Assembly: GCA_017940185.1 (NCBI GenBank)
Contig: JAGAZE010000007.1
Location: forward strand, 1 to 48,787
Direction of reading: 5' to 3'
From: Bacteroidaceae bacterium
GTDB lineage: Bacteria > Bacteroidota > Bacteroidia > Bacteroidales > Bacteroidaceae
DNA length: 48,787 bases
Shown here: positions 1 to 48,787 of the stretch, piece by piece
How the letters are laid out: each line of letters begins with the position of its first letter
How positions within the stretch are numbered: the first letter of the stretch is position 1
Translations under genes and position numbers: made by a program
The notes under the pieces: model-generated
What the model saw: only the letters and a program-made list of their open reading frames with translations
The model's database searches: none
Told to the model about the DNA's origin: nothing

Positions 1-503
1 ATAGTTGCAATTCTTAGCGCAAATGGCCTCGTCTACACACGTTGTCGTGCCTGCTTTGAGCATATTCATTACCACTCTGAAAAGTTTTTTGCAAAAATGC
101 CTACACGCTTGCACTCGCGGGTGTATCGCGCTGGCACACAACGCGATAGTGCGTGTAAGTGATTTTTGGCGCTTACACGCGCTTACACGCGTCTGCATCT
201 GCTTGCATCATCACAACTTTCTGGTAGACAGCGCGAAATAACGATGGTGGCTGTGGTGTAAGCGATTTTTGCCGCTTACACCCTGCTTGCACCCTCGCAG
301 CATTCTGATATATGGTGCGAGACTGACAATGGGTGGTTTAGTGTGTGTAAGCGGCAAAAATTGCCTGCACTCGCAACGTGCTGACCACCAGCGCGAAACA
401 GATGGTGTGTGTAAGCGCGTGTAAGCGGCAAAAATCGCTTACACGCTCGCAACGCTCTGACAGACAGTGCGTAGCACGCGATGAGTGTAAGCAAATAGAA
501 AAA
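1..503. repeat. Hairpin satellite, copy 1 (left end)
   Basis: No gene is supported in the first 579 bases. The stretch is an irregular tandem array of about five units of roughly 65-105 bp. A typical unit has a palindrome (left arm GTGTAAGCG, A/T-rich loop of about 8 nt, right arm CGCTTACAC), then GCTTGCAC, then a spacer close to CTCGCAACGCTCTGA followed by ACACAG and GCG. Clear perfect hairpins lie at 255-282 and 419-444; degenerate ones lie near 151-180 and 342-370. The last unit is a half unit, GTGTAAGCAAAT, at 485-496. A leader containing GTCTACACAC at 32-41 precedes the array. The same leader, units and terminal half unit recur in the same orientation at 48258-48646. Short ORFs across it are products of the repeats. 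Confidence 0.85.
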
Positions 504-579
504 GTGGATTGGCGTAGGGAACAATGAACCTAAATCGGTAAACAGCTGCACAAGATATCAAACTTGTGGTGGCGCCGGC

Positions 580-1218
580 CTATCGTCTTGCCTTGCGCTT
601 GTAGACGCCGAGTTCTATTCTGTATTTTCCCACGACGTCGGCTCTGTCGATGTTGGACTCATCGGCTTGTTTCACCTTCTGTGGGTAGAATATATACACC
701 TGCTTGAAGTAGGCGTCGGGACGTCGTCGGGTAGACACACCGCCATATACCTTGTCGGTCGTCATGGGCAGCCCTGCCTTGCGCAGGTCGGCGGCAGCCT
801 TGTTGTAGAAGGCTACGGCCTCGGCTTGTGTGTCGAAGTAGAAGGTGTACCAGTGGCGGTTGTCTATCCAGTCGACATAGCAGAGGTCGATGGGTGCGCC
901 GAGATAGGTGTAGTCGTAGCGGTCGTTGCGATGGAGCCCGACTGACAGGATGTTGACGGCCTCCCACGAGCCGAAGGCCTGTTGCAGTGCTTCTTTTGCA
1001 CTTTCGGCATCGCAGACGTCTGCCGACAGTGTGGCATAGGGGAAGAAGAGGATGTCTTTGGCTGTTCGCTCTTTGATGTCGAGTGGTGTGGGTGCGGTGG
1101 GTGCCTTGATGCTGGTGCGGGTGCTTTGGCCTCTGCCTGCGCGGCTTTGAGCATCGGCGGTGGTGGGGGCGAGCCACAGCATGGTGGCTGCCAGCACGGA
1201 GAAGATGATGGATTTCAT
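580..1218 (-). CDS. Exported protein of unknown function
   Basis: A 212-residue protein that I do not recognise. The first 23 residues form a standard signal peptide (Lys3, a hydrophobic stretch, cleavage near ADA-QS), so the product is probably periplasmic or outer-membrane associated. The mature part begins with a basic Arg/Ser/Thr-rich linker, followed by a compact region with several aromatic residues around residues 95-135 (YDYTYLGAP, WIDNRHWYTFYF) and a Lys/Arg-rich C-terminus. No catalytic motif is visible. It starts 52 bp after the stop of the TonB_C-GDPD gene on the same strand, so the two may be co-transcribed. It is the last gene before the left-end satellite. Confidence 0.75.
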   Translation of the reverse strand: MKSIIFSVLAATMLWLAPTTADAQSRAGRGQSTRTSIKAPTAPTPLDIKERTAKDILFFPYATLSADVCDAESAKEALQQAFGSWEAVNILSVGLHRNDRYDYTYLGAPIDLCYVDWIDNRHWYTFYFDTQAEAVAFYNKAAADLRKAGLPMTTDKVYGGVSTRRRPDAYFKQVYIFYPQKVKQADESNIDRADVVGKYRIELGVYKRKARR

Positions 1219-1270
1219 GGGGGCTCAGTTATTGGTTAACGTGGTTATAGGGTCTGTTTGTCCTGTGCGC

Positions 1271-2356
1271 CTATCTGGCGAGTTGCATGGCTTCTACGGG
1301 TCGGTTGGTGGTGATGTAGTCTACTTCTTTGTTGATGAAGTAGCGCAGGTCGTTGTCGTCGTTCACTGTCCACACGTTGACGGTGAGCCGTAGTTGCCGC
1401 GCCTCATCAATCCATTCCGGGTGTTTGCGCAGCACGCTCTGTTCGTAGTCGATGCCGTCAAGTCCCATGTCGGCGACTTGCTGTGGTGTGAGGTCTCCGC
1501 CGAGGTATGCCACCTTAGCTTCCTGCACGATGCGCGCGGGCAGCATTTGGCATATATTCTTAGAGAACGAGATATAGTCGGTACGCTCTTCGAGCCGGTA
1601 TTTCTTCACCAGTCGCAGCACTTCGTCAACGCAGCGTTGCTCGTTGTCGGCACTGCGGTGGGGTTTTATCTCGAGGATGAGGCGTGTGTTGTTCTTCAGT
1701 TTTTGGGCGTGTTTGAGGTATTGCTCTAGGGTGGGCAGCGGTTCTCCGTTGAGCAGTCGCAGCTTTCGCAGCTGTTGGTAGGTTGTGTCTTCTATTCTGA
1801 GTCCGAAGATTGTGGCGTCGTGGTTGACCACTGCCACTCCGTCGGCGGTGATTTGCACGTCGAACTCCGAGCCGTACACTCCGGCTTCGTCGGCTTTGGT
1901 GAGTGCTGCAATGGAGTTTTGTGCGCTGCCCGGTGCGTCCCATAGTCCGCGGTGGGCGATAATCTTATTGGGAATTCTGAATGTTACGGGTTGCTGAAAT
2001 TGCACTCGCACAGGTTTTCCTTCTTTTGTTCCGGGAATCCATCGCGGTATGTATCCAATGATGCGCAGTGCCTCTGCGTCAAGCAACGGGTGTGCGGAGC
2101 GCAGCACTTCGGTGTGCTGCACCGTTCCGTCGGCCTCTACGATGAGGTTGACGATGACGCGTCCCTCGATGTAGTGTTGCTGGCAGTAGGGCGGATACTG
2201 CATGTGTCGGCTGATGAATGCTGTGAGTGCGCTGATGCCTCCGGGATATTGTGGCAAGATTACTCCGTCGGCATTGGGCATGTTTTGCGCCTTTGTGGGC
2301 AGTGCGAGCGTCAGGAGCAGTGCGATGAGGATGGAAAAGGAGCGGAAAGGGTTCAT
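1271..2356 (-). CDS. TonB C-terminal domain fused to glycerophosphodiester phosphodiesterase
   Basis: A two-domain exported protein of 361 residues. The ATG at 2356 is preferred over the upstream ATG at 2416 because it gives a clean signal peptide (MNPFRSFSILIALLLTLALP). Roughly residues 30-125 match the TonB C-terminal fold (PQYPGG, YIEGRVIVNLIVEADGTV, PRWIPGTKEGKPV). From about residue 130 to the end it is a GDPD domain: IAHRG carries the first catalytic His, EFDVQITADGVAVVNHD the Glu/Asp metal ligands and second His, followed by LEIKPH and a terminal ITTNRP. GDPD enzymes hydrolyse glycerophosphodiesters to glycerol-3-phosphate and an alcohol. The reading frame is continuous, so the fusion appears real. 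A near-perfect promoter lies at 2457-2487. Substrate and the role of the TonB-like part are unknown. Confidence 0.88.
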   Translation of the reverse strand: MNPFRSFSILIALLLTLALPTKAQNMPNADGVILPQYPGGISALTAFISRHMQYPPYCQQHYIEGRVIVNLIVEADGTVQHTEVLRSAHPLLDAEALRIIGYIPRWIPGTKEGKPVRVQFQQPVTFRIPNKIIAHRGLWDAPGSAQNSIAALTKADEAGVYGSEFDVQITADGVAVVNHDATIFGLRIEDTTYQQLRKLRLLNGEPLPTLEQYLKHAQKLKNNTRLILEIKPHRSADNEQRCVDEVLRLVKKYRLEERTDYISFSKNICQMLPARIVQEAKVAYLGGDLTPQQVADMGLDGIDYEQSVLRKHPEWIDEARQLRLTVNVWTVNDDNDLRYFINKEVDYITTNRPVEAMQLAR

Positions 2357-2456
2357 AGTGTCGGGAGTTGGGGGCTGTGTGTTGGGAGCACAATAGCATT
2401 GCGCAGCAATGGACAAAGGAGGAAATGCTGCCGTGTTGTAGGCAGTTCGGTTGTTG

Positions 2457-2487
2457 CAAATATACTATAATTCTGCGATAAAGCAAA
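2457..2487 (-). promoter_or_regulatory. Bacteroidota-type promoter for the TonB_C-GDPD gene
   Basis: On the minus strand a TTTG (2484-2487) is followed after exactly 19 bases by TATATTTG (2457-2464), matching the TTTG / TAnnTTTG elements of the Bacteroidota primary sigma factor. It lies about 100 bp upstream of the chosen start codon. Confidence 0.7.
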
Positions 2488-2517
2488 ATGTAGGTGTAAT
2501 TATGGTTGTCAGGTTGT

Positions 2518-3480
2518 TTAGTTTTTTTGTTGTTTTGCTGCCTGTATGTTTCGCATGAGTCCATGGTATTTAGCTCTTTTCACGGCGCTGCCTTTGAAGA
2601 GTGTGCGGTAGGTGTCTTCGTCGAGTTGTTCCCATTTTTCGTCAGTCATGTTGAGCAGCGATGGTGACGGTTGAAGTTCTTCGATGTGTGTGGGAGTGGC
2701 GAATTGGTTCCACGGGCATGCTTGCTGGCATTGGTCGCATCCGTAGATGTTGTTTCCCATGTGTTGTTGAGCGTGCGAAGAGAGTTGGTTGCGGTTTTCT
2801 ATGAGTTGGTAGGACAGGCATTGTTCGGCCAGGAAGACGTTGTGTGCGAGTGCTTTTGTTGGGCATGCGTCGATGCATCGGCGGCATGTTCCGCAGCGGT
2901 CAGGAATGGGATGGTCGTAGTCCAGGTCGATATTAAGTAGCAGTTCTCCGAGGAAGCACATGGTGCCTCCTCCTTGCTGTTGTCCGTCGGGGTTGGTCGT
3001 CGGTGGAATGATGAGCTGATGGTTTTTGCCTATCCATCCTATTCCTGCCTGTTGTGCCCAGTAGCGTTCGAGAATGGGTGCGGTGTCGCAGCATACGCGC
3101 CCTTGCGCTGTGGGCTCTTGCTGTTGTATGAATGCCAGCAGGCTGTAGAGCCGTTGGCGCATGATGTCGTGATAGTCTTTGCCGTATGCGTAGGCTGCTA
3201 TCTGGTAAGTGTTGTCAGGCAGTCGTTGTGCCGGTGTGTAGTTGAGTGCGAGGCTGACTACGGTTTTTGCTTGTGGTAGCAGCCGTCGCGGGTCGAGACG
3301 CAGTTCGGTGTAGTTTTCCATGTATTGCATGGATGCCTGTCCGTGTTGCTCGAGCCATTGGGTGAGTTTCAGCTGTGCTTGTTGGCTGACGGGTTGTGCT
3401 TTCGCCATGCCGCAGGCAAAAAATCCGAGACGTTGTGCCTCGGATTTTATCATTTGTGTGAGCTTGTGTGTGTCGGGCAT
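2518..3480 (-). CDS. queG: Epoxyqueuosine reductase QueG
   Basis: The cobalamin- and Fe-S-dependent enzyme that reduces epoxyqueuosine to queuosine at the wobble base of GUN-anticodon tRNAs, the last step of queuosine synthesis. At 320 residues it is on the short side of the usual length. Visible signatures are CDTAPILER (with the conserved catalytic Asp), the following GWIGKN, and two [4Fe-4S] clusters: CGTCRRCIDACP with a later Cys (QCLSYQLIEN), and GCDQCQQACPWN. It starts 7 bp after the deacetylase stop, so it is probably the third gene of an operon with the DUF2723 protein and deacetylase. That link looks positional rather than functional. Confidence 0.96.
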   Translation of the reverse strand: MPDTHKLTQMIKSEAQRLGFFACGMAKAQPVSQQAQLKLTQWLEQHGQASMQYMENYTELRLDPRRLLPQAKTVVSLALNYTPAQRLPDNTYQIAAYAYGKDYHDIMRQRLYSLLAFIQQQEPTAQGRVCCDTAPILERYWAQQAGIGWIGKNHQLIIPPTTNPDGQQQGGGTMCFLGELLLNIDLDYDHPIPDRCGTCRRCIDACPTKALAHNVFLAEQCLSYQLIENRNQLSSHAQQHMGNNIYGCDQCQQACPWNQFATPTHIEELQPSPSLLNMTDEKWEQLDEDTYRTLFKGSAVKRAKYHGLMRNIQAAKQQKN

Positions 3481-3487
3481 GGTCAGC

Positions 3488-4099
3488 TCAGGTAAAAATT
3501 TTGCACTCGTAACCTTCGTCCTTGAGCCATTGCAGGCATTGCGGCAGTGCGGTGCGCAGCTTGTCGATGCTCTTCAGCGAGTCGTGGAATGTGATGATGG
3601 ATCCGTTGCGTGTGTAGCGTTTGACGTTGTTGACCACGTCTTCTGCCGTTACCCATTGTGAGTAGTCGCGTGTGATGACGTCCCACATGATTACTTTGAA
3701 TCGGTGTCGGAGCCACCAGTATTCGGATGGTCGCATGAGTCCGTGTGGCGGGCGGAAGAGGTCGGCGCGTATCAGTTCGTTGGCGCGGTGGGTGTCCATG
3801 GCATAGGTGATGGTCCAGTGTTTGAGCGCTCCCATGTGTGTGTGGGTGTGATTGCCTATCTGGTGACCTTCTTCTACGATGCGCTGATAGAGTTGTGGAT
3901 GTCGTTCGACGTTTTGTCCCACCATGAAGAATGTGGCTTTCACACCATATTGTGCGAGCGTGTCGAGTATGAATGGCGTGGCTTCGGGTATGGGTCCGTC
4001 GTCGAATGTGAGATAGACGGCCTTTTCGTGCTTATCCATTCTCCACACAGCTCTGGGGTAAATCCATCTCACCCAGAAGGAGGGATGCTCAATGAACAT
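3488..4099 (-). CDS. Polysaccharide deacetylase (NodB homology, CE4)
   Basis: A 203-residue protein that is almost entirely a NodB domain. The family removes N- or O-acetyl groups from chitooligosaccharides, peptidoglycan or exopolysaccharide with a divalent metal. Seen in order: TFDDGP (catalytic base and metal Asp), HTHTH (metal His pair), RPPHG (motif 3), a Trp-Asp pair (MWDV) and ITFHDS (motif 5 His). No signal peptide is evident; the N-terminus (WVRWIYPRAVWR) may sit at the membrane. It lies 21 bp downstream of DUF2723 and 7 bp upstream of queG. A cell-wall or surface-glycan substrate is likely; which one cannot be told. Confidence 0.93.
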   Translation of the reverse strand: MFIEHPSFWVRWIYPRAVWRMDKHEKAVYLTFDDGPIPEATPFILDTLAQYGVKATFFMVGQNVERHPQLYQRIVEEGHQIGNHTHTHMGALKHWTITYAMDTHRANELIRADLFRPPHGLMRPSEYWWLRHRFKVIMWDVITRDYSQWVTAEDVVNNVKRYTRNGSIITFHDSLKSIDKLRTALPQCLQWLKDEGYECKIFT

Positions 4100-4120
4100 T
4101 GCTGGTGTTGTTGAGAGTTG

Positions 4121-7100
4121 TTACTGTGCGCTGAACGCGGGTCCTCCTTTCTGTTGGTATTGTTGTTCGATGTTGAGCAGTTTTTTATCGAGCTGCTTTG
4201 CCCATGCCATGTCGTATTGCGCAACGATTCTCTCGATGTTCCCCATGATGAACAGTTGTCGTTGGCTGTCGCTGATGGAGTTTTGGAACTTTCTGGGCGG
4301 CAGCTGCGTATACCAGTGCATGTACTGTTCAGCCTTATGCCACAGTGCTTCTGCCCACTGTCGCATCATCTTCTTGTTGCCGAGTTCTCCGTATGCGGTG
4401 ATGATTTCGAGTGTGCTTCCGAAGATGTCGACGGGGACGTTGTAGGTGGGCAGTTCCGTTTCCATCTTGTCGAGCACTTTGCGTGCCTGTTGCTTTTTGT
4501 TTTCGGCTATGAGGTTGAGGGCGAGTTTGGCGAAGAGCGATCGATGCGTGTAGCACAGTCTGAGCACCGTCTCGTCGAGGTAGATACCTTTTTCTTTCAC
4601 GTTGCCGTAGCGGAATCGGTTCATCACTGCGTCGTAGGTCTTCTCGGTGTCGAAGTTTTTGGCGTTGTCGGCTGTGGTGTTGTAGGGCGAAATGCGGTTG
4701 GCGAGACCTTCCTGTATGAAGTAGTCGTTGAATGAGCGGAGGTAGTTTTCTTCTCCTACTGTCTGTGCCATGTAGACGGGTCTTGTCCAGTTGCTTCCGG
4801 CCAGAATCATGAGTGTCATGAGTTGCCCCTTGGTGATGTATCGTTGTCCGGCAAGGCTGATTACCATCTTGTCGGGCAGGGAGTCGTTGGCATTCATCAC
4901 ACCGCTTTTTCTTACGGCTTCCTTGTCGATGGGGATGTAGAGTGTGTCGGTGGGGATGACGCGCAGCCTTGGATCGTCGCCGCAAATCCAGTATTTCACC
5001 ACGTTGTTGACTTCGAAGGGGTTGTTTCCCCAGCGTTGTTTAGCCATTGCGGGGTCAGTCTGGTACAGGTCGCGTATTTCCTGCTTGAGTTCCGGGTGCA
5101 CATCGATGGTGTTGTTGGTTCCCTCGCAGTAGAAGAGCCTTGGCAGGTTGATGGGCAGCGCCGGTGAGTTGTATGCCGGGCGTCTCATCTGGTCGATATA
5201 CCAGTCGGTCTGTATGTAGCTGAGGTTGCACACTCGTGCGTCGGTGCGCTGGCCTTCTGTTTCTTGGTTGTACCAGAGCGGGAAGGTGTCGTTGTCGCCG
5301 TTGGTGAAGATGATGGGATTGCCTTGGTCTTGCATTGACATGAGGTAGTTGCGTCCGAAGTCGCGGCAGGTGTATCGTGCGCTGCGGTCGTGGTCGTCCC
5401 ATGTCTGCGTGGCCATCTGTATGGGCACGAGCAGAGCGAGTAGGGTGACGTTGGCTGCTATGGTTGCGAAGCGAGGATGGGCAATGCTTTCGTCGTCGGG
5501 ATTGAAGAATCGCTGTTCGTCGGTAGCATTTTTCTTTTTCTCGTTGCCGGCAGCTTTTTTCTTCAGGAATTGTGTGCGTATCATCTCTATGATGGCGAGA
5601 ACTCCGAGTCCGCACCAGATGGCGAAGGCATAGAAGGAGCCGGCATAGGCGTAGTCGCGTTCGCGCGGCTGCAGCGGTGTCTGGTTGAGGTAGACGACGA
5701 TGGCGAGTCCTGTCATGAAGAAGAGGAAGAACACTACCCAGAACTGTCTGATTCCTCTCCGTCCGCGGAATGCCTGCCATGTGAGGCCTATGATGCCGAG
5801 CAGCAGCGGCAGACAGTAGAACACGTTATGTCCCTTGTTGGCCTTCAGGTCGTCGGGCAGCTGGCTTTGGTCGCCCAGGCGTGCGTTGTCGATGAAGGGT
5901 ATGCCCGAGAGCCAGTTGCCATGCTCGTATTCGCCATGCCCTTGTATGTCGTTTTGCCGTCCGGCAAAGTTCCAAAGGAAGTAGCGCCAGTACATGAAGT
6001 TGCACTGATAGGAGATGAAGAACTTGAGGTTTTCGACAAATGTGGGCATCTTCACCATGCCTCCGGGCTGGTAGTTGGATGGGTGCAGCGAGCCTTCGAC
6101 ACCTCCTACCCAGTGTCCGTCTTCCGTCTGTTGTCCGCCAAACCATTGTTCGTAGGCTGCTTCGTGCTGCTGCGAGTACATGCGCGGGAAGAACATATTC
6201 TGCGCATACTTCGGTTTGTCGTTGGTGGCTACTATGAAGTAGCTGTCGGGCTCGTTGGGCGAGGCCTTTTCTTTGCGTTGATAGATGGGTGCTCCGGTGC
6301 TCATCTCCACGCCTTGTCCGTCGGGGTTGAGCTTGTATTCCGATGTGTAGGCCTGTCCGTAGAGCAGCGGGCGATAGCCGTACTGGTCGCGGCTGAGATA
6401 GCTGCCCAGTGTGAAGATGTCTTCGGGCGAGTTCTGGTCCATCGGTGTGTTGGCGCTCGAGCGTATCACGATGACGGCATACGAGGAGTAGCCTATCATG
6501 ATCATGAGCAAGCAGAGCAGTATGGTGTTTTTCAGTCGTGCGGTGACGAGCAGCTGCTTGTTTTTCTTTCGTACGAATACCACGTAGGTCAGCGCAGCGA
6601 TGGCGATGAGTCCTATCACCACTGCTGTGAGCCCATAGCCGTAGAAGGGAATGCCGAGCAGTGCTACAGCGAGCACGAAGGCGATGTTCTGTCGTGAGAT
6701 GTTGCCTTGCTCACGCATGGTTTCCCATATGGCCCACACCACCACGCCGACGAGCAGGATGATGTAGACGATGAGTCCGGTGTTGAACGGCATACCCATG
6801 GTGTTGACAAAAAGCAGTTCGAACCATCCTCCTACAGTGATGATGCCCGGCACGATGCCGTAGAGCACGGCGAAGATGACGGCGAAGGAGACGAGCAGTG
6901 CGAGCAGTGAGCCTTTTGCAGTGCTGTTGGGCCAGCGGCGGTAGTAGAACACCAGCACGATGGCGGGCACGCAGAGCAGGTTGAGCAGGTGAACGCCGAT
7001 GCTGAGTCCGACGAGGTAGGCTATGAGCACAAGCCAGCGGTCGCTATGGGGCTCGTCGGCATGCTCTTCCCATTTCAGAATGAGCCAGAACACCACGGCG

Positions 7101-7564
7101 GTGAATGCCGATGAGAAGGCATACACCTCGCCTTCTACGGCACTGTACCAGAAGGTGTCGCTGAATGTGTAGATGAGTGCGCCGACCAATCCGCTGCCTT
7201 CTATGGCGATGAGCTGTCCGGTGGTGGGAGCGGTGTTGAAACCTTTGAGCACCAGACGTCGTGCCAGGTGTGTGATAGTCCAGAAGAGGAACAGTATGCA
7301 GAAAGCACTGAGCAACGCGTTCATAATGTTGACCATCAATGCCACCTGACTGGCATCGCCGGCAAAGTGTGAGAAGAAATTGGCTGCCAGCATGAAGAAG
7401 GGAGCCCCCGGCGGGTGGCCTACTTCGAGCTTGTGTCCGGTGACGATAAATTCCGGGCAGTCCCAGAACGATGCTGTAGGCTCCACAGTGGAGCAATACA
7501 CGAAGGCTGCGATGGCAAACACCACCCAGCCGAGCACGTTGTTGATGGTCTTATATTGTTTCAT
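4121..7564 (-). CDS. DUF2723 multi-pass membrane protein, predicted GT-C glycosyltransferase
   Basis: A very large inner-membrane protein of 1147 residues. The N-terminal part up to about residue 380 has many hydrophobic segments. Just after the first one is the DUF2723 hallmark SFWDCPEF (residues 32-39), followed by GHKLEVGHPPGAPFF, with acidic residues where GT-C transferases carry catalytic Asp/Glu. A further hydrophobic block follows near residues 570-720, and a long soluble C-terminus rich in aromatics ends with repeat-like helices. The family is widespread in Bacteroidota and resembles protein O-mannosyltransferases, so transfer of sugar from a polyprenyl-phosphate donor to an exported protein is a reasonable inference. 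A perfect-spacing promoter is at 7606-7636; the deacetylase follows at 21 bp. Confidence 0.9.
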   Translation of the reverse strand: MKQYKTINNVLGWVVFAIAAFVYCSTVEPTASFWDCPEFIVTGHKLEVGHPPGAPFFMLAANFFSHFAGDASQVALMVNIMNALLSAFCILFLFWTITHLARRLVLKGFNTAPTTGQLIAIEGSGLVGALIYTFSDTFWYSAVEGEVYAFSSAFTAVVFWLILKWEEHADEPHSDRWLVLIAYLVGLSIGVHLLNLLCVPAIVLVFYYRRWPNSTAKGSLLALLVSFAVIFAVLYGIVPGIITVGGWFELLFVNTMGMPFNTGLIVYIILLVGVVVWAIWETMREQGNISRQNIAFVLAVALLGIPFYGYGLTAVVIGLIAIAALTYVVFVRKKNKQLLVTARLKNTILLCLLMIMIGYSSYAVIVIRSSANTPMDQNSPEDIFTLGSYLSRDQYGYRPLLYGQAYTSEYKLNPDGQGVEMSTGAPIYQRKEKASPNEPDSYFIVATNDKPKYAQNMFFPRMYSQQHEAAYEQWFGGQQTEDGHWVGGVEGSLHPSNYQPGGMVKMPTFVENLKFFISYQCNFMYWRYFLWNFAGRQNDIQGHGEYEHGNWLSGIPFIDNARLGDQSQLPDDLKANKGHNVFYCLPLLLGIIGLTWQAFRGRRGIRQFWVVFFLFFMTGLAIVVYLNQTPLQPRERDYAYAGSFYAFAIWCGLGVLAIIEMIRTQFLKKKAAGNEKKKNATDEQRFFNPDDESIAHPRFATIAANVTLLALLVPIQMATQTWDDHDRSARYTCRDFGRNYLMSMQDQGNPIIFTNGDNDTFPLWYNQETEGQRTDARVCNLSYIQTDWYIDQMRRPAYNSPALPINLPRLFYCEGTNNTIDVHPELKQEIRDLYQTDPAMAKQRWGNNPFEVNNVVKYWICGDDPRLRVIPTDTLYIPIDKEAVRKSGVMNANDSLPDKMVISLAGQRYITKGQLMTLMILAGSNWTRPVYMAQTVGEENYLRSFNDYFIQEGLANRISPYNTTADNAKNFDTEKTYDAVMNRFRYGNVKEKGIYLDETVLRLCYTHRSLFAKLALNLIAENKKQQARKVLDKMETELPTYNVPVDIFGSTLEIITAYGELGNKKMMRQWAEALWHKAEQYMHWYTQLPPRKFQNSISDSQRQLFIMGNIERIVAQYDMAWAKQLDKKLLNIEQQYQQKGGPAFSAQ

Positions 7565-7605
7565 GTGCTATGATGTTGTAAATCTACTACTAATAATAAG
7601 CGGTG

Positions 7606-7636
7606 CAAAGATAGCACAAGGCGAGCGTAGCACAAA
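7606..7636 (-). promoter_or_regulatory. Promoter of the DUF2723 operon
   Basis: Minus strand: TTTG at 7633-7636, 19 bases, then TATCTTTG at 7606-7613, 42 bp upstream of the DUF2723 start codon. Element sequence and spacing both match the Bacteroidota housekeeping consensus. Confidence 0.75.
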
Positions 7637-7705
7637 ACGAACGAGTTCATTTTTACGTTTTCAGCCTTTTGCATCTGCGGGTACGCTTGTCCTATTATGA
7701 TACGC

Positions 7706-7738
7706 CACCGCCCTGCATCTCCTTGATGCAGGGCGGTG
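7706..7738 (-). terminator. Strong hairpin terminator
   Basis: A perfect 14-bp stem (CACCGCCCTGCATC at 7706-7719 pairing with 7725-7738) and a 5-nt loop. It lies just downstream of the stop of the 7763-8746 gene and upstream of the DUF2723 promoter. There is no long T run on the minus strand. Confidence 0.7.
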
Positions 7739-7762
7739 CGTGATATGTGTGTGGCTTTTTGC

Positions 7763-8746
7763 CTATTGCAGTGCTTTGCGCATCTTGTCGGTAGGCGTTT
7801 GCGCTTTGAGCTGTTTGCGTGCGGCCTGTAGCGCAGCATTGTCTTTGTCGGCTGCAGTGAGGGTGTGTAATGTGGTATGGCCGTTTGATTGTTTGAGTTG
7901 TACTTTTGCTTCCTTGGCAGTTAGATATTCGGCATCAGTGACATACACATCGCTCACCAATATGTAGTTGCGTGACTGTTGTTTTATTGTGGTAGTCAGC
8001 TCTGTTGTTTGGTGTAAAGCTTTGATGAGTTGTGTGTCGTTGTCGTAGTATGCAGCTATTGTAGCACTATTGGCAGCTGTGCGTGCTCCAAAGAAGTTAG
8101 CTCTCACAGGCTTGAACTCGCTGTTGGTCGTCACATAGCGTAGTGTGCCGTTGTGTTGCAGTGTGCGTATGTAGCCGTTGTGTAGCTTTGCTTCGGCATT
8201 GTTGGTGTTCATCACCAGTTGTCTTGTGTAAAGCTGTGGCAGTCGGCACAAGTCGTCATAAGCATCGTCGACCTTTTCAGAGGCGTAGCTTTGCAGTTGG
8301 GTGATGTGTTTTTTTGCTTTGCCGTTGCCTTTTAGCGGAATGACATAATCGGCAGTGCCTTCCTTGATGTAACTCAGTTCGCCGTCTACAAATTCGTAGA
8401 GACGAAAGAAGGTGGCAAGTTTGATATGTGTTTTGCCTGCAGCTGCATTCTTGACGTTGAAGTGCCACTGTAGAGCCGGCATAGTTACAGTCGTAGGCTG
8501 CTGCGTTTGTGTTTGTAAGGCGACATCGTTACATAGGAAATGCTTTGCATAAAGCGTTGTGCCTTCAGTAATGCCTTGTGGTACAATCCCATCGGTGGCA
8601 GTGAGGCCGAGTAGCTGGCCGCTGGCATTGAAGAGTAGTGCATCGATAACGGGGGCATCGTCTGTGGCGTAGCTCAACGTTGTTTGACCACTACTGATGC
8701 AGGTAAGGCTAAACAAAGAGAAAATAATAAATAGAGTACGTTTCAT
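7763..8746 (-). CDS. Exported protein of unknown function
   Basis: I do not recognise this 327-residue protein. The start at 8746 is chosen because MKRTLFIIFSLFSLTCISSG then gives a normal signal peptide; the open frame reaches back to 8785. The mature part is Thr-, Ala- and Gln-rich, with a probable beta-sandwich middle (LQWHFNVKN, ATFFRLYEFVDGELSYIKEGTADYVIPL) and a Lys/Gln/Ala-rich C-terminus (roughly residues 275-327) that may be helical. No catalytic residues or repeats are evident. It has its own promoter (8773-8803) inside the end of the upstream lipoprotein gene and is followed by a strong terminator. With its two upstream neighbours it forms an accessory-looking group of secreted unknowns. 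Confidence 0.75.
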   Translation of the reverse strand: MKRTLFIIFSLFSLTCISSGQTTLSYATDDAPVIDALLFNASGQLLGLTATDGIVPQGITEGTTLYAKHFLCNDVALQTQTQQPTTVTMPALQWHFNVKNAAAGKTHIKLATFFRLYEFVDGELSYIKEGTADYVIPLKGNGKAKKHITQLQSYASEKVDDAYDDLCRLPQLYTRQLVMNTNNAEAKLHNGYIRTLQHNGTLRYVTTNSEFKPVRANFFGARTAANSATIAAYYDNDTQLIKALHQTTELTTTIKQQSRNYILVSDVYVTDAEYLTAKEAKVQLKQSNGHTTLHTLTAADKDNAALQAARKQLKAQTPTDKMRKALQ

Positions 8747-8772
8747 AACAAATAGGTTTTGGATTTTATCCG

Positions 8773-8803
8773 CAAATGTAGACATTTTTTTACACTATCC
8801 AAA
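8773..8803 (-). promoter_or_regulatory. Promoter overlapping the end of the upstream gene
   Basis: Minus strand: TTTG at 8800-8803, 19 bases, TACATTTG at 8773-8780, ending 26 bp upstream of the start at 8746. The -33 element lies inside the last codons of the 8790-9776 gene, so the downstream gene can be expressed independently. Confidence 0.7.
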
Positions 8804-9776
8804 GTTTTGCACTTGCTAATGCAATGATTGCTGCAGAGCGTAATGCACTTTTCAGTTCACTAAGAATATCTGATGCGTCTATCAGTGTCAGCACTTCATT
8901 GGTGTAGGGCATGAGGTTTTCTGTTCCATGTTGATTAATGAGTCCTTCAATATAAACCGTCATGACACAGAAAGCATCTCCCAATTCAGGATAGAATGAA
9001 GAAATTGCAGAGCAAAAATCGGTAGTGGAATTATATGTGTCTAACATCTCGCTTAAGTTATCACAAAATGAGGCCATCGTCTGTAGTTCATTATCGCTCC
9101 TATTATCAATGTATATGCTGTTTAGTGTAGTTTCTGCCACAGCACTATCTATTAAGTTAAAAATCTCTGTCGTAGATAGATTTGCCCAATACGAGATAGA
9201 ATTGTGTTCGGAAAACAGATTGATAATAACCTGGTTATGATAGAATCCAATACTGTCAAGTGTGACCATATTAGTGTTGGCTATAGTGTCAGCGGATGGT
9301 GTGGGCACTACCCCTATTAAGGCATCTCCTGAAGTGCAGATAAAGTCAGTCATCCCAATAGTATCGGTTGGATGATTTTTTTTCATTTTCCTAAGGATAG
9401 GACTAGGCCCATTTACCAATTCGTTAGCCGTATCTATAATCGCCTTTGCACCTGCTCTTGCAGAAGCTTCTCCAGCCGAGCGAAGAACGTTTTGCCCATT
9501 AATAGCCCCTTTTAAAGCACCGCCCACATCCGAAACGACAACATTTAGAATTCGTGTAAAGAAGCTTTTCAGTGATTTTCTTCGCTGCGCAATCTCCTTT
9601 GATATCCCATAAGTCTTTTCGAAATGGTTGTTGAGTGTTTTAATCTTGGAGCGTAAGTCTAATAGAGCTCTCTTTTGTTCAATATGAACATTGTCGTTGA
9701 ATTGCAGCTGCTGTTCTTCATGCGAACAGCTTGTCGCCAAAGCAATAATGATGAGGGTGAAAATAATTTTTTTCAT
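8790..9776 (-). CDS. Lipoprotein of unknown function with a Gly/Ala-rich segment
   Basis: A 328-residue lipoprotein: the signal sequence ends in LATSC with the lipidated Cys at residue 17. Residues about 30-70 look helical and charged (LRSKIKTLNNHFEKTY, EIAQRRKSLKSFF). They are followed by a small-residue segment with glycine spacing (VVVSDVGGALKGAINGQ, ASARAGAKAIIDTANELVNG), reminiscent of membrane-inserting glycine zippers. The middle part is Asn/Ser/Thr-rich with several Cys, and the C-terminus is a hydrophobic helix (SALRSAAIIALASAKLWIV). Base composition is visibly AT-richer than in the housekeeping genes around it. I cannot name a family. A membrane-active or bacteriocin-like role is possible but unsupported beyond the motif. 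Confidence 0.75.
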   Translation of the reverse strand: MKKIIFTLIIIALATSCSHEEQQLQFNDNVHIEQKRALLDLRSKIKTLNNHFEKTYGISKEIAQRRKSLKSFFTRILNVVVSDVGGALKGAINGQNVLRSAGEASARAGAKAIIDTANELVNGPSPILRKMKKNHPTDTIGMTDFICTSGDALIGVVPTPSADTIANTNMVTLDSIGFYHNQVIINLFSEHNSISYWANLSTTEIFNLIDSAVAETTLNSIYIDNRSDNELQTMASFCDNLSEMLDTYNSTTDFCSAISSFYPELGDAFCVMTVYIEGLINQHGTENLMPYTNEVLTLIDASDILSELKSALRSAAIIALASAKLWIV

Positions 9777-9847
9777 TGTTGTAAAGTTGTTAAGTTAATA
9801 AGTATTGATGTGAACATAGTTGTGAAGTTTCCTGTCTGTGTGTACAG

Positions 9848-10246
9848 TTATGGTTCGGCGTAGTACATTACCTCTCCTATCCCAATATATAAGTGTGCCA
9901 TGAGGCTTATGATGCTTGCGGGTAGATGAACGGTGTAATAATTGGCAACAAGATAATTAGCCTCAAAAATGAGTTGCTCATCTTTATTGAGAATCTGCAA
10001 TAATACCATTTCAGTGTTACTTGGACAATAGATAACCAAGAACGTGTCGCCCATATATACACGGGGTATCATTCGTGGAGCCCTTTTGACAGTGCTATTC
10101 TGGTTCCCTTCGACAATGCTTAGTTCTATTTCTTGTAGAAAATATGGAGCATCAGGTTCTATTCCTATGCCATCATCTCCTGTTGTCTGTGAAGATACTG
10201 TTGTGCATGATATGAGTGAGAGTAGCACAAAGATTTTCCTAATCAT
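9848..10246 (-). CDS. Small exported protein, DUF3244-like
   Basis: 132 residues. The start at 10246 (MIRKIFVLLSLISCTTVSSQ) gives a signal peptide; the frame reaches further upstream but without protein-like sequence. The mature part has the pattern of small Bacteroidales secreted proteins with a DUF3244-type Ig-like fold: a basic/proline stretch (KRAPRMIPRVYMGD), then alternating strands (TFLVIYCPSNTEMVLLQILN, QLIFEANY, YYTVHLP) and a C-terminal strand (HLYIGIGEVMYYAEP). It sits 71 bp upstream of the lipoprotein gene on the same strand and is divergent from the TPR regulator. A weak -7 element (CACCTTTG on the minus strand) lies at 10270-10277. The family assignment is tentative. Confidence 0.65.
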   Translation of the reverse strand: MIRKIFVLLSLISCTTVSSQTTGDDGIGIEPDAPYFLQEIELSIVEGNQNSTVKRAPRMIPRVYMGDTFLVIYCPSNTEMVLLQILNKDEQLIFEANYLVANYYTVHLPASIISLMAHLYIGIGEVMYYAEP

Positions 10247-10467
10247 AGCCTTTTGTAGTTTGTTTGCTGCAAAGGTGCTATGATAGCAGATATAATTCCA
10301 AATTATTTTGTTCGCAAAAAGTTCGCAAATTACAAATGTCACAGTTCCAGAGGTTTACGAAGGCGATTCTTAAGGTATTCCTTTAGCTGCAAGCGAAAGA
10401 AGCATGCTGTGGATGGCTGAAAAGACAATTTCTACCATCTGTGGAATCACGCTTCAAGACAAAATGC

Positions 10468-10475
10468 TACCTTTG
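10468..10475 (+). promoter_or_regulatory. Probable -7 element of the TPR-HTH regulator gene
   Basis: TACCTTTG, matching TAnnTTTG, 52 bp upstream of the regulator start. No good TTTG is seen at the -33 position, so the promoter may need an activator. The 281-bp divergent gap (10247-10527) otherwise shows no recognisable element. Confidence 0.5.
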
Positions 10476-10527
10476 CGGTAATGATAATCCAAATGTAAGT
10501 TTTTAATAAGCCCCGAAAAAAGGACGA

Positions 10528-12270
10528 ATGAAATACAAAGTATATCTCCCCCTCCTCCTTCTTTTGACAGGGTTGGTGTATGGTTGCCATCACGACGATG
10601 TGTCATCCCCTTTGCATCAGGCTGAGGAAATGATTGCCCACGACCCTTGTCAGGCAGTTAGCCACTTGAGTCAGTTGCTGGATAGTGTGAAGAACATGTC
10701 GCAAGACGATGAGATGTATGCAAAGCTGCTCCTCATCAGAGCCATGGATAAAGCGTATATGCCATTAAAGGATACAGATGGTATAGAGCGTATTGTTTCC
10801 TACTTTGAGCAGAATGAGAATTCAGATCGCCTTCCGATGGCATATTATTATGCAGGGCGCACGTTTATTGAAAATAAAGAAGCCTTGGAGGCACTGACCT
10901 ACTTTCTGAAAGCTGAAGATTTGCTCATGCACGGAGAAGACGACCGTCTCTACACAGTGCTTTGTTCGCAGATAGCCGACATATATAGTCACCGCTACAT
11001 GTTTGACGACGCACGTGCGTATTTGCGTAAAGCTTATGTAATTGACAGTGTTGCGCGTGACACTTTTTCTATGGTGAGCGACTTGCGCGACATGGCAGTG
11101 TCTTATTCTTGGGATGAAAATGAGAAGGAGAGTATGCGTTTGCTCCGTGAGGCGCATGCTCTGGCTCGGCAAGCTGGATCATTATATATGATGGCACAGG
11201 TGGAGAAAGATATTGCATACAGTTATAAGAATCAGCACGTTTATGATTCGGCATTATACTATATCCATCGTCCCATCCAACGCCCTGATTTGGTAGATAA
11301 GGAGCAAACATTGCCGCTTGTGGCAACGATATATCAGCAGCAAAATAAGATGGACTCCGCGGCTTATTATGCAAGAATGCTATTAGAGATGCCCTCCGTG
11401 TTAGTGAGAAATAAGGCACATAAAATATTAGCACTTTATGAGTTGCAACATGGCGATGCCAATAATGCCAAGGCTCATATACTCCAACACTATATGCTGG
11501 AGGATACTGCTGATATGCAGACAAGCACCGAGGCCATTGCGCGCGCTAAAGAGTTGTTCGCTCAGCATCGCCAACAACAGGAAAACAATAATCTACGGCT
11601 GAAGAATAAAGCTTGGCGTATAACAGGGTTGACTGTCATCATCATTCTGCTGGCAGTGATAGCAACCGTGGTGGTGTGGTTTGTCAATCATAAACGCGAG
11701 CGCTTGTTGATGCAACTACGCTATGAACATATGCTGCAGATATACCAGCGCAACAAGGAGACCTACAACAAAATGTTGCTCCACAATGAAGAAAAAATGG
11801 CAGAATTGCAGGAACAACTAAAATACACCAGCAAGGAAAACACATTGGAGCTGACAAGAATACATCAGGCGGAAGACTTGATAGAAAAAGAAAACACCGA
11901 CTCACGACAACACCTGAAAATGCTCCAGCAGCAAACCGAAGCAATACGCTCGACAGAGATATGCCAAGCCTTTCATGCCATGGTGGATAATGGTACCATT
12001 CCTTCTGAGGCACAATGGCAGCAGCTGGAGCAGACTCTAAACCACCACTTCGACAATTTCATTCCCAGACTGGAATATGTGCGTCCGCTCAATGTGACGG
12101 AGAAGCGTGTGTGCATGCTGCTGAAGATAGAAATGCGCCCCTCCGACATTGCCAAACTATTGTGTAAAGAAACTAATACAATATCATCGGTGCGCACACG
12201 TTTGTGCAAGAAGTTTTGCCTTGACAGGGTGACTTCCTCCAATTGGGACACTTTTATCAAGGGAATGTGA
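10528..12270 (+). CDS. Membrane-anchored TPR protein with C-terminal HTH (one-component regulator)
   Basis: 580 residues with a layout common in Bacteroidota. An N-terminal signal ends in LVYGC (Cys20), so it also carries a lipobox. A helical TPR region follows (about 25-340; for example MAYYYAGRTFIENKEALEALTYF and DSAAYYARMLLE). There is one transmembrane helix at about 364-388, a long coiled coil (about 390-480) and a C-terminal LuxR-like helix-turn-helix (about 525-575: TEKRVCMLLKIEMRPSDIAKLL, then NTISSVRTRLCKKF). The TPR part would be periplasmic and the HTH cytoplasmic, so it could pass an envelope signal directly to DNA. It is divergent from the three secreted or lipoprotein genes at 7763-10246, which makes them candidate targets. 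No receiver or kinase domain is present. Confidence 0.88.
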   Translation: MKYKVYLPLLLLLTGLVYGCHHDDVSSPLHQAEEMIAHDPCQAVSHLSQLLDSVKNMSQDDEMYAKLLLIRAMDKAYMPLKDTDGIERIVSYFEQNENSDRLPMAYYYAGRTFIENKEALEALTYFLKAEDLLMHGEDDRLYTVLCSQIADIYSHRYMFDDARAYLRKAYVIDSVARDTFSMVSDLRDMAVSYSWDENEKESMRLLREAHALARQAGSLYMMAQVEKDIAYSYKNQHVYDSALYYIHRPIQRPDLVDKEQTLPLVATIYQQQNKMDSAAYYARMLLEMPSVLVRNKAHKILALYELQHGDANNAKAHILQHYMLEDTADMQTSTEAIARAKELFAQHRQQQENNNLRLKNKAWRITGLTVIIILLAVIATVVVWFVNHKRERLLMQLRYEHMLQIYQRNKETYNKMLLHNEEKMAELQEQLKYTSKENTLELTRIHQAEDLIEKENTDSRQHLKMLQQQTEAIRSTEICQAFHAMVDNGTIPSEAQWQQLEQTLNHHFDNFIPRLEYVRPLNVTEKRVCMLLKIEMRPSDIAKLLCKETNTISSVRTRLCKKFCLDRVTSSNWDTFIKGM

Positions 12271-12289
12271 CAGTGGGCGAAGAAGGAAA

Positions 12290-12335
12290 AGTTGTCGCTA
12301 TGAAAGTCAGAAGTCTGACATTCTTAGCGACAACT
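12290..12335. terminator. Bidirectional hairpin between convergent genes
   Basis: An 11-bp outer stem (AGTTGTCGCTA at 12290-12300 with TAGCGACAACT at 12325-12335) encloses a smaller stem (GTCAG 12306-12310 with CTGAC 12315-12319). It lies between the convergent TPR-HTH gene and the S9 peptidase gene. Confidence 0.6.
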
Positions 12336-12406
12336 ACTCATTTGATTGCTACTATTTCAGAGGTGTGGTGCTTTGGCTCTGCTCTGTTTTTGCTCTTCGC
12401 ATCGGC

Positions 12407-15229
12407 TTATTCTTCGAGTCCGAAGTACTGTCCCTTCCTTGTTGCCGGTATGCCGCTCTTCATCCATGCGGGCATGGGGGCATCTTTGAGGTAGTGGTCG
12501 AAGAACTGCTGCATGCGTATAGTGAGGTCTTTCCGGTTGCGTCGTTCTTTGAGGTTGTGTGCTTCGCCGTTATATTGCAGCATCCAAGCCGGTTTCTGCA
12601 AGCGCTTCAGTCCCATAAACATCTCAATGCCCTGATACCAAGGCACGGCTCCGTCCTTGTCGTTGTGCATGATGAGCACGGGTGTCTGCACGTTGGGGAG
12701 TGTGAAGAGGCAGGAGTTTTTCAGGTAGAGGTCGGGTGCCTCCCACAATGTCTTGCCTATGCGGCTCTGCGTGTGTTCGTACTGAAACTGTCGGCTCATG
12801 CCGCTCTCCCATCGTATGCCTCCGTAGGCGCTGGTCATGTTGCTGACGGGTGCTCCTGCTCCGGCGGCTCGGAACATGTTGGTGCGTGTGATGAGGTAGG
12901 CCACCTGGTAGCCGCCCCACGACTGTCCCTGTATGGCCATGCGGTCGGCATCAATCCATGGGTATTGCTTGAGGCTTTCGGCTCCGCTCACGATGCAGTT
13001 GTAGGCTGCTTCGCCCGGCATGCCGTCGAGGGGATAGACAATGTCGGGCACAAAGACGATGTAGCCGCGGCTGGTGTAGAATGTCTTGTTGACGGTAGAC
13101 CAGCTGGGTTGCGGCATCACGTAGTTGTAGAGCGTCTCCGAGTTGCGTTCGTAGAAGTAGATCATCACCGGATATTTCTTTGCCGGGTCGAAGTCTTCGG
13201 GCTTATAGAGTATGCCGTCGAGCTGTGTGCCGTCGTAGGCGGTCCAGTGGTACAGCTCTGCCGTGCCCCAGTTGTAGTCCTTCTGTTGCGGGTTGATGGC
13301 CGTGAGTCGCTCGGGCCGGCTCAGGTCGGCACCTGCGTGGTAGAGGTCCATGGGTTCCTGGAAGTTGCCTCGGGTGAAGAGATATTGCTCTGCCTTCTCT
13401 GCCTTCTGCGGTTGTGCGTAAGTGTATCCGCCAAAGGCCAGGAGTTTGACCTTGTCAGGGTGTTGCAGCGGCAGCGAGGCGATGCCGTTTTCCTTGGTGG
13501 TGTTGTCGAAGACGCTGAGCAGCAGGGTCTCTTCTTTTGCGATGAAGCGTGCGGCGTCGTCTTTCTTGAGGTTAATGTAGCGATAGGTGCGTTTTTGCTG
13601 TCGTCCCTGTGTGAGTCGCAGGGGTTTGCCTCCTGCCTTGGTGGGTATGCGCCACAGGTCGTAGCGGTCGTAGACGATGATGTCGCTGTCGTCTTCGGTC
13701 CATCCGGCTATTCCGTAGGGGAAGGGTTCTTGCGGGCAGTCGTACTGTTCGTCCCAGAAGTTGACGCCCATTGTCTTGTCGGTGAGCTGTCGGAGTTTGC
13801 CTGTGGCCACTTCGTAGAGATGCCATTGGCTGTCGTCGAAACTATACCATGCCACGAAGCGTCCTTCAGGCGAGGTGGTAGTGTTTGATATGCGTGCCTG
13901 TGTGATAGGTGTACGTTGTCCGTTGCTGAGGTTGACGAGTGACAGCTGTACGGGTATATGCTCGTCCCACTGGCTCTCTATGGCTGTCTTTGAGCGGTCG
14001 CTGACGATGGCGTAGTCGGCGTTGCCTCGGCTTAGCAGACTTATGCTCTCGTATTTCTCTGTGGAGAGTGGTGTGAGGCGTCCGCTCTTGCGGTCGTAGA
14101 CGGCTGTGTAGGTGCGTTTCAGCTCGCGCTGCACGTTGTTGTTCTGCATAGTGGGTGTTTCCGGGTCGTCCCAGCGCCACAGGTCGAGACCGGCAGTCTC
14201 GAAAGGCACCAGCGTGGTGTCGTTGGGGGGTATGACGGGTGCTATGCCCGCAAAGATGCGCTTGCCGTCGTGGCTGAACGAGGGCGTGGTGTATTGGTTA
14301 AGGCTCCATCCGGCAGGGAAGGTGAGGGTGTCGTTGGTAGTGACGAGGCAGCGTGGCTGCGTGAAACTGTAGAGCAGTTCTTTGTCGGCCTTGCCCTTAC
14401 CCTTGTTTTTGCCATACTTGTCGGCCAGTGCGTAGGTGTGGGTGGTGGCATAGTAGAGCGCCGCCCGCTTGCTGCCGCTCGCCACGGTGTCGGTGCTCAT
14501 CACGTAGAGTATCTGCGCTCCGTTGTCGTCGAAATTGGGTCGCGACACAAAGGGCACGGTATCGGTGAGCATCTGTGTGCGGCGGCGCTTGAGGTCGAAG
14601 AGTCCGGCGGTGAACTTCTGCTTCTTCAGCTGTTGGGTGAAGGAAAGGGTGTATCCCGACTTGTCGAAGGCATATTCCTTCACATGCCGGAGCGTGTCTT
14701 GCTCGCCGTTGTCGAGATGGTAGACGATGCACGGGCGCCCGATGTCTTTGTTGCTGCGCTCCTTCTTGGGTATGAGTGCCGTGTCGGCAGAGAGAAAGGC
14801 GATGGCATCGGTGGCCTTCTTGCCAATGGTGTAGGAGCTGACGTGGGGTATGCGTTTCACCGACATGTCACTGAGGTGTATGACGAGCAGTGTGTCGTGC
14901 GGCATGTCGAGGTCTTTCTTCTTCTTTATCTTCGCCTGCCGTGTCTGCCGGAAGAGCGGCTTGACGAGACAGAGGGCGTACCGTTCATCGGGTGTGACGC
15001 TCAGCCGGTAGCCTCGCGGCACGGTGAGCTCGTTGCCGAAGGCGCGCAACACCAGTCTGCCGTCGCCCTCCTGTGGGTTGACGGCATAGCCGATGACGTT
15101 GCCGTTGGGCGAGATGTAGGGTGTGGCCACGCTCTCCCAGCTGTCGTACACGCTGTGGTCGAGGGGGCGTTTCTGTGCCCATGCCAGCAGCGGCAGGGCG
15201 AGAAGCGATAGCAACAGTAGTCTTTTCAT
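12407..15229 (-). CDS. S9 family prolyl oligopeptidase-like serine peptidase
   Basis: 940 residues with a signal peptide (MKRLLLLSLLALPLLAWAQ), so periplasmic or surface-located. The long N-terminal part carries beta-propeller-type repeats (for example YISPNGNVIGYAV, TPDERYALCLV, FSHDGKRIFAGI, SPEGRFVAWYSF). The C-terminal alpha/beta-hydrolase domain has the nucleophile in GQSWGGY, the acidic residue in NDKDGAVPW and the His in GEAHNL. The family cleaves short peptides, often after Pro or releasing dipeptides. It is transcribed alone from a promoter at 15327-15334, directly downstream of a 22-bp repeat array. The family call is firm; the exact specificity (dipeptidyl versus acylaminoacyl) is not. 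Confidence 0.93.
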   Translation of the reverse strand: MKRLLLLSLLALPLLAWAQKRPLDHSVYDSWESVATPYISPNGNVIGYAVNPQEGDGRLVLRAFGNELTVPRGYRLSVTPDERYALCLVKPLFRQTRQAKIKKKKDLDMPHDTLLVIHLSDMSVKRIPHVSSYTIGKKATDAIAFLSADTALIPKKERSNKDIGRPCIVYHLDNGEQDTLRHVKEYAFDKSGYTLSFTQQLKKQKFTAGLFDLKRRRTQMLTDTVPFVSRPNFDDNGAQILYVMSTDTVASGSKRAALYYATTHTYALADKYGKNKGKGKADKELLYSFTQPRCLVTTNDTLTFPAGWSLNQYTTPSFSHDGKRIFAGIAPVIPPNDTTLVPFETAGLDLWRWDDPETPTMQNNNVQRELKRTYTAVYDRKSGRLTPLSTEKYESISLLSRGNADYAIVSDRSKTAIESQWDEHIPVQLSLVNLSNGQRTPITQARISNTTTSPEGRFVAWYSFDDSQWHLYEVATGKLRQLTDKTMGVNFWDEQYDCPQEPFPYGIAGWTEDDSDIIVYDRYDLWRIPTKAGGKPLRLTQGRQQKRTYRYINLKKDDAARFIAKEETLLLSVFDNTTKENGIASLPLQHPDKVKLLAFGGYTYAQPQKAEKAEQYLFTRGNFQEPMDLYHAGADLSRPERLTAINPQQKDYNWGTAELYHWTAYDGTQLDGILYKPEDFDPAKKYPVMIYFYERNSETLYNYVMPQPSWSTVNKTFYTSRGYIVFVPDIVYPLDGMPGEAAYNCIVSGAESLKQYPWIDADRMAIQGQSWGGYQVAYLITRTNMFRAAGAGAPVSNMTSAYGGIRWESGMSRQFQYEHTQSRIGKTLWEAPDLYLKNSCLFTLPNVQTPVLIMHNDKDGAVPWYQGIEMFMGLKRLQKPAWMLQYNGEAHNLKERRNRKDLTIRMQQFFDHYLKDAPMPAWMKSGIPATRKGQYFGLEE

Positions 15230-15326
15230 ATTGGTATTAGGTTGAATTTCATTCGACTGCCTCTCGCCTCAACCATTGACGTCCACTTCAAGTGTTGAGG
15301 CTCGTCGATAAGTTCCGTCAGTGGTA

Positions 15327-15334
15327 CAAAGGTA
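15327..15334 (-). promoter_or_regulatory. -7 element of the S9 peptidase gene
   Basis: Minus strand TACCTTTG, about 98 bp upstream of the start codon. No consensus TTTG lies 19 bases upstream. The 22-bp repeat array begins 31 bases upstream of this element. Confidence 0.6.
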
Positions 15335-15365
15335 AGCAATAAGAAAGAATATCGGGGAACAGTGA

Positions 15366-15453
15366 CAGACCAAAATCGTCGATATTGCAGACCAAAGTCG
15401 TCGAGATTGCAGACCAAAGTCGTCGAGATTGCAGACCACAATCAGTGATATTG
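15366..15453. repeat. 22-bp tandem repeat array 1 (four units)
   Basis: Four back-to-back 22-bp units at 15366, 15388, 15410 and 15432. Units 2 and 3 are identical; 1 and 4 differ at a few positions. Each begins CAGACC and ends ATTG, with the shared core ACCAAAGTCG then TCGAGATTG in units 2 and 3. On the minus strand units begin CAATC or CAATA. The core matches array 2 (28058-28145) at 18 of 22 positions. The array fills the gap between the DUF2284 stop and the S9 promoter. Confidence 0.9.
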
Positions 15454-15480
15454 GCATCTGGAGTAAGCCTTTTCATGTTG

Positions 15481-16167
15481 TCATTGTTGTCTGTCGGTAG
15501 CGTCGTTGTGGGGTATGCGCTGCGCGGTGAGCAGCAGTGTGTAGGCAGGCAGGCTGTGGTCGGTGCTCCACAGCAGCGGCATGTCCAGCAGCTCGTCGGC
15601 GGTCTGTGCCAGATTGAAGCCGAGCGCCTCGAGCGACGGGCGCACTTTGTCGGGATGCCGGCAGGGTTTTCCCTCGCTGCGGGTACAGGGCAGCGGCTCG
15701 CACAGCTGACAGGCACTGAACAGGTATGCCCGGCTGCCGGGCACGTCGGCTTCCCATTGCCGGTGCAGGCTTTCCACCATGCCTATGGCTTCGTGGATGA
15801 GTGCGTGCAGTATGGCATCGCGTTGCGCTGTGGTGGCTGACAGCTGTCGCGTGGCATCGTCGGGTGTGAGCCTGGTGCCTACGAGCCACAGTGTGTCGCC
15901 AGGGGTGAAGAGGGTGGGGCAGTGCGGCTCAAAGGGCGGGCATGCCCAGGTGTGTGCGTAGTTGTGACAGGCACGGCAACACTGCAGGAAACGCTCCACA
16001 TCGCGGTAGCGCTCCTCATAGCAGACCGCATCTACTGCCACGCCGTGCATCTGCACGCAACACCCCACCTCTCCCCATGCCGAGCTGGCGGTGAGCCGTT
16101 GGGGCAGGGGGAGGGTAATGGGTATGTGAGTGATGGGTGGCGGGTGATGGGCGGTGGGTGACGGCAT
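15481..16167 (-). CDS. DUF2284 predicted metal-binding protein
   Basis: The open frame codes 228 residues, of which roughly residues 45-228 match the DUF2284 family. Cys-rich motifs are clear: CCRACHNY followed by WACPPF, then CQLCEPLPC and GKPCRHPDKVRPSLEALG, typical of a protein binding an Fe-S cluster or another metal. Biochemical function is not established. The ATG at 16167 shares its A with the TGA of the upstream GYF_2 gene, a normal coupling arrangement. However, the first 39 residues are a Pro/His/Thr-rich translation of a G-rich repeat (16060-16164), so the internal ATG at 16050 (MHGVAVDAVCYEE) may be the true start. The gene ends 28 bp from repeat array 1. Confidence 0.82.
   Translation of the reverse strand: MPSPTAHHPPPITHIPITLPLPQRLTASSAWGEVGCCVQMHGVAVDAVCYEERYRDVERFLQCCRACHNYAHTWACPPFEPHCPTLFTPGDTLWLVGTRLTPDDATRQLSATTAQRDAILHALIHEAIGMVESLHRQWEADVPGSRAYLFSACQLCEPLPCTRSEGKPCRHPDKVRPSLEALGFNLAQTADELLDMPLLWSTDHSLPAYTLLLTAQRIPHNDATDRQQ
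16060..16164. repeat. G-rich low-complexity and hairpin insertion
   Basis: On the plus strand, a run of GGGTGATGG/GGGCGGTGGG-type words at about 16117-16164 abuts an imperfect inverted repeat (CTCCCCATGCC at 16071-16081 with GGGGCAGGGGGAG at 16100-16112). It looks like an interspersed intergenic repeat placed between the GYF_2 stop and the conserved part of DUF2284. Codon use here is unlike that of neighbouring genes. Confidence 0.55.
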
Positions 16168-16910
16168 CAGAAGTTGAAGTCGGCAGGTTGTTCGTCGACA
16201 GGCTGTTCGTCGGTGTAGTCGTTGGAGAAATCTTCTTCTCCAGGACTTGTGGAGTCGTTGCCAAAGTCATCGTCTGTGTCGGTGTCGTCACTGTTGGTCA
16301 GTTTGTTGAAACCATCCATAGCGCTCCTTATCTTGTCTTCGTTGGTAATCTTGACCGAGCCGAGGAATCCTGTTGACACTTTCTCACCCGATTTTCTCTC
16401 GGTCACGGTGGAGAAAACGAAGTAATTGTGATAATCAAACGCTTGGTCGAACACTTTCGACATCATGCTCATTGCCAGTTGCATGCCCATCTTGGTGTCG
16501 TCGTCCATGTTGCTGCTTTTCATGGCATCTGTCATGATGGCTTTCAGCTCCTCCATGTGCTTCTCCTTCGAGGGATTGGTGGCGGCAAACACACCACCGA
16601 CGATGAGCAGCACTGCCAGTATGGCCAGCGTCACCCAGAGTCCTGTGCGCTTTTTCTTTTTTGGCGGTTGTTCGGGCCATCGCGAGGCTTGCTGCTGTGT
16701 TGTGCCCGAGGCATAGGCGGGTTGTTGGCTTGGCGGCTGTGCCTGGTTCCAGTTCACTACGGCAGCCAACTCGGCCACCTGCACGGCGGGTTGCCAGTCG
16801 GTCATGCCTTCTGTCCATACCATGGTGTCGGGCTCAACGCCCGTAACACCCAATTGGTCAACTGAGAATGGCCCTGTCTGCTGACCATTGACGAGAATGT
16901 AGTAGTCCAT
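16167..16910 (-). CDS. GYF_2 (DUF4339) domain single-pass membrane protein
   Basis: 247 residues. The first 50 or so match the GYF_2 fold (YYILVNGQQTGPFSVDQL, VWTEGMTDWQPA), probably a protein- or peptide-binding module on the cytoplasmic side. A Gln/Pro-rich linker, a basic KKKKR stop-transfer cluster and one transmembrane helix (about 91-112) follow. The outer part runs from about 113 and includes a predicted alpha/beta stretch and a very acidic Asp/Ser/Glu-rich tail after about residue 210. No catalytic residues are visible. It is divergent from ffh with its own promoter (16942-16973) and overlaps the DUF2284 start by one base. Confidence 0.82.
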   Translation of the reverse strand: MDYYILVNGQQTGPFSVDQLGVTGVEPDTMVWTEGMTDWQPAVQVAELAAVVNWNQAQPPSQQPAYASGTTQQQASRWPEQPPKKKKRTGLWVTLAILAVLLIVGGVFAATNPSKEKHMEELKAIMTDAMKSSNMDDDTKMGMQLAMSMMSKVFDQAFDYHNYFVFSTVTERKSGEKVSTGFLGSVKITNEDKIRSAMDGFNKLTNSDDTDTDDDFGNDSTSPGEEDFSNDYTDEQPVDEQPADFNF

Positions 16911-16941
16911 ATATGAAGAATTTTAGTGATTTACCGTGTGC

Positions 16942-16973
16942 CAAAGTTAGAGGTATATGCCCGATTATGCAAA
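16942..16973 (-). promoter_or_regulatory. Promoter of the GYF_2 gene
   Basis: Minus strand TTTG at 16970-16973, 20 bases, TAACTTTG at 16942-16949, 32 bp upstream of the start. It is divergent from the ffh promoter about 50 bp away. Confidence 0.65.
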
Positions 16974-17021
16974 CATTACAGTTTGTTTTTATGCAAAGGA
17001 ACAGGTTTTCATCGTTTTACT

Positions 17022-17052
17022 TTTGCCACTCGCAAGATAATACATACCTTTG
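17022..17052 (+). promoter_or_regulatory. ffh promoter
   Basis: TTTG at 17022-17025, 19 bases, TACCTTTG at 17045-17052, matching the Bacteroidota consensus with ideal spacing. The ffh ATG follows 26 bp later, giving a short leader. Confidence 0.75.
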
Positions 17053-17078
17053 CACACCATTATATAATAACCCGTAAC

Positions 17079-18422
17079 ATGTTTGAAAATCTCAGCGAGC
17101 GGCTGGAACGCTCATTCAAGATACTGAAAGGTGAAGGGAAAATCACCGAGATCAACATCGCCGAGACCCTGAAGGATGTGCGTCGTGCCCTGTTGGATGC
17201 CGACGTCAACTACAAGGTGGCAAAGACCTTTACCGATCAGGTGAAGGAAAAAGCCCTGGGCATGAACGTGCTCACTGCCGTCAAGCCCGGACAGCTCATG
17301 GTGAAGCTCGTCCACGACGAACTGGCACAACTCATGGGCGGAGAGGCAGTAGGACTGAAGCTCGAAAACAGGCCAGCCATCATCCTCATGTCGGGCTTGC
17401 AGGGTTCGGGTAAGACGACGTTCAGCGGCAAGCTCGCCAACATGCTCAAGAGCAAGCAGCGCCGTAAGCCCCTGCTTGTGGCATGCGATGTGTACCGCCC
17501 CGCTGCCATAGAGCAGCTGAAGGTGGTGGCGGCCAGCATCGACGTGCCTGTCTACACAGAGGAAGGCAGTAAGGACGTGGTGCAGATAGCACGCAATGCC
17601 ATACAGGAAGCAAAGGCACGTAGTTACGACACCGTCATCGTCGACACCGCCGGACGACTGGCAGTGGACGAGGAGATGATGAACGAGATAGCATCGCTCA
17701 AACAGGCCCTGCAGCCCGACGAGACATTGTTTGTGGTCGACAGTATGACAGGTCAGGATGCCGTGAACACCGCCAAGGAATTCAACGACCGTCTGGACTT
17801 CGACGGCGTGGTGCTCACCAAGCTAGACGGCGACACCCGTGGCGGTGCCGCACTGTCGATACGCACCGTAGTCACAAAGCCTATCAAGTTCGTCGGCACG
17901 GGCGAGAAGATGGAAGCCATCGACGTGTTCCATCCCGAGCGCATGGCCGACCGCATACTGGGCATGGGCGACATCGTCTCCCTCGTGGAACGCGCGCAGG
18001 AACAGTTCGACGAAGCAGAAGCCAAGAAGCTTGAAAAGAAGATACGGCAGAACAAATTCGACTTCGACGACTTCTACAAGCAGATACAGCAGATAAAGAA
18101 GATGGGCAACATCAAAGACCTGGCCGCAATGATACCCGGTGTGGGCAAGGCCATGAAGGATGTCGACATCGACGACAACGCCTTCAAAGGCATTGAAGCT
18201 ATCATTCAGAGCATGACACCGAAGGAGCGCGCACACCCGGAAGTGCTCAACCCCAGCCGCAAGATGCGCATAGCAAAAGGATCAGGCACCAACATACAGG
18301 AGGTGAACCGCCTGCTCAAACAGTTTGACCAGACACGCAAGATGATGCGCATGGTGGCAGGACAATCCAAGTTGGGAATGATGAAAAACATGATGCAGAT
18401 GCGCAAAGGAATGCCGCAATAG
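17079..18422 (+). CDS. ffh: Signal recognition particle protein Ffh
   Basis: The SRP54 GTPase that, with 4.5S RNA, binds signal sequences on nascent chains and delivers ribosomes to FtsY and the Sec translocon. It is 447 residues from the ATG at 17079; the frame extends 51 codons upstream but through the promoter, so the later start is right. The N domain covers about 1-90 (FENLSERLERSFKILKGEG). The G domain follows with P-loop GLQGSGKTT, CDVYRPAA, DTAGR and TKLDGD. The methionine-rich M domain (about 320-447) ends in KMMRMVAGQSKLGMMKNMMQ. No SRP RNA gene is visible nearby. folD follows after a repeat-filled gap of 91 bp. Confidence 0.98.
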   Translation: MFENLSERLERSFKILKGEGKITEINIAETLKDVRRALLDADVNYKVAKTFTDQVKEKALGMNVLTAVKPGQLMVKLVHDELAQLMGGEAVGLKLENRPAIILMSGLQGSGKTTFSGKLANMLKSKQRRKPLLVACDVYRPAAIEQLKVVAASIDVPVYTEEGSKDVVQIARNAIQEAKARSYDTVIVDTAGRLAVDEEMMNEIASLKQALQPDETLFVVDSMTGQDAVNTAKEFNDRLDFDGVVLTKLDGDTRGGAALSIRTVVTKPIKFVGTGEKMEAIDVFHPERMADRILGMGDIVSLVERAQEQFDEAEAKKLEKKIRQNKFDFDDFYKQIQQIKKMGNIKDLAAMIPGVGKAMKDVDIDDNAFKGIEAIIQSMTPKERAHPEVLNPSRKMRIAKGSGTNIQEVNRLLKQFDQTRKMMRMVAGQSKLGMMKNMMQMRKGMPQ

Positions 18423-18513
18423 TTGACAAGTTGACGAGTTGACAAGTTGAACCTAAACCTCCAAACCACCAATCTCCCAAACGACTAAACGTCCAATCTC
18501 CCAAACGACCAAT
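18422..18513. repeat. Short tandem repeats between ffh and folD
   Basis: Two repeat types back to back. First, a period-8 run of AGTTGACA/AGTTGACG (18421-18450, four copies including the last partial). Second, a period-24 pair sharing CCAATCTCCCAAACGAC at 18469-18485 and 18493-18509, with an extra CCAAACCACC before it. The region runs to the base before the folD ATG. The CAATC start recalls the 22-bp arrays elsewhere in the window. Confidence 0.8.
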
Positions 18514-19395
18514 ATGACCCTGATAGACGGAAAACTTACAGCACAAAGCATAAAGAAAGAGATAGCACTTGAAGTAGAGCAGATGGTGGCCTCAGGCATG
18601 AAGCGCCCGCACCTCTCTGCCATACTCGTAGGCCACGACGGAGGCTCGGAATCGTATATGAAGAACAAGATGCTCGCCTGCGAAGCCTGCGGTATCAAGT
18701 CGTCGCTTGTCAGACTTGACGAAACTGCCACCGAAGACGAAGTGCTCGCACAAGTGCAGCGACTCAACGACGATCCCGACGTCGACGGATACATCATACA
18801 ACTGCCATTGCCGAAGCATATCGACGAGCAGAAAGTGATAATGGCTGTTGACTACAGAAAAGACGTGGACGGATTCCACCCCATCAACGTGGGACGCATG
18901 GCAATAGGACTGCCCTGCTTCATCTCTGCCACGCCGCTGGGCATCATCACGCTGCTTAAGCATTACCGGATTGACACCAGCGGCAAGAAATGCGTTGTGC
19001 TCGGACGCTCCAACATTGTGGGCAAACCCATGGCACAACTCATGATGCAGAAGCAATACGGCAACGCCACAGTGACCGTGTGCCACAGCCAGTCGCCCAC
19101 GCTGAAGGAAGAGTGCCGCCAGGCCGATGTCATCATCGCAGCTGTGGGACGTCCCGGCTTTGTCACCGCCGACATGGTGAAGCCCGGTGCCATCGTCATC
19201 GACGTGGGCACCACACGCATCGTCGACGAGAGCATACCGAAGGGCTACCGTCTGGCGGGCGACGTCGACTTCGAAGCGGTGAAAGACCAGTGCGCCTACA
19301 TCACCCCCGTGCCCGGCGGCGTGGGTCCCATGACAGTATGCTCACTGATGAAGAACACACTGGCAGCTGCCAGGCACACCATATATAAACAATAA
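18514..19395 (+). CDS. folD: Bifunctional methylenetetrahydrofolate dehydrogenase/cyclohydrolase FolD
   Basis: A cytoplasmic enzyme interconverting 5,10-methylene-, methenyl- and 10-formyl-tetrahydrofolate with NADP, feeding purine and formyl-Met synthesis. 293 residues, normal length. Seen: SESYMKNK with the catalytic YxxxK Lys, [15 protein letters not shown], the Rossmann motif [12 protein letters not shown], and the C-terminal signature [11 protein letters not shown]. Its start lies 91 bp after the ffh stop with repeats and no clear promoter between, so read-through from ffh is likely. A 59-codon TPR gene follows 46 bp later. Confidence 0.98.
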
Positions 19396-19441
19396 GACAC
19401 TTCCCGTTAAACGGAATGCAACACCAACACCCCGTCAGCCT

Positions 19442-19621
19442 ATGACAGCAGAAGAATATTACCAAAAAGGCAACGAATACCGCAAGCAGGGCAACTACAA
19501 GGAAGCCCTCAACTGCTACATGGCAGCCATAGAACTGGATCCGAAGAGCCCCGCAGTGCATGCCAAGGAGATGATAGACAACATCATGGGCTACTACTGC
19601 AAGGACTATTACAATCCCTGA
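19442..19621 (+). CDS. Small single-TPR protein (59 aa)
   Basis: A short gene of 59 codons starting MTAEEYYQKGNEYRKQGNY and continuing KEALNCYMAAIELDPKSP, which is one well-formed tetratricopeptide repeat (positions W/Y, G, Y, A, A, P all present). It ends in an aromatic tail (MGYYCKDYYNP). Codon use matches folD and the frame is intact. The position 46 bp after folD on the same strand suggests co-transcription. A lone TPR cannot form a full superhelix, so it may dimerise or add to a partner protein. Function unknown; I recall similar short TPR proteins in other Bacteroidales but cannot check that here. Confidence 0.82.
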   Translation: MTAEEYYQKGNEYRKQGNYKEALNCYMAAIELDPKSPAVHAKEMIDNIMGYYCKDYYNP

Positions 19622-19676
19622 TGCCATCAGCCTTACATCTGTGAAAAAAGGAAAGGAGAAAAAACAACGCAAATAA

Positions 19677-19707
19677 TTTGTGGAAATCAAAAATAGCTAT
19701 ACCTTTG
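19677..19707 (+). promoter_or_regulatory. tRNA-Phe promoter
   Basis: TTTG at 19677-19680, exactly 19 bases, then TACCTTTG at 19700-19707. It lies 55 bp upstream of the tRNA. A small hairpin (CGCCC/GGGCG, 19727-19739) sits in the leader between promoter and tRNA. Confidence 0.8.
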
Positions 19708-19762
19708 CAAACACAATTCTTCTCAACGCCCGTTGGGCGAGCAGTTGATTTGCGAAGAGAAT

Positions 19763-19835
19763 GGTGCCTTAGCTCAGTTGGTAGAGCATCGGACTGAAAA
19801 TCCGTGTGTCCCCGGTTCGATTCCTGGAGGTACCA
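19763..19835 (+). tRNA. tRNA-Phe (GAA)
   Basis: 73 nt forming a cloverleaf. The acceptor stem GGTGCCT pairs with AGGTACC (one G-U), the D arm is GCTC/GAGC, the anticodon loop CTGAAAA carries GAA, and the T loop is TTCGATT. The discriminator is A and CCA is not encoded (ACCCC follows). Two stem mismatches are visible: T-T at 27:43 and C-T in the middle of the T stem. Its own promoter lies upstream and a hairpin terminator downstream. Confidence 0.95.
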
Positions 19836-19849
19836 CCCCTCCTTTCATT

Positions 19850-19881
19850 AGCCCGCAGAAGGAGTAATCCTGAAGCGGGCT
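19850..19881 (+). terminator. Terminator after tRNA-Phe
   Basis: AGCCCGC (19850-19856) pairs with GCGGGCT (19875-19881) around an 18-nt loop that can itself pair partly (AGGA/TCCT). It is followed by a T/C-rich run (TCCTCTTTAT). Confidence 0.7.
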
Positions 19882-19915
19882 TCCTCTTTATAGTAACTAA
19901 CAAACACCCCTAACC

Positions 19916-20596
19916 ATGAAAAGACTTTGCCTCCTTTTTCTTTTGCTCTGCGGCAGTGCAGCTCTCATGGCACAGCGGTTTTCCTGCCCCGAACTGATAC
20001 AGGACATACGCATCTGGAACGAGTATCAGCAACCCAACAACTATCTGGAGTGGGCCCGGAGTGTGAAGGCCGACCACGTGTATAAGACCAATGCCGCCGG
20101 TGCGTTGGAGTATGTGTATGTGATGACTGCCGACCGCGACGTGGACCTCAATGCCATGCGCGAACTCGCCCTCGACTATCTCGCCGCGCAATTTAAGGTG
20201 TCGGCACAGTTGCGGGCCGAAATAGCCCGCCGCAGTCCCACCGATGCCATATTCTTCACCGGGCTGCTCAAGAAGATTGGCACCTTCTATAGCCTCACCG
20301 ACGAAAACTATATCGACACGCAGATACAGTTCGACATCCGCTTCAAGAGCAATCGGGTACGCTTTAAGGTGACGATAGCCGAGTTTCGCGTTGTGCAGAC
20401 TTCCGACCGCCGCATCACGCAAGACAAGACCGTGCGCGTGAAGGATGCCTATCCGCTCAACAAGCGCTCAGACCATAAGGACAGCTACTCCAAGGCGTTT
20501 CTCAACTCCAATGGCAAGATGCTCAACTATGCAGGAGAGTTCCTCAACTTCTTCAATAAGCACATTGCTCGGAAACAGGCCGAAGAAGACTGGTGA
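19916..20596 (+). CDS. Exported protein, possibly DUF4468-like
   Basis: 226 residues with a signal peptide (MKRLCLLFLLLCGSAALMAQ), so periplasmic or surface. The mature region has a pattern seen in DUF4468-type Bacteroidales proteins: a Trp early on (RIWNEYQQPNNYLEWARSV), a helical middle (LNAMRELALDYLAAQF), then paired strands with charged residues (DTQIQFDIRFKSNRVRFKVTIAEFRV). The C-terminal third is basic and helical (KAFLNSNGKMLNYAGEFLNFFNKHIARK). No catalytic motif is seen. It follows the tRNA-Phe terminator and is closed by a strong hairpin at 20687-20722. The family suggestion is weak; the existence of the gene is well supported. Confidence 0.8.
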   Translation: MKRLCLLFLLLCGSAALMAQRFSCPELIQDIRIWNEYQQPNNYLEWARSVKADHVYKTNAAGALEYVYVMTADRDVDLNAMRELALDYLAAQFKVSAQLRAEIARRSPTDAIFFTGLLKKIGTFYSLTDENYIDTQIQFDIRFKSNRVRFKVTIAEFRVVQTSDRRITQDKTVRVKDAYPLNKRSDHKDSYSKAFLNSNGKMLNYAGEFLNFFNKHIARKQAEEDW

Positions 20597-20686
20597 GCAG
20601 ACAGACAACAGACATTTCTTGCCCCACAACTCTGGTAGTGGTTGAGCCTGCTGCCGACGCGGCCAAGAGGCTACATTTTACATACA

Positions 20687-20722
20687 CGACAGCCATATTG
20701 CTCTAAGGCAATATGGCTGTCG
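20687..20722. terminator. Bidirectional terminator between convergent genes
   Basis: A perfect 15-bp stem (CGACAGCCATATTGC at 20687-20701 with 20708-20722) and a 6-nt loop. It lies between the DUF4468-like gene (plus) and the oxidoreductase gamma subunit (minus). Confidence 0.75.
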
Positions 20723-20749
20723 TTGTGTTGTAAGCGAGCGTGCAGTGTC

Positions 20750-21292
20750 TTACATCTGCTTCATGATTTTCTCGCCTTCTGCCACCGCTTGCATGTTGAG
20801 CGGTATGAGCTTGTGGTGGCGTTCGGGCAGAGTCTTGTAGAGTGCCTTCTCCAGTCCGTTGAGTGTCACCACGGGGCACACCTTGAGCAGACCGCCCAGC
20901 ACAATCATGTTGAATACCTTCGAGTTCTGCAGCTCTTCGGCTTTGCCTGTGGCATTGATGGCATACACCTCAATGTCTTTACGTGTCGGCGGGTTGATGA
21001 TGAGCGACTCTTCGTAGATGAGCACTCCGCCTGGCTTGATGCGGTCCTGGAACTTGTCAAGCGAAGGCTGGTTGAGCACGATAGCCACGTCGTACTTCGA
21101 CAGGATAGGCGACGACACGCGGTCGTCGCTCACGATAACGGTGACGTTGCATGTGCCGCCGCGCTGCTCGGGGCCGTAGGCAGGCATCCAAGTCACTTCT
21201 TTGTCTTCCATCAGTCCCGAATAAGCCAGTATCTTACCCATGGAGAGCACACCCTGACCGCCGAAACCGGAAATGATAATTTCTTTTTTCAT
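20750..21292 (-). CDS. korC: 2-oxoacid:ferredoxin oxidoreductase, gamma subunit
   Basis: 180 residues matching the POR gamma domain: IIISGFGGQGVLSMGKILAYSG at the start, then YGPEQRGGTCNVTVIVSD and SSPILSKYDVAIVLNQPSLDKF. Together with the alpha, beta and delta subunits it forms the CoA-dependent oxidoreductase that decarboxylates 2-oxoglutarate (or branched-chain 2-oxoacids) to acyl-CoA while reducing ferredoxin. It is the last gene of the cluster, separated from the beta gene by 101 bp in which I see no promoter or other gene. The kor name assumes 2-oxoglutarate as substrate; vor-type specificity is the alternative. Confidence 0.92.
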   Translation of the reverse strand: MKKEIIISGFGGQGVLSMGKILAYSGLMEDKEVTWMPAYGPEQRGGTCNVTVIVSDDRVSSPILSKYDVAIVLNQPSLDKFQDRIKPGGVLIYEESLIINPPTRKDIEVYAINATGKAEELQNSKVFNMIVLGGLLKVCPVVTLNGLEKALYKTLPERHHKLIPLNMQAVAEGEKIMKQM

Positions 21293-21393
21293 ATTGCAAT
21301 GCTGTTTTATTTTCTATGAATGAGAATACTCTTATGCCGGCTGCACACAATATATAGTATAGGCGTGTGTCAGCCTGAGCGTTCAGTGTGTCA

Positions 21394-22164
21394 TTACTCT
21401 TCGGTGGTGTCCTTGAGGTCTCCCTTCTCGTAGAAGGCGAACATGTTCTCTTTCATCCACTCGTTGGCCTTTGCGGGTGAGAGTTTCCATCCGCTGTTGC
21501 AGGTGCTGACAATTTCTACGAGGCTTGAGCCCTTGCCTGCCATCGATGCTTCGAAAGCTTTTCGTATAGCCTTCTTGGCTTTGAGGATAGAGGGTACGCT
21601 CTCTACGCTCTGGCGTGTGACGTAGCATGTGCCTTGCATCATGGCTGCCATCTCAGTAATCTTCAGGGGGTATCCGTGCAGGTCGGGTTGGCGGCCGTAG
21701 GGGCAGGTGGCTGTCTTCTGACCGAGCAGCGTGGTGGGGGCCATCTGTCCGCCAGTCATACCGTAGATGGCATTGTTGATGAAGATGATGGTGATGTTCT
21801 CGCCACGGTTGAGTGCGTGGATAGACTCGGCAGTACCGATACATGCCAGGTCGCCGTCGCCCTGATAGGTGAACACCAGGCGGTCGGGCCACAGGCGCTT
21901 GATGGCTGTTGCCACGGCGGGAGCGCGTCCGTGGGCGGCTTCTTGCCAGTCGATGTCTATGTAACGGTAGGCGAAGACGGAGCAACCTACGGGCGAAACG
22001 CCGATGCTCTTCTCTTCCATGCCCATCTCTTCGATAACTTCTGCGACGAGCTTGTGAACAACTCCGTGTGAGCAACCAGGGCAGTAGTGCATCATCACGT
22101 CGTTCATCAACGTCGGTTTCTTGTACACCAGGTTCTCCGGTGATATGATATTATTGTTTGCCAT
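21394..22164 (-). CDS. korB: 2-oxoacid:ferredoxin oxidoreductase, beta (TPP-binding) subunit
   Basis: 256 residues. The N-terminus has the cluster-related CPGCSHG and PVGCSVFAY; the thiamine-diphosphate/Mg site is GDGDLACIG followed by NNAIYGMTGGQ. This subunit holds TPP and a [4Fe-4S] cluster and carries out the decarboxylation together with the alpha subunit. The start codon overlaps the alpha-subunit stop by one base (TAATG), a classic coupling that keeps the subunits equimolar. It is shorter than pyruvate oxidoreductase beta chains and typical for 2-oxoglutarate/branched-chain enzymes. Confidence 0.95.
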   Translation of the reverse strand: MANNNIISPENLVYKKPTLMNDVMMHYCPGCSHGVVHKLVAEVIEEMGMEEKSIGVSPVGCSVFAYRYIDIDWQEAAHGRAPAVATAIKRLWPDRLVFTYQGDGDLACIGTAESIHALNRGENITIIFINNAIYGMTGGQMAPTTLLGQKTATCPYGRQPDLHGYPLKITEMAAMMQGTCYVTRQSVESVPSILKAKKAIRKAFEASMAGKGSSLVEIVSTCNSGWKLSPAKANEWMKENMFAFYEKGDLKDTTEE

Positions 22165-23249
22165 TATTTCATCAGTTTAGTTTTCAGTGCTTCTACTATT
22201 TCTTCCGGTTCGGGAACCATGCCGCCGAGGCGACCGAAATGCGCTACAGGTACTTCGCCGTTGATGGCCAGGCGTACGTCTTCTACCATCTGTCCGGCGT
22301 TGATTTCGCTTACGAGCACGCCTTTCTTGCCGCGTGCCATCTCTGCTATCTGCTTGGTGGGGAAGGGCCATACGGTGATGGGGCGGAACAGTCCCACCTT
22401 GATGCCTTCTGCACGGGCATTCTCTATGGCCTGCAGAGCAATACGCGAGGCGCTGCCGAAACTTACGATGATGTAGTCGGCATCGTCGCAGAACTGTGTC
22501 TCGAAGCGCACTTCCTTTTGGCGTATCTCTTCATACTTGGCTTGCAGGTGCAGGTTGCGCTGCTCCATCACTTCCGACTGCAGTTCGAGCGAGGTGATGA
22601 TGTTGGGCTCGCGGCCTTTGGTGCGGCCTGTGGTAGCCCACGGACACTCCTTGATGATTTCCTCTTCTGTGCGGCGGGGTTTCTGTGGGGGCAGCACCAC
22701 CTTTTCCATCATCTGTCCGATGACACCGTCGGAGAGTATCATGGCAGGGTTGCGGTATTTGAAAGCCAGCTCGAAGGCGAGGTCCATGAAGTCGGCCATC
22801 TCTTGTACGGAGTTGGGGCAGAGCGTTATTACATAGTAGTCGCCATTGCCGCCGCCGCGTGTGGCCTGGAAGTAGTCGCCCTGCGAAGGCTGGATGGTTC
22901 CCAGTCCGGGGCCGCCGCGCTGCACGTTGACAAACACACCGGGCAGCTCGGCTCCTGCCATGTAGGCAATACCTTCCTGCATCAGTGCGATGCCGGGGCT
23001 CGACGAGGAGGTGAAGGCGCGCTTGCCGGCGGCAGCAGCACCGTAGATCATGTTGATAGATGAGGTCTCGCTCTCAGCTTGCAGCACCACCATGCCGGTA
23101 GTCTCCCAAGGCTTGAGCTCTGCGAGGGTCTCCAGTACTTCACTCTGCGGGGTGATAGGGTAGCCAAAGTACCCGTCGCATCCGCAACGGATGGCAGCGT
23201 GAGCTATCGCTTCGTTGCCTTTCATCAGTTTTACTTCTTGTTCTGCCAT
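22164..23249 (-). CDS. korA: 2-oxoacid:ferredoxin oxidoreductase, alpha subunit
   Basis: 361 residues with the pyrimidine-binding and transketolase C-terminal regions. Landmarks are KGNEAIAHAAIRCGCDGYFGYPITPQSE at the N-terminus, then SSSSPGIALMQEGIAYMAGAELP, RGGPGLGTIQPSQGDY, and VGLFRPITVWPFP near the C-terminus. In the complex it helps bind TPP and substrate. It follows the ferredoxin subunit by 5 bp and overlaps the beta subunit by one base. The conserved neighbours make a four-gene delta-alpha-beta-gamma order. Confidence 0.95.
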   Translation of the reverse strand: MAEQEVKLMKGNEAIAHAAIRCGCDGYFGYPITPQSEVLETLAELKPWETTGMVVLQAESETSSINMIYGAAAAGKRAFTSSSSPGIALMQEGIAYMAGAELPGVFVNVQRGGPGLGTIQPSQGDYFQATRGGGNGDYYVITLCPNSVQEMADFMDLAFELAFKYRNPAMILSDGVIGQMMEKVVLPPQKPRRTEEEIIKECPWATTGRTKGREPNIITSLELQSEVMEQRNLHLQAKYEEIRQKEVRFETQFCDDADYIIVSFGSASRIALQAIENARAEGIKVGLFRPITVWPFPTKQIAEMARGKKGVLVSEINAGQMVEDVRLAINGEVPVAHFGRLGGMVPEPEEIVEALKTKLMK

Positions 23250-23254
23250 AATGA

Positions 23255-23485
23255 TTAGTCCTCCATTTTTTTACGATAAACGGTAATACACCCGTCGGGG
23301 CATACGATAGCGCACGAACGGCAGCCGATGCATGCGTCCTGATTTACGGGCTCAACGTACGGATAGCCGTGCACGTTCACCTTGTTGGCCAGGCCAATCA
23401 CCTTCTGCGGGCAGGCAATAGCACAAAGCTGACAACCCTTGCAACGGTCGGTGTTGACCACGATGGCACCTTTGATTTTACTCAT
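23255..23485 (-). CDS. korD: 2-oxoacid:ferredoxin oxidoreductase, delta (2[4Fe-4S] ferredoxin) subunit
   Basis: 76 residues from the ATG at 23485 (MSKIKGAIVVNTDRC); the open frame reaches 23539 but the extra 18 residues look non-native. Two ferredoxin motifs are present, CKGCQLCAIACP and CIGCRSCAIVCP, each able to hold a [4Fe-4S] cluster and pass electrons from the TPP site to free ferredoxin. It is the first gene of the operon, 5 bp from the alpha subunit, with a -7 element at 23598-23605. Confidence 0.93.
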   Translation of the reverse strand: MSKIKGAIVVNTDRCKGCQLCAIACPQKVIGLANKVNVHGYPYVEPVNQDACIGCRSCAIVCPDGCITVYRKKMED

Positions 23486-23597
23486 AATGCTTTCTGTTTT
23501 GTGCTGTGGCGCAGGCACCAGAGGCAACCTGTGCAACACAGACGAGGTTAGTATGATTGTTGAAGTTTGAATTTATGGTGTTACATTACTTGCCGAG

Positions 23598-23605
23598 CAA
23601 AGTTA
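23598..23605 (-). promoter_or_regulatory. -7 element of the oxidoreductase operon
   Basis: Minus-strand TAACTTTG about 113 bp upstream of the delta-subunit start. No clear -33 TTTG at the usual distance. Confidence 0.5.
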
Positions 23606-23677
23606 CGCTGATTTTTTTAATCTCCGTATAACGATGAGCAAAAAAAATGGTGCAGGCAAAAAATAGAGCCTACCACG

Positions 23678-23707
23678 CTTGCAATACATATATAATCGCT
23701 ACATTTG
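23678..23707 (+). promoter_or_regulatory. Promoter of the DPM1-like glycosyltransferase gene
   Basis: CTTG at 23678-23681, 18 bases, TACATTTG at 23700-23707, about 83 bp upstream of the start at 23791. It is divergent from the oxidoreductase operon promoter. Confidence 0.6.
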
Positions 23708-23790
23708 CCACTCAAACCCCTTATAATATAATATGGTGCAGGTTGCCGCCATGCGTGCGCCATACCATCATCACACTTCATTCACCGACT

Positions 23791-24546
23791 ATGAAACCGA
23801 GCGACAGCATTGTCATCATCCCCACCTACAATGAGAAAGAGAACATAGAGAAAATCATCCGCGCCGTCTTCGGTCTGGAGAAGGCTTTCCACATCCTCGT
23901 CATCGACGACGGCAGCCCCGACGGCACCGCCGACATCGTCAAGCACCTGCAAGGCGAAGAGTTTGCCGGGCAGCTCTTCCTGGTGGAGCGCGAAGGCAAA
24001 CAAGGGCTCGGCACCGCCTATATCGCCGGCTTCCGCTGGGCCTTGGAGCGCGACTATCAGTATGTCTTTGAGATGGATGCCGACTTCTCCCACGACCCCA
24101 ACGACCTGCCGCGTCTCTATAGCGCCTGTGCCGACGAGGGCTACGACCTGGCCATCGGCTCACGCTACATCAACGGTGTCAACGTGGTGAACTGGCCCAT
24201 GGGGCGTGTGCTGATGAGCTACTTCGCCTCAAAGTACGTGCGCATCGTCACAGGCTTCAAGGTGCACGACACCACAGCTGGCTTCAAGTGCTACCGGCGC
24301 CGCGTGCTCGAGACCATTGAACTCGACAAGATACGCTTCAAGGGATATGCCTTCCAGATTGAAATGAAGTTCACCACCAAGAAGATCGGCGGCAGGATCA
24401 AGGAGGTGTCGGTAGTGTTTGTCAACCGCCGCGAGGGCACCAGCAAGATGAGTGGCGGCATTTTCGGCGAAGCCTTTTTCGGCGTGATGCGCCTCCGATG
24501 GGACGGATGGTTCCGCAAGTATCCTAAACTGCCGAAGGCTGAGTAG
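23791..24546 (+). CDS. Polyprenyl-phosphate glycosyltransferase (DPM1-like GT2)
   Basis: 251 residues from the ATG at 23791; the frame extends upstream through the promoter. It is a cytoplasmic GT-A enzyme of the dolichol-phosphate mannosyltransferase (DPM1) type, with no membrane segments. Seen: VIIPTYNEKENI, IDDGSPDGT, the metal-binding MDADFSHDP, GSRYINGV, TAGFKCYRR and FVNRREGTSKM. Such enzymes transfer a hexose from GDP- or UDP-sugar to undecaprenyl phosphate, giving a lipid-linked donor for GT-C enzymes or lipid A modification. The next gene is a flippase-like membrane protein. The DUF2723 protein at 4121-7564 is a candidate user of such a donor, but that is inference. Confidence 0.92.
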   Translation: MKPSDSIVIIPTYNEKENIEKIIRAVFGLEKAFHILVIDDGSPDGTADIVKHLQGEEFAGQLFLVEREGKQGLGTAYIAGFRWALERDYQYVFEMDADFSHDPNDLPRLYSACADEGYDLAIGSRYINGVNVVNWPMGRVLMSYFASKYVRIVTGFKVHDTTAGFKCYRRRVLETIELDKIRFKGYAFQIEMKFTTKKIGGRIKEVSVVFVNRREGTSKMSGGIFGEAFFGVMRLRWDGWFRKYPKLPKAE

Positions 24547-24700
24547 GCTATGTTGCGGCATATTCCTGCCCAACCGATGCCTTTAGTATGATGACTCCTG
24601 CCGGTATGCATCATTCGTGGACAATAATGCCGCTGACATGATTACTCGTCGCTCCTCCTTCCATATTTAGTAACCCTCTCATTGGTATACAGCCAGTCCC

Positions 24701-25762
24701 ATGTCACTCACCTCACCCCTCCGTCACATCCTGCGCATCGCCTTTCCCCTGCTTCTTGCCGCAGCCATCCTCTACTGGATGTATCGCGGTATGGACTTCT
24801 TGCGCATGTGGACGTTCATGCAACGTGAGATGGACTGGACCTGGATGCTGCTCTCCCTGCCTTTCGGCGTGCTGGCACAGGTGTTTCGCGCCCTGCGTTG
24901 GCGGCAGATGCTCGATCCTATGGGCGAGCGGTCGCGCTCGCGAGTGCGCATCAACGCCATCTTTCTCAGCTATGCCACAAGCCTCGTCGTGCCCCGCGTG
25001 GGAGAGTTCGTGCGCTGCGGCGTGCTACGACGCTACGACAATGTCAACTATGCCAAGGCACTCGGCACCGTCGTCACCGAACGCGTCATCGACACGTTGC
25101 TCATTGCCGTCCTCGCCTTGGCTGCCATCCTGATACAGCTTCCTGTCTTCTCCTCCTTCTTCTCGCAGACGGGTACCAGCTTCACAGGATTTCTCTCACG
25201 CTTCACCACCGCTGGATGGCTTGTCACAGCAGCCTGCGCACTCATAGCTCTCGTCTTCGTGTGGTGGCTGCTGCGACGACTGGCTGTCTACGAGCGTGTG
25301 AAAGACACGCTGCGCAACCTCTGGAAAGGAATCGCTTCCGTGCGCAACGTGCGCAGCAAAACCACCTTCGCAGCCTACACCCTCGCCATATGGCTGAGCT
25401 ACTTCTTCCACTACTATCTCACCTTCTTCTGCTTCGATTTCACCGAGAGCCTAAGTCTGCAGTGCGCGCTGGTGAGTTTCGTAGTGGGAAGCATAGCCGT
25501 CATCGTGCCCACGCCCAACGGGGCAGGCCCTTGGCACTTCGCGGTGAAGACCATGCTCATCCTCTACGGCGTCGCCGACGAGCGGGCACTCTACTTCGTG
25601 CTCATCGTCCACACCGTACAGACAGCGCTCGTAGTGCTGCTTGGCATCATCGCGTGGGCAACGATGCCGTGCACCGACCCCAGTGCCGGAGCAGCGATGG
25701 CCACCGCAAGACATAATCAACAACAACACCATAAATTATTAACATCAGGCGACGAGGACTAA
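24701..25762 (+). CDS. Lysylphosphatidylglycerol synthase TM region / flippase-like membrane protein
   Basis: 353 residues with about eight hydrophobic segments, matching the LPG_synthase_TM (UPF0104) family. Landmarks are VFRALRWRQML near residue 65, then the conserved LVVPRVGEFVRCGVLRRY and ALGTVVTERVIDT, and late PTPNGAGPWHFAVKTML. The family includes the integral domain of MprF and archaeal AglD; proteins of this type are often found beside lipid-linked-sugar glycosyltransferases, as here (154 bp downstream of the DPM1-like gene). No aminoacyl-transfer domain is present. A role in moving or using a lipid-linked sugar is inferred. The C-terminus is a His/Gln-rich soluble tail. Confidence 0.88.
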   Translation: MSLTSPLRHILRIAFPLLLAAAILYWMYRGMDFLRMWTFMQREMDWTWMLLSLPFGVLAQVFRALRWRQMLDPMGERSRSRVRINAIFLSYATSLVVPRVGEFVRCGVLRRYDNVNYAKALGTVVTERVIDTLLIAVLALAAILIQLPVFSSFFSQTGTSFTGFLSRFTTAGWLVTAACALIALVFVWWLLRRLAVYERVKDTLRNLWKGIASVRNVRSKTTFAAYTLAIWLSYFFHYYLTFFCFDFTESLSLQCALVSFVVGSIAVIVPTPNGAGPWHFAVKTMLILYGVADERALYFVLIVHTVQTALVVLLGIIAWATMPCTDPSAGAAMATARHNQQQHHKLLTSGDED

Positions 25763-25835
25763 GGTATGTCAGGCAAGCGAAACAACCCTCTCTCACCCCA
25801 TACTCTTTCCTCTCTCCTCTTAAAAAGTGTCTCTT

Positions 25836-27287
25836 ATGATTCAAAATCTTAACCCGCAGTGCATCTGGAACAACTTCCACGCACTCACGCAGGTGCCCCG
25901 TCCTTCCGGTCACCTCGAGAAAGTACAACAGTTCCTGCTCGACTTCGCTGCCCGCATTGGCGTAGAAGCATTCAAGGACAGTGCCGACAACATCATCATG
26001 CGCAAACCTGCCACACCCGGCATGGAAAATCGCAAAGCCGTAGTGCTGCAAGCGCACATGGACATGGTGCCGCAGAAGACACCCGACTCCAGCCACAACT
26101 TCGAGACCGACCCCATCGAGGCATACATCGATGGCGATTGGGTACGCGCACGCAACACCACGCTCGGGGCCGACAACGGACTCGGCGTGGCTGCCATCAT
26201 GGCCGTCATGGAGGCCAACGACCTGAAGCACGGACCCATTGAGGCGCTCATCACCGCCGACGAAGAAACAGGCATGTTCGGCGCCAACGCACTGCCCACC
26301 GATGTGCTGCACGGCGACATACTCTTCAATCTCGACTCTGAGACATGGGGCAAGTTCGTCATCGGCAGCGCAGGTGGCATCGACATTACTGCCACACTCG
26401 ACTACAAGCCTGTGGAGACCGACCCGGAAGATGTGGCACTCCACTTCACGCTGCAAGGACTGAAGGGCGGACACTCCGGACTCGAAATCAACGAAGGACG
26501 CGGCAACGCCAACAAACTCATGGCGCGCTTCGTATACGATGCCATACAAAACCTCGAGGCACGCCTCGTGTGCTGGCAGGGAGGCAACATGCGCAACGCC
26601 ATACCGTTCAAGGCAGAGACCATACTCACCATGCCGAAAGAGAATGTCAACGACATCAAAGCATGCATGGAAGAGTACAAAGCTCTCTTCATCGACGAGT
26701 TCAAGGGCATTGAGGAGGGCATTGAGTTCCGTTGCGAAGAGGTGCCCACCCCAGCCACACAAGTGCCCGAAGAGATACAGGACAACCTCATCGGCGCCAT
26801 CCTGGCATGCCACAACGGCGTGCTGCGCATGATACCCGCCTATCCGCACGTGGTGGAGACATCGTCCAACCTCGCCATCATCAACATCGCAGAGGGAAAG
26901 GCAAGCATCAAGATTCTCGCACGCTCGGCACGCGAAGACATGAAGCAATACATCACCGACACCCTCACGGCAGGTTTCAACATGGCAGGCATGAAGGTGG
27001 AGACCAGCGGCTCCTACGTGGGATGGGACCCCAACCCCGACAGCCCCGCACTGCATCTGCTGCTCAAAGTCTACAAAGACCTCTTCGGCGAAGACGGCAT
27101 CATACAGGTAGACCACGCCGGACTGGAGTGCTCCATCATCCTGAGCAAGTATCCGGGCATGGACGTCGTCTCGTTCGGACCCACAATGAAGTCGCCGCAC
27201 ACCACTATCGAGCGCGCCTACATACCCACAGTAGAACCCTTCTGGACACTGCTGAAGAAGGCCCTCGAAGAAGTGCCCGTGAAGTAA
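25836..27287 (+). CDS. pepD: Aminoacyl-histidine dipeptidase PepD (M20)
   Basis: 483 residues from the ATG at 25836 (MIQNLNPQCIWNNFHAL); a GTG lies three codons earlier. It is a cytosolic dinuclear zinc peptidase that splits Xaa-His and other dipeptides. Metal and catalytic residues are visible in order: LQAHMDM (His and Asp), GADNGLGVA (bridging Asp), TADEETGMFG (catalytic Glu and metal Glu), LDSETWG (Asp), GLKGGHSG, and the C-terminal SPHTTIE (His). Length is typical. It starts 73 bp after the flippase-like gene with no obvious promoter between and ends at a textbook terminator. Confidence 0.96.
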   Translation: MIQNLNPQCIWNNFHALTQVPRPSGHLEKVQQFLLDFAARIGVEAFKDSADNIIMRKPATPGMENRKAVVLQAHMDMVPQKTPDSSHNFETDPIEAYIDGDWVRARNTTLGADNGLGVAAIMAVMEANDLKHGPIEALITADEETGMFGANALPTDVLHGDILFNLDSETWGKFVIGSAGGIDITATLDYKPVETDPEDVALHFTLQGLKGGHSGLEINEGRGNANKLMARFVYDAIQNLEARLVCWQGGNMRNAIPFKAETILTMPKENVNDIKACMEEYKALFIDEFKGIEEGIEFRCEEVPTPATQVPEEIQDNLIGAILACHNGVLRMIPAYPHVVETSSNLAIINIAEGKASIKILARSAREDMKQYITDTLTAGFNMAGMKVETSGSYVGWDPNPDSPALHLLLKVYKDLFGEDGIIQVDHAGLECSIILSKYPGMDVVSFGPTMKSPHTTIERAYIPTVEPFWTLLKKALEEVPVK

Positions 27288-27325
27288 CGTCATCCCACAG
27301 TGCTCCCATAGCACCATAGCATAGT

Positions 27326-27363
27326 AAAGGGTGCGCCGACATACCGTCGGCGCACCCTTTTTT
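27326..27363. terminator. Intrinsic terminator after pepD
   Basis: A perfect 15-bp stem (AAAGGGTGCGCCGAC at 27326-27340 with 27346-27360), 5-nt loop, and a T run ending at 27363. The A run on the left arm makes it usable in both directions; the HU-like gene converges from the right. Confidence 0.9.
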
Positions 27364-27514
27364 CATACTCTTTTCTCCCTTTTGCTTTCTCCTCCTCCTT
27401 CTGTGCTCGGCAGCGACCTTTCGCTCTCTCTCTCCTCTTTCCCGTCGTGGCAGAGCAGGACAGTGGGCTTTGCCGCCCCCATGCCACGCCGCCTCATGTC
27501 GTGCCGCCGTCTGC

Positions 27515-27952
27515 CTATCCCGTCGTGTGTGGCTGCGTGGAGCGCTCGTCGTCCCACAGTTCCACCCTCGCACCCTCGGCGAGCCGCTGGCAGATGGTGC
27601 CGTCGCTCCGGCGGCGTCCGGCAGGAACGAAACGACATACCACATCCTCCACGTCACGCCCCACTCGGAAATCCGTTGGCGTGTCGACATGCCTGCTTTT
27701 CACCGACAGGTGGAACCGTCCCAGCCCGTCGATGACCACCGTTTCGCCATTGAGCAGACTCGCGTGCACCTGCTCTACCAGCTCGATGAGCAAGCCGTGC
27801 ACCTCGCCGCGCTTGAAGGTGGTGTTGCGCTCAATGCGCTCGGCAAGAACCCAGAGGTCGGTGTCCTGCAGTTTCATAGACTTGGCAAACCACTTCCCGC
27901 GGTGCTGCACACGACCGAAAGCGTTGCGATACAGTTTGATAAAGATTGCCAT
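27515..27952 (-). CDS. HU/IHF-like DNA-binding protein (Bacteroidetes HU-related type)
   Basis: 145 residues from the ATG at 27952 (MAIFIKLYRN); the frame extends far upstream but only through repeats. The sequence matches the Bacteroidota HU-related family: a basic start, a helical part (DTDLWVLAERIERNTTFKRGEVHGLLIELVEQVHASLLNGE), the HU-like turn VVIDGLGRFHLSVKS, a beta-arm region, and VVCRFVPAGRRR. These proteins bind and bend DNA. The C-terminal 35 residues are an acidic/polar extension. It is transcribed alone from a promoter at 28014-28045, directly downstream of 22-bp array 2. Whether it binds that array is an open question. Confidence 0.85.
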   Translation of the reverse strand: MAIFIKLYRNAFGRVQHRGKWFAKSMKLQDTDLWVLAERIERNTTFKRGEVHGLLIELVEQVHASLLNGETVVIDGLGRFHLSVKSRHVDTPTDFRVGRDVEDVVCRFVPAGRRRSDGTICQRLAEGARVELWDDERSTQPHTTG

Positions 27953-28013
27953 AATGTTAGTTTTAGTGAGTAAGTAATAATGTTCAGCCGAAAAGTCAGC
28001 CCCATCGGCGATG

Positions 28014-28045
28014 CAAAGATACAACATTTTGCTGCCGATTGCAAG
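28014..28045 (-). promoter_or_regulatory. Promoter of the HU-like gene
   Basis: Minus strand TATCTTTG at 28014-28021 with CTTG at 28042-28045, spacing 20. It lies 62 bp upstream of the start. Array 2 begins 12 bp upstream of the -33 element. Confidence 0.65.
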
Positions 28046-28057
28046 CCTTTCGCACAG

Positions 28058-28145
28058 CAATCTCGTCGACTTTGGTGACCAATCTCGTCGACTTTGGTGA
28101 CCAATCTCGTCGACTTTGGTGACCAATCTCGTCGACTTTGCTCTC
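28058..28145. repeat. 22-bp tandem repeat array 2 (four units)
   Basis: Units start at 28058, 28080, 28102 and 28124. The first three are identical and begin CAATCTCGTCG on the plus strand; the fourth diverges in its last five or six bases. On the minus strand the core reads ACCAAAGTCG followed by ACGAGATTG, matching array 1 at 18 of 22 positions. The rest of the 336-bp gap to the glycosyltransferase stop (28146-28288) shows no gene or further repeat. Confidence 0.92.
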
Positions 28146-28288
28146 TCATCGTGGCTCAAGGGGTATCGGAATGTTGAAGTATGCGAGAGCGATGCAACGC
28201 ATTTCACATCGTTATCAGCCCTCTGTCCTATTCTGTTTCTGCGTTGTATCGGTTGCTGGCATAGCAATTGTCCCAAGTTCCTGCGCAC

Positions 28289-29293
28289 CTACGCAAACAT
28301 CTTGCAGGTGCAGCTCTTGTAGAGTCGGAACGGTTGGTGTAGGATTCGCTCTGCCGTGATGAACAGGTTGGGTGCGTGCTGCCATAGGAAGAGCCTCAGG
28401 CGCGACTTTGCCGACAGTGCGTGTGTGTCGATGTGCGGCAATGCGCTGATGTCGGCTTTCATGGTGCGCAGCAGTGCCAGCTTGCGGCTGCGGGGCGACG
28501 AGCCGCGGGCGATGCGTTTGGCGGTGCGCAGGGCCTGTTGTAGCAGGTGTGGGTCGGAGAGGGTGGTCAGGTTGTGGTTGAGATAGTAGCGATATTTCTG
28601 TTTTTCCGATTCGTAGAAGTAGGACAGTGCCTGCACGTTGTCCACTTTTTTCGTCGTCGAGCTCTGGCGCTGGCGGTAGTAGTAGAGCGGTTGGTGTATG
28701 ACGACGGCGTGCCGGCACTTTTCGGCATACATGTAGAACTGTGCGTTGTCTTCGTAGAAGCGTGTCGTGGTACCGTTGAGCGGTATGAGGCTTTTGCGGA
28801 AGAGCTTGTTGCACAGGTAGCTCTGTATGCTGTTGTGCAGCACGTGGCGCATCAGCGTGTCGTGGTCAATGAGCGTGTCGCTGAAGGTGTATCGGTAGGG
28901 GTGGCAGGTGTTGCGGTACCACTTATAGAAGGTGCATATCGCCATGTCGGCGTGGTGCTGCTGCATTGCCTGTGTGAGTCGCTGGTACATGTCGGGGTCA
29001 ATCTTGTCGTCGGCATCGACGAATCCTATCAGCTCTGCCCGTGCCTGTTGCAGTGCTGTGAGCCGTGCCCGGGCGGGGCCCCCGTTGTCGGTGTGCACAA
29101 TGCGCAGGCGGTGGTCGGCCTCGGCGTGTTTTTTGAGTATGGCGAGGGTGGCATCGGTGCTGCCGTCGTCGACGACAATCACCTCGATGTCGCGGAGTGT
29201 CTGTCGCAGCAAGCTGTCCAGACACTCGTCGATGTATGCCTCGGCGTTGTAGGCAGGTACTATGATGGAGAGAAGAGGGATTCTTTCTTCCAT
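28289..29293 (-). CDS. GT2 family glycosyltransferase (third of three tandem paralogues)
   Basis: 334 residues from the ATG at 29293 (MEERIPLLSIIVPAYNAEAYI), overlapping the previous gene by 34 bp. The GT-A domain has SIIVPAYN, VVDDGSTD and the metal-site FVDADDKIDP. The C-terminal half shares NKLFRKSLIP, YEDNAQFYMYAEKC, LYYYRQRQSS and a basic region with its two upstream neighbours. It would add a sugar from a nucleotide donor to a surface glycan at the inner face of the membrane. The donor cannot be predicted. It is the last gene of the block. Confidence 0.92.
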   Translation of the reverse strand: MEERIPLLSIIVPAYNAEAYIDECLDSLLRQTLRDIEVIVVDDGSTDATLAILKKHAEADHRLRIVHTDNGGPARARLTALQQARAELIGFVDADDKIDPDMYQRLTQAMQQHHADMAICTFYKWYRNTCHPYRYTFSDTLIDHDTLMRHVLHNSIQSYLCNKLFRKSLIPLNGTTTRFYEDNAQFYMYAEKCRHAVVIHQPLYYYRQRQSSTTKKVDNVQALSYFYESEKQKYRYYLNHNLTTLSDPHLLQQALRTAKRIARGSSPRSRKLALLRTMKADISALPHIDTHALSAKSRLRLFLWQHAPNLFITAERILHQPFRLYKSCTCKMFA

Positions 29294-30264
29294 GATTGTG
29301 TTTTTCTGAATGGTCGGCTGAGCGACATTACAAATGTGTAGAGGGCTGGCGATGCCCACAACAGGCGTATGCGTTGTCGGTTTTTGGCGTTGAGTGCCTG
29401 TGGCAGCGCTTCTCGCTCGGCTTTCAGCCGTTGGCCGATAAGGGTGTTGTAGTGTTTTCGCCTGGCGAAGGTTGCCCGACTGGTGTTGATGCTGCGCAGC
29501 ATGGTCTTGGCACAACGGAAAAGGTTGCATCGTGCGTCCATGGCCCAAGGGGTGTCGCTCAGGGCACGCAGGCGGAAGTCGTCGGCAAGGAAACACTGGT
29601 AGAAGGAGTCGATAGTTTTGTTGTCGGGGTGTGTGATGGATGCTTCGCGCTGCCGGTAGTGGTAGAGTGGTTGCGACAGGAAGGTGACACTGCTGCAACG
29701 GTGGAACCATGCGGCGATGACGGCGTGGTCTTCATACACCATCTCCGGTGGCAGGGGCGTTGTGCACAGTGTGCGGCGGAAGAGCTTGTTGCACAGACTG
29801 GAGTTGACGGTGTTGTCGACGAGCAGCGGCATGATGTCGTCATGGCTGTAGGTGCCGAGCCGCACACGCTCGGCATAGGGCTCGCTGTGGTCGGTATACT
29901 CTCTGTAGAACCCGCATGCCACGATGTCGGCGTTGCTTTGTCGCTGTGCCTCCAGCAATGTGTGCAGAAATGTGGGTTCCACCCAGTCGTCGCTGTCTAC
30001 GTAGCACATGAATTCGGCTTTGGCGGCGGCTATTCCTCTGTTGCGTGCTTCTGCCACGCCCTTATGCCTGAGGCGCAAGAGGCTGAAACGGCTGTCGCGT
30101 GCAGCATAGCTTTGTGCCACGTCGGCGCTGTCGTCGCTGCTGCCGTCGTCCACCAAGATGGCTTCCCATGCCTGTTCGGTTTGGGAGAGCAGTGAGTCGA
30201 GACACTGTGGCAGATAGCGTGCCGTGTTGTATATAGGTATGACGATGCTGACAAGGGGTTGCAT
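29260..30264 (-). CDS. GT2 family glycosyltransferase (second of three tandem paralogues)
   Basis: 334 residues. GT-A motifs: SIVIPIYNTARYL, LVDDGSSDDS, YVDSDDWVEP. The C-terminal half has NKLFRRTLC, MVYEDHAVIAAWFHRC and LYHYRQREASITHPDN, the same layout as the genes on either side, so the three probably arose by tandem duplication. It starts 21 bp after the first gene and overlaps the third, indicating one transcript. Likely acts on capsule or other surface polysaccharide; no polymerase, flippase or sugar-nucleotide genes are adjacent. Confidence 0.93.
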   Translation of the reverse strand: MQPLVSIVIPIYNTARYLPQCLDSLLSQTEQAWEAILVDDGSSDDSADVAQSYAARDSRFSLLRLRHKGVAEARNRGIAAAKAEFMCYVDSDDWVEPTFLHTLLEAQRQSNADIVACGFYREYTDHSEPYAERVRLGTYSHDDIMPLLVDNTVNSSLCNKLFRRTLCTTPLPPEMVYEDHAVIAAWFHRCSSVTFLSQPLYHYRQREASITHPDNKTIDSFYQCFLADDFRLRALSDTPWAMDARCNLFRCAKTMLRSINTSRATFARRKHYNTLIGQRLKAEREALPQALNAKNRQRIRLLWASPALYTFVMSLSRPFRKTQSWKKESLFSPS

Positions 30265-30285
30265 GGTGTGGATTAGGGGTGGGTG

Positions 30286-31293
30286 TCAGTTGTAGAGTTG
30301 CTCTTCCTTCACTTTTCGGGCGCGCTTATGTCGGGTGATGGAGAACATCGCCACTACGGCAGGTGTGATGGGCAGGTGCAGCCACAGCCACATCTTACGG
30401 CGCTTGGACGGTTTGAGCACACGCTTTCCTTCGGCGTAGAGTGGGCGTATCTCGTCGATGATGTCGCGCAGGTAGCGTTGGCGTTCGCCCAGCGGCGCGC
30501 TGCTCTTCAGCAGCTTCTGTTTGCAGCGGTAGGCGCGCATCACCATCTGCTGCACACCGATGTCATGCATGCCGTTGGCTTCAGCCACAGCGTAGCGCAT
30601 CTTCTCGGCAATGAACACGTCGTGGTGTCTGCGTGCGTTGGCGTTGTTGTTCATAATCGATCCGCGTCGCTGACGGTAGAGGTAGAGCGGGTCGGGGATG
30701 AAGGTCACGCGCTTTGCCGCGGCAAAGTAGGCTGCCATCACGGCATGGTCTTCGTGGTAGAGGTTGGGAGGGAATTCCTTTACTACGGTGTGGCGCTTCA
30801 ACAGCTTGTTCCACACTGCCGAGTTGACCTCGTCGCGCAGTATCTTCGCGAGTGCTTCGTTGTGCTCGAAAGTGCCTGGCTCGCCCTTGCAGGGAGGGCA
30901 TTGGGTGCGATGGTCGGTGTAGTCGTCATAGTATCCGCACACCACGATGTCGCTGTCGGTCTGTTGCATGTGTCTGACGAGCGTGGCGAGCAAGTCGGGC
31001 AGCATGCGGTCGTCGCCGTCGAGGAAGTAGATGAGTTCTCCCTCGGCATGCTTCACGCCCTCGTTGCGTGCGGTGCTCAGTCCGCCGTTCTGCAGGTGCA
31101 GGGGGACGATGCGCTTGTCGGCCGCCGCGAAGCTGTCGATGACGGCGCCGCTCTTGTCGGTGCTCCCGTCGTCGACGGCAATGAGCTGCCAGTGCGTATA
31201 GGTCTGCGCCAATACCGACTCTATGCACTCGCCAACCCATTTCTCAATGTTGTAGGCAGCCATGATGATGCTGATGAGAGGCTGTGTCTGCAT
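30286..31293 (-). CDS. GT2 family glycosyltransferase (first of three tandem paralogues)
   Basis: 335 residues. GT-A motifs: SIIMAAYNIEKWV, AVDDGSTDKS, FLDGDDRMLP. The C-terminal half has NKLLKRHTV, YHEDHAVMAAYF and LYLYRQRRGSIMNNN, then a basic, weakly hydrophobic end (MWLWLHLPITPAVVAMF) that may touch the membrane. It is the first gene of the block. A near-consensus -7 element (TACCTTTC on the minus strand) lies at 31338-31345. Acceptor and donor are unknown. Confidence 0.93.
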   Translation of the reverse strand: MQTQPLISIIMAAYNIEKWVGECIESVLAQTYTHWQLIAVDDGSTDKSGAVIDSFAAADKRIVPLHLQNGGLSTARNEGVKHAEGELIYFLDGDDRMLPDLLATLVRHMQQTDSDIVVCGYYDDYTDHRTQCPPCKGEPGTFEHNEALAKILRDEVNSAVWNKLLKRHTVVKEFPPNLYHEDHAVMAAYFAAAKRVTFIPDPLYLYRQRRGSIMNNNANARRHHDVFIAEKMRYAVAEANGMHDIGVQQMVMRAYRCKQKLLKSSAPLGERQRYLRDIIDEIRPLYAEGKRVLKPSKRRKMWLWLHLPITPAVVAMFSITRHKRARKVKEEQLYN

Positions 31294-31413
31294 AGTTGGA
31301 ACGAAAGGAATAATAGTCGTAACTTATAAACTCGGCCGAAAGGTACGCAGAAAATGCGGTATGCGCCATAGTTCAACCCATAAAAATTCAGTGTTCGGCC
31401 TTGGCTGTGATGG

Positions 31414-31456
31414 CATGCGCGGCAGCTTTCCTTTGGTGGGAAAGCTGCCGCGCATG
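31414..31456 (-). terminator. Long hairpin after the C69 peptidase
   Basis: A perfect 18-bp stem (CATGCGCGGCAGCTTTCC at 31414-31431 with 31439-31456) and a 7-nt loop, 23 bp past the dipeptidase stop. No T run follows on the minus strand. Confidence 0.7.
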
Positions 31457-31479
31457 GGTGTAAGGTGTGGAAGAGTGTG

Positions 31480-33120
31480 TTATTCTTCAGGTACAGCAAA
31501 CTTGTCGCCTGTCTGCTTCACTAGCTGTCGTGCTACGCTCTCGGGATAGCCGGGGCGTGCGGGGCGCGCTCCCATGCCGGTCTCGGTGCGCTCGAACTTA
31601 CCGTCTTTCTCCGGCTTTATGACCATGTCGTTGTATTTCACGATGAGGTAGGTGGCGAGTTGGCGCCAGCGGCTGAGCATCTGACTGCCTTTCTCTGCGC
31701 TGTAGTCGGTGAGATATTTCACGGCAGCTTGCTCGCCCTGGCTGTTGAGGATGTCGAGGGCGCGCTTCTCAATGCTCTCCTGCAAGCGGGCGTAGCTGTT
31801 GTCGAGGCTGTCGCGCACGGCTTTCAGCGAGGGGAACATCTGTGCGTAGCGCGGGTAGACCATGTTGCTCACCCAGTTGCACACCCAGAAGGCATTCTTG
31901 TCGGAGAATGTCACGGCATCGGCGCCGGGAGTGTTGAAGCATTCGGGCTGTGTGGGGTTGCCGCAGTAGATAGGCACGAAGGCGCACATGTTGCCTTCGT
32001 CGTTGGCAAACCAGAAGCAGCCGCCAATCTGTCGCGGCAGCCATGAGCGCATCTGCGACACATAGACGAAGGCCGACTGCTGTGTGCTGATGGGACGCTC
32101 GTTGAAGTAGTCCTTGCCGTCTACCTTGAAGCGCAGGGGCGTGGGACGGTAGGGCATGTTCCATACGCCGCCGCCGAGGTCGCTGTCGACGGAGAGCGGT
32201 GTACCTTCATAGTGGTCGCGCATGGCTTCGCGCATGTCGGCAACGCTGAGCTTGCGGTCGGGGATGATCCACAGCGGCATGGGCTCGGCATCCTTGTCCT
32301 TTCCCATGGCCCAAGGCAGGTAGCGGTCGAAGTCCTTGTTATACTTGCGGAAGAAGCTCCATACGCGTGCGTCGCAGAAGCGGCGTCCGCCGAAGTCGGC
32401 CGGGGCGTAGGTCTCGCACCAGTTGAAGTCGGCATCCTTGCCGTTGAACCAGCCTTTCTCTCGGGCGAACTTGATGCAGTCCTTGGAGAAGAGTACGTTC
32501 TTCTTGTCCTTCTGGTTGAAAGTGCGTATGCGGCTCTGGTTGGCGTGTCCGCAGATGGCCTCGTCGGGAATGCGCAGTGCCACCCATACGGCACCTTTGC
32601 CGCCGGGGCCCTTGCCCATCATTTCCATAATCCACGCCTCGTTGGGGTCGCATATCGTGAAAGTCTCGCCGCTGGAGCGGAAACCGTAGGTCTCTGCCAG
32701 CGTGGTCATCACCTGTATGGCCTCGCGTGCCGTCTTCGAGCGCTGCAGTGCCAGGTAGATGAGCGAGCCGTAGTCGATGAGTCCTGTGGGGTCGGTCATC
32801 TCGTCGCGTCCGCCGTAGGTCGTCTCGCCGATGGTGACCTGCCATTCGTTGATGTTACCTATCACATTGTAGGTGACAGGTGCCTCGGGAATGTCGCCGT
32901 GGTATGTGCCATCGTCCCAGTCGATAATCTTTCGCATCGTTCCCGGAGCGTGTTTGCCTGCAGGATAGTGTGCAAGGTTGATGAACATGCCGTAGTCGTC
33001 GGCACTGTAGGTGCATAGCACCGAGCCGTCGACGGTAGCTTTCTTGCCGGCGATGAAGTTGGTGCATGCCATGGCGGCTGTGCCCATGCCGAGCAGAAGG
33101 AGAAGAAGGAGTTTTTTCAT
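31480..33120 (-). CDS. C69 family dipeptidase (PepD-type, Ntn hydrolase)
   Basis: 546 residues from the ATG at 33120; the longer frame to 33183 lacks a sensible signal. The signal peptide MKKLLLLLLLGMGTAAMA ends right before Cys19 in ACTNFIAGKKATVDGSV. In family C69 this Cys becomes the N-terminal nucleophile after processing, so signal cleavage here could directly expose it. Other family motifs are RNENEAWI-like DPNEAWIMEM, a region YAPADFGGRRFCDARVW and the C-terminal half with QRSAFVYVSQMR-like sequence. It hydrolyses dipeptides in the periplasm. Transcribed alone; -7 element at 33181-33188. Confidence 0.94.
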   Translation of the reverse strand: MKKLLLLLLLGMGTAAMACTNFIAGKKATVDGSVLCTYSADDYGMFINLAHYPAGKHAPGTMRKIIDWDDGTYHGDIPEAPVTYNVIGNINEWQVTIGETTYGGRDEMTDPTGLIDYGSLIYLALQRSKTAREAIQVMTTLAETYGFRSSGETFTICDPNEAWIMEMMGKGPGGKGAVWVALRIPDEAICGHANQSRIRTFNQKDKKNVLFSKDCIKFAREKGWFNGKDADFNWCETYAPADFGGRRFCDARVWSFFRKYNKDFDRYLPWAMGKDKDAEPMPLWIIPDRKLSVADMREAMRDHYEGTPLSVDSDLGGGVWNMPYRPTPLRFKVDGKDYFNERPISTQQSAFVYVSQMRSWLPRQIGGCFWFANDEGNMCAFVPIYCGNPTQPECFNTPGADAVTFSDKNAFWVCNWVSNMVYPRYAQMFPSLKAVRDSLDNSYARLQESIEKRALDILNSQGEQAAVKYLTDYSAEKGSQMLSRWRQLATYLIVKYNDMVIKPEKDGKFERTETGMGARPARPGYPESVARQLVKQTGDKFAVPEE

Positions 33121-33180
33121 AAGATATAATATTGTGTATGAGTGCGAAAATTGCTGGCTGCAGTTAGCCTCATGTGTGTG

Positions 33181-33188
33181 CAAAGATA
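33181..33188 (-). promoter_or_regulatory. -7 element of the C69 dipeptidase gene
   Basis: Minus-strand TATCTTTG, 60 bp upstream of the start. No TTTG at the ideal -33 distance. Confidence 0.55.
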
Positions 33189-33350
33189 GTCAATATGTTG
33201 GGAATAACCCATGGAAAGAAGAAAATAGTAAGTGGTAATTTGTAAAATAGTAAAGCGGTAGTAGATACAGAAATATAAACGCAGAGCAAAAGATAACTTA
33301 ATTCATTTTCCACTCTGCATCTATAACACTTGCGCTATTTGATAGGCTCT

Positions 33351-34766
33351 CTATTTATTACAGATTTTTTTCAAAACCCAATCCATTGCCTTTTCTGACG
33401 GCTGAGGAACATCAGGCAAAACACCATGAATCTCACTGCCATCTTCAGCACCTATATTATAAAACATTTTGTAAGGAAGCATCAAGTCCATTTTTGTATG
33501 TGGAAGAATTATATCAATGATATCACCTGAAGAAATGGTCATTCCACCGGTTTCTTCACCAACAATCACACCCAAGTTGTAATATTTGAAAACTTGTGCT
33601 AAGTCGCTTGCAGAAGAGAAGGTTTTGTGGCTATTGAGTAAATACACTTTTCCTGTAAAACGAAGACTGTCTGCATAAGGTTGGCAGTAATCATCTGAAG
33701 AAATCACTTCATTAATAATGGTATCAGGCAATGCTATGCTCTCGCTTAATTGTGGATATTCTTTTAAATAAGGACGATAGAACTCACGCACAGGTTCAGA
33801 CATACGCATCACAACTTTATAAAAACCACTAAAAGGTTTATCTGCCAAATAACGACATATCTCATCAGAAGCATTAGAGTTTCCGCCATCATTATAACGG
33901 TTATCAATTACGAGATGGCGCACATTTTTCGTACGGGCTTGACGGAACATTTCACTCAGGAATTCAGGAAATCCTTCTATCACGCACTCATTGAAATGGA
34001 GAATCATCACGGAGTCGTTGTACATTTCGTAACTCCATGCTTTATCTTCCTCCGCTTCTGCACCTTTTTCCTTAGGTCGTTTTGCCTGTATTGCCTTTAT
34101 CTCTTTTTTATTCAGCGCTTTCAACGTGAGTGTTTTTGTACCACTACTCGTTTTCATTACGATGCGATAATAATTCTTTGGCATATTCAGATAAAGCCAT
34201 TCCTGAAGCGTCCCATCGTCTTCTGCTCGCATACAACGATAGAAATCGCGTTCACCAAAAGTATATTTCAGGCTCTGTTCTACGATTTTCTTTGCCTTTA
34301 AATGATCAATTTTCAGCAATTCATCACCTTTAAAAAATGGGATATCGCCCAAGACCGTATCACATTTGAGTATAAGCCGATGTGTTTGGGGCTCTATATG
34401 AAACAGTGATAGATATGGAAAACCTTTTTCCTCAGCTGAAAACAATGCATTTCGCGAGTAGACACTGAAGTGTCCCTCCTTAAAAAGTGCTGCCAAACGG
34501 GACAGTTCCATGTATGCCCGAAGGCGGGAGATATCACCTTTTTGCAGTTGTTTCTTCGACTTTTTTACTTCATTGTAGAATGTTTTCTTACTAAGACGAC
34601 CATAAGGAGCAGGATGCACTTGCTCGATAAGGGAGACCATTGAGTCTATATCCTCACACACTTGGCGATATGTAGGCATTGTCTGTGCATGAGAAACAAC
34701 AGAAATGCTGACACACGCCACAAGAACAAGCGTCTTAACGGTATGGTTACGGCTTCGTTTCTTCAT
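33351..34766 (-). CDS. S41 family (C-terminal processing/tricorn-like) serine protease
   Basis: 471 residues with a signal sequence (VKTLVLVACVSISVVSHAQ). The S41 peptidase core is in the second half: HLVIDNRYNDGGNSNASDE, then VYLLNSHKTFSSASDLAQVF with the likely catalytic Ser, and GVIVGEETGGMTISSGD. The first half (about 30-240) is helical and weakly conserved with a PDZ-like stretch around LGDIPFFKGDELLKIDHL. The gene is clearly AT-richer than its neighbours, with different codon preference (many AAA, ATA and TTA), suggesting later acquisition. The flanks (33121-33350, 34767-34937) contain no further gene. Substrate unknown. Confidence 0.9.
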   Translation of the reverse strand: MKKRSRNHTVKTLVLVACVSISVVSHAQTMPTYRQVCEDIDSMVSLIEQVHPAPYGRLSKKTFYNEVKKSKKQLQKGDISRLRAYMELSRLAALFKEGHFSVYSRNALFSAEEKGFPYLSLFHIEPQTHRLILKCDTVLGDIPFFKGDELLKIDHLKAKKIVEQSLKYTFGERDFYRCMRAEDDGTLQEWLYLNMPKNYYRIVMKTSSGTKTLTLKALNKKEIKAIQAKRPKEKGAEAEEDKAWSYEMYNDSVMILHFNECVIEGFPEFLSEMFRQARTKNVRHLVIDNRYNDGGNSNASDEICRYLADKPFSGFYKVVMRMSEPVREFYRPYLKEYPQLSESIALPDTIINEVISSDDYCQPYADSLRFTGKVYLLNSHKTFSSASDLAQVFKYYNLGVIVGEETGGMTISSGDIIDIILPHTKMDLMLPYKMFYNIGAEDGSEIHGVLPDVPQPSEKAMDWVLKKICNK

Positions 34767-34937
34767 GTTGCAATCATATTACAATTTGTGATTACGCCCA
34801 CGAATCAAATGAAAGACTCATCTTCTTGAGACAAATGAGGATGTAGATTTTTCTGATATGGAACTAACAACACCCTATATATATGTTAACGAACAATTTT
34901 GTGACATGAATGTCTATATCATCCGTATACAGCACTT

Positions 34938-35792
34938 TTATTCTCTCACTGCCTTGAAGCTCATGTCGAGTCCTTTGACGGAGTGTGTGAGTGCTCCCAC
35001 GCTGACGAAGTCGACGCCGCAGAGGGCGTAGTCGCGGATGGTATCGAGGGTGATACCTCCCGAAGACTCAGTCTCATAGCGGTGGTTGATGATGCCGACA
35101 GCCTTCTTTGTGTCTGCCACGCTGAAGTTGTCGAGCATGATGCGGTCGACACCGCCATGGCGCAGTACGCGGTCGAGTTCGTCGAACGAGCGTACTTCAA
35201 TCTCTATCTTCAGGTCGAGGCCTTTCTCCTTCAGGTACTTATGGCAGCGGTCGATGGCGTTTTCTATGCCGCCGGCGAAGTCGACATGGTTGTCTTTGAG
35301 CAGTATCATGTCGAAGAGTCCGATGCGGTGGTTCATGCCGCCGCCTATCTTCACTGCCTGTTTCTCGAGCATACGCAGCCCCGGTGTGGTCTTACGGGTG
35401 TCGAGAACGTGTGTATGTGTTCCTTCGAGGCGCTGCACATAGCGGCGTGTCTGTGTGGCGATGCCGCTCATGCGCTGCATGATGTTGAGCATGAGGCGCT
35501 CCGTCTGCAGCAGGCTTTGTATCTTTCCGCTGACGATGAATGCCACGTCGCCGGGGCGGACATGGGCTCCGTCGTGCAGCATGATGTCCATCTTGAGGTC
35601 AGGGTCGAAGGTGGCGAACACGCGTTTGGCTACTTCCACGCCTGCCAGGATGCCTTCCTCCTTGATGAGCAGGCGCGACTGTCCCATGGCATCTGCCGGG
35701 ATGCAGCAAAGGGTGGTATGATCGCCGTCGCCGATGTCTTCCGAAAAGGCGAGGTCTATGAGTCTGTCTTCAAGTTGGTTTACGGTAAGCAT
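34938..35792 (-). CDS. nadC: Nicotinate-nucleotide pyrophosphorylase (carboxylating) NadC
   Basis: 284 residues from the ATG at 35792 (MLTVNQLEDRLIDLAF); the longer frame runs back through the upstream lipoprotein gene out of frame. It converts quinolinate and PRPP to nicotinate mononucleotide, CO2 and pyrophosphate in NAD synthesis. Signatures: EDIGDGDHTT, LDTRKTTPGLRMLEKQAVKIGGG, NHRIGLFDMILLKDNH and the C-terminal VDRIMLDNF and SGGITLDTIR. It is last in the ileS, traR/dksA, lspA, DUF4296 series, 34 bp after DUF4296. No nadA or nadB is in the window. Confidence 0.97.
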   Translation of the reverse strand: MLTVNQLEDRLIDLAFSEDIGDGDHTTLCCIPADAMGQSRLLIKEEGILAGVEVAKRVFATFDPDLKMDIMLHDGAHVRPGDVAFIVSGKIQSLLQTERLMLNIMQRMSGIATQTRRYVQRLEGTHTHVLDTRKTTPGLRMLEKQAVKIGGGMNHRIGLFDMILLKDNHVDFAGGIENAIDRCHKYLKEKGLDLKIEIEVRSFDELDRVLRHGGVDRIMLDNFSVADTKKAVGIINHRYETESSGGITLDTIRDYALCGVDFVSVGALTHSVKGLDMSFKAVRE

Positions 35793-35826
35793 GGTGGTGT
35801 GTGATTGAAGGGTGAAAGTAGGGTGG

Positions 35827-36969
35827 CTATTGAGTGAGACTATGGTTTTGCGGGTTGTTTTCTGCCGGCGTTGTCTTCGGCGCGCTGTTGGTGTGCGGCT
35901 TGCGTGTGTGCACGGGCGTGCGTGTGTGTCTGTCGTTGACAGGCAGCATGCCGTCGTGTGCTCCGCTGTTGTCATGGTTCTTGTTGGCAGGGCGTCGTAT
36001 TCCCTCTCCCCAATGGTTGTCGCCCTGTGAGCGGTGGGGCTGGCTGCGGTCGATGTTTTGGTTGCCGACGGGCACCACCGACTGCTCGCCTGCGCCCTCT
36101 TCGGCCTGTTGTAGGACGGGCGAGTCGTCGGGTGATGAGAGGTTGGTGGCGGCACCGTTGCCGTTAGCCTCGTTGGCGGGCGGCTTGCTGCCCGGATGTG
36201 TGCGCACGAGGTGAATGTCGTAGAGGCTTATCACGCGGTATGTGCTGCTTCCGAGGTCAGCGAGCGACTGTGGCATGATGAAGTAGCCTTTCACCTCCTT
36301 AATGCCCGCCTTGAATTGGTCGGTGACGGTGAGAGAGTAGTGACTCGTGGTGTTGATGCGTCGCATCTGTGTGGCAGTGCTGTCGTTTGCAAAGCGCACG
36401 ATGAAGTAGGCTGTGGCGTCGCGCGGTCCGTCTTGATAGATGAATGCCACGTCGAAGTTGAGCGACAGCTGGTCGCCAGGGTGATAGGTGGTATCGGCCT
36501 TGATGCTGAAGGTGTAGACGTTGTGCGGCTTATAGGGCAGCAGTGTGCACGTGTTGTCACCCTTCCACACGTTGGCGGTATCGCCTGTGGCGGGCAGGTC
36601 GGTCCCTTTGCGTGCGATGTTGACGCCGAGGGCTGCTCCGTCGTCGGCAAAGCGTTGGCCGAGGCGCTTGTAGATGTCGTTGAGACGGTCGGCATGTCGG
36701 AAGTAGTACACCATCGACTCGTCGAACTGCGCCTGCGTGATGCCGTGCTTGGCCAACACCTTACGCCGGTATTCGTCCTGCAGCTGACGAATGTCGATGC
36801 TGCGCTGATATTCCGTGGCGGCGGTGGCCATGGCCAGGTGGTAGTCGTAGAGCAGGTCTTCCATGTCGTCGGGCTGCAGATAGCGTCGCGGCACGGTGGG
36901 CTTGCAGCCGACCAACAACAACAGTGTGGTCAGCAGCAGTATCGGGAAGAGGCTGCTACGTCTCGTCAT
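35827..36969 (-). CDS. DUF4296 lipoprotein with long low-complexity tail
   Basis: 380 residues from the ATG at 36969 (MTRRSSLFPILLLTTLLLLVGC), giving lipidated Cys22; an earlier ATG exists at 36996. The DUF4296 domain (about 28-110) is helical: DDMEDLLYDYHLAMATA, HGITQAQFDESMVYYFRHADRLNDIYKRLGQRF. A beta-rich middle follows (YTFSIKADTTYHPGDQLSLNF, YFIVRFANDS). The last 130 or so residues are Asn/His/Thr/Pro-rich and look disordered. The start overlaps the lspA stop by 14 bp, and lspA encodes the signal peptidase that would process it. Function unknown. Confidence 0.88.
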   Translation of the reverse strand: MTRRSSLFPILLLTTLLLLVGCKPTVPRRYLQPDDMEDLLYDYHLAMATAATEYQRSIDIRQLQDEYRRKVLAKHGITQAQFDESMVYYFRHADRLNDIYKRLGQRFADDGAALGVNIARKGTDLPATGDTANVWKGDNTCTLLPYKPHNVYTFSIKADTTYHPGDQLSLNFDVAFIYQDGPRDATAYFIVRFANDSTATQMRRINTTSHYSLTVTDQFKAGIKEVKGYFIMPQSLADLGSSTYRVISLYDIHLVRTHPGSKPPANEANGNGAATNLSSPDDSPVLQQAEEGAGEQSVVPVGNQNIDRSQPHRSQGDNHWGEGIRRPANKNHDNSGAHDGMLPVNDRHTRTPVHTRKPHTNSAPKTTPAENNPQNHSLTQ

Positions 36970-37687
36970 CGTGGGCGTTGTTGTTGGCGTTCCCATTATC
37001 GTTGCCTTCTTCTTCTTCGGCCGACGACCATTGGCTCTCGTTGCCGTGTTTCCGTTTTGGCCAGGAGAATGACAGCTGGCTCAGTTCCTTGCGGTAGAAG
37101 AGCAGCAGTGCGATGACACCCACGCTGATGCAAGCATCGGCGAAGTTGAATATAGGACTGAAGAAGACGAAGTGGTCTCCCCCCCATATAGGCAGCCAGT
37201 CGGGTAGAGTGGTGTCGATGATGGGGAAATAGAACATGTCGACCACACGTCCTTGCAGGAAGGGTGCATAGCCATCGCCGAAGGGCACGAAGTGCGCCAC
37301 GTCGAAGGGTGTGGAGGCGCTGAAGATGAGTCCGTAAAACAGGCAGTCGAAGATGTTGCCTGCCGCTCCTGCCAGTATGAGTGCGAGGCACACGATGTAG
37401 CCTGTGCGTGCTGTTGCCTTGCGTGCGAGGCGGAAGAGGTAGTAGCCTATGACACCCACGGCCACAATACGGAAGAGGCTGAGCACCACCTTGTTGACAA
37501 ACGTCATGCCATAGGCCATGCCGTTGTTCTCGATGAACGACAGCTGAAACCAGTCGGTGATGTGTATGCTTTCGTGCAGACACATGTTTGTCTTTACCTC
37601 AATCTTAATGATTTGGTCGACAATAAGCAGGACAACGACCAACAGTGCTGCTATCAGTCCTTGTCTGCGTTGTAGTGTGGCCTTCAT
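36956..37687 (-). CDS. lspA: Lipoprotein signal peptidase (signal peptidase II)
   Basis: An inner-membrane aspartic protease that removes lipoprotein signal peptides at the lipobox Cys. 243 residues with four hydrophobic segments. Catalytic-site motifs are LAGAAGNIFD and FNFADACISVGV, carrying the two catalytic Asp; FIENNGMAYGM and the early VDQIIK also match. It is longer than most LspA because of an inserted stretch (about 125-165) and an acidic Asn-rich tail (from about 210), both common in Bacteroidota forms. It starts 14 bp after the TraR/DksA-like gene and overlaps the DUF4296 lipoprotein gene. Confidence 0.97.
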   Translation of the reverse strand: MKATLQRRQGLIAALLVVVLLIVDQIIKIEVKTNMCLHESIHITDWFQLSFIENNGMAYGMTFVNKVVLSLFRIVAVGVIGYYLFRLARKATARTGYIVCLALILAGAAGNIFDCLFYGLIFSASTPFDVAHFVPFGDGYAPFLQGRVVDMFYFPIIDTTLPDWLPIWGGDHFVFFSPIFNFADACISVGVIALLLFYRKELSQLSFSWPKRKHGNESQWSSAEEEEGNDNGNANNNAHDDET

Positions 37688-37701
37688 GTGTGTGTAGTGT
37701 G

Positions 37702-38079
37702 TTATCTTCTTGCCTGCTTCGATGCCACGCTCAGTGTGGCATGTGGCACTGCGCGCAGGCGCTCTTTGGGAATGAGTTCGCCTGTGATGCGGTCGATGCC
37801 GTAGGTTTTGTTTTCTATGCGCACCAGGGCAGCCTCCAATCCGGTGATGAACTTCTGCTGGCGTCCTGCCAGTTGTATGAGTTCTTCGCGGCTTTGCAGC
37901 ATGCTGCCCTCTTCGAGCGACTTATAGGTGGAGGCGGTGTCCTCGGTGCTGTTGCCATCGCGGTTGGCCAGTTGGCTCATCATGGCGTTGTAGTCGCGGC
38001 GAGCCAAAGCCAGTTTCTCATTGATGATGGAGCGAAACTCTTCAAGCTCCTCATCGCTGTAACGTGTCTTTTCTGCCAT
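37702..38079 (-). CDS. TraR/DksA-family protein lacking zinc-finger cysteines
   Basis: 125 residues with the Bacteroidota TraR/DksA layout: a helical hairpin (YSDEELEEFRSIINEKLALARRDY, SREELIQLAGRQQKFITGLEAALVRIENKTYG) and the conserved C-terminal box IPKERLRAVPHATLS. Family members act on RNA polymerase through the coiled coil. There is no Cys at all: the position usually C in the YGIC motif is Asp here (YGIDRITGEL), so no zinc site can form. It is 43 bp downstream of ileS and 14 bp upstream of lspA, in an order conserved in Bacteroidota. Whether it responds to ppGpp is unknown. Confidence 0.9.
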   Translation of the reverse strand: MAEKTRYSDEELEEFRSIINEKLALARRDYNAMMSQLANRDGNSTEDTASTYKSLEEGSMLQSREELIQLAGRQQKFITGLEAALVRIENKTYGIDRITGELIPKERLRAVPHATLSVASKQARR

Positions 38080-38122
38080 AGCTATAGTGTTTAGTGTTAG
38101 GTTATTGGCTGATAGGTAGGTA

Positions 38123-41100
38123 TCACACCTTCTCGATCTTTATATATATATTAAAGGTGTCCATGTCAATGCAGGTGCCATCGTTGTCAGTCAATGTGAT
38201 GTTGTCGGCCAGCACCTGAGTGCGTATGTATTCGTTGAAGTCGTGCAGCGCCGCTTCCACCTCGTCGTGTGGTGTGATGCTCACGTTGATGCGGTCGGTG
38301 ATTTCCAATCCGTTGTCTTTGCGCAGGTTTTGTATGCGGTTGATGAGTTCGCGTGCCATGCCTTCGCGTCGCAGTTCGTCGGTGAGGTTTACCTCGAGTG
38401 CCACGGTGAGGTTGCCTTCGTTGGCCACGAGCCATCCGGGTATGTCTTCATTGATGATTTCAACGTCGGCCAGCTCAATGTTGACGTTCTGCCCGTCGGC
38501 AGTGAGTGGTAGTGTGCCTTGCTTCTCAAGCAGTGCTATTTGCTCTTGGCTAAGGGCATCGACAGATGCAGCTACGGCTTTCATCAGCTTGCCGAATTTC
38601 TTGCCCATGGTGCGGAAGTTGCACTTCACCTTCTTGACGAGCAGCGAGCTGCCTTCGGCAAACTGCAACTGCTTGACGTTTACCTCGCTGAGTATGATGT
38701 TGCTCACGGCCTCAATGAGCCGGCGCTGTTGTTCGTCGACGGCAGGTATCATAATCTTCTGCAGCGGCTGTCGCACCTTGATGTTGACCTTGCGTCGCAG
38801 GGCCAGCGTCATAGATGTGATTTTCTGTGCTATCTTCATGCGCTGTTCCAGCTCGGTGTCGATGTGTGTCTCGTCTGCCTTGGGAAAGTGTGTGAGATGT
38901 ACGGAGCTGATGTTTTCGCTCTTCTCTTTCCCTTGTGTGAGGTCGTTGTAGAGTTGGTCGGCATAGAAGGGAGCGAAAGGCGCGAGCAGCTGTGCAACAG
39001 TGGTGAGGCAGGTGTAGAGTGTCTGATAGGCACTGAGTTTGTCGTGACTCATCTCTTTTCCCCAGAAGCGTTTGCGGTTGAGTCGCACGTACCAGTTGCT
39101 GAGGTCGTCGCTGACGAAGGCGTCGATGAGTCGTCCGGCGCGCGTGGGCTCGTAGTCGTCGAGGCTTTCTGCCACCTTCTTGGTGAGCGAGTGCAGCTCG
39201 GAGAGTATCCATCGGTCAATCTCCGGTCGCTCTGCCAGAGGTATGGCATCGGCATTGGGGTCGAAGTGGTCGACGTTGGCGTAGAGAGCGAAGAAGGAAT
39301 AGGTGTTGTAGAGAGTTCCGAAGAACTTGCGCCGCACCTCTTCCACGCCCTGTGGGTCGAACTTGAGGTTATCCCACGGTTGCGAGTTGGTGAGTATGTA
39401 GAATCGCAGTGCGTCGGTGCCGTATTTCTCTATGGCCTCGAAGGGGTCGACGGAGTTGCCCAGGCGCTTGCTCATCTTGTTGCCGTGGGCGTCGAGCACC
39501 AGTCCGGTGGAGATGACGTTGCGGTAGGCCACGTTGTCGAAGAGCATGGTGGCGATGGCATGGAGTGTGAAGAACCATCCGCGTGTCTGGTCGACGCCTT
39601 CGCTGATGAAGTCGCACGGGAATGCTTTCTGGTTGTCTACGGCCTCTCGGTTTTCGAAGGGGTAGTGTATCTGAGCATAAGGCATGGCGCCGGAGTCGAA
39701 CCACACGTCGATGAGGTCGGTTTCGCGCTTCATGGGCTTTCCGGTGGGGCCGACGAGGATGATGTCGTCGACGTAGGGACGGTGCATGTCGATGCGCTTG
39801 TAGTTGTCGTCGGAGTAGTTGCCAGGCACGAAGCCTTTTTCCTTCAGCGGATTGGCTGTCATGACGCCTGCCGCCACGGCTTGTTCTATCTCATTGTAGA
39901 GTTCTTCGAGCGAGCCTATACACTTGGTATTGCCGTCTTCGTCGCGCCAGATGGGTAGCGGCGTGCCCCAGAAGCGTGAGCGCGACAGGTTCCAGTCGTT
40001 AAGGTTTTCCAGCCATTTTCCGAAGCGTCCTGTGCCTGTGGCAGCGGGTTTCCAATTGATGTTGTGGTTGAGCTCCATCATGCGTTCCTTCTTGGCTGTG
40101 GAGCGTATGAACCAGCTGTCGAGCGGGTAGTAGAGCACGGGTTTGTCGGTGCGCCAGCAGTGGGGGTAGTTGTGTGTGTGTTTCTCAATGCGGAAAGCTT
40201 TGTTCTCGTTGCGCAGGTCGAGGCATATGCTGATATCGAGCGTCTCATCTTTGTCGGTGAGCGTGTCGTCGTAGGCGTTTTTCACATAGCGGCCGGCATA
40301 GCGGTTCCACAGTTCGCTGTCGACATATTGGCTTACGAAGGCGGGGTCGAGGTCTTCCGTGCGGTAGTATTTTCCTTCGAGGTCGACCACAGGTCGTGTT
40401 GCTCCCTTTTTGTCGATGAGCACGATGGGCGGCACGCCTGCCTTCTTAGCCACAAGTGCGTCGTCGGCACCGAAGTTGGGTGCTATGTGTACGATGCCGG
40501 TACCATCGTCGGTGGTGACATAGTCGCCGCTGATGACGCGGAAGGCACCTTCGCTCATGGGGCGTATCATCGGCATGAGCTGTCGGTAGCCCATTCCGAG
40601 CAGTTGTTTTCCGGTGCATGTGCCCAGTTGTTGCCACGGTAGTACCTTGTCGCCGCGCTGATAGGTCGCAGCAGCAATGTCGTCGGTGCATCCTTTCTCG
40701 TCGAAGTAGGCGTTGAGACGGTCTTCTGCGAGGAGTACCACTTCGCGTTCTGCAGTATAGGGATTGAAGGTCTGCACGGCCACGTAGTTGTATTTCTCTC
40801 CCACGCACAATGCGCTGTTGGCAGCCAGTGTCCATGGAGTGGTGGTCCATGCCAGGAAGAAGACGGGCAGTGTGTCGTCGCTGATGTTGAGCATCTGTGC
40901 CAACTGCGGGCGGTCGGCCTCGTTGATGCGGAACTGCACGGTGGCGGTGGTGTCCTTCACGTCGCGATAGCAACCCGGAAGGTTGAGCTCGTGGCTCGAC
41001 AGTCCGGTGCCGGCAGCGGGCGAGTAGGGCTGAATGGTGTAGCCCTTGTAGAGCAGTCCCTTGTCGTAGAGCTGACGGAGTAGCCACCATAGCGTCTCAA

Positions 41101-41572
41101 TGTACTTGTTGTCGTAGGTGATGTAGGGATGCTCCATGTCTACCCAGTAGCCGATCTTCTCAGTGAGTTCCTGCCATTCGGCGGTGTATTTCATCACGTT
41201 CTCGCGGCACTTGCGGTTGTAGTCTTCTATCGATATGGTGGTACCGATGTCCACTTTTGTGATACCTAGTTCTTTCTCCACGCTCAGTTCCACCGGCAGT
41301 CCGTGTGTGTCCCATCCGGCCTTGCGGCTGACGTGGTAGCCTTGCATGGTCTTGTATCGGTTGAAGGCATCCTTTATGGTTCGTGCCAGCACGTGGTGTA
41401 TGCCAGGGTGTCCGTTGGCGGAGGGTGGTCCTTCGTAGAAGACAAACTCCGGGCAGCCCTCGCGCAGGCGCAGCGAGCGGTGGAAGATGTCGTCACGCAA
41501 CCAGCGTTGCAGCACGTCGTTATTGGTCTGTGTGAGGTTCAGACCCTTGTATTCGGGAAATGGGTAACTCAT
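38123..41572 (-). CDS. ileS: Isoleucyl-tRNA synthetase
   Basis: 1149 residues from the ATG at 41572 (MSYPFPEYKGLNL); the frame extends 35 codons upstream into the promoter. Class I motifs are GHPGIHH (HIGH-type) and NKMSKRLGN (KMSKS-type). AGWDTHGLPVELSVEKELG and SHELNLPGCYRDVKDTTATVQF (start of the editing domain) are clear. The length and long C-terminal region place it with the eukaryote-like IleRS type (IleS2), which in other bacteria is linked to mupirocin insensitivity; that is inference here. It heads the operon with the TraR/DksA-like gene and lspA; -7 element at 41624-41631. Confidence 0.97.
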   Translation of the reverse strand: MSYPFPEYKGLNLTQTNNDVLQRWLRDDIFHRSLRLREGCPEFVFYEGPPSANGHPGIHHVLARTIKDAFNRYKTMQGYHVSRKAGWDTHGLPVELSVEKELGITKVDIGTTISIEDYNRKCRENVMKYTAEWQELTEKIGYWVDMEHPYITYDNKYIETLWWLLRQLYDKGLLYKGYTIQPYSPAAGTGLSSHELNLPGCYRDVKDTTATVQFRINEADRPQLAQMLNISDDTLPVFFLAWTTTPWTLAANSALCVGEKYNYVAVQTFNPYTAEREVVLLAEDRLNAYFDEKGCTDDIAAATYQRGDKVLPWQQLGTCTGKQLLGMGYRQLMPMIRPMSEGAFRVISGDYVTTDDGTGIVHIAPNFGADDALVAKKAGVPPIVLIDKKGATRPVVDLEGKYYRTEDLDPAFVSQYVDSELWNRYAGRYVKNAYDDTLTDKDETLDISICLDLRNENKAFRIEKHTHNYPHCWRTDKPVLYYPLDSWFIRSTAKKERMMELNHNINWKPAATGTGRFGKWLENLNDWNLSRSRFWGTPLPIWRDEDGNTKCIGSLEELYNEIEQAVAAGVMTANPLKEKGFVPGNYSDDNYKRIDMHRPYVDDIILVGPTGKPMKRETDLIDVWFDSGAMPYAQIHYPFENREAVDNQKAFPCDFISEGVDQTRGWFFTLHAIATMLFDNVAYRNVISTGLVLDAHGNKMSKRLGNSVDPFEAIEKYGTDALRFYILTNSQPWDNLKFDPQGVEEVRRKFFGTLYNTYSFFALYANVDHFDPNADAIPLAERPEIDRWILSELHSLTKKVAESLDDYEPTRAGRLIDAFVSDDLSNWYVRLNRKRFWGKEMSHDKLSAYQTLYTCLTTVAQLLAPFAPFYADQLYNDLTQGKEKSENISSVHLTHFPKADETHIDTELEQRMKIAQKITSMTLALRRKVNIKVRQPLQKIMIPAVDEQQRRLIEAVSNIILSEVNVKQLQFAEGSSLLVKKVKCNFRTMGKKFGKLMKAVAASVDALSQEQIALLEKQGTLPLTADGQNVNIELADVEIINEDIPGWLVANEGNLTVALEVNLTDELRREGMARELINRIQNLRKDNGLEITDRINVSITPHDEVEAALHDFNEYIRTQVLADNITLTDNDGTCIDMDTFNIYIKIEKV

Positions 41573-41623
41573 GTTTTTTCTTTTTTTTTCAGTCGGATAA
41601 ACTCCCGTGGCGTATATAGGCTG

Positions 41624-41631
41624 CAAAGTTA
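41624..41631 (-). promoter_or_regulatory. -7 element of ileS operon
   Basis: Minus-strand TAACTTTG, 51 bp upstream of the ileS start. A TTTG lies upstream on the same strand (41644-41647) but at a spacing of only 12. No T-box-like leader is seen. Confidence 0.55.
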
Positions 41632-41693
41632 AAAAACATCGCCCAAACAGCGTGAAATGTTGCACGATTATTTTCACAATCCAATCATCTTCG

Positions 41694-41701
41694 TACCTTT
41701 G
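41694..41701 (+). promoter_or_regulatory. -7 element of the DUF4465 lipoprotein gene
   Basis: TACCTTTG, 48 bp upstream of the start at 41750, with a TTTT/TTTC stretch at 41670-41675 in the -33 area. Divergent from the ileS promoter. Confidence 0.6.
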
Positions 41702-41749
41702 CCGTTGTTAAGAAAGGCTTTACATAATCACAAATAATAATTTACGGCA

Positions 41750-42550
41750 ATGAAAAAAATCAACTATTGGCTGATGGCAGTTGCCTTGCTGGCAGCTCCC
41801 GCAGTGCTGACATCGTGCAGTAACGATGATGACAAAGACAAAACCCCGACCTACACCGCCACATTGGACAACCTGGTGACCAATGAAAACGGCTACTGGA
41901 TTGGTGGTGTTGACGGACCTGGCACCGACATGGGCTATGGCACGAAAAGCTGGTATCACACCTACACAGACGGTCCGCTGGCATTCAACCTCACCTATTC
42001 GGAAAGTACTACTGAATGGGAAGGTCAGACCTATACATCTTCCTACTGGAGCGGCTTTGCTCTCTCCTCACGCACCGAGACAGGCTTCAATAGCCTCACC
42101 CCCGACCAATACAACAACGTGACGGGTAAGGCTCACAGCGGCAACAACTTCATCGTGGCCACACTCTATGGTGAGAATATAGAGGTGTTGTTGGAAGAAG
42201 GCCTCGTGATAGAAAGCCTCTACTATACCAACTCCAGCTACACCGTCAACTCCATCGTCAACGGCGATAACTACAGCGGCGGTCCCTTCACTAATGAAGA
42301 CTGGCTCACCTGCACCTTCGTGGGACATCACGCAGATGGCACGAAGACATCTGTCGAGGTCGACCTGGCCAGCAACGGCAAGTATGTGAAAGAGTGGAAG
42401 AAGGTGAACCTTCGTCCGCTGGGCAAGATTGTAGCCCTCGACTTTGTGATGACGGGTTCACGTACAGGCGAATATGGACTCAATACACCGGCTTATATCT
42501 GCCTCGATGACATCAAGGTGCAGATGCCTTACGATGAAATACTGAAATAA
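41750..42550 (+). CDS. DUF4465 lipoprotein
   Basis: 266 residues. The signal ends in VLTSC (Cys23) followed by SNDDDKDK; an acidic residue after the lipid Cys is often linked to surface exposure in Bacteroidota. The DUF4465 domain covers nearly all the rest: YWSGFALSSRTE, the paired-strand stretch VIESLYYTNSSYTVNSIVNG, EDWLTCTFVGHHADGTKTSVEVDL, WKKVNLRPLGKIVALDFVMTGS and GLNTPAYICLDDIKV. The fold is probably a carbohydrate-binding-like beta-sandwich; ligand unknown. It is monocistronic, closed by the terminator at 42594-42621. Confidence 0.93.
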   Translation: MKKINYWLMAVALLAAPAVLTSCSNDDDKDKTPTYTATLDNLVTNENGYWIGGVDGPGTDMGYGTKSWYHTYTDGPLAFNLTYSESTTEWEGQTYTSSYWSGFALSSRTETGFNSLTPDQYNNVTGKAHSGNNFIVATLYGENIEVLLEEGLVIESLYYTNSSYTVNSIVNGDNYSGGPFTNEDWLTCTFVGHHADGTKTSVEVDLASNGKYVKEWKKVNLRPLGKIVALDFVMTGSRTGEYGLNTPAYICLDDIKVQMPYDEILK

Positions 42551-42593
42551 TCGCCACGTTTGCCTGGCAACGTTTGCCAGAAAGCAACACAAT

Positions 42594-42621
42594 AGCGGGT
42601 CGGCTTCACAGCCGGCCCGCT
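42594..42621 (+). terminator. Terminator after the DUF4465 gene
   Basis: AGCGGGTCGGC (42594-42604) pairs with GCCGGCCCGCT (42611-42621) with one T-G pair and a 6-nt loop. The rest of the gap to 42741 holds no gene. Confidence 0.75.
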
Positions 42622-42740
42622 TGCTTACTATACAAAAACATTATGAATTATTCTTTCGCTGCCACCAGTGGCATAATTGCAAGGCAAAGGTAGGGAGGTA
42701 TGTGCAGTGGTGCAATACCTAAAAGCAGGTATTTGCATTC

Positions 42741-45002
42741 CTACCATCTGAAGAGTGCCGCTCCCACTGTCTCCGCATTGCCATCGAATTGTAGGGCATA
42801 GATGCCTCGTGGCAGCTGTGCGAGGCTGATGCGATGCTCGCGCTGTTGCGCCGGCAGGGTGATGGTCAGACACTTCACTCCCTGAGTGGTGTAGATGGTG
42901 AGTGTGGTGGGTTGTGTGGGCGTGTGTGGGAGGATGATGTGGAGGGTGGCATCGGGTGTGATGCTTATTTGCGCCCTGGTGGGATTGACTGGTAGCGAGG
43001 GGATGGCTGTGGACGACAACAGATAGAGCAGACCGGCGTAGGCATCAATCTGTCCGTAGCCGTATTGTTGGTTGGGGTACGACAGTACGGGGTCGTTGTG
43101 TTGCGATGTGTGTGCGATGATGTCGAGCACGTCTGCGGGAGAGAGCGTAGGACACGCCTGCAGCCAGAGTGCCACGACGCCTGCTGCTGCCGGGCATGCC
43201 ATCGATGTGCCGCTGTTGCGATTCCAGGCGTAGGTGCGTCCGCCGTAGTCGAAATGCTCCACGTCTTCAAGCACATCGCGTGCCTCGGGGTGCGCCTCAA
43301 TGTAGTAGCTGCTATATGCCGAGATGACATTGCTGCCCGGTGCCGTCACGTCGGGTTTGAGCCGTCCGTCGAAGGTGGGCCCCACCGATGAGTAGTAGCT
43401 GCGCAGCCCGCCGGTGGCATAGTCGGTCTCGCCCCATTCCCCTTTGTAGTTGTATGCACCTTTGCGATAGCCCGTAGCTCCCACACTGATAACGCTCGGT
43501 GCCGAGGCGGGCGAGTTGATGCAATGCGTCGCCTCGCCGTCGTTGAGGCTTGGGTTGATGGGGTGGGGAGAGATGTATCCCGCTTGCTTGAACAGTTCTA
43601 CATCGGCATTGCTGCCTGTGAGCTCCACCGACAGCGGCTGTGTCACTCCGATGGCGTTGCTGTCGCATCCGATGACGACCTCGTAGCACATCTCCTCGCT
43701 GTTGTAGCAGGAGGGGAAGGCTGCAATAGCAATGGTGTGTTGCCTGTTGGCAGTGTGCACGGTGTCGGTCAGTGTCGAGTCAGACTTTGCGAGCACCTCC
43801 CTGGTGTGCACTTGCCATAGCGTGCGCGGACTCTCGGTGGTGGTGGCATCGTGGTAGAAGGTGATGTCGATGCCGAAGGGGTCGCGGCTCTTGGCAGTGA
43901 ACATCACGCGTTGGCCGTGTGCAAAGAGGAAATTGCCCGCGCGCTGTTGCCCGTGGGGCTTGTGTATATAGGTGGGCAGCAGTGCATCGTTGCCTGCCGC
44001 CGCCACGATGATGCGTCCCGGACCGGTGAGGCTGTCGAGTACCTCGTAGAAGAGCACATCGTCGCCGCGGAAGTCTTGCGCCGACCCTTCGCTGAACGAT
44101 ATCACACAAGGCTTGCCTACCGACTGCGCATAGTCGAACATATACTTAAATCCCAGCGCGTCGGTGGCGTAGGTGAACTTATAAATCTGTGTGCTGTCTA
44201 CCAGTCCGATGTTGTTCGACACTGCATTGGCCACCACGCACAGGTCGGCGTCGGGTGCCATGCCTCTGTAGGGCGAGGTGTATCCGCTTCCTGCTGCTGT
44301 GGCAAGCGTGTGTGTGCCATGCGACAGCATGCTGCCGTCGGTGGAATGCGCCTGCGCCAGTATTTCCTCGCTTGTGGTCCAGTCGCGGCCCACGTAGAGG
44401 GAGCTTGCCAGCGTGTCGGCCGACAGCTGGTCCCAGAATCGATGTATGCGGTAGCGCTGCATGTCGGCAGCATAGAAGGTGGGATGTGTGAGGTCGAAGC
44501 CTACGTCCATCACGCCCACCACCACGCCCTGTCCTGTGTAGGGCTGTGGCAGGCTGTAGCCCTGCCATGCCGGCAGCGTGCGCAGGTAGACGGCGCACGA
44601 ATCGTTGCAGAGGCTGTGGCTCTGCTTCGCCTCGATGCGCAGCACCTGCGGCTCGCAACTCAATGCTGCAAGCCGGCTCAGGGGGATGTCGGCAATGTGT
44701 ATGTTGCCCCAGTGTGCCAGACTCCGCATGCCGTGTCGTGCCATCACGGCCTCGGCATCGCCCTCTAAGCGTACAAAGGCGCACAGCGAGGCGGAAGAGG
44801 GTAGGGCAGCGGCAACATCGGAAGCCTCTCTCCTCGCCCCTTTGCCTTCCATTCTCCCCTCTTCCCCCTTTACTATCTGCCGCACCCATGCCGACATCTT
44901 GCCATAGTGCGGCTGTTGTGCGACTCCTTCTGTGGGCAGCAAGAAGAGCAGCAGCGGCAACAGCAACAACAAACGAAGGCGGAGGGAAAACTGACGAATC
45001 AT
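42741..45002 (-). CDS. Subtilisin-like serine protease (S8) with T9SS sorting domain
   Basis: 753 residues, signal peptide at 1-28. The S8 catalytic triad is visible: Asp166 in GVMDVGFDLTHP, His228 in SHGTHTLATAAG and Ser near residue 600 in NSGTSMACPAAAG. The oxyanion Asn is in AAAGNDA. The last 80 or so residues form a beta-sandwich tail (TLTIYTTQGVKCLTITLPAQ, HRISLAQLPRGIYALQFDGN) of the type A T9SS C-terminal signal, so it is likely secreted through the type IX system and attached to the cell surface. Transcribed alone with a weak promoter. Substrate probably host or dietary protein (inference). Confidence 0.94.
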   Translation of the reverse strand: MIRQFSLRLRLLLLLPLLLFLLPTEGVAQQPHYGKMSAWVRQIVKGEEGRMEGKGARREASDVAAALPSSASLCAFVRLEGDAEAVMARHGMRSLAHWGNIHIADIPLSRLAALSCEPQVLRIEAKQSHSLCNDSCAVYLRTLPAWQGYSLPQPYTGQGVVVGVMDVGFDLTHPTFYAADMQRYRIHRFWDQLSADTLASSLYVGRDWTTSEEILAQAHSTDGSMLSHGTHTLATAAGSGYTSPYRGMAPDADLCVVANAVSNNIGLVDSTQIYKFTYATDALGFKYMFDYAQSVGKPCVISFSEGSAQDFRGDDVLFYEVLDSLTGPGRIIVAAAGNDALLPTYIHKPHGQQRAGNFLFAHGQRVMFTAKSRDPFGIDITFYHDATTTESPRTLWQVHTREVLAKSDSTLTDTVHTANRQHTIAIAAFPSCYNSEEMCYEVVIGCDSNAIGVTQPLSVELTGSNADVELFKQAGYISPHPINPSLNDGEATHCINSPASAPSVISVGATGYRKGAYNYKGEWGETDYATGGLRSYYSSVGPTFDGRLKPDVTAPGSNVISAYSSYYIEAHPEARDVLEDVEHFDYGGRTYAWNRNSGTSMACPAAAGVVALWLQACPTLSPADVLDIIAHTSQHNDPVLSYPNQQYGYGQIDAYAGLLYLLSSTAIPSLPVNPTRAQISITPDATLHIILPHTPTQPTTLTIYTTQGVKCLTITLPAQQREHRISLAQLPRGIYALQFDGNAETVGAALFRW

Positions 45003-45093
45003 GGTGATATATATTATAAGGGTGAGAGAGGTGTTGAAGAGTGCAAAGAAAAGAAAAAATCGGGAAAGGACGTTGCGTTTTGCTGAAAACCTT

Positions 45094-45101
45094 TACTTTT
45101 G
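45094..45101 (+). promoter_or_regulatory. -7 element of the M48 protease gene
   Basis: TACTTTTG, 53 bp upstream of the start, with CGTTGCG at 45071-45077 near the -33 position. Confidence 0.55.
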
Positions 45102-45154
45102 CCCTTCAACAGAGCTGCACACACTGCATATCACTATACAATAATCCATAAGCT

Positions 45155-45964
45155 ATGAAACAAGCAAAAAGTCTTCTTCTCATCTTTGTCGTGGCCTTGC
45201 TTGCCGCCTGCGGCACCACTCGTACCGTGCCCATCACCGGTCGTAAGCAGACTATCTCCGTGAGCGATGCCGACATGTTGAGTCTCAGCTCACAGGAATA
45301 TTCCAAATTCATGGCCAGTGCCAAGGCTTCTACCAACAGCACCAACACTGCCATGGTAAAACGTGTGGGCCAGAAACTCGCCACTGCCGTTGAGAACTAT
45401 CTGCGCCAGAACGGCATGGCCGCCGATCTGGCCAACTACAAGTGGGAGTTCAATCTCGTTGCCGACCAGCAGGTAAATGCCTTCTGCATGCCTGGAGGCA
45501 AAATCGTAGTCTATGAGGGGCTGTTGCCCGTCACTCAGAACGAGGCTTGCCTTGCCGTAGTGCTGGGGCATGAGATAGCCCATGCCGTGGCACGCCACTC
45601 CGCCGAGCAGATAAGCAAGCAGCAGCGCCAGCAGACAGGTCTGCAGATAGGCGCCGCCGTAGCAGGAGCGTTGGGTGTGGGCAGTGCCACCACCAATGTG
45701 GTAGGCTCGCTCATCGCACAAGGCATACAGCTGCGCAACCTGAAGTATTCGCGCGACCATGAGTACGAAGCCGACCACATAGGGCTCATCTTCGCCGCCA
45801 TGGCAGGCTACGACCCGCAGGTGGCTGTCGGATTGTGGCAACGCATGGCCGCACAGGGCGGAGGCAAGTCTGCTGAATTTCTCAGCAGCCATCCTTCCGA
45901 CGCCAACCGCATCAAAGCCATTCAGAAGTGGATGCCCGAGGCGCTGAAGTACTATAAGAAATAG
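45155..45964 (+). CDS. M48 family metalloprotease lipoprotein
   Basis: 269 residues. The lipobox LLAAC puts the lipid on Cys19, so it is a membrane-anchored periplasmic protease resembling E. coli LoiP/BepA without TPRs. The zinc site is GHEIAHAVARHS (HExxH) and the third ligand Glu lies in EYEADHIGLIFAAMAGYDP. A Gly/Ala-rich segment (LQIGAAVAGALGVGSATTN) separates them, as in the family. The C-terminal SHPSDANRIKAI is also typical. The family degrades misfolded envelope proteins. Monocistronic, ending at a bidirectional terminator. Confidence 0.95.
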   Translation: MKQAKSLLLIFVVALLAACGTTRTVPITGRKQTISVSDADMLSLSSQEYSKFMASAKASTNSTNTAMVKRVGQKLATAVENYLRQNGMAADLANYKWEFNLVADQQVNAFCMPGGKIVVYEGLLPVTQNEACLAVVLGHEIAHAVARHSAEQISKQQRQQTGLQIGAAVAGALGVGSATTNVVGSLIAQGIQLRNLKYSRDHEYEADHIGLIFAAMAGYDPQVAVGLWQRMAAQGGGKSAEFLSSHPSDANRIKAIQKWMPEALKYYKK

Positions 45965-45991
45965 TCGGCCGACAAGTAGCCGACATACACA

Positions 45992-46028
45992 CGGCAAGCC
46001 CTGCACCATCATGGTGCAGGGCTTGCCG
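45992..46028. terminator. Bidirectional terminator between M48 and fbp
   Basis: A perfect 16-bp stem (CGGCAAGCCCTGCACC at 45992-46007 with 46013-46028), 5-nt loop, between convergent genes. Confidence 0.78.
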
Positions 46029-46048
46029 GTGTAGAGTGGGGTAGCGGT

Positions 46049-48031
46049 TCAGGGGCGTTTCTCCTTTATCAGTCCGTGGCGGTAGGCGTAGAGCAATGCC
46101 TTGAGGTCGTCCACCTGTTGCTGTATCTCCTTTCCCTGGTCGGTGTCGCCCACGAGCATACGCCTGTTAGCCATCTCCACTATCTGTGTGGTGCTGACGA
46201 TGTCGGTGCCGCGCAATATGGCATCCTTGGTGCTGCTGAACGGCTCGTGCTGCACGAGTTGGAACCCACGGCTGTGGTACACCAGGGTGTAGCCTGCTAT
46301 GCCCGTCTCCTTGTGGTATGCTTGCGAGAAGCCTCCGTCGATGACCATGAGCTTGCCGTTGGCCTTGATGGGGTTTTCTCCCTCGGCGGCGTGCACCGGC
46401 ACATGGCCGTTGATGATGTGGCGGTTGGGTCCCTGCACATTGAAAGCATCGAGGATGGTGTCCACCACCTGCTCGTTGTCGCGCAGTTTGAAGAAGTTGC
46501 CCTTCTCCTCCTTGTGTGTCGACTTGTCGCTGAGGAAGTAGCGTTCGAAGGTTGCCATCTTCGACTTGTCGAACAGGATGGAGTCGGGTCCGCACCACAG
46601 GTAGAGGAAGTAGTCGATAGCAAATTGCCGTTCCTTGTCGGGTGTGTCGTTCTGGAACGCCGAGCGCAGGAGCATGCCGGTATTGTGCATGAGCTGCATG
46701 CCTTTGTAGCGCTTGCCGCCGTAGAGTTCCACCTCCTTCAGCGTGCCGTCGTCGTTGAGCGGCACCGAAGCGTGGAACAGCAGGTTGTTGTTGTAGATGG
46801 CATACATGCATCCGTGGCCGAGCAGCATGCGTATGTGCTTCTGCAGTTTCTCACTGATGCGGAAAGAGTGTGCCAGACGCTGCATGATGTTTTCTTCGGC
46901 GGGTGTGAGCAGCTCGGGTGCTGCGGGGTCGATGGTGGGGAAGTGGCAGCTGCGCATCGCGTAGTCGGTGCCGGCGATGCGGCAGGTGCCGGCGGCATAG
47001 TCCACGTTGCCCAGCAGGCAGCGGTCGGTCATGCCCCATTCGGGATGGCGGCGGATGATTTCGGCTTCCTTCTTGAACTGTATCACCGTGATGGCCTTGT
47101 GCATGAGTGCTATGAGCCGTGTGTTCTGCTCGTCGTTGTGGCTGTCGTTGCCTTGCATGCGCGGCTTGAACTCTTCGCACGGGTCGTCGCCGTAGGTCTC
47201 CAGCGCGAAGGTGGCCAGCGGCATGAGGTTGATGCCGTAGCCCTCCTCCAGCGTGGCGAGGTTGGCATAGCGCAGCGACAGGCGGATGACATTGCATATA
47301 CACGCCTCGTTGCCCGCACAGGCACCCATCCACAGAATGTCGTGGTTGCCCCACTGTATGTCCCAGTTCTTGTATTGCGCCATGGTGTCCATGATGATGT
47401 GCGCACCCGGACCACGGTCGTAGATGTCGCCGAGTATGTGCAGATAGTCGATGGCCAGGCGTTGTATGACGTTGGCGAGCGTGGTGATGAAGTCGTCGGC
47501 GCGCCCCGTGTCGATGATGGTGTCGATGATGCCGCGGAAGTACGCAGCCTTGTTGGGGTCGTCGGTGCGCTCGTGCAGCAGTTCCTGAATGATGTAGGAG
47601 AACTCTGTGGGCAGCGTCTTGCGCACCTTGGAGCGGGTGTACTTGCTCGACACGTCGCGGCACACGCGCACCAGGCGGTTGAGCGCTATGTGATACCAGT
47701 CGTCCATGTCGCCCTCGCTGCTCTTCACCAGTTCCAGCTTCTGCTCCGGATAGTAGATGAGCGTGCACAGTTCGCGCTTCTCCGATTCGCGCAACTCGTT
47801 GCCGAATATCTCGTTGACCTTGCGCTTGATGTTGCCCGATGCATTCTTCAGCACATGCAGGAAGGCTTCGTACTCGCCGTGTATGTCAGCCAGGAAGTGC
47901 TCCGTGCCCTTGGGCAGGTTGAGGATGGCCTGCAGGTTGATTACCTCGGTGCTTGCCTGAGCAATGGTGGGAAAAGAGTGGGCCAGCAGCTGCAGGTAGC
48001 GTAGGTCGGGTATGTTGTTGATTTTCTTCAT
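46049..48031 (-). CDS. fbp: Fructose-1,6-bisphosphatase class III
   Basis: 660 residues from the ATG at 48031 (MKKINNIPDLRYLQLL). It hydrolyses fructose-1,6-bisphosphate in gluconeogenesis; class III is the Firmicutes/Bacteroidota type, with a calcineurin-like metallophosphatase core. Metal-site motifs: FLADIHGEYEAF, LGDIYDRGPGAHIIMD, WGNHDILWMGA, then INGHVPVHAAEGENP and DGGFSQAYHKETG. Length is normal. Transcribed alone; -7 element at 48061-48068, with 22-bp array 3 about 90 bp further upstream. Confidence 0.97.
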   Translation of the reverse strand: MKKINNIPDLRYLQLLAHSFPTIAQASTEVINLQAILNLPKGTEHFLADIHGEYEAFLHVLKNASGNIKRKVNEIFGNELRESEKRELCTLIYYPEQKLELVKSSEGDMDDWYHIALNRLVRVCRDVSSKYTRSKVRKTLPTEFSYIIQELLHERTDDPNKAAYFRGIIDTIIDTGRADDFITTLANVIQRLAIDYLHILGDIYDRGPGAHIIMDTMAQYKNWDIQWGNHDILWMGACAGNEACICNVIRLSLRYANLATLEEGYGINLMPLATFALETYGDDPCEEFKPRMQGNDSHNDEQNTRLIALMHKAITVIQFKKEAEIIRRHPEWGMTDRCLLGNVDYAAGTCRIAGTDYAMRSCHFPTIDPAAPELLTPAEENIMQRLAHSFRISEKLQKHIRMLLGHGCMYAIYNNNLLFHASVPLNDDGTLKEVELYGGKRYKGMQLMHNTGMLLRSAFQNDTPDKERQFAIDYFLYLWCGPDSILFDKSKMATFERYFLSDKSTHKEEKGNFFKLRDNEQVVDTILDAFNVQGPNRHIINGHVPVHAAEGENPIKANGKLMVIDGGFSQAYHKETGIAGYTLVYHSRGFQLVQHEPFSSTKDAILRGTDIVSTTQIVEMANRRMLVGDTDQGKEIQQQVDDLKALLYAYRHGLIKEKRP

Positions 48032-48060
48032 GTTGGTTAATATTCGTATAAATGGCACTG

Positions 48061-48068
48061 CAAAGGTA
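48061..48068 (-). promoter_or_regulatory. -7 element of fbp
   Basis: Minus-strand TACCTTTG, 29 bp upstream of the fbp start. The -33 region has only partial matches (TTGTTCTTG). Confidence 0.6.
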
Positions 48069-48158
48069 ATACAAATATCAACAAGAACAACCCTTGCTGC
48101 CTAAAACTCTGCGGCACCGTTCGCCGACAGTAAGCATACCAGTGCTCGCATTGAGCCT

Positions 48159-48257
48159 CAATCACACTGCAACTATTGCCCAATCACACTGCAACTATTG
48201 TCCAATCACACTGCAATCAGGCAATACTTGCATTCCAATCAGGCAATACTTGCAATT
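48159..48257. repeat. 22-bp tandem repeat array 3 (4.5 units, 11-bp substructure)
   Basis: Two units beginning CAATCACACTG at 48159 and 48181 (second halves CAACTATTGCC/TC), then a half unit of 11 bases (48203-48213), then two units beginning CAATCAGGCAA at 48214 and 48236. The whole is 99 bases, nine 11-mers. The array runs straight into satellite copy 2. The first bases of the window (ATAGTTGCAATTC) resemble its end, suggesting the same array precedes copy 1. Confidence 0.9.
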
Positions 48258-48646
48258 CCGAGAACAAAAGGCCTTGTCTACACACATTGTTGTGAATGCT
48301 TGGATGATACACGCCCACTTCTTGTCATAGTCATCTAAAACTTTTTTTGCAAAAATGCCTGCACGCTTGCACTCGCGCGCATATCGTACTGATACACAGT
48401 GTCATAGAGAGTGTAAGCGATTTTTGTCGCTTACACTCGCTTGCACTCCTTCTCGCCGCCCCATTCTCGAATGGGTGTAAGCAAGGTGTAAGCGAACAAA
48501 ATGCTTGCACCATCGCAATATTCTGATTTACAGCGGAAAAGCAGACGGCGTGTGTAAGCGGTGTAAGCGACAAAAAATCGCTTACACCTCGCAACGCTCT
48601 GATACACAACGTATCGAACGCCGTTGGTGTAAGCAAATCGGAAAAA
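48258..48646. repeat. Hairpin satellite, copy 2 (right end)
   Basis: Same structure and orientation as 1-503. The leader GTCTACACAC is followed by a TTTTTTGCAAAAATGCCTGC stretch (aligned with the same in copy 1). Units with perfect hairpins lie at 48410-48437 and 48561-48587, a degenerate one at 48475-48517. Spacers include TCGCAATATTCTGA (about 48514-48527) and CTCGCAACGCTCTGA (48588-48602). The terminal half unit GTGTAAGCAAAT lies at 48627-48638. Units here are 64-77 bp. No gene is supported. Confidence 0.85.
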
Positions 48647-48657
48647 CAGTAAGATAG

Positions 48658-48722
48658 CGTTCTGAAGAACGATGTGGGTTTTAGAACAACACCGGTTTCG
48701 ATCCCCGATTGGGAGCGAAACC
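48658..48722. other. Palindrome and stem-loop at the right edge
   Basis: CGTTCTGAAGAACG (48658-48671) is a perfect inverted repeat with a 2-nt centre. A stem-loop follows: GGTTTCG (48694-48700) pairs with CGAAACC (48716-48722), with CCC/GGG pairing inside. The last bases are AT-rich and then GC-rich (GGCCGCGCGCGGGG). These could be an operator and a leader or terminator of a gene beyond the window; nothing more can be said. Confidence 0.45.
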
Positions 48723-48787
48723 CTAAATTAAAATACGAAGTGCAATTTCTTAGTTTGTTTTAGTTTTCGTGGCCGCGCGCGGGGTCG

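Follow-up and report, generated by a model that had tools for sequence, protein, structure and literature searches.

Composite repeats at both ends of the window

What is the hairpin-rich repeat found at both ends of a single contig of a Bacteroidaceae bacterium, and how did it get there? The window, that is, the whole stretch of 48,787 nucleotides analysed here, is one whole contig (C42). An earlier, sequence-only reading had described a shared composite repeat at its two ends, perhaps a dispersed element, of no known name, with conserved palindromic words and drifting spacers. Our analysis confirmed this description: leader, GTGTAAGC palindromes, CTCGCAACGCTCTGA spacer and terminal unit GTGTAAGCAAAT are common to both end regions (Table 1). 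All 17 occurrences of GTGTAAGC in the window lie inside these two regions, compared with 1.38 expected and a maximum of 4 in 100 shuffles, and the alignment of copy 2 with copy 1 gave two main stretches of 74% and 77% identity. The CTCGCAACGCTCTGA motif alone, at 3 mismatches, is not above chance in the window (8 matches versus 5.8 expected; 24 of 100 shuffles reach 8). That reading missed the 22-bp repeat left of copy 2, which is part of the element, as well as the arm-core-arm layout, the change of words between species and the link to VapE-type genes.

Table 1. Features of the two element copies in the window.
Feature	Position	Strand	Evidence
Leader of copy 1 (GGCCT, 25-29; GTCTACACAC, 31-40)	25..40	+	same leader in leader-class copies compared
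Left (A-type) arm, copy 1: word, spacer, inverted word, T-rich loop, words	98..191	+	R1 match 84.8 bits
Internal arm-like unit, copy 1	200..295	+	R1 match 52.4 bits
Short hairpin GTGTAAGCG-loop-CGCTTACAC, copy 1	256..281	none	
Short hairpin GTGTAAGCG-loop-CGCTTACAC, copy 1	419..444	none	
Right (B-type) arm, copy 1, with end GTGTAAGCAAAT (485-496)	406..501	-	R1 match 73.1 bits and end consensus
22-bp minisatellite (CAATCAGGCAATACTTGCA type), left of copy 2 leader	48176..48256	+	
Leader of copy 2 (same leader, from about 48268)	48268..48287	+	
Left (A-type) arm, copy 2	48356..48449	+	R1 match 95.3 bits; R2 match too
Short hairpin, copy 2	48411..48436	none	
Internal arm-like unit, copy 2	48472..48540	-	R1 match 37.3 bits
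Short hairpin, copy 2	48561..48587	none	
Right (B-type) arm, copy 2, with end GTGTAAGCAAAT (48627-48638)	48549..48643	-	R1 match 67.3 bits

Copies and element plan in the host genome

The draft genome of the host (2.09 Mb) contains at least 42 arms at no fewer than 32 places, two of which are the window regions. GTGTAAGCG was counted 128 times in the genome versus 6 times for the reversed control, and copy 2 used as BLAST query yielded 102 matches at E ≤ 10. The many copies are dispersed and intergenic; both copies described at first are real, but their number had been set by the window. Since the window is a whole contig and many copies are located at contig ends, the 48 kb between the two copies has no special meaning, and the recombination once proposed across this interval is not needed, given that the window stops at contig breaks.

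A complete element consists of a pair of arms, each about 95 bp long and inverted relative to the other, with the 22-bp minisatellite between or beside them. Each arm is built from one short word (GTGYARGC in the host) in both orientations and at fixed spacing, and the inverted arms form the terminal inverted repeats of 24 two-armed host elements. While the spacer of the A-arm is exactly 38 nt long in 33 of 34 arms, its sequence drifts; a comparison to see whether the B-arm spacer is the inverted A-arm spacer favoured neither orientation (19.5 direct, 18.7 inverted). The idea that the arms are kept palindromic was only approximately true: among 73 short hairpins (a set with one or more duplicates owing to overlapping contig ends), one variable letter of the word was matched in 42 and unmatched in 31, and the other variable letter in 56 and 17. 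Elements end here in TTTGCCTRCAC or GCTTACAC, the host elements have no gene inside, and the core of the 24 elements is not AT-rich (GC 0.515 versus 0.539 for the window). Within elements, homogenisation of whole arms was not seen overall when the outer spacer was compared (p 0.75; L094 was left out of this test as its right arm is absent from the alignment), near-identical outer arms were found in 4 of 23 elements, and the inner part of the arm was more alike (p 1e-4).

Comparison with the sister genome G005 revealed one site that is occupied here and empty there, and another that is filled in both genomes. No target-site duplication was evident by eye in the element flanks, and at the sole empty site the two genomes differ beyond the presence of the element. 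Neighbouring genes within 100 bp of elements mostly face them with their 3' ends (12 versus 4).

Relatives with the same plan and other words

Arms were detected in 13 of 99 other genomes of the same genus, where the words differ and the plan is kept, and in 28 of 201 genomes of the family, covering 10 of 30 genera (host included). An exact triple rc(w)-w-rc(w) of at least 7 nt was present in 20 of 35 arms, compared with none in 1400 shuffles and none at 486 random places. Across species, the words co-vary between arm positions: 55 double-change cells were observed versus 16.7 in shuffles, and none of 500 shuffles reached 55. Neither of the outcomes that would have spoken against the sequence-only reading, a lone pair of copies without arm covariation or the remnants of one known IS or integrated element, was thus found. 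A scan of all species for exact hairpins added 17 stretches with one palindrome each, and the six inspected contained no array.

Two neighbourhoods were considered separately. A multi-HTH gene adjoining an element in G004 had no match in the other 23 genomes searched and is likely a chance neighbour, and the elements that adjoin homologous genes in G056 and in G049 were, by a rough estimate, too few to beat chance.

Strong hairpins, often near gene 3' ends, could also indicate a structured RNA or a terminator array working in transcripts, as had been suggested at first. In oriented hairpins, however, 14 G-T mismatches stand against 16 A-C mismatches, which reveals neither a G-T preference nor a strand asymmetry, the only Rfam match in the window at the gathering threshold is a tRNA, and covariation is scant in the helices of the inner spacer (paired cells: 68.8% and 70.5%). 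We therefore regard this explanation as highly improbable.

Arms are linked to VapE-type primase-helicase genes

An arm (E ≤ 1e-3) is located within about 0.5 kb of the gene at 15 of 30 VapE loci, but at 0 of 13 Y1_Tnp control loci (Fisher p 0.0013); the loci come from 30 genomes, each represented by its best homolog, and 28 of these genomes were picked for having arms. In eight of the 15 arm-bearing cases the gene lies between a plus and a minus arm, and in seven a whole gene-less element is found 2-148 bp away. The flanked spans measure 1.5-2.9 kb and hold one VapE gene each; where inspected, they carry on either side a word specific to that gene. The arm-linked VapE genes are of two lengths, short (about 400-480 aa) and long (about 700 aa), and the long ones include a BT4734-like N-terminal domain. 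Among solved structures, the sole strong relative is 7pds, PriRep1 with dsDNA. The Pfam names of VapE and BT4734-type genes state no function.

The word differs between genomes and also between VapE genes. Gene-linked and dispersed gene-less copies with a common word were found in G040, G056, G120, G179 and G205, but the word assigned to a genome was absent or rare at 11 of 17 gene loci, so the gene-linked and dispersed families often differ. Word likeness did not track the C-terminal domain in 15 loci (rho 0.115, p 0.13), nor did it track the helicase core. In G040, only two of nine VapE homolog matches, one of them a fragment, have an R2 arm at a distance of 1 kb or less.

VapE or BT4734-type genes were present in 36 of 40 genomes searched, of which 32 had been chosen for arms. 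Seven of eight genomes picked for lacking arms had VapE matches as well, and the VapE loci L293, L295 and L298, from genomes so picked, are without an arm. No VapE gene above the cut-off was found in the host genome, G005 or G085, all three of which bear arms, and a search for traces of a VapE ORF in 45 host stretches and the window gave nothing below E 0.03. The host copies are therefore gene-less.

The control loci also bear on a REPIN-like origin, in which a RAYT (Y1) transposase would move the elements; REPINs follow the same logic of words paired in inverted order, with copies dispersed and a gene linked to them (PMC3116915). Yet neither the host genome nor G005 has a Y1_Tnp match, and the 13 Y1_Tnp loci, from 8 word-bearing genomes, are without an arm; the genome's word is absent at 11 of them, with a single 7-mer match at the other two. 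We consider such a mechanism scarcely credible here.

A classical MITE, whose inverted arms would be recognised and moved by a DDE transposase with VapE genes as cargo or favoured neighbours, would fit the inverted arms, the intergenic dispersal and the empty orthologous site, and BrickBuilt of Porphyromonas gingivalis has been classed in this way (PMC4596501). In contrast, no transposase gene was met between the arms inspected (Y1_Tnp being the sole transposase family searched), the flanked spans carry the VapE gene instead, a consistent target-site duplication was not seen by eye, and arrays of one word are unnecessary for transposases. We judge this origin unlikely.

The words might alternatively be regulatory or chromosome-organising sites for a protein of the host, with binding specificity shifting from species to species and the VapE linkage being secondary. 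Conserved words with drifting spacers, the orthologous G005 element with its identical word and the placement by 3' gene ends are all compatible with host sites, but copy number is very unequal in the sisters (G005 has 3 strong arms, the host at least 42) and half of the tested VapE loci adjoin arms, which makes this reading improbable.

Discussion

Arms and VapE genes are linked, and the element is best read as mobile DNA present in many members of the host's family. By analogy with SaPI Rep and its iterons, we give about even chances to the proposal that the two window regions are copies, gene-less and non-autonomous, of mobile DNA in which a VapE initiator helicase binds the words. The VapE protein, which is related to SaPI PriRep1, would bind its own word, load on the arms and drive copying of the DNA between matching arms. 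New copies would be placed in intergenic DNA, frequently right behind stop codons, and gene-less copies may ride in trans and outlast the VapE gene, which in the host would either have been lost or lie in the unassembled part of the genome.

According to PMC6092414 and PMC7581432, the C-terminal domain of SaPI Rep reads short words at the origin, and PICI origins have two word sets around a core. The Rep-iteron origins (see also PDB 7pds and 7ola) resemble our system in that a VapE / PriRep-type initiator helicase gene lies beside two short-word sets flanking a core; a VapE gene beside a word array was seen in relatives (15 of 30 loci) and not in the host genome, where no such gene was found. 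Unlike these origins as described there, the words form inverted hairpin arms that can flank the gene, the core lacks the AT-rich stretch of PICI origins, and copies without a gene are dispersed across the chromosome. The gene-free host elements and the single-gene spans of relatives also lack the integrase, regulators and packaging genes that belong to a PICI or SaPI island.

With REPIN-RAYT, as portrayed in PMC3116915, the element shares inverted word doublets, intergenic dispersal, the same words beside a gene, and gene and word diversifying together; it differs in its linked gene, a VapE helicase and not a Y1 transposase, and in its greater length with two arms and a core. BrickBuilt, from the same bacterial order, has 19 copies and is likewise dispersed and intergenic, with a non-repetitive leader and tail and inverted ends around a 23-nt minisatellite (PMC4596501). 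Its IS5-type ends (GAGACC...) differ from those found here, and neither word-switching relatives nor a VapE link is reported for it there. PINSR of Prevotella intermedia is also an intergenic lineage-specific repeat, with about 180 copies of unknown source, but is 188 bp long and reported without terminal inverted repeats (PMC4755523; compared here by its description).

Our literature searches brought up no description of such a system, and the evidence points to a little-known kind of mobile DNA. More tentatively, and with the odds somewhat against it, the elements may represent bacterial mobile DNA of a class that spreads with neither transposase nor integrase: one primase-helicase of the VapE / PriRep type, able to load itself, would read a fast-changing word set in hairpin arms, copy the DNA between them and leave swarms of gene-less intergenic satellites across the family.

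Many VapE and BT4734-type genes gain a DNA partner by these findings, namely arms with a gene-specific word. If the proposal is true, it would explain a set of anonymous intergenic repeats and provide a replicative counterpart to REPIN-RAYT, and the recognition of a fast-changing DNA word by an initiator helicase would become directly testable.

A dispersed element with two inverted arms

Re-reading the window confirmed the two similar hairpin-repeat regions that the sequence-only reading had placed at its ends. All 17 occurrences of the word GTGTAAGC in the window (1.4 expected) fall inside these two copies. In the whole host genome, 52 contigs totalling 2.09 Mb with 89% completeness, we counted GTGTAAGCG 128 times, compared with 6 for the reversed control, and BLAST with copy 2, the right-hand region, returned 102 matches at E ≤ 10. 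The suspected dispersal beyond the window pair is thus borne out by many copies. Since the window is an entire contig (C42) and many further copies likewise lie close to contig ends, the copies at both its ends are explained by assembly breaks.

To describe the element, 45 stretches around copies were fetched, and 31 views of these and of the window were read. With a profile of 21 seed arms, 37 of these stretches and the window proved to contain arms, and the plan is a pair of inverted arms. A-type (left) arms read TTTGCCTGCAC-GCTTGCAC, spacer, GTGYARGC, a loop of 9-11 nt and twice GCYTRCAC; the spacer is 38 nt long in 33 of 34 A arms but variable in sequence, and B-type (right) ends retain about 20 nt more on the outer side. 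The 24 two-armed elements span 234-709 bp (median 419), and in 15 of them the arms enclose a 22-bp minisatellite. The arms of the window copies do not enclose it, and that of copy 2 stands outside them, to the left of its leader. With a crude gene caller, all elements but one (L064, an overlap) come out as intergenic, and 12 3' gene ends versus 4 5' ends lie within 100 bp of them. A covariance model from 61 arms (R1) detected at least 42 arms in 32 places of the host genome, among which those on contigs C17 and C30 are identical contig-end sequence.

Other repeats were seen in the host genome. A second dispersed repeat sharing GACTCTGCCGAGCGTGAGCAG adjoins elements at L066, L079 and L101; a stretch with TTCTCGGATGAACC, possibly an IS end, lies at contig ends or beside elements (L061, L074, L080, L089); and L079, L093, L098 and L103 have an intergenic stretch with CACGAAGGAGGACGATGCT in common.

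Positions of individual features
Feature	Locus	Position	Description
tRNA gene	window	19763-19835	
Tandem words	L066 (host genome), contig start	7-115	word in eleven tandem copies, 10-bp steps
Genes enclosed by opposed arms (plus and minus)	L268, L273, L285, L287-L290, L292		eight genes
Inverted repeat	L268 (coding element of G040)	about 840-875 / 4136-4172	exact, 36-nt, outside the arms at unequal distances
438-aa protein	L136 (G004)	1722-3038	several helix-turn-helix matches; in 1 of 24 genomes searched

Probable gain and possible arm copying

Contig C35 of the sister genome G005 is collinear with host contig C49 (78.6% nucleotide identity over the matches). The element at L102 has an orthologue there with an identical word; the L101 site is empty in the sister, and the host copy of that stretch also has other extra sequence. 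Three strong arms, on two contigs, were found in G005. This shows that an element was gained or lost since the two genomes split, and we favour gain.

Within elements, the inner arm parts are more alike than between elements (p 1e-4), and the outer parts show no overall excess likeness (p 0.75, 23 two-armed elements). Outer arms are near-identical (0.78-0.97) in four of these 23, the remaining 19 lying at 0.23-0.51, and at L090 inverted identity extends about 38 bp past the element into both flanks. From these near-identical arms and flanks we infer that one arm can be copied from the other, for instance by template switching.

The word looks conserved and differs between genomes

The spacers do drift around palindromic arms, as first proposed; however, pairing at the two variable letters of the word is only loose in the host genome. 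There, adjacent words are alike regardless of their ability to pair, and the hairpins show no excess of G-T over A-C. What looks conserved is therefore the word, not pairing in RNA, which speaks against a structured RNA. Arm covariation across relatives, one of the checks first suggested, did give a signal for the word helix (55 double changes versus 16.7, reached by 0 of 500 shuffles); inner spacer helices are paired less well, but around TAAC..CTGATTATCAG..GTTA a core is conserved. Covariation does not prove pairing, because one word kept per genome for one protein gives the same pattern.

R1 matched 14 of 100 same-genus genomes, the host included. In other genomes the plan is unchanged and the words differ (GTGTAGGC, GTGTAGGT, GTGGAGGC, GGTGAAAG, GTGAAGGGT, TGTAGGGTT, ATGTAGGCT and more). 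In a word-free test on the best 35 of 44 arms, an exact rc(w)-w-rc(w) triple of at least 7 nt was present in 20 arms, in 0 of 1400 first-order shuffles and at 0 of 486 random places; the arms had been found with the host-word model, so part of this likeness was selected for. A second model (R2) had matches in 28 of the 201 genomes searched across the family, spread over 10 of 30 genera, with at least 21 arms in each of four genomes besides the host; among few-contig genomes of the genus 3 of 10 matched, two of them matched before.

Arms flank genes of a VapE-type helicase

In genome G040, a pair of inverted arms separated by 2.6 kb encloses a 694-aa ORF with BT4734-like_N and VapE domains (DUF3874 sub-threshold), after which comes a palindromic minisatellite. 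Homologs were found in 36 of 40 genomes, 32 picked for arms and eight for lacking them, of which seven match. With one locus taken per genome, 15 of 30 VapE loci have an arm at E ≤ 1e-3, versus 0 of 13 Y1_Tnp transposase loci in word-bearing genomes (Fisher p 0.0013). Y1_Tnp genes at L159, L161, L162 and L163 have palindromic ends of their own (L161: GGGGTCGGTTCTGGTGATCA), apparently another dispersed family.

Eight genes stand between opposed arms, both at E ≤ 3e-4 in five and weaker in three (L273, L287, L289); L291 and L297 have a lone arm. The longest inverted repeats surrounding the eight measure 15-44 nt (null mean 9.2, with 5% of null pairs reaching 12 and a maximum of 59); at L268 the longest one is found beyond the arms. 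At seven loci a complete gene-less element lies 2-148 bp from the gene; in some of these the second arm has an E value as high as 0.04. In G040, an R2 arm lies less than 1 kb from two of the nine homolog matches.

The word was identical on both sides at the seven flanked loci read, and at L270 both sides likewise show the word of the genome in which that locus lies. The gene-locus word recurs in the dispersed gene-less copies of G040 (two of the four checked), G056, G120, G179 and G205, but not in those of G112, G246, G290, G169 and G096.

The only solved relative by profile at E ≤ 0.01 is 7pds, titled PriRep1 with dsDNA. It also ranked first in a fold search, ahead of NrS-1, African swine fever virus PrimPol, poxvirus D5/E5 and the SaPI5 primase-helicase. 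Judged by secondary structure, the C-terminal domain of the VapE protein itself looks winged-helix-like. Passages in two papers (PMC7581432, PMC6092414) describe a C-terminal domain of SaPI Rep that reads short words at its origin, and PICI origins with an AT-rich region flanked by two word sets. In contrast, element cores here are not AT-rich.

This difference counts against a helicase-linked mobile element, as do VapE genes without arms, many gene loci with differing words, a word-protein correlation that is not measurable, and the absence of the gene from the host genome, where, as in G005, G085 and G077, we found no homolog of the G040 ORF and the VapE profile stayed below cut-off. The linkage, the plan and the switch of word between genomes are nevertheless established, and binding, copying and insertion are what we propose from them. 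Candidate routes would be template switching or a replication that starts at hairpin ends, as it does in parvovirus ITRs. The most economical account is a mobile element linked to the helicase and accompanied by gene-less satellites, in which the words would be the helicase's putative binding sites and the arms origin-like ends.
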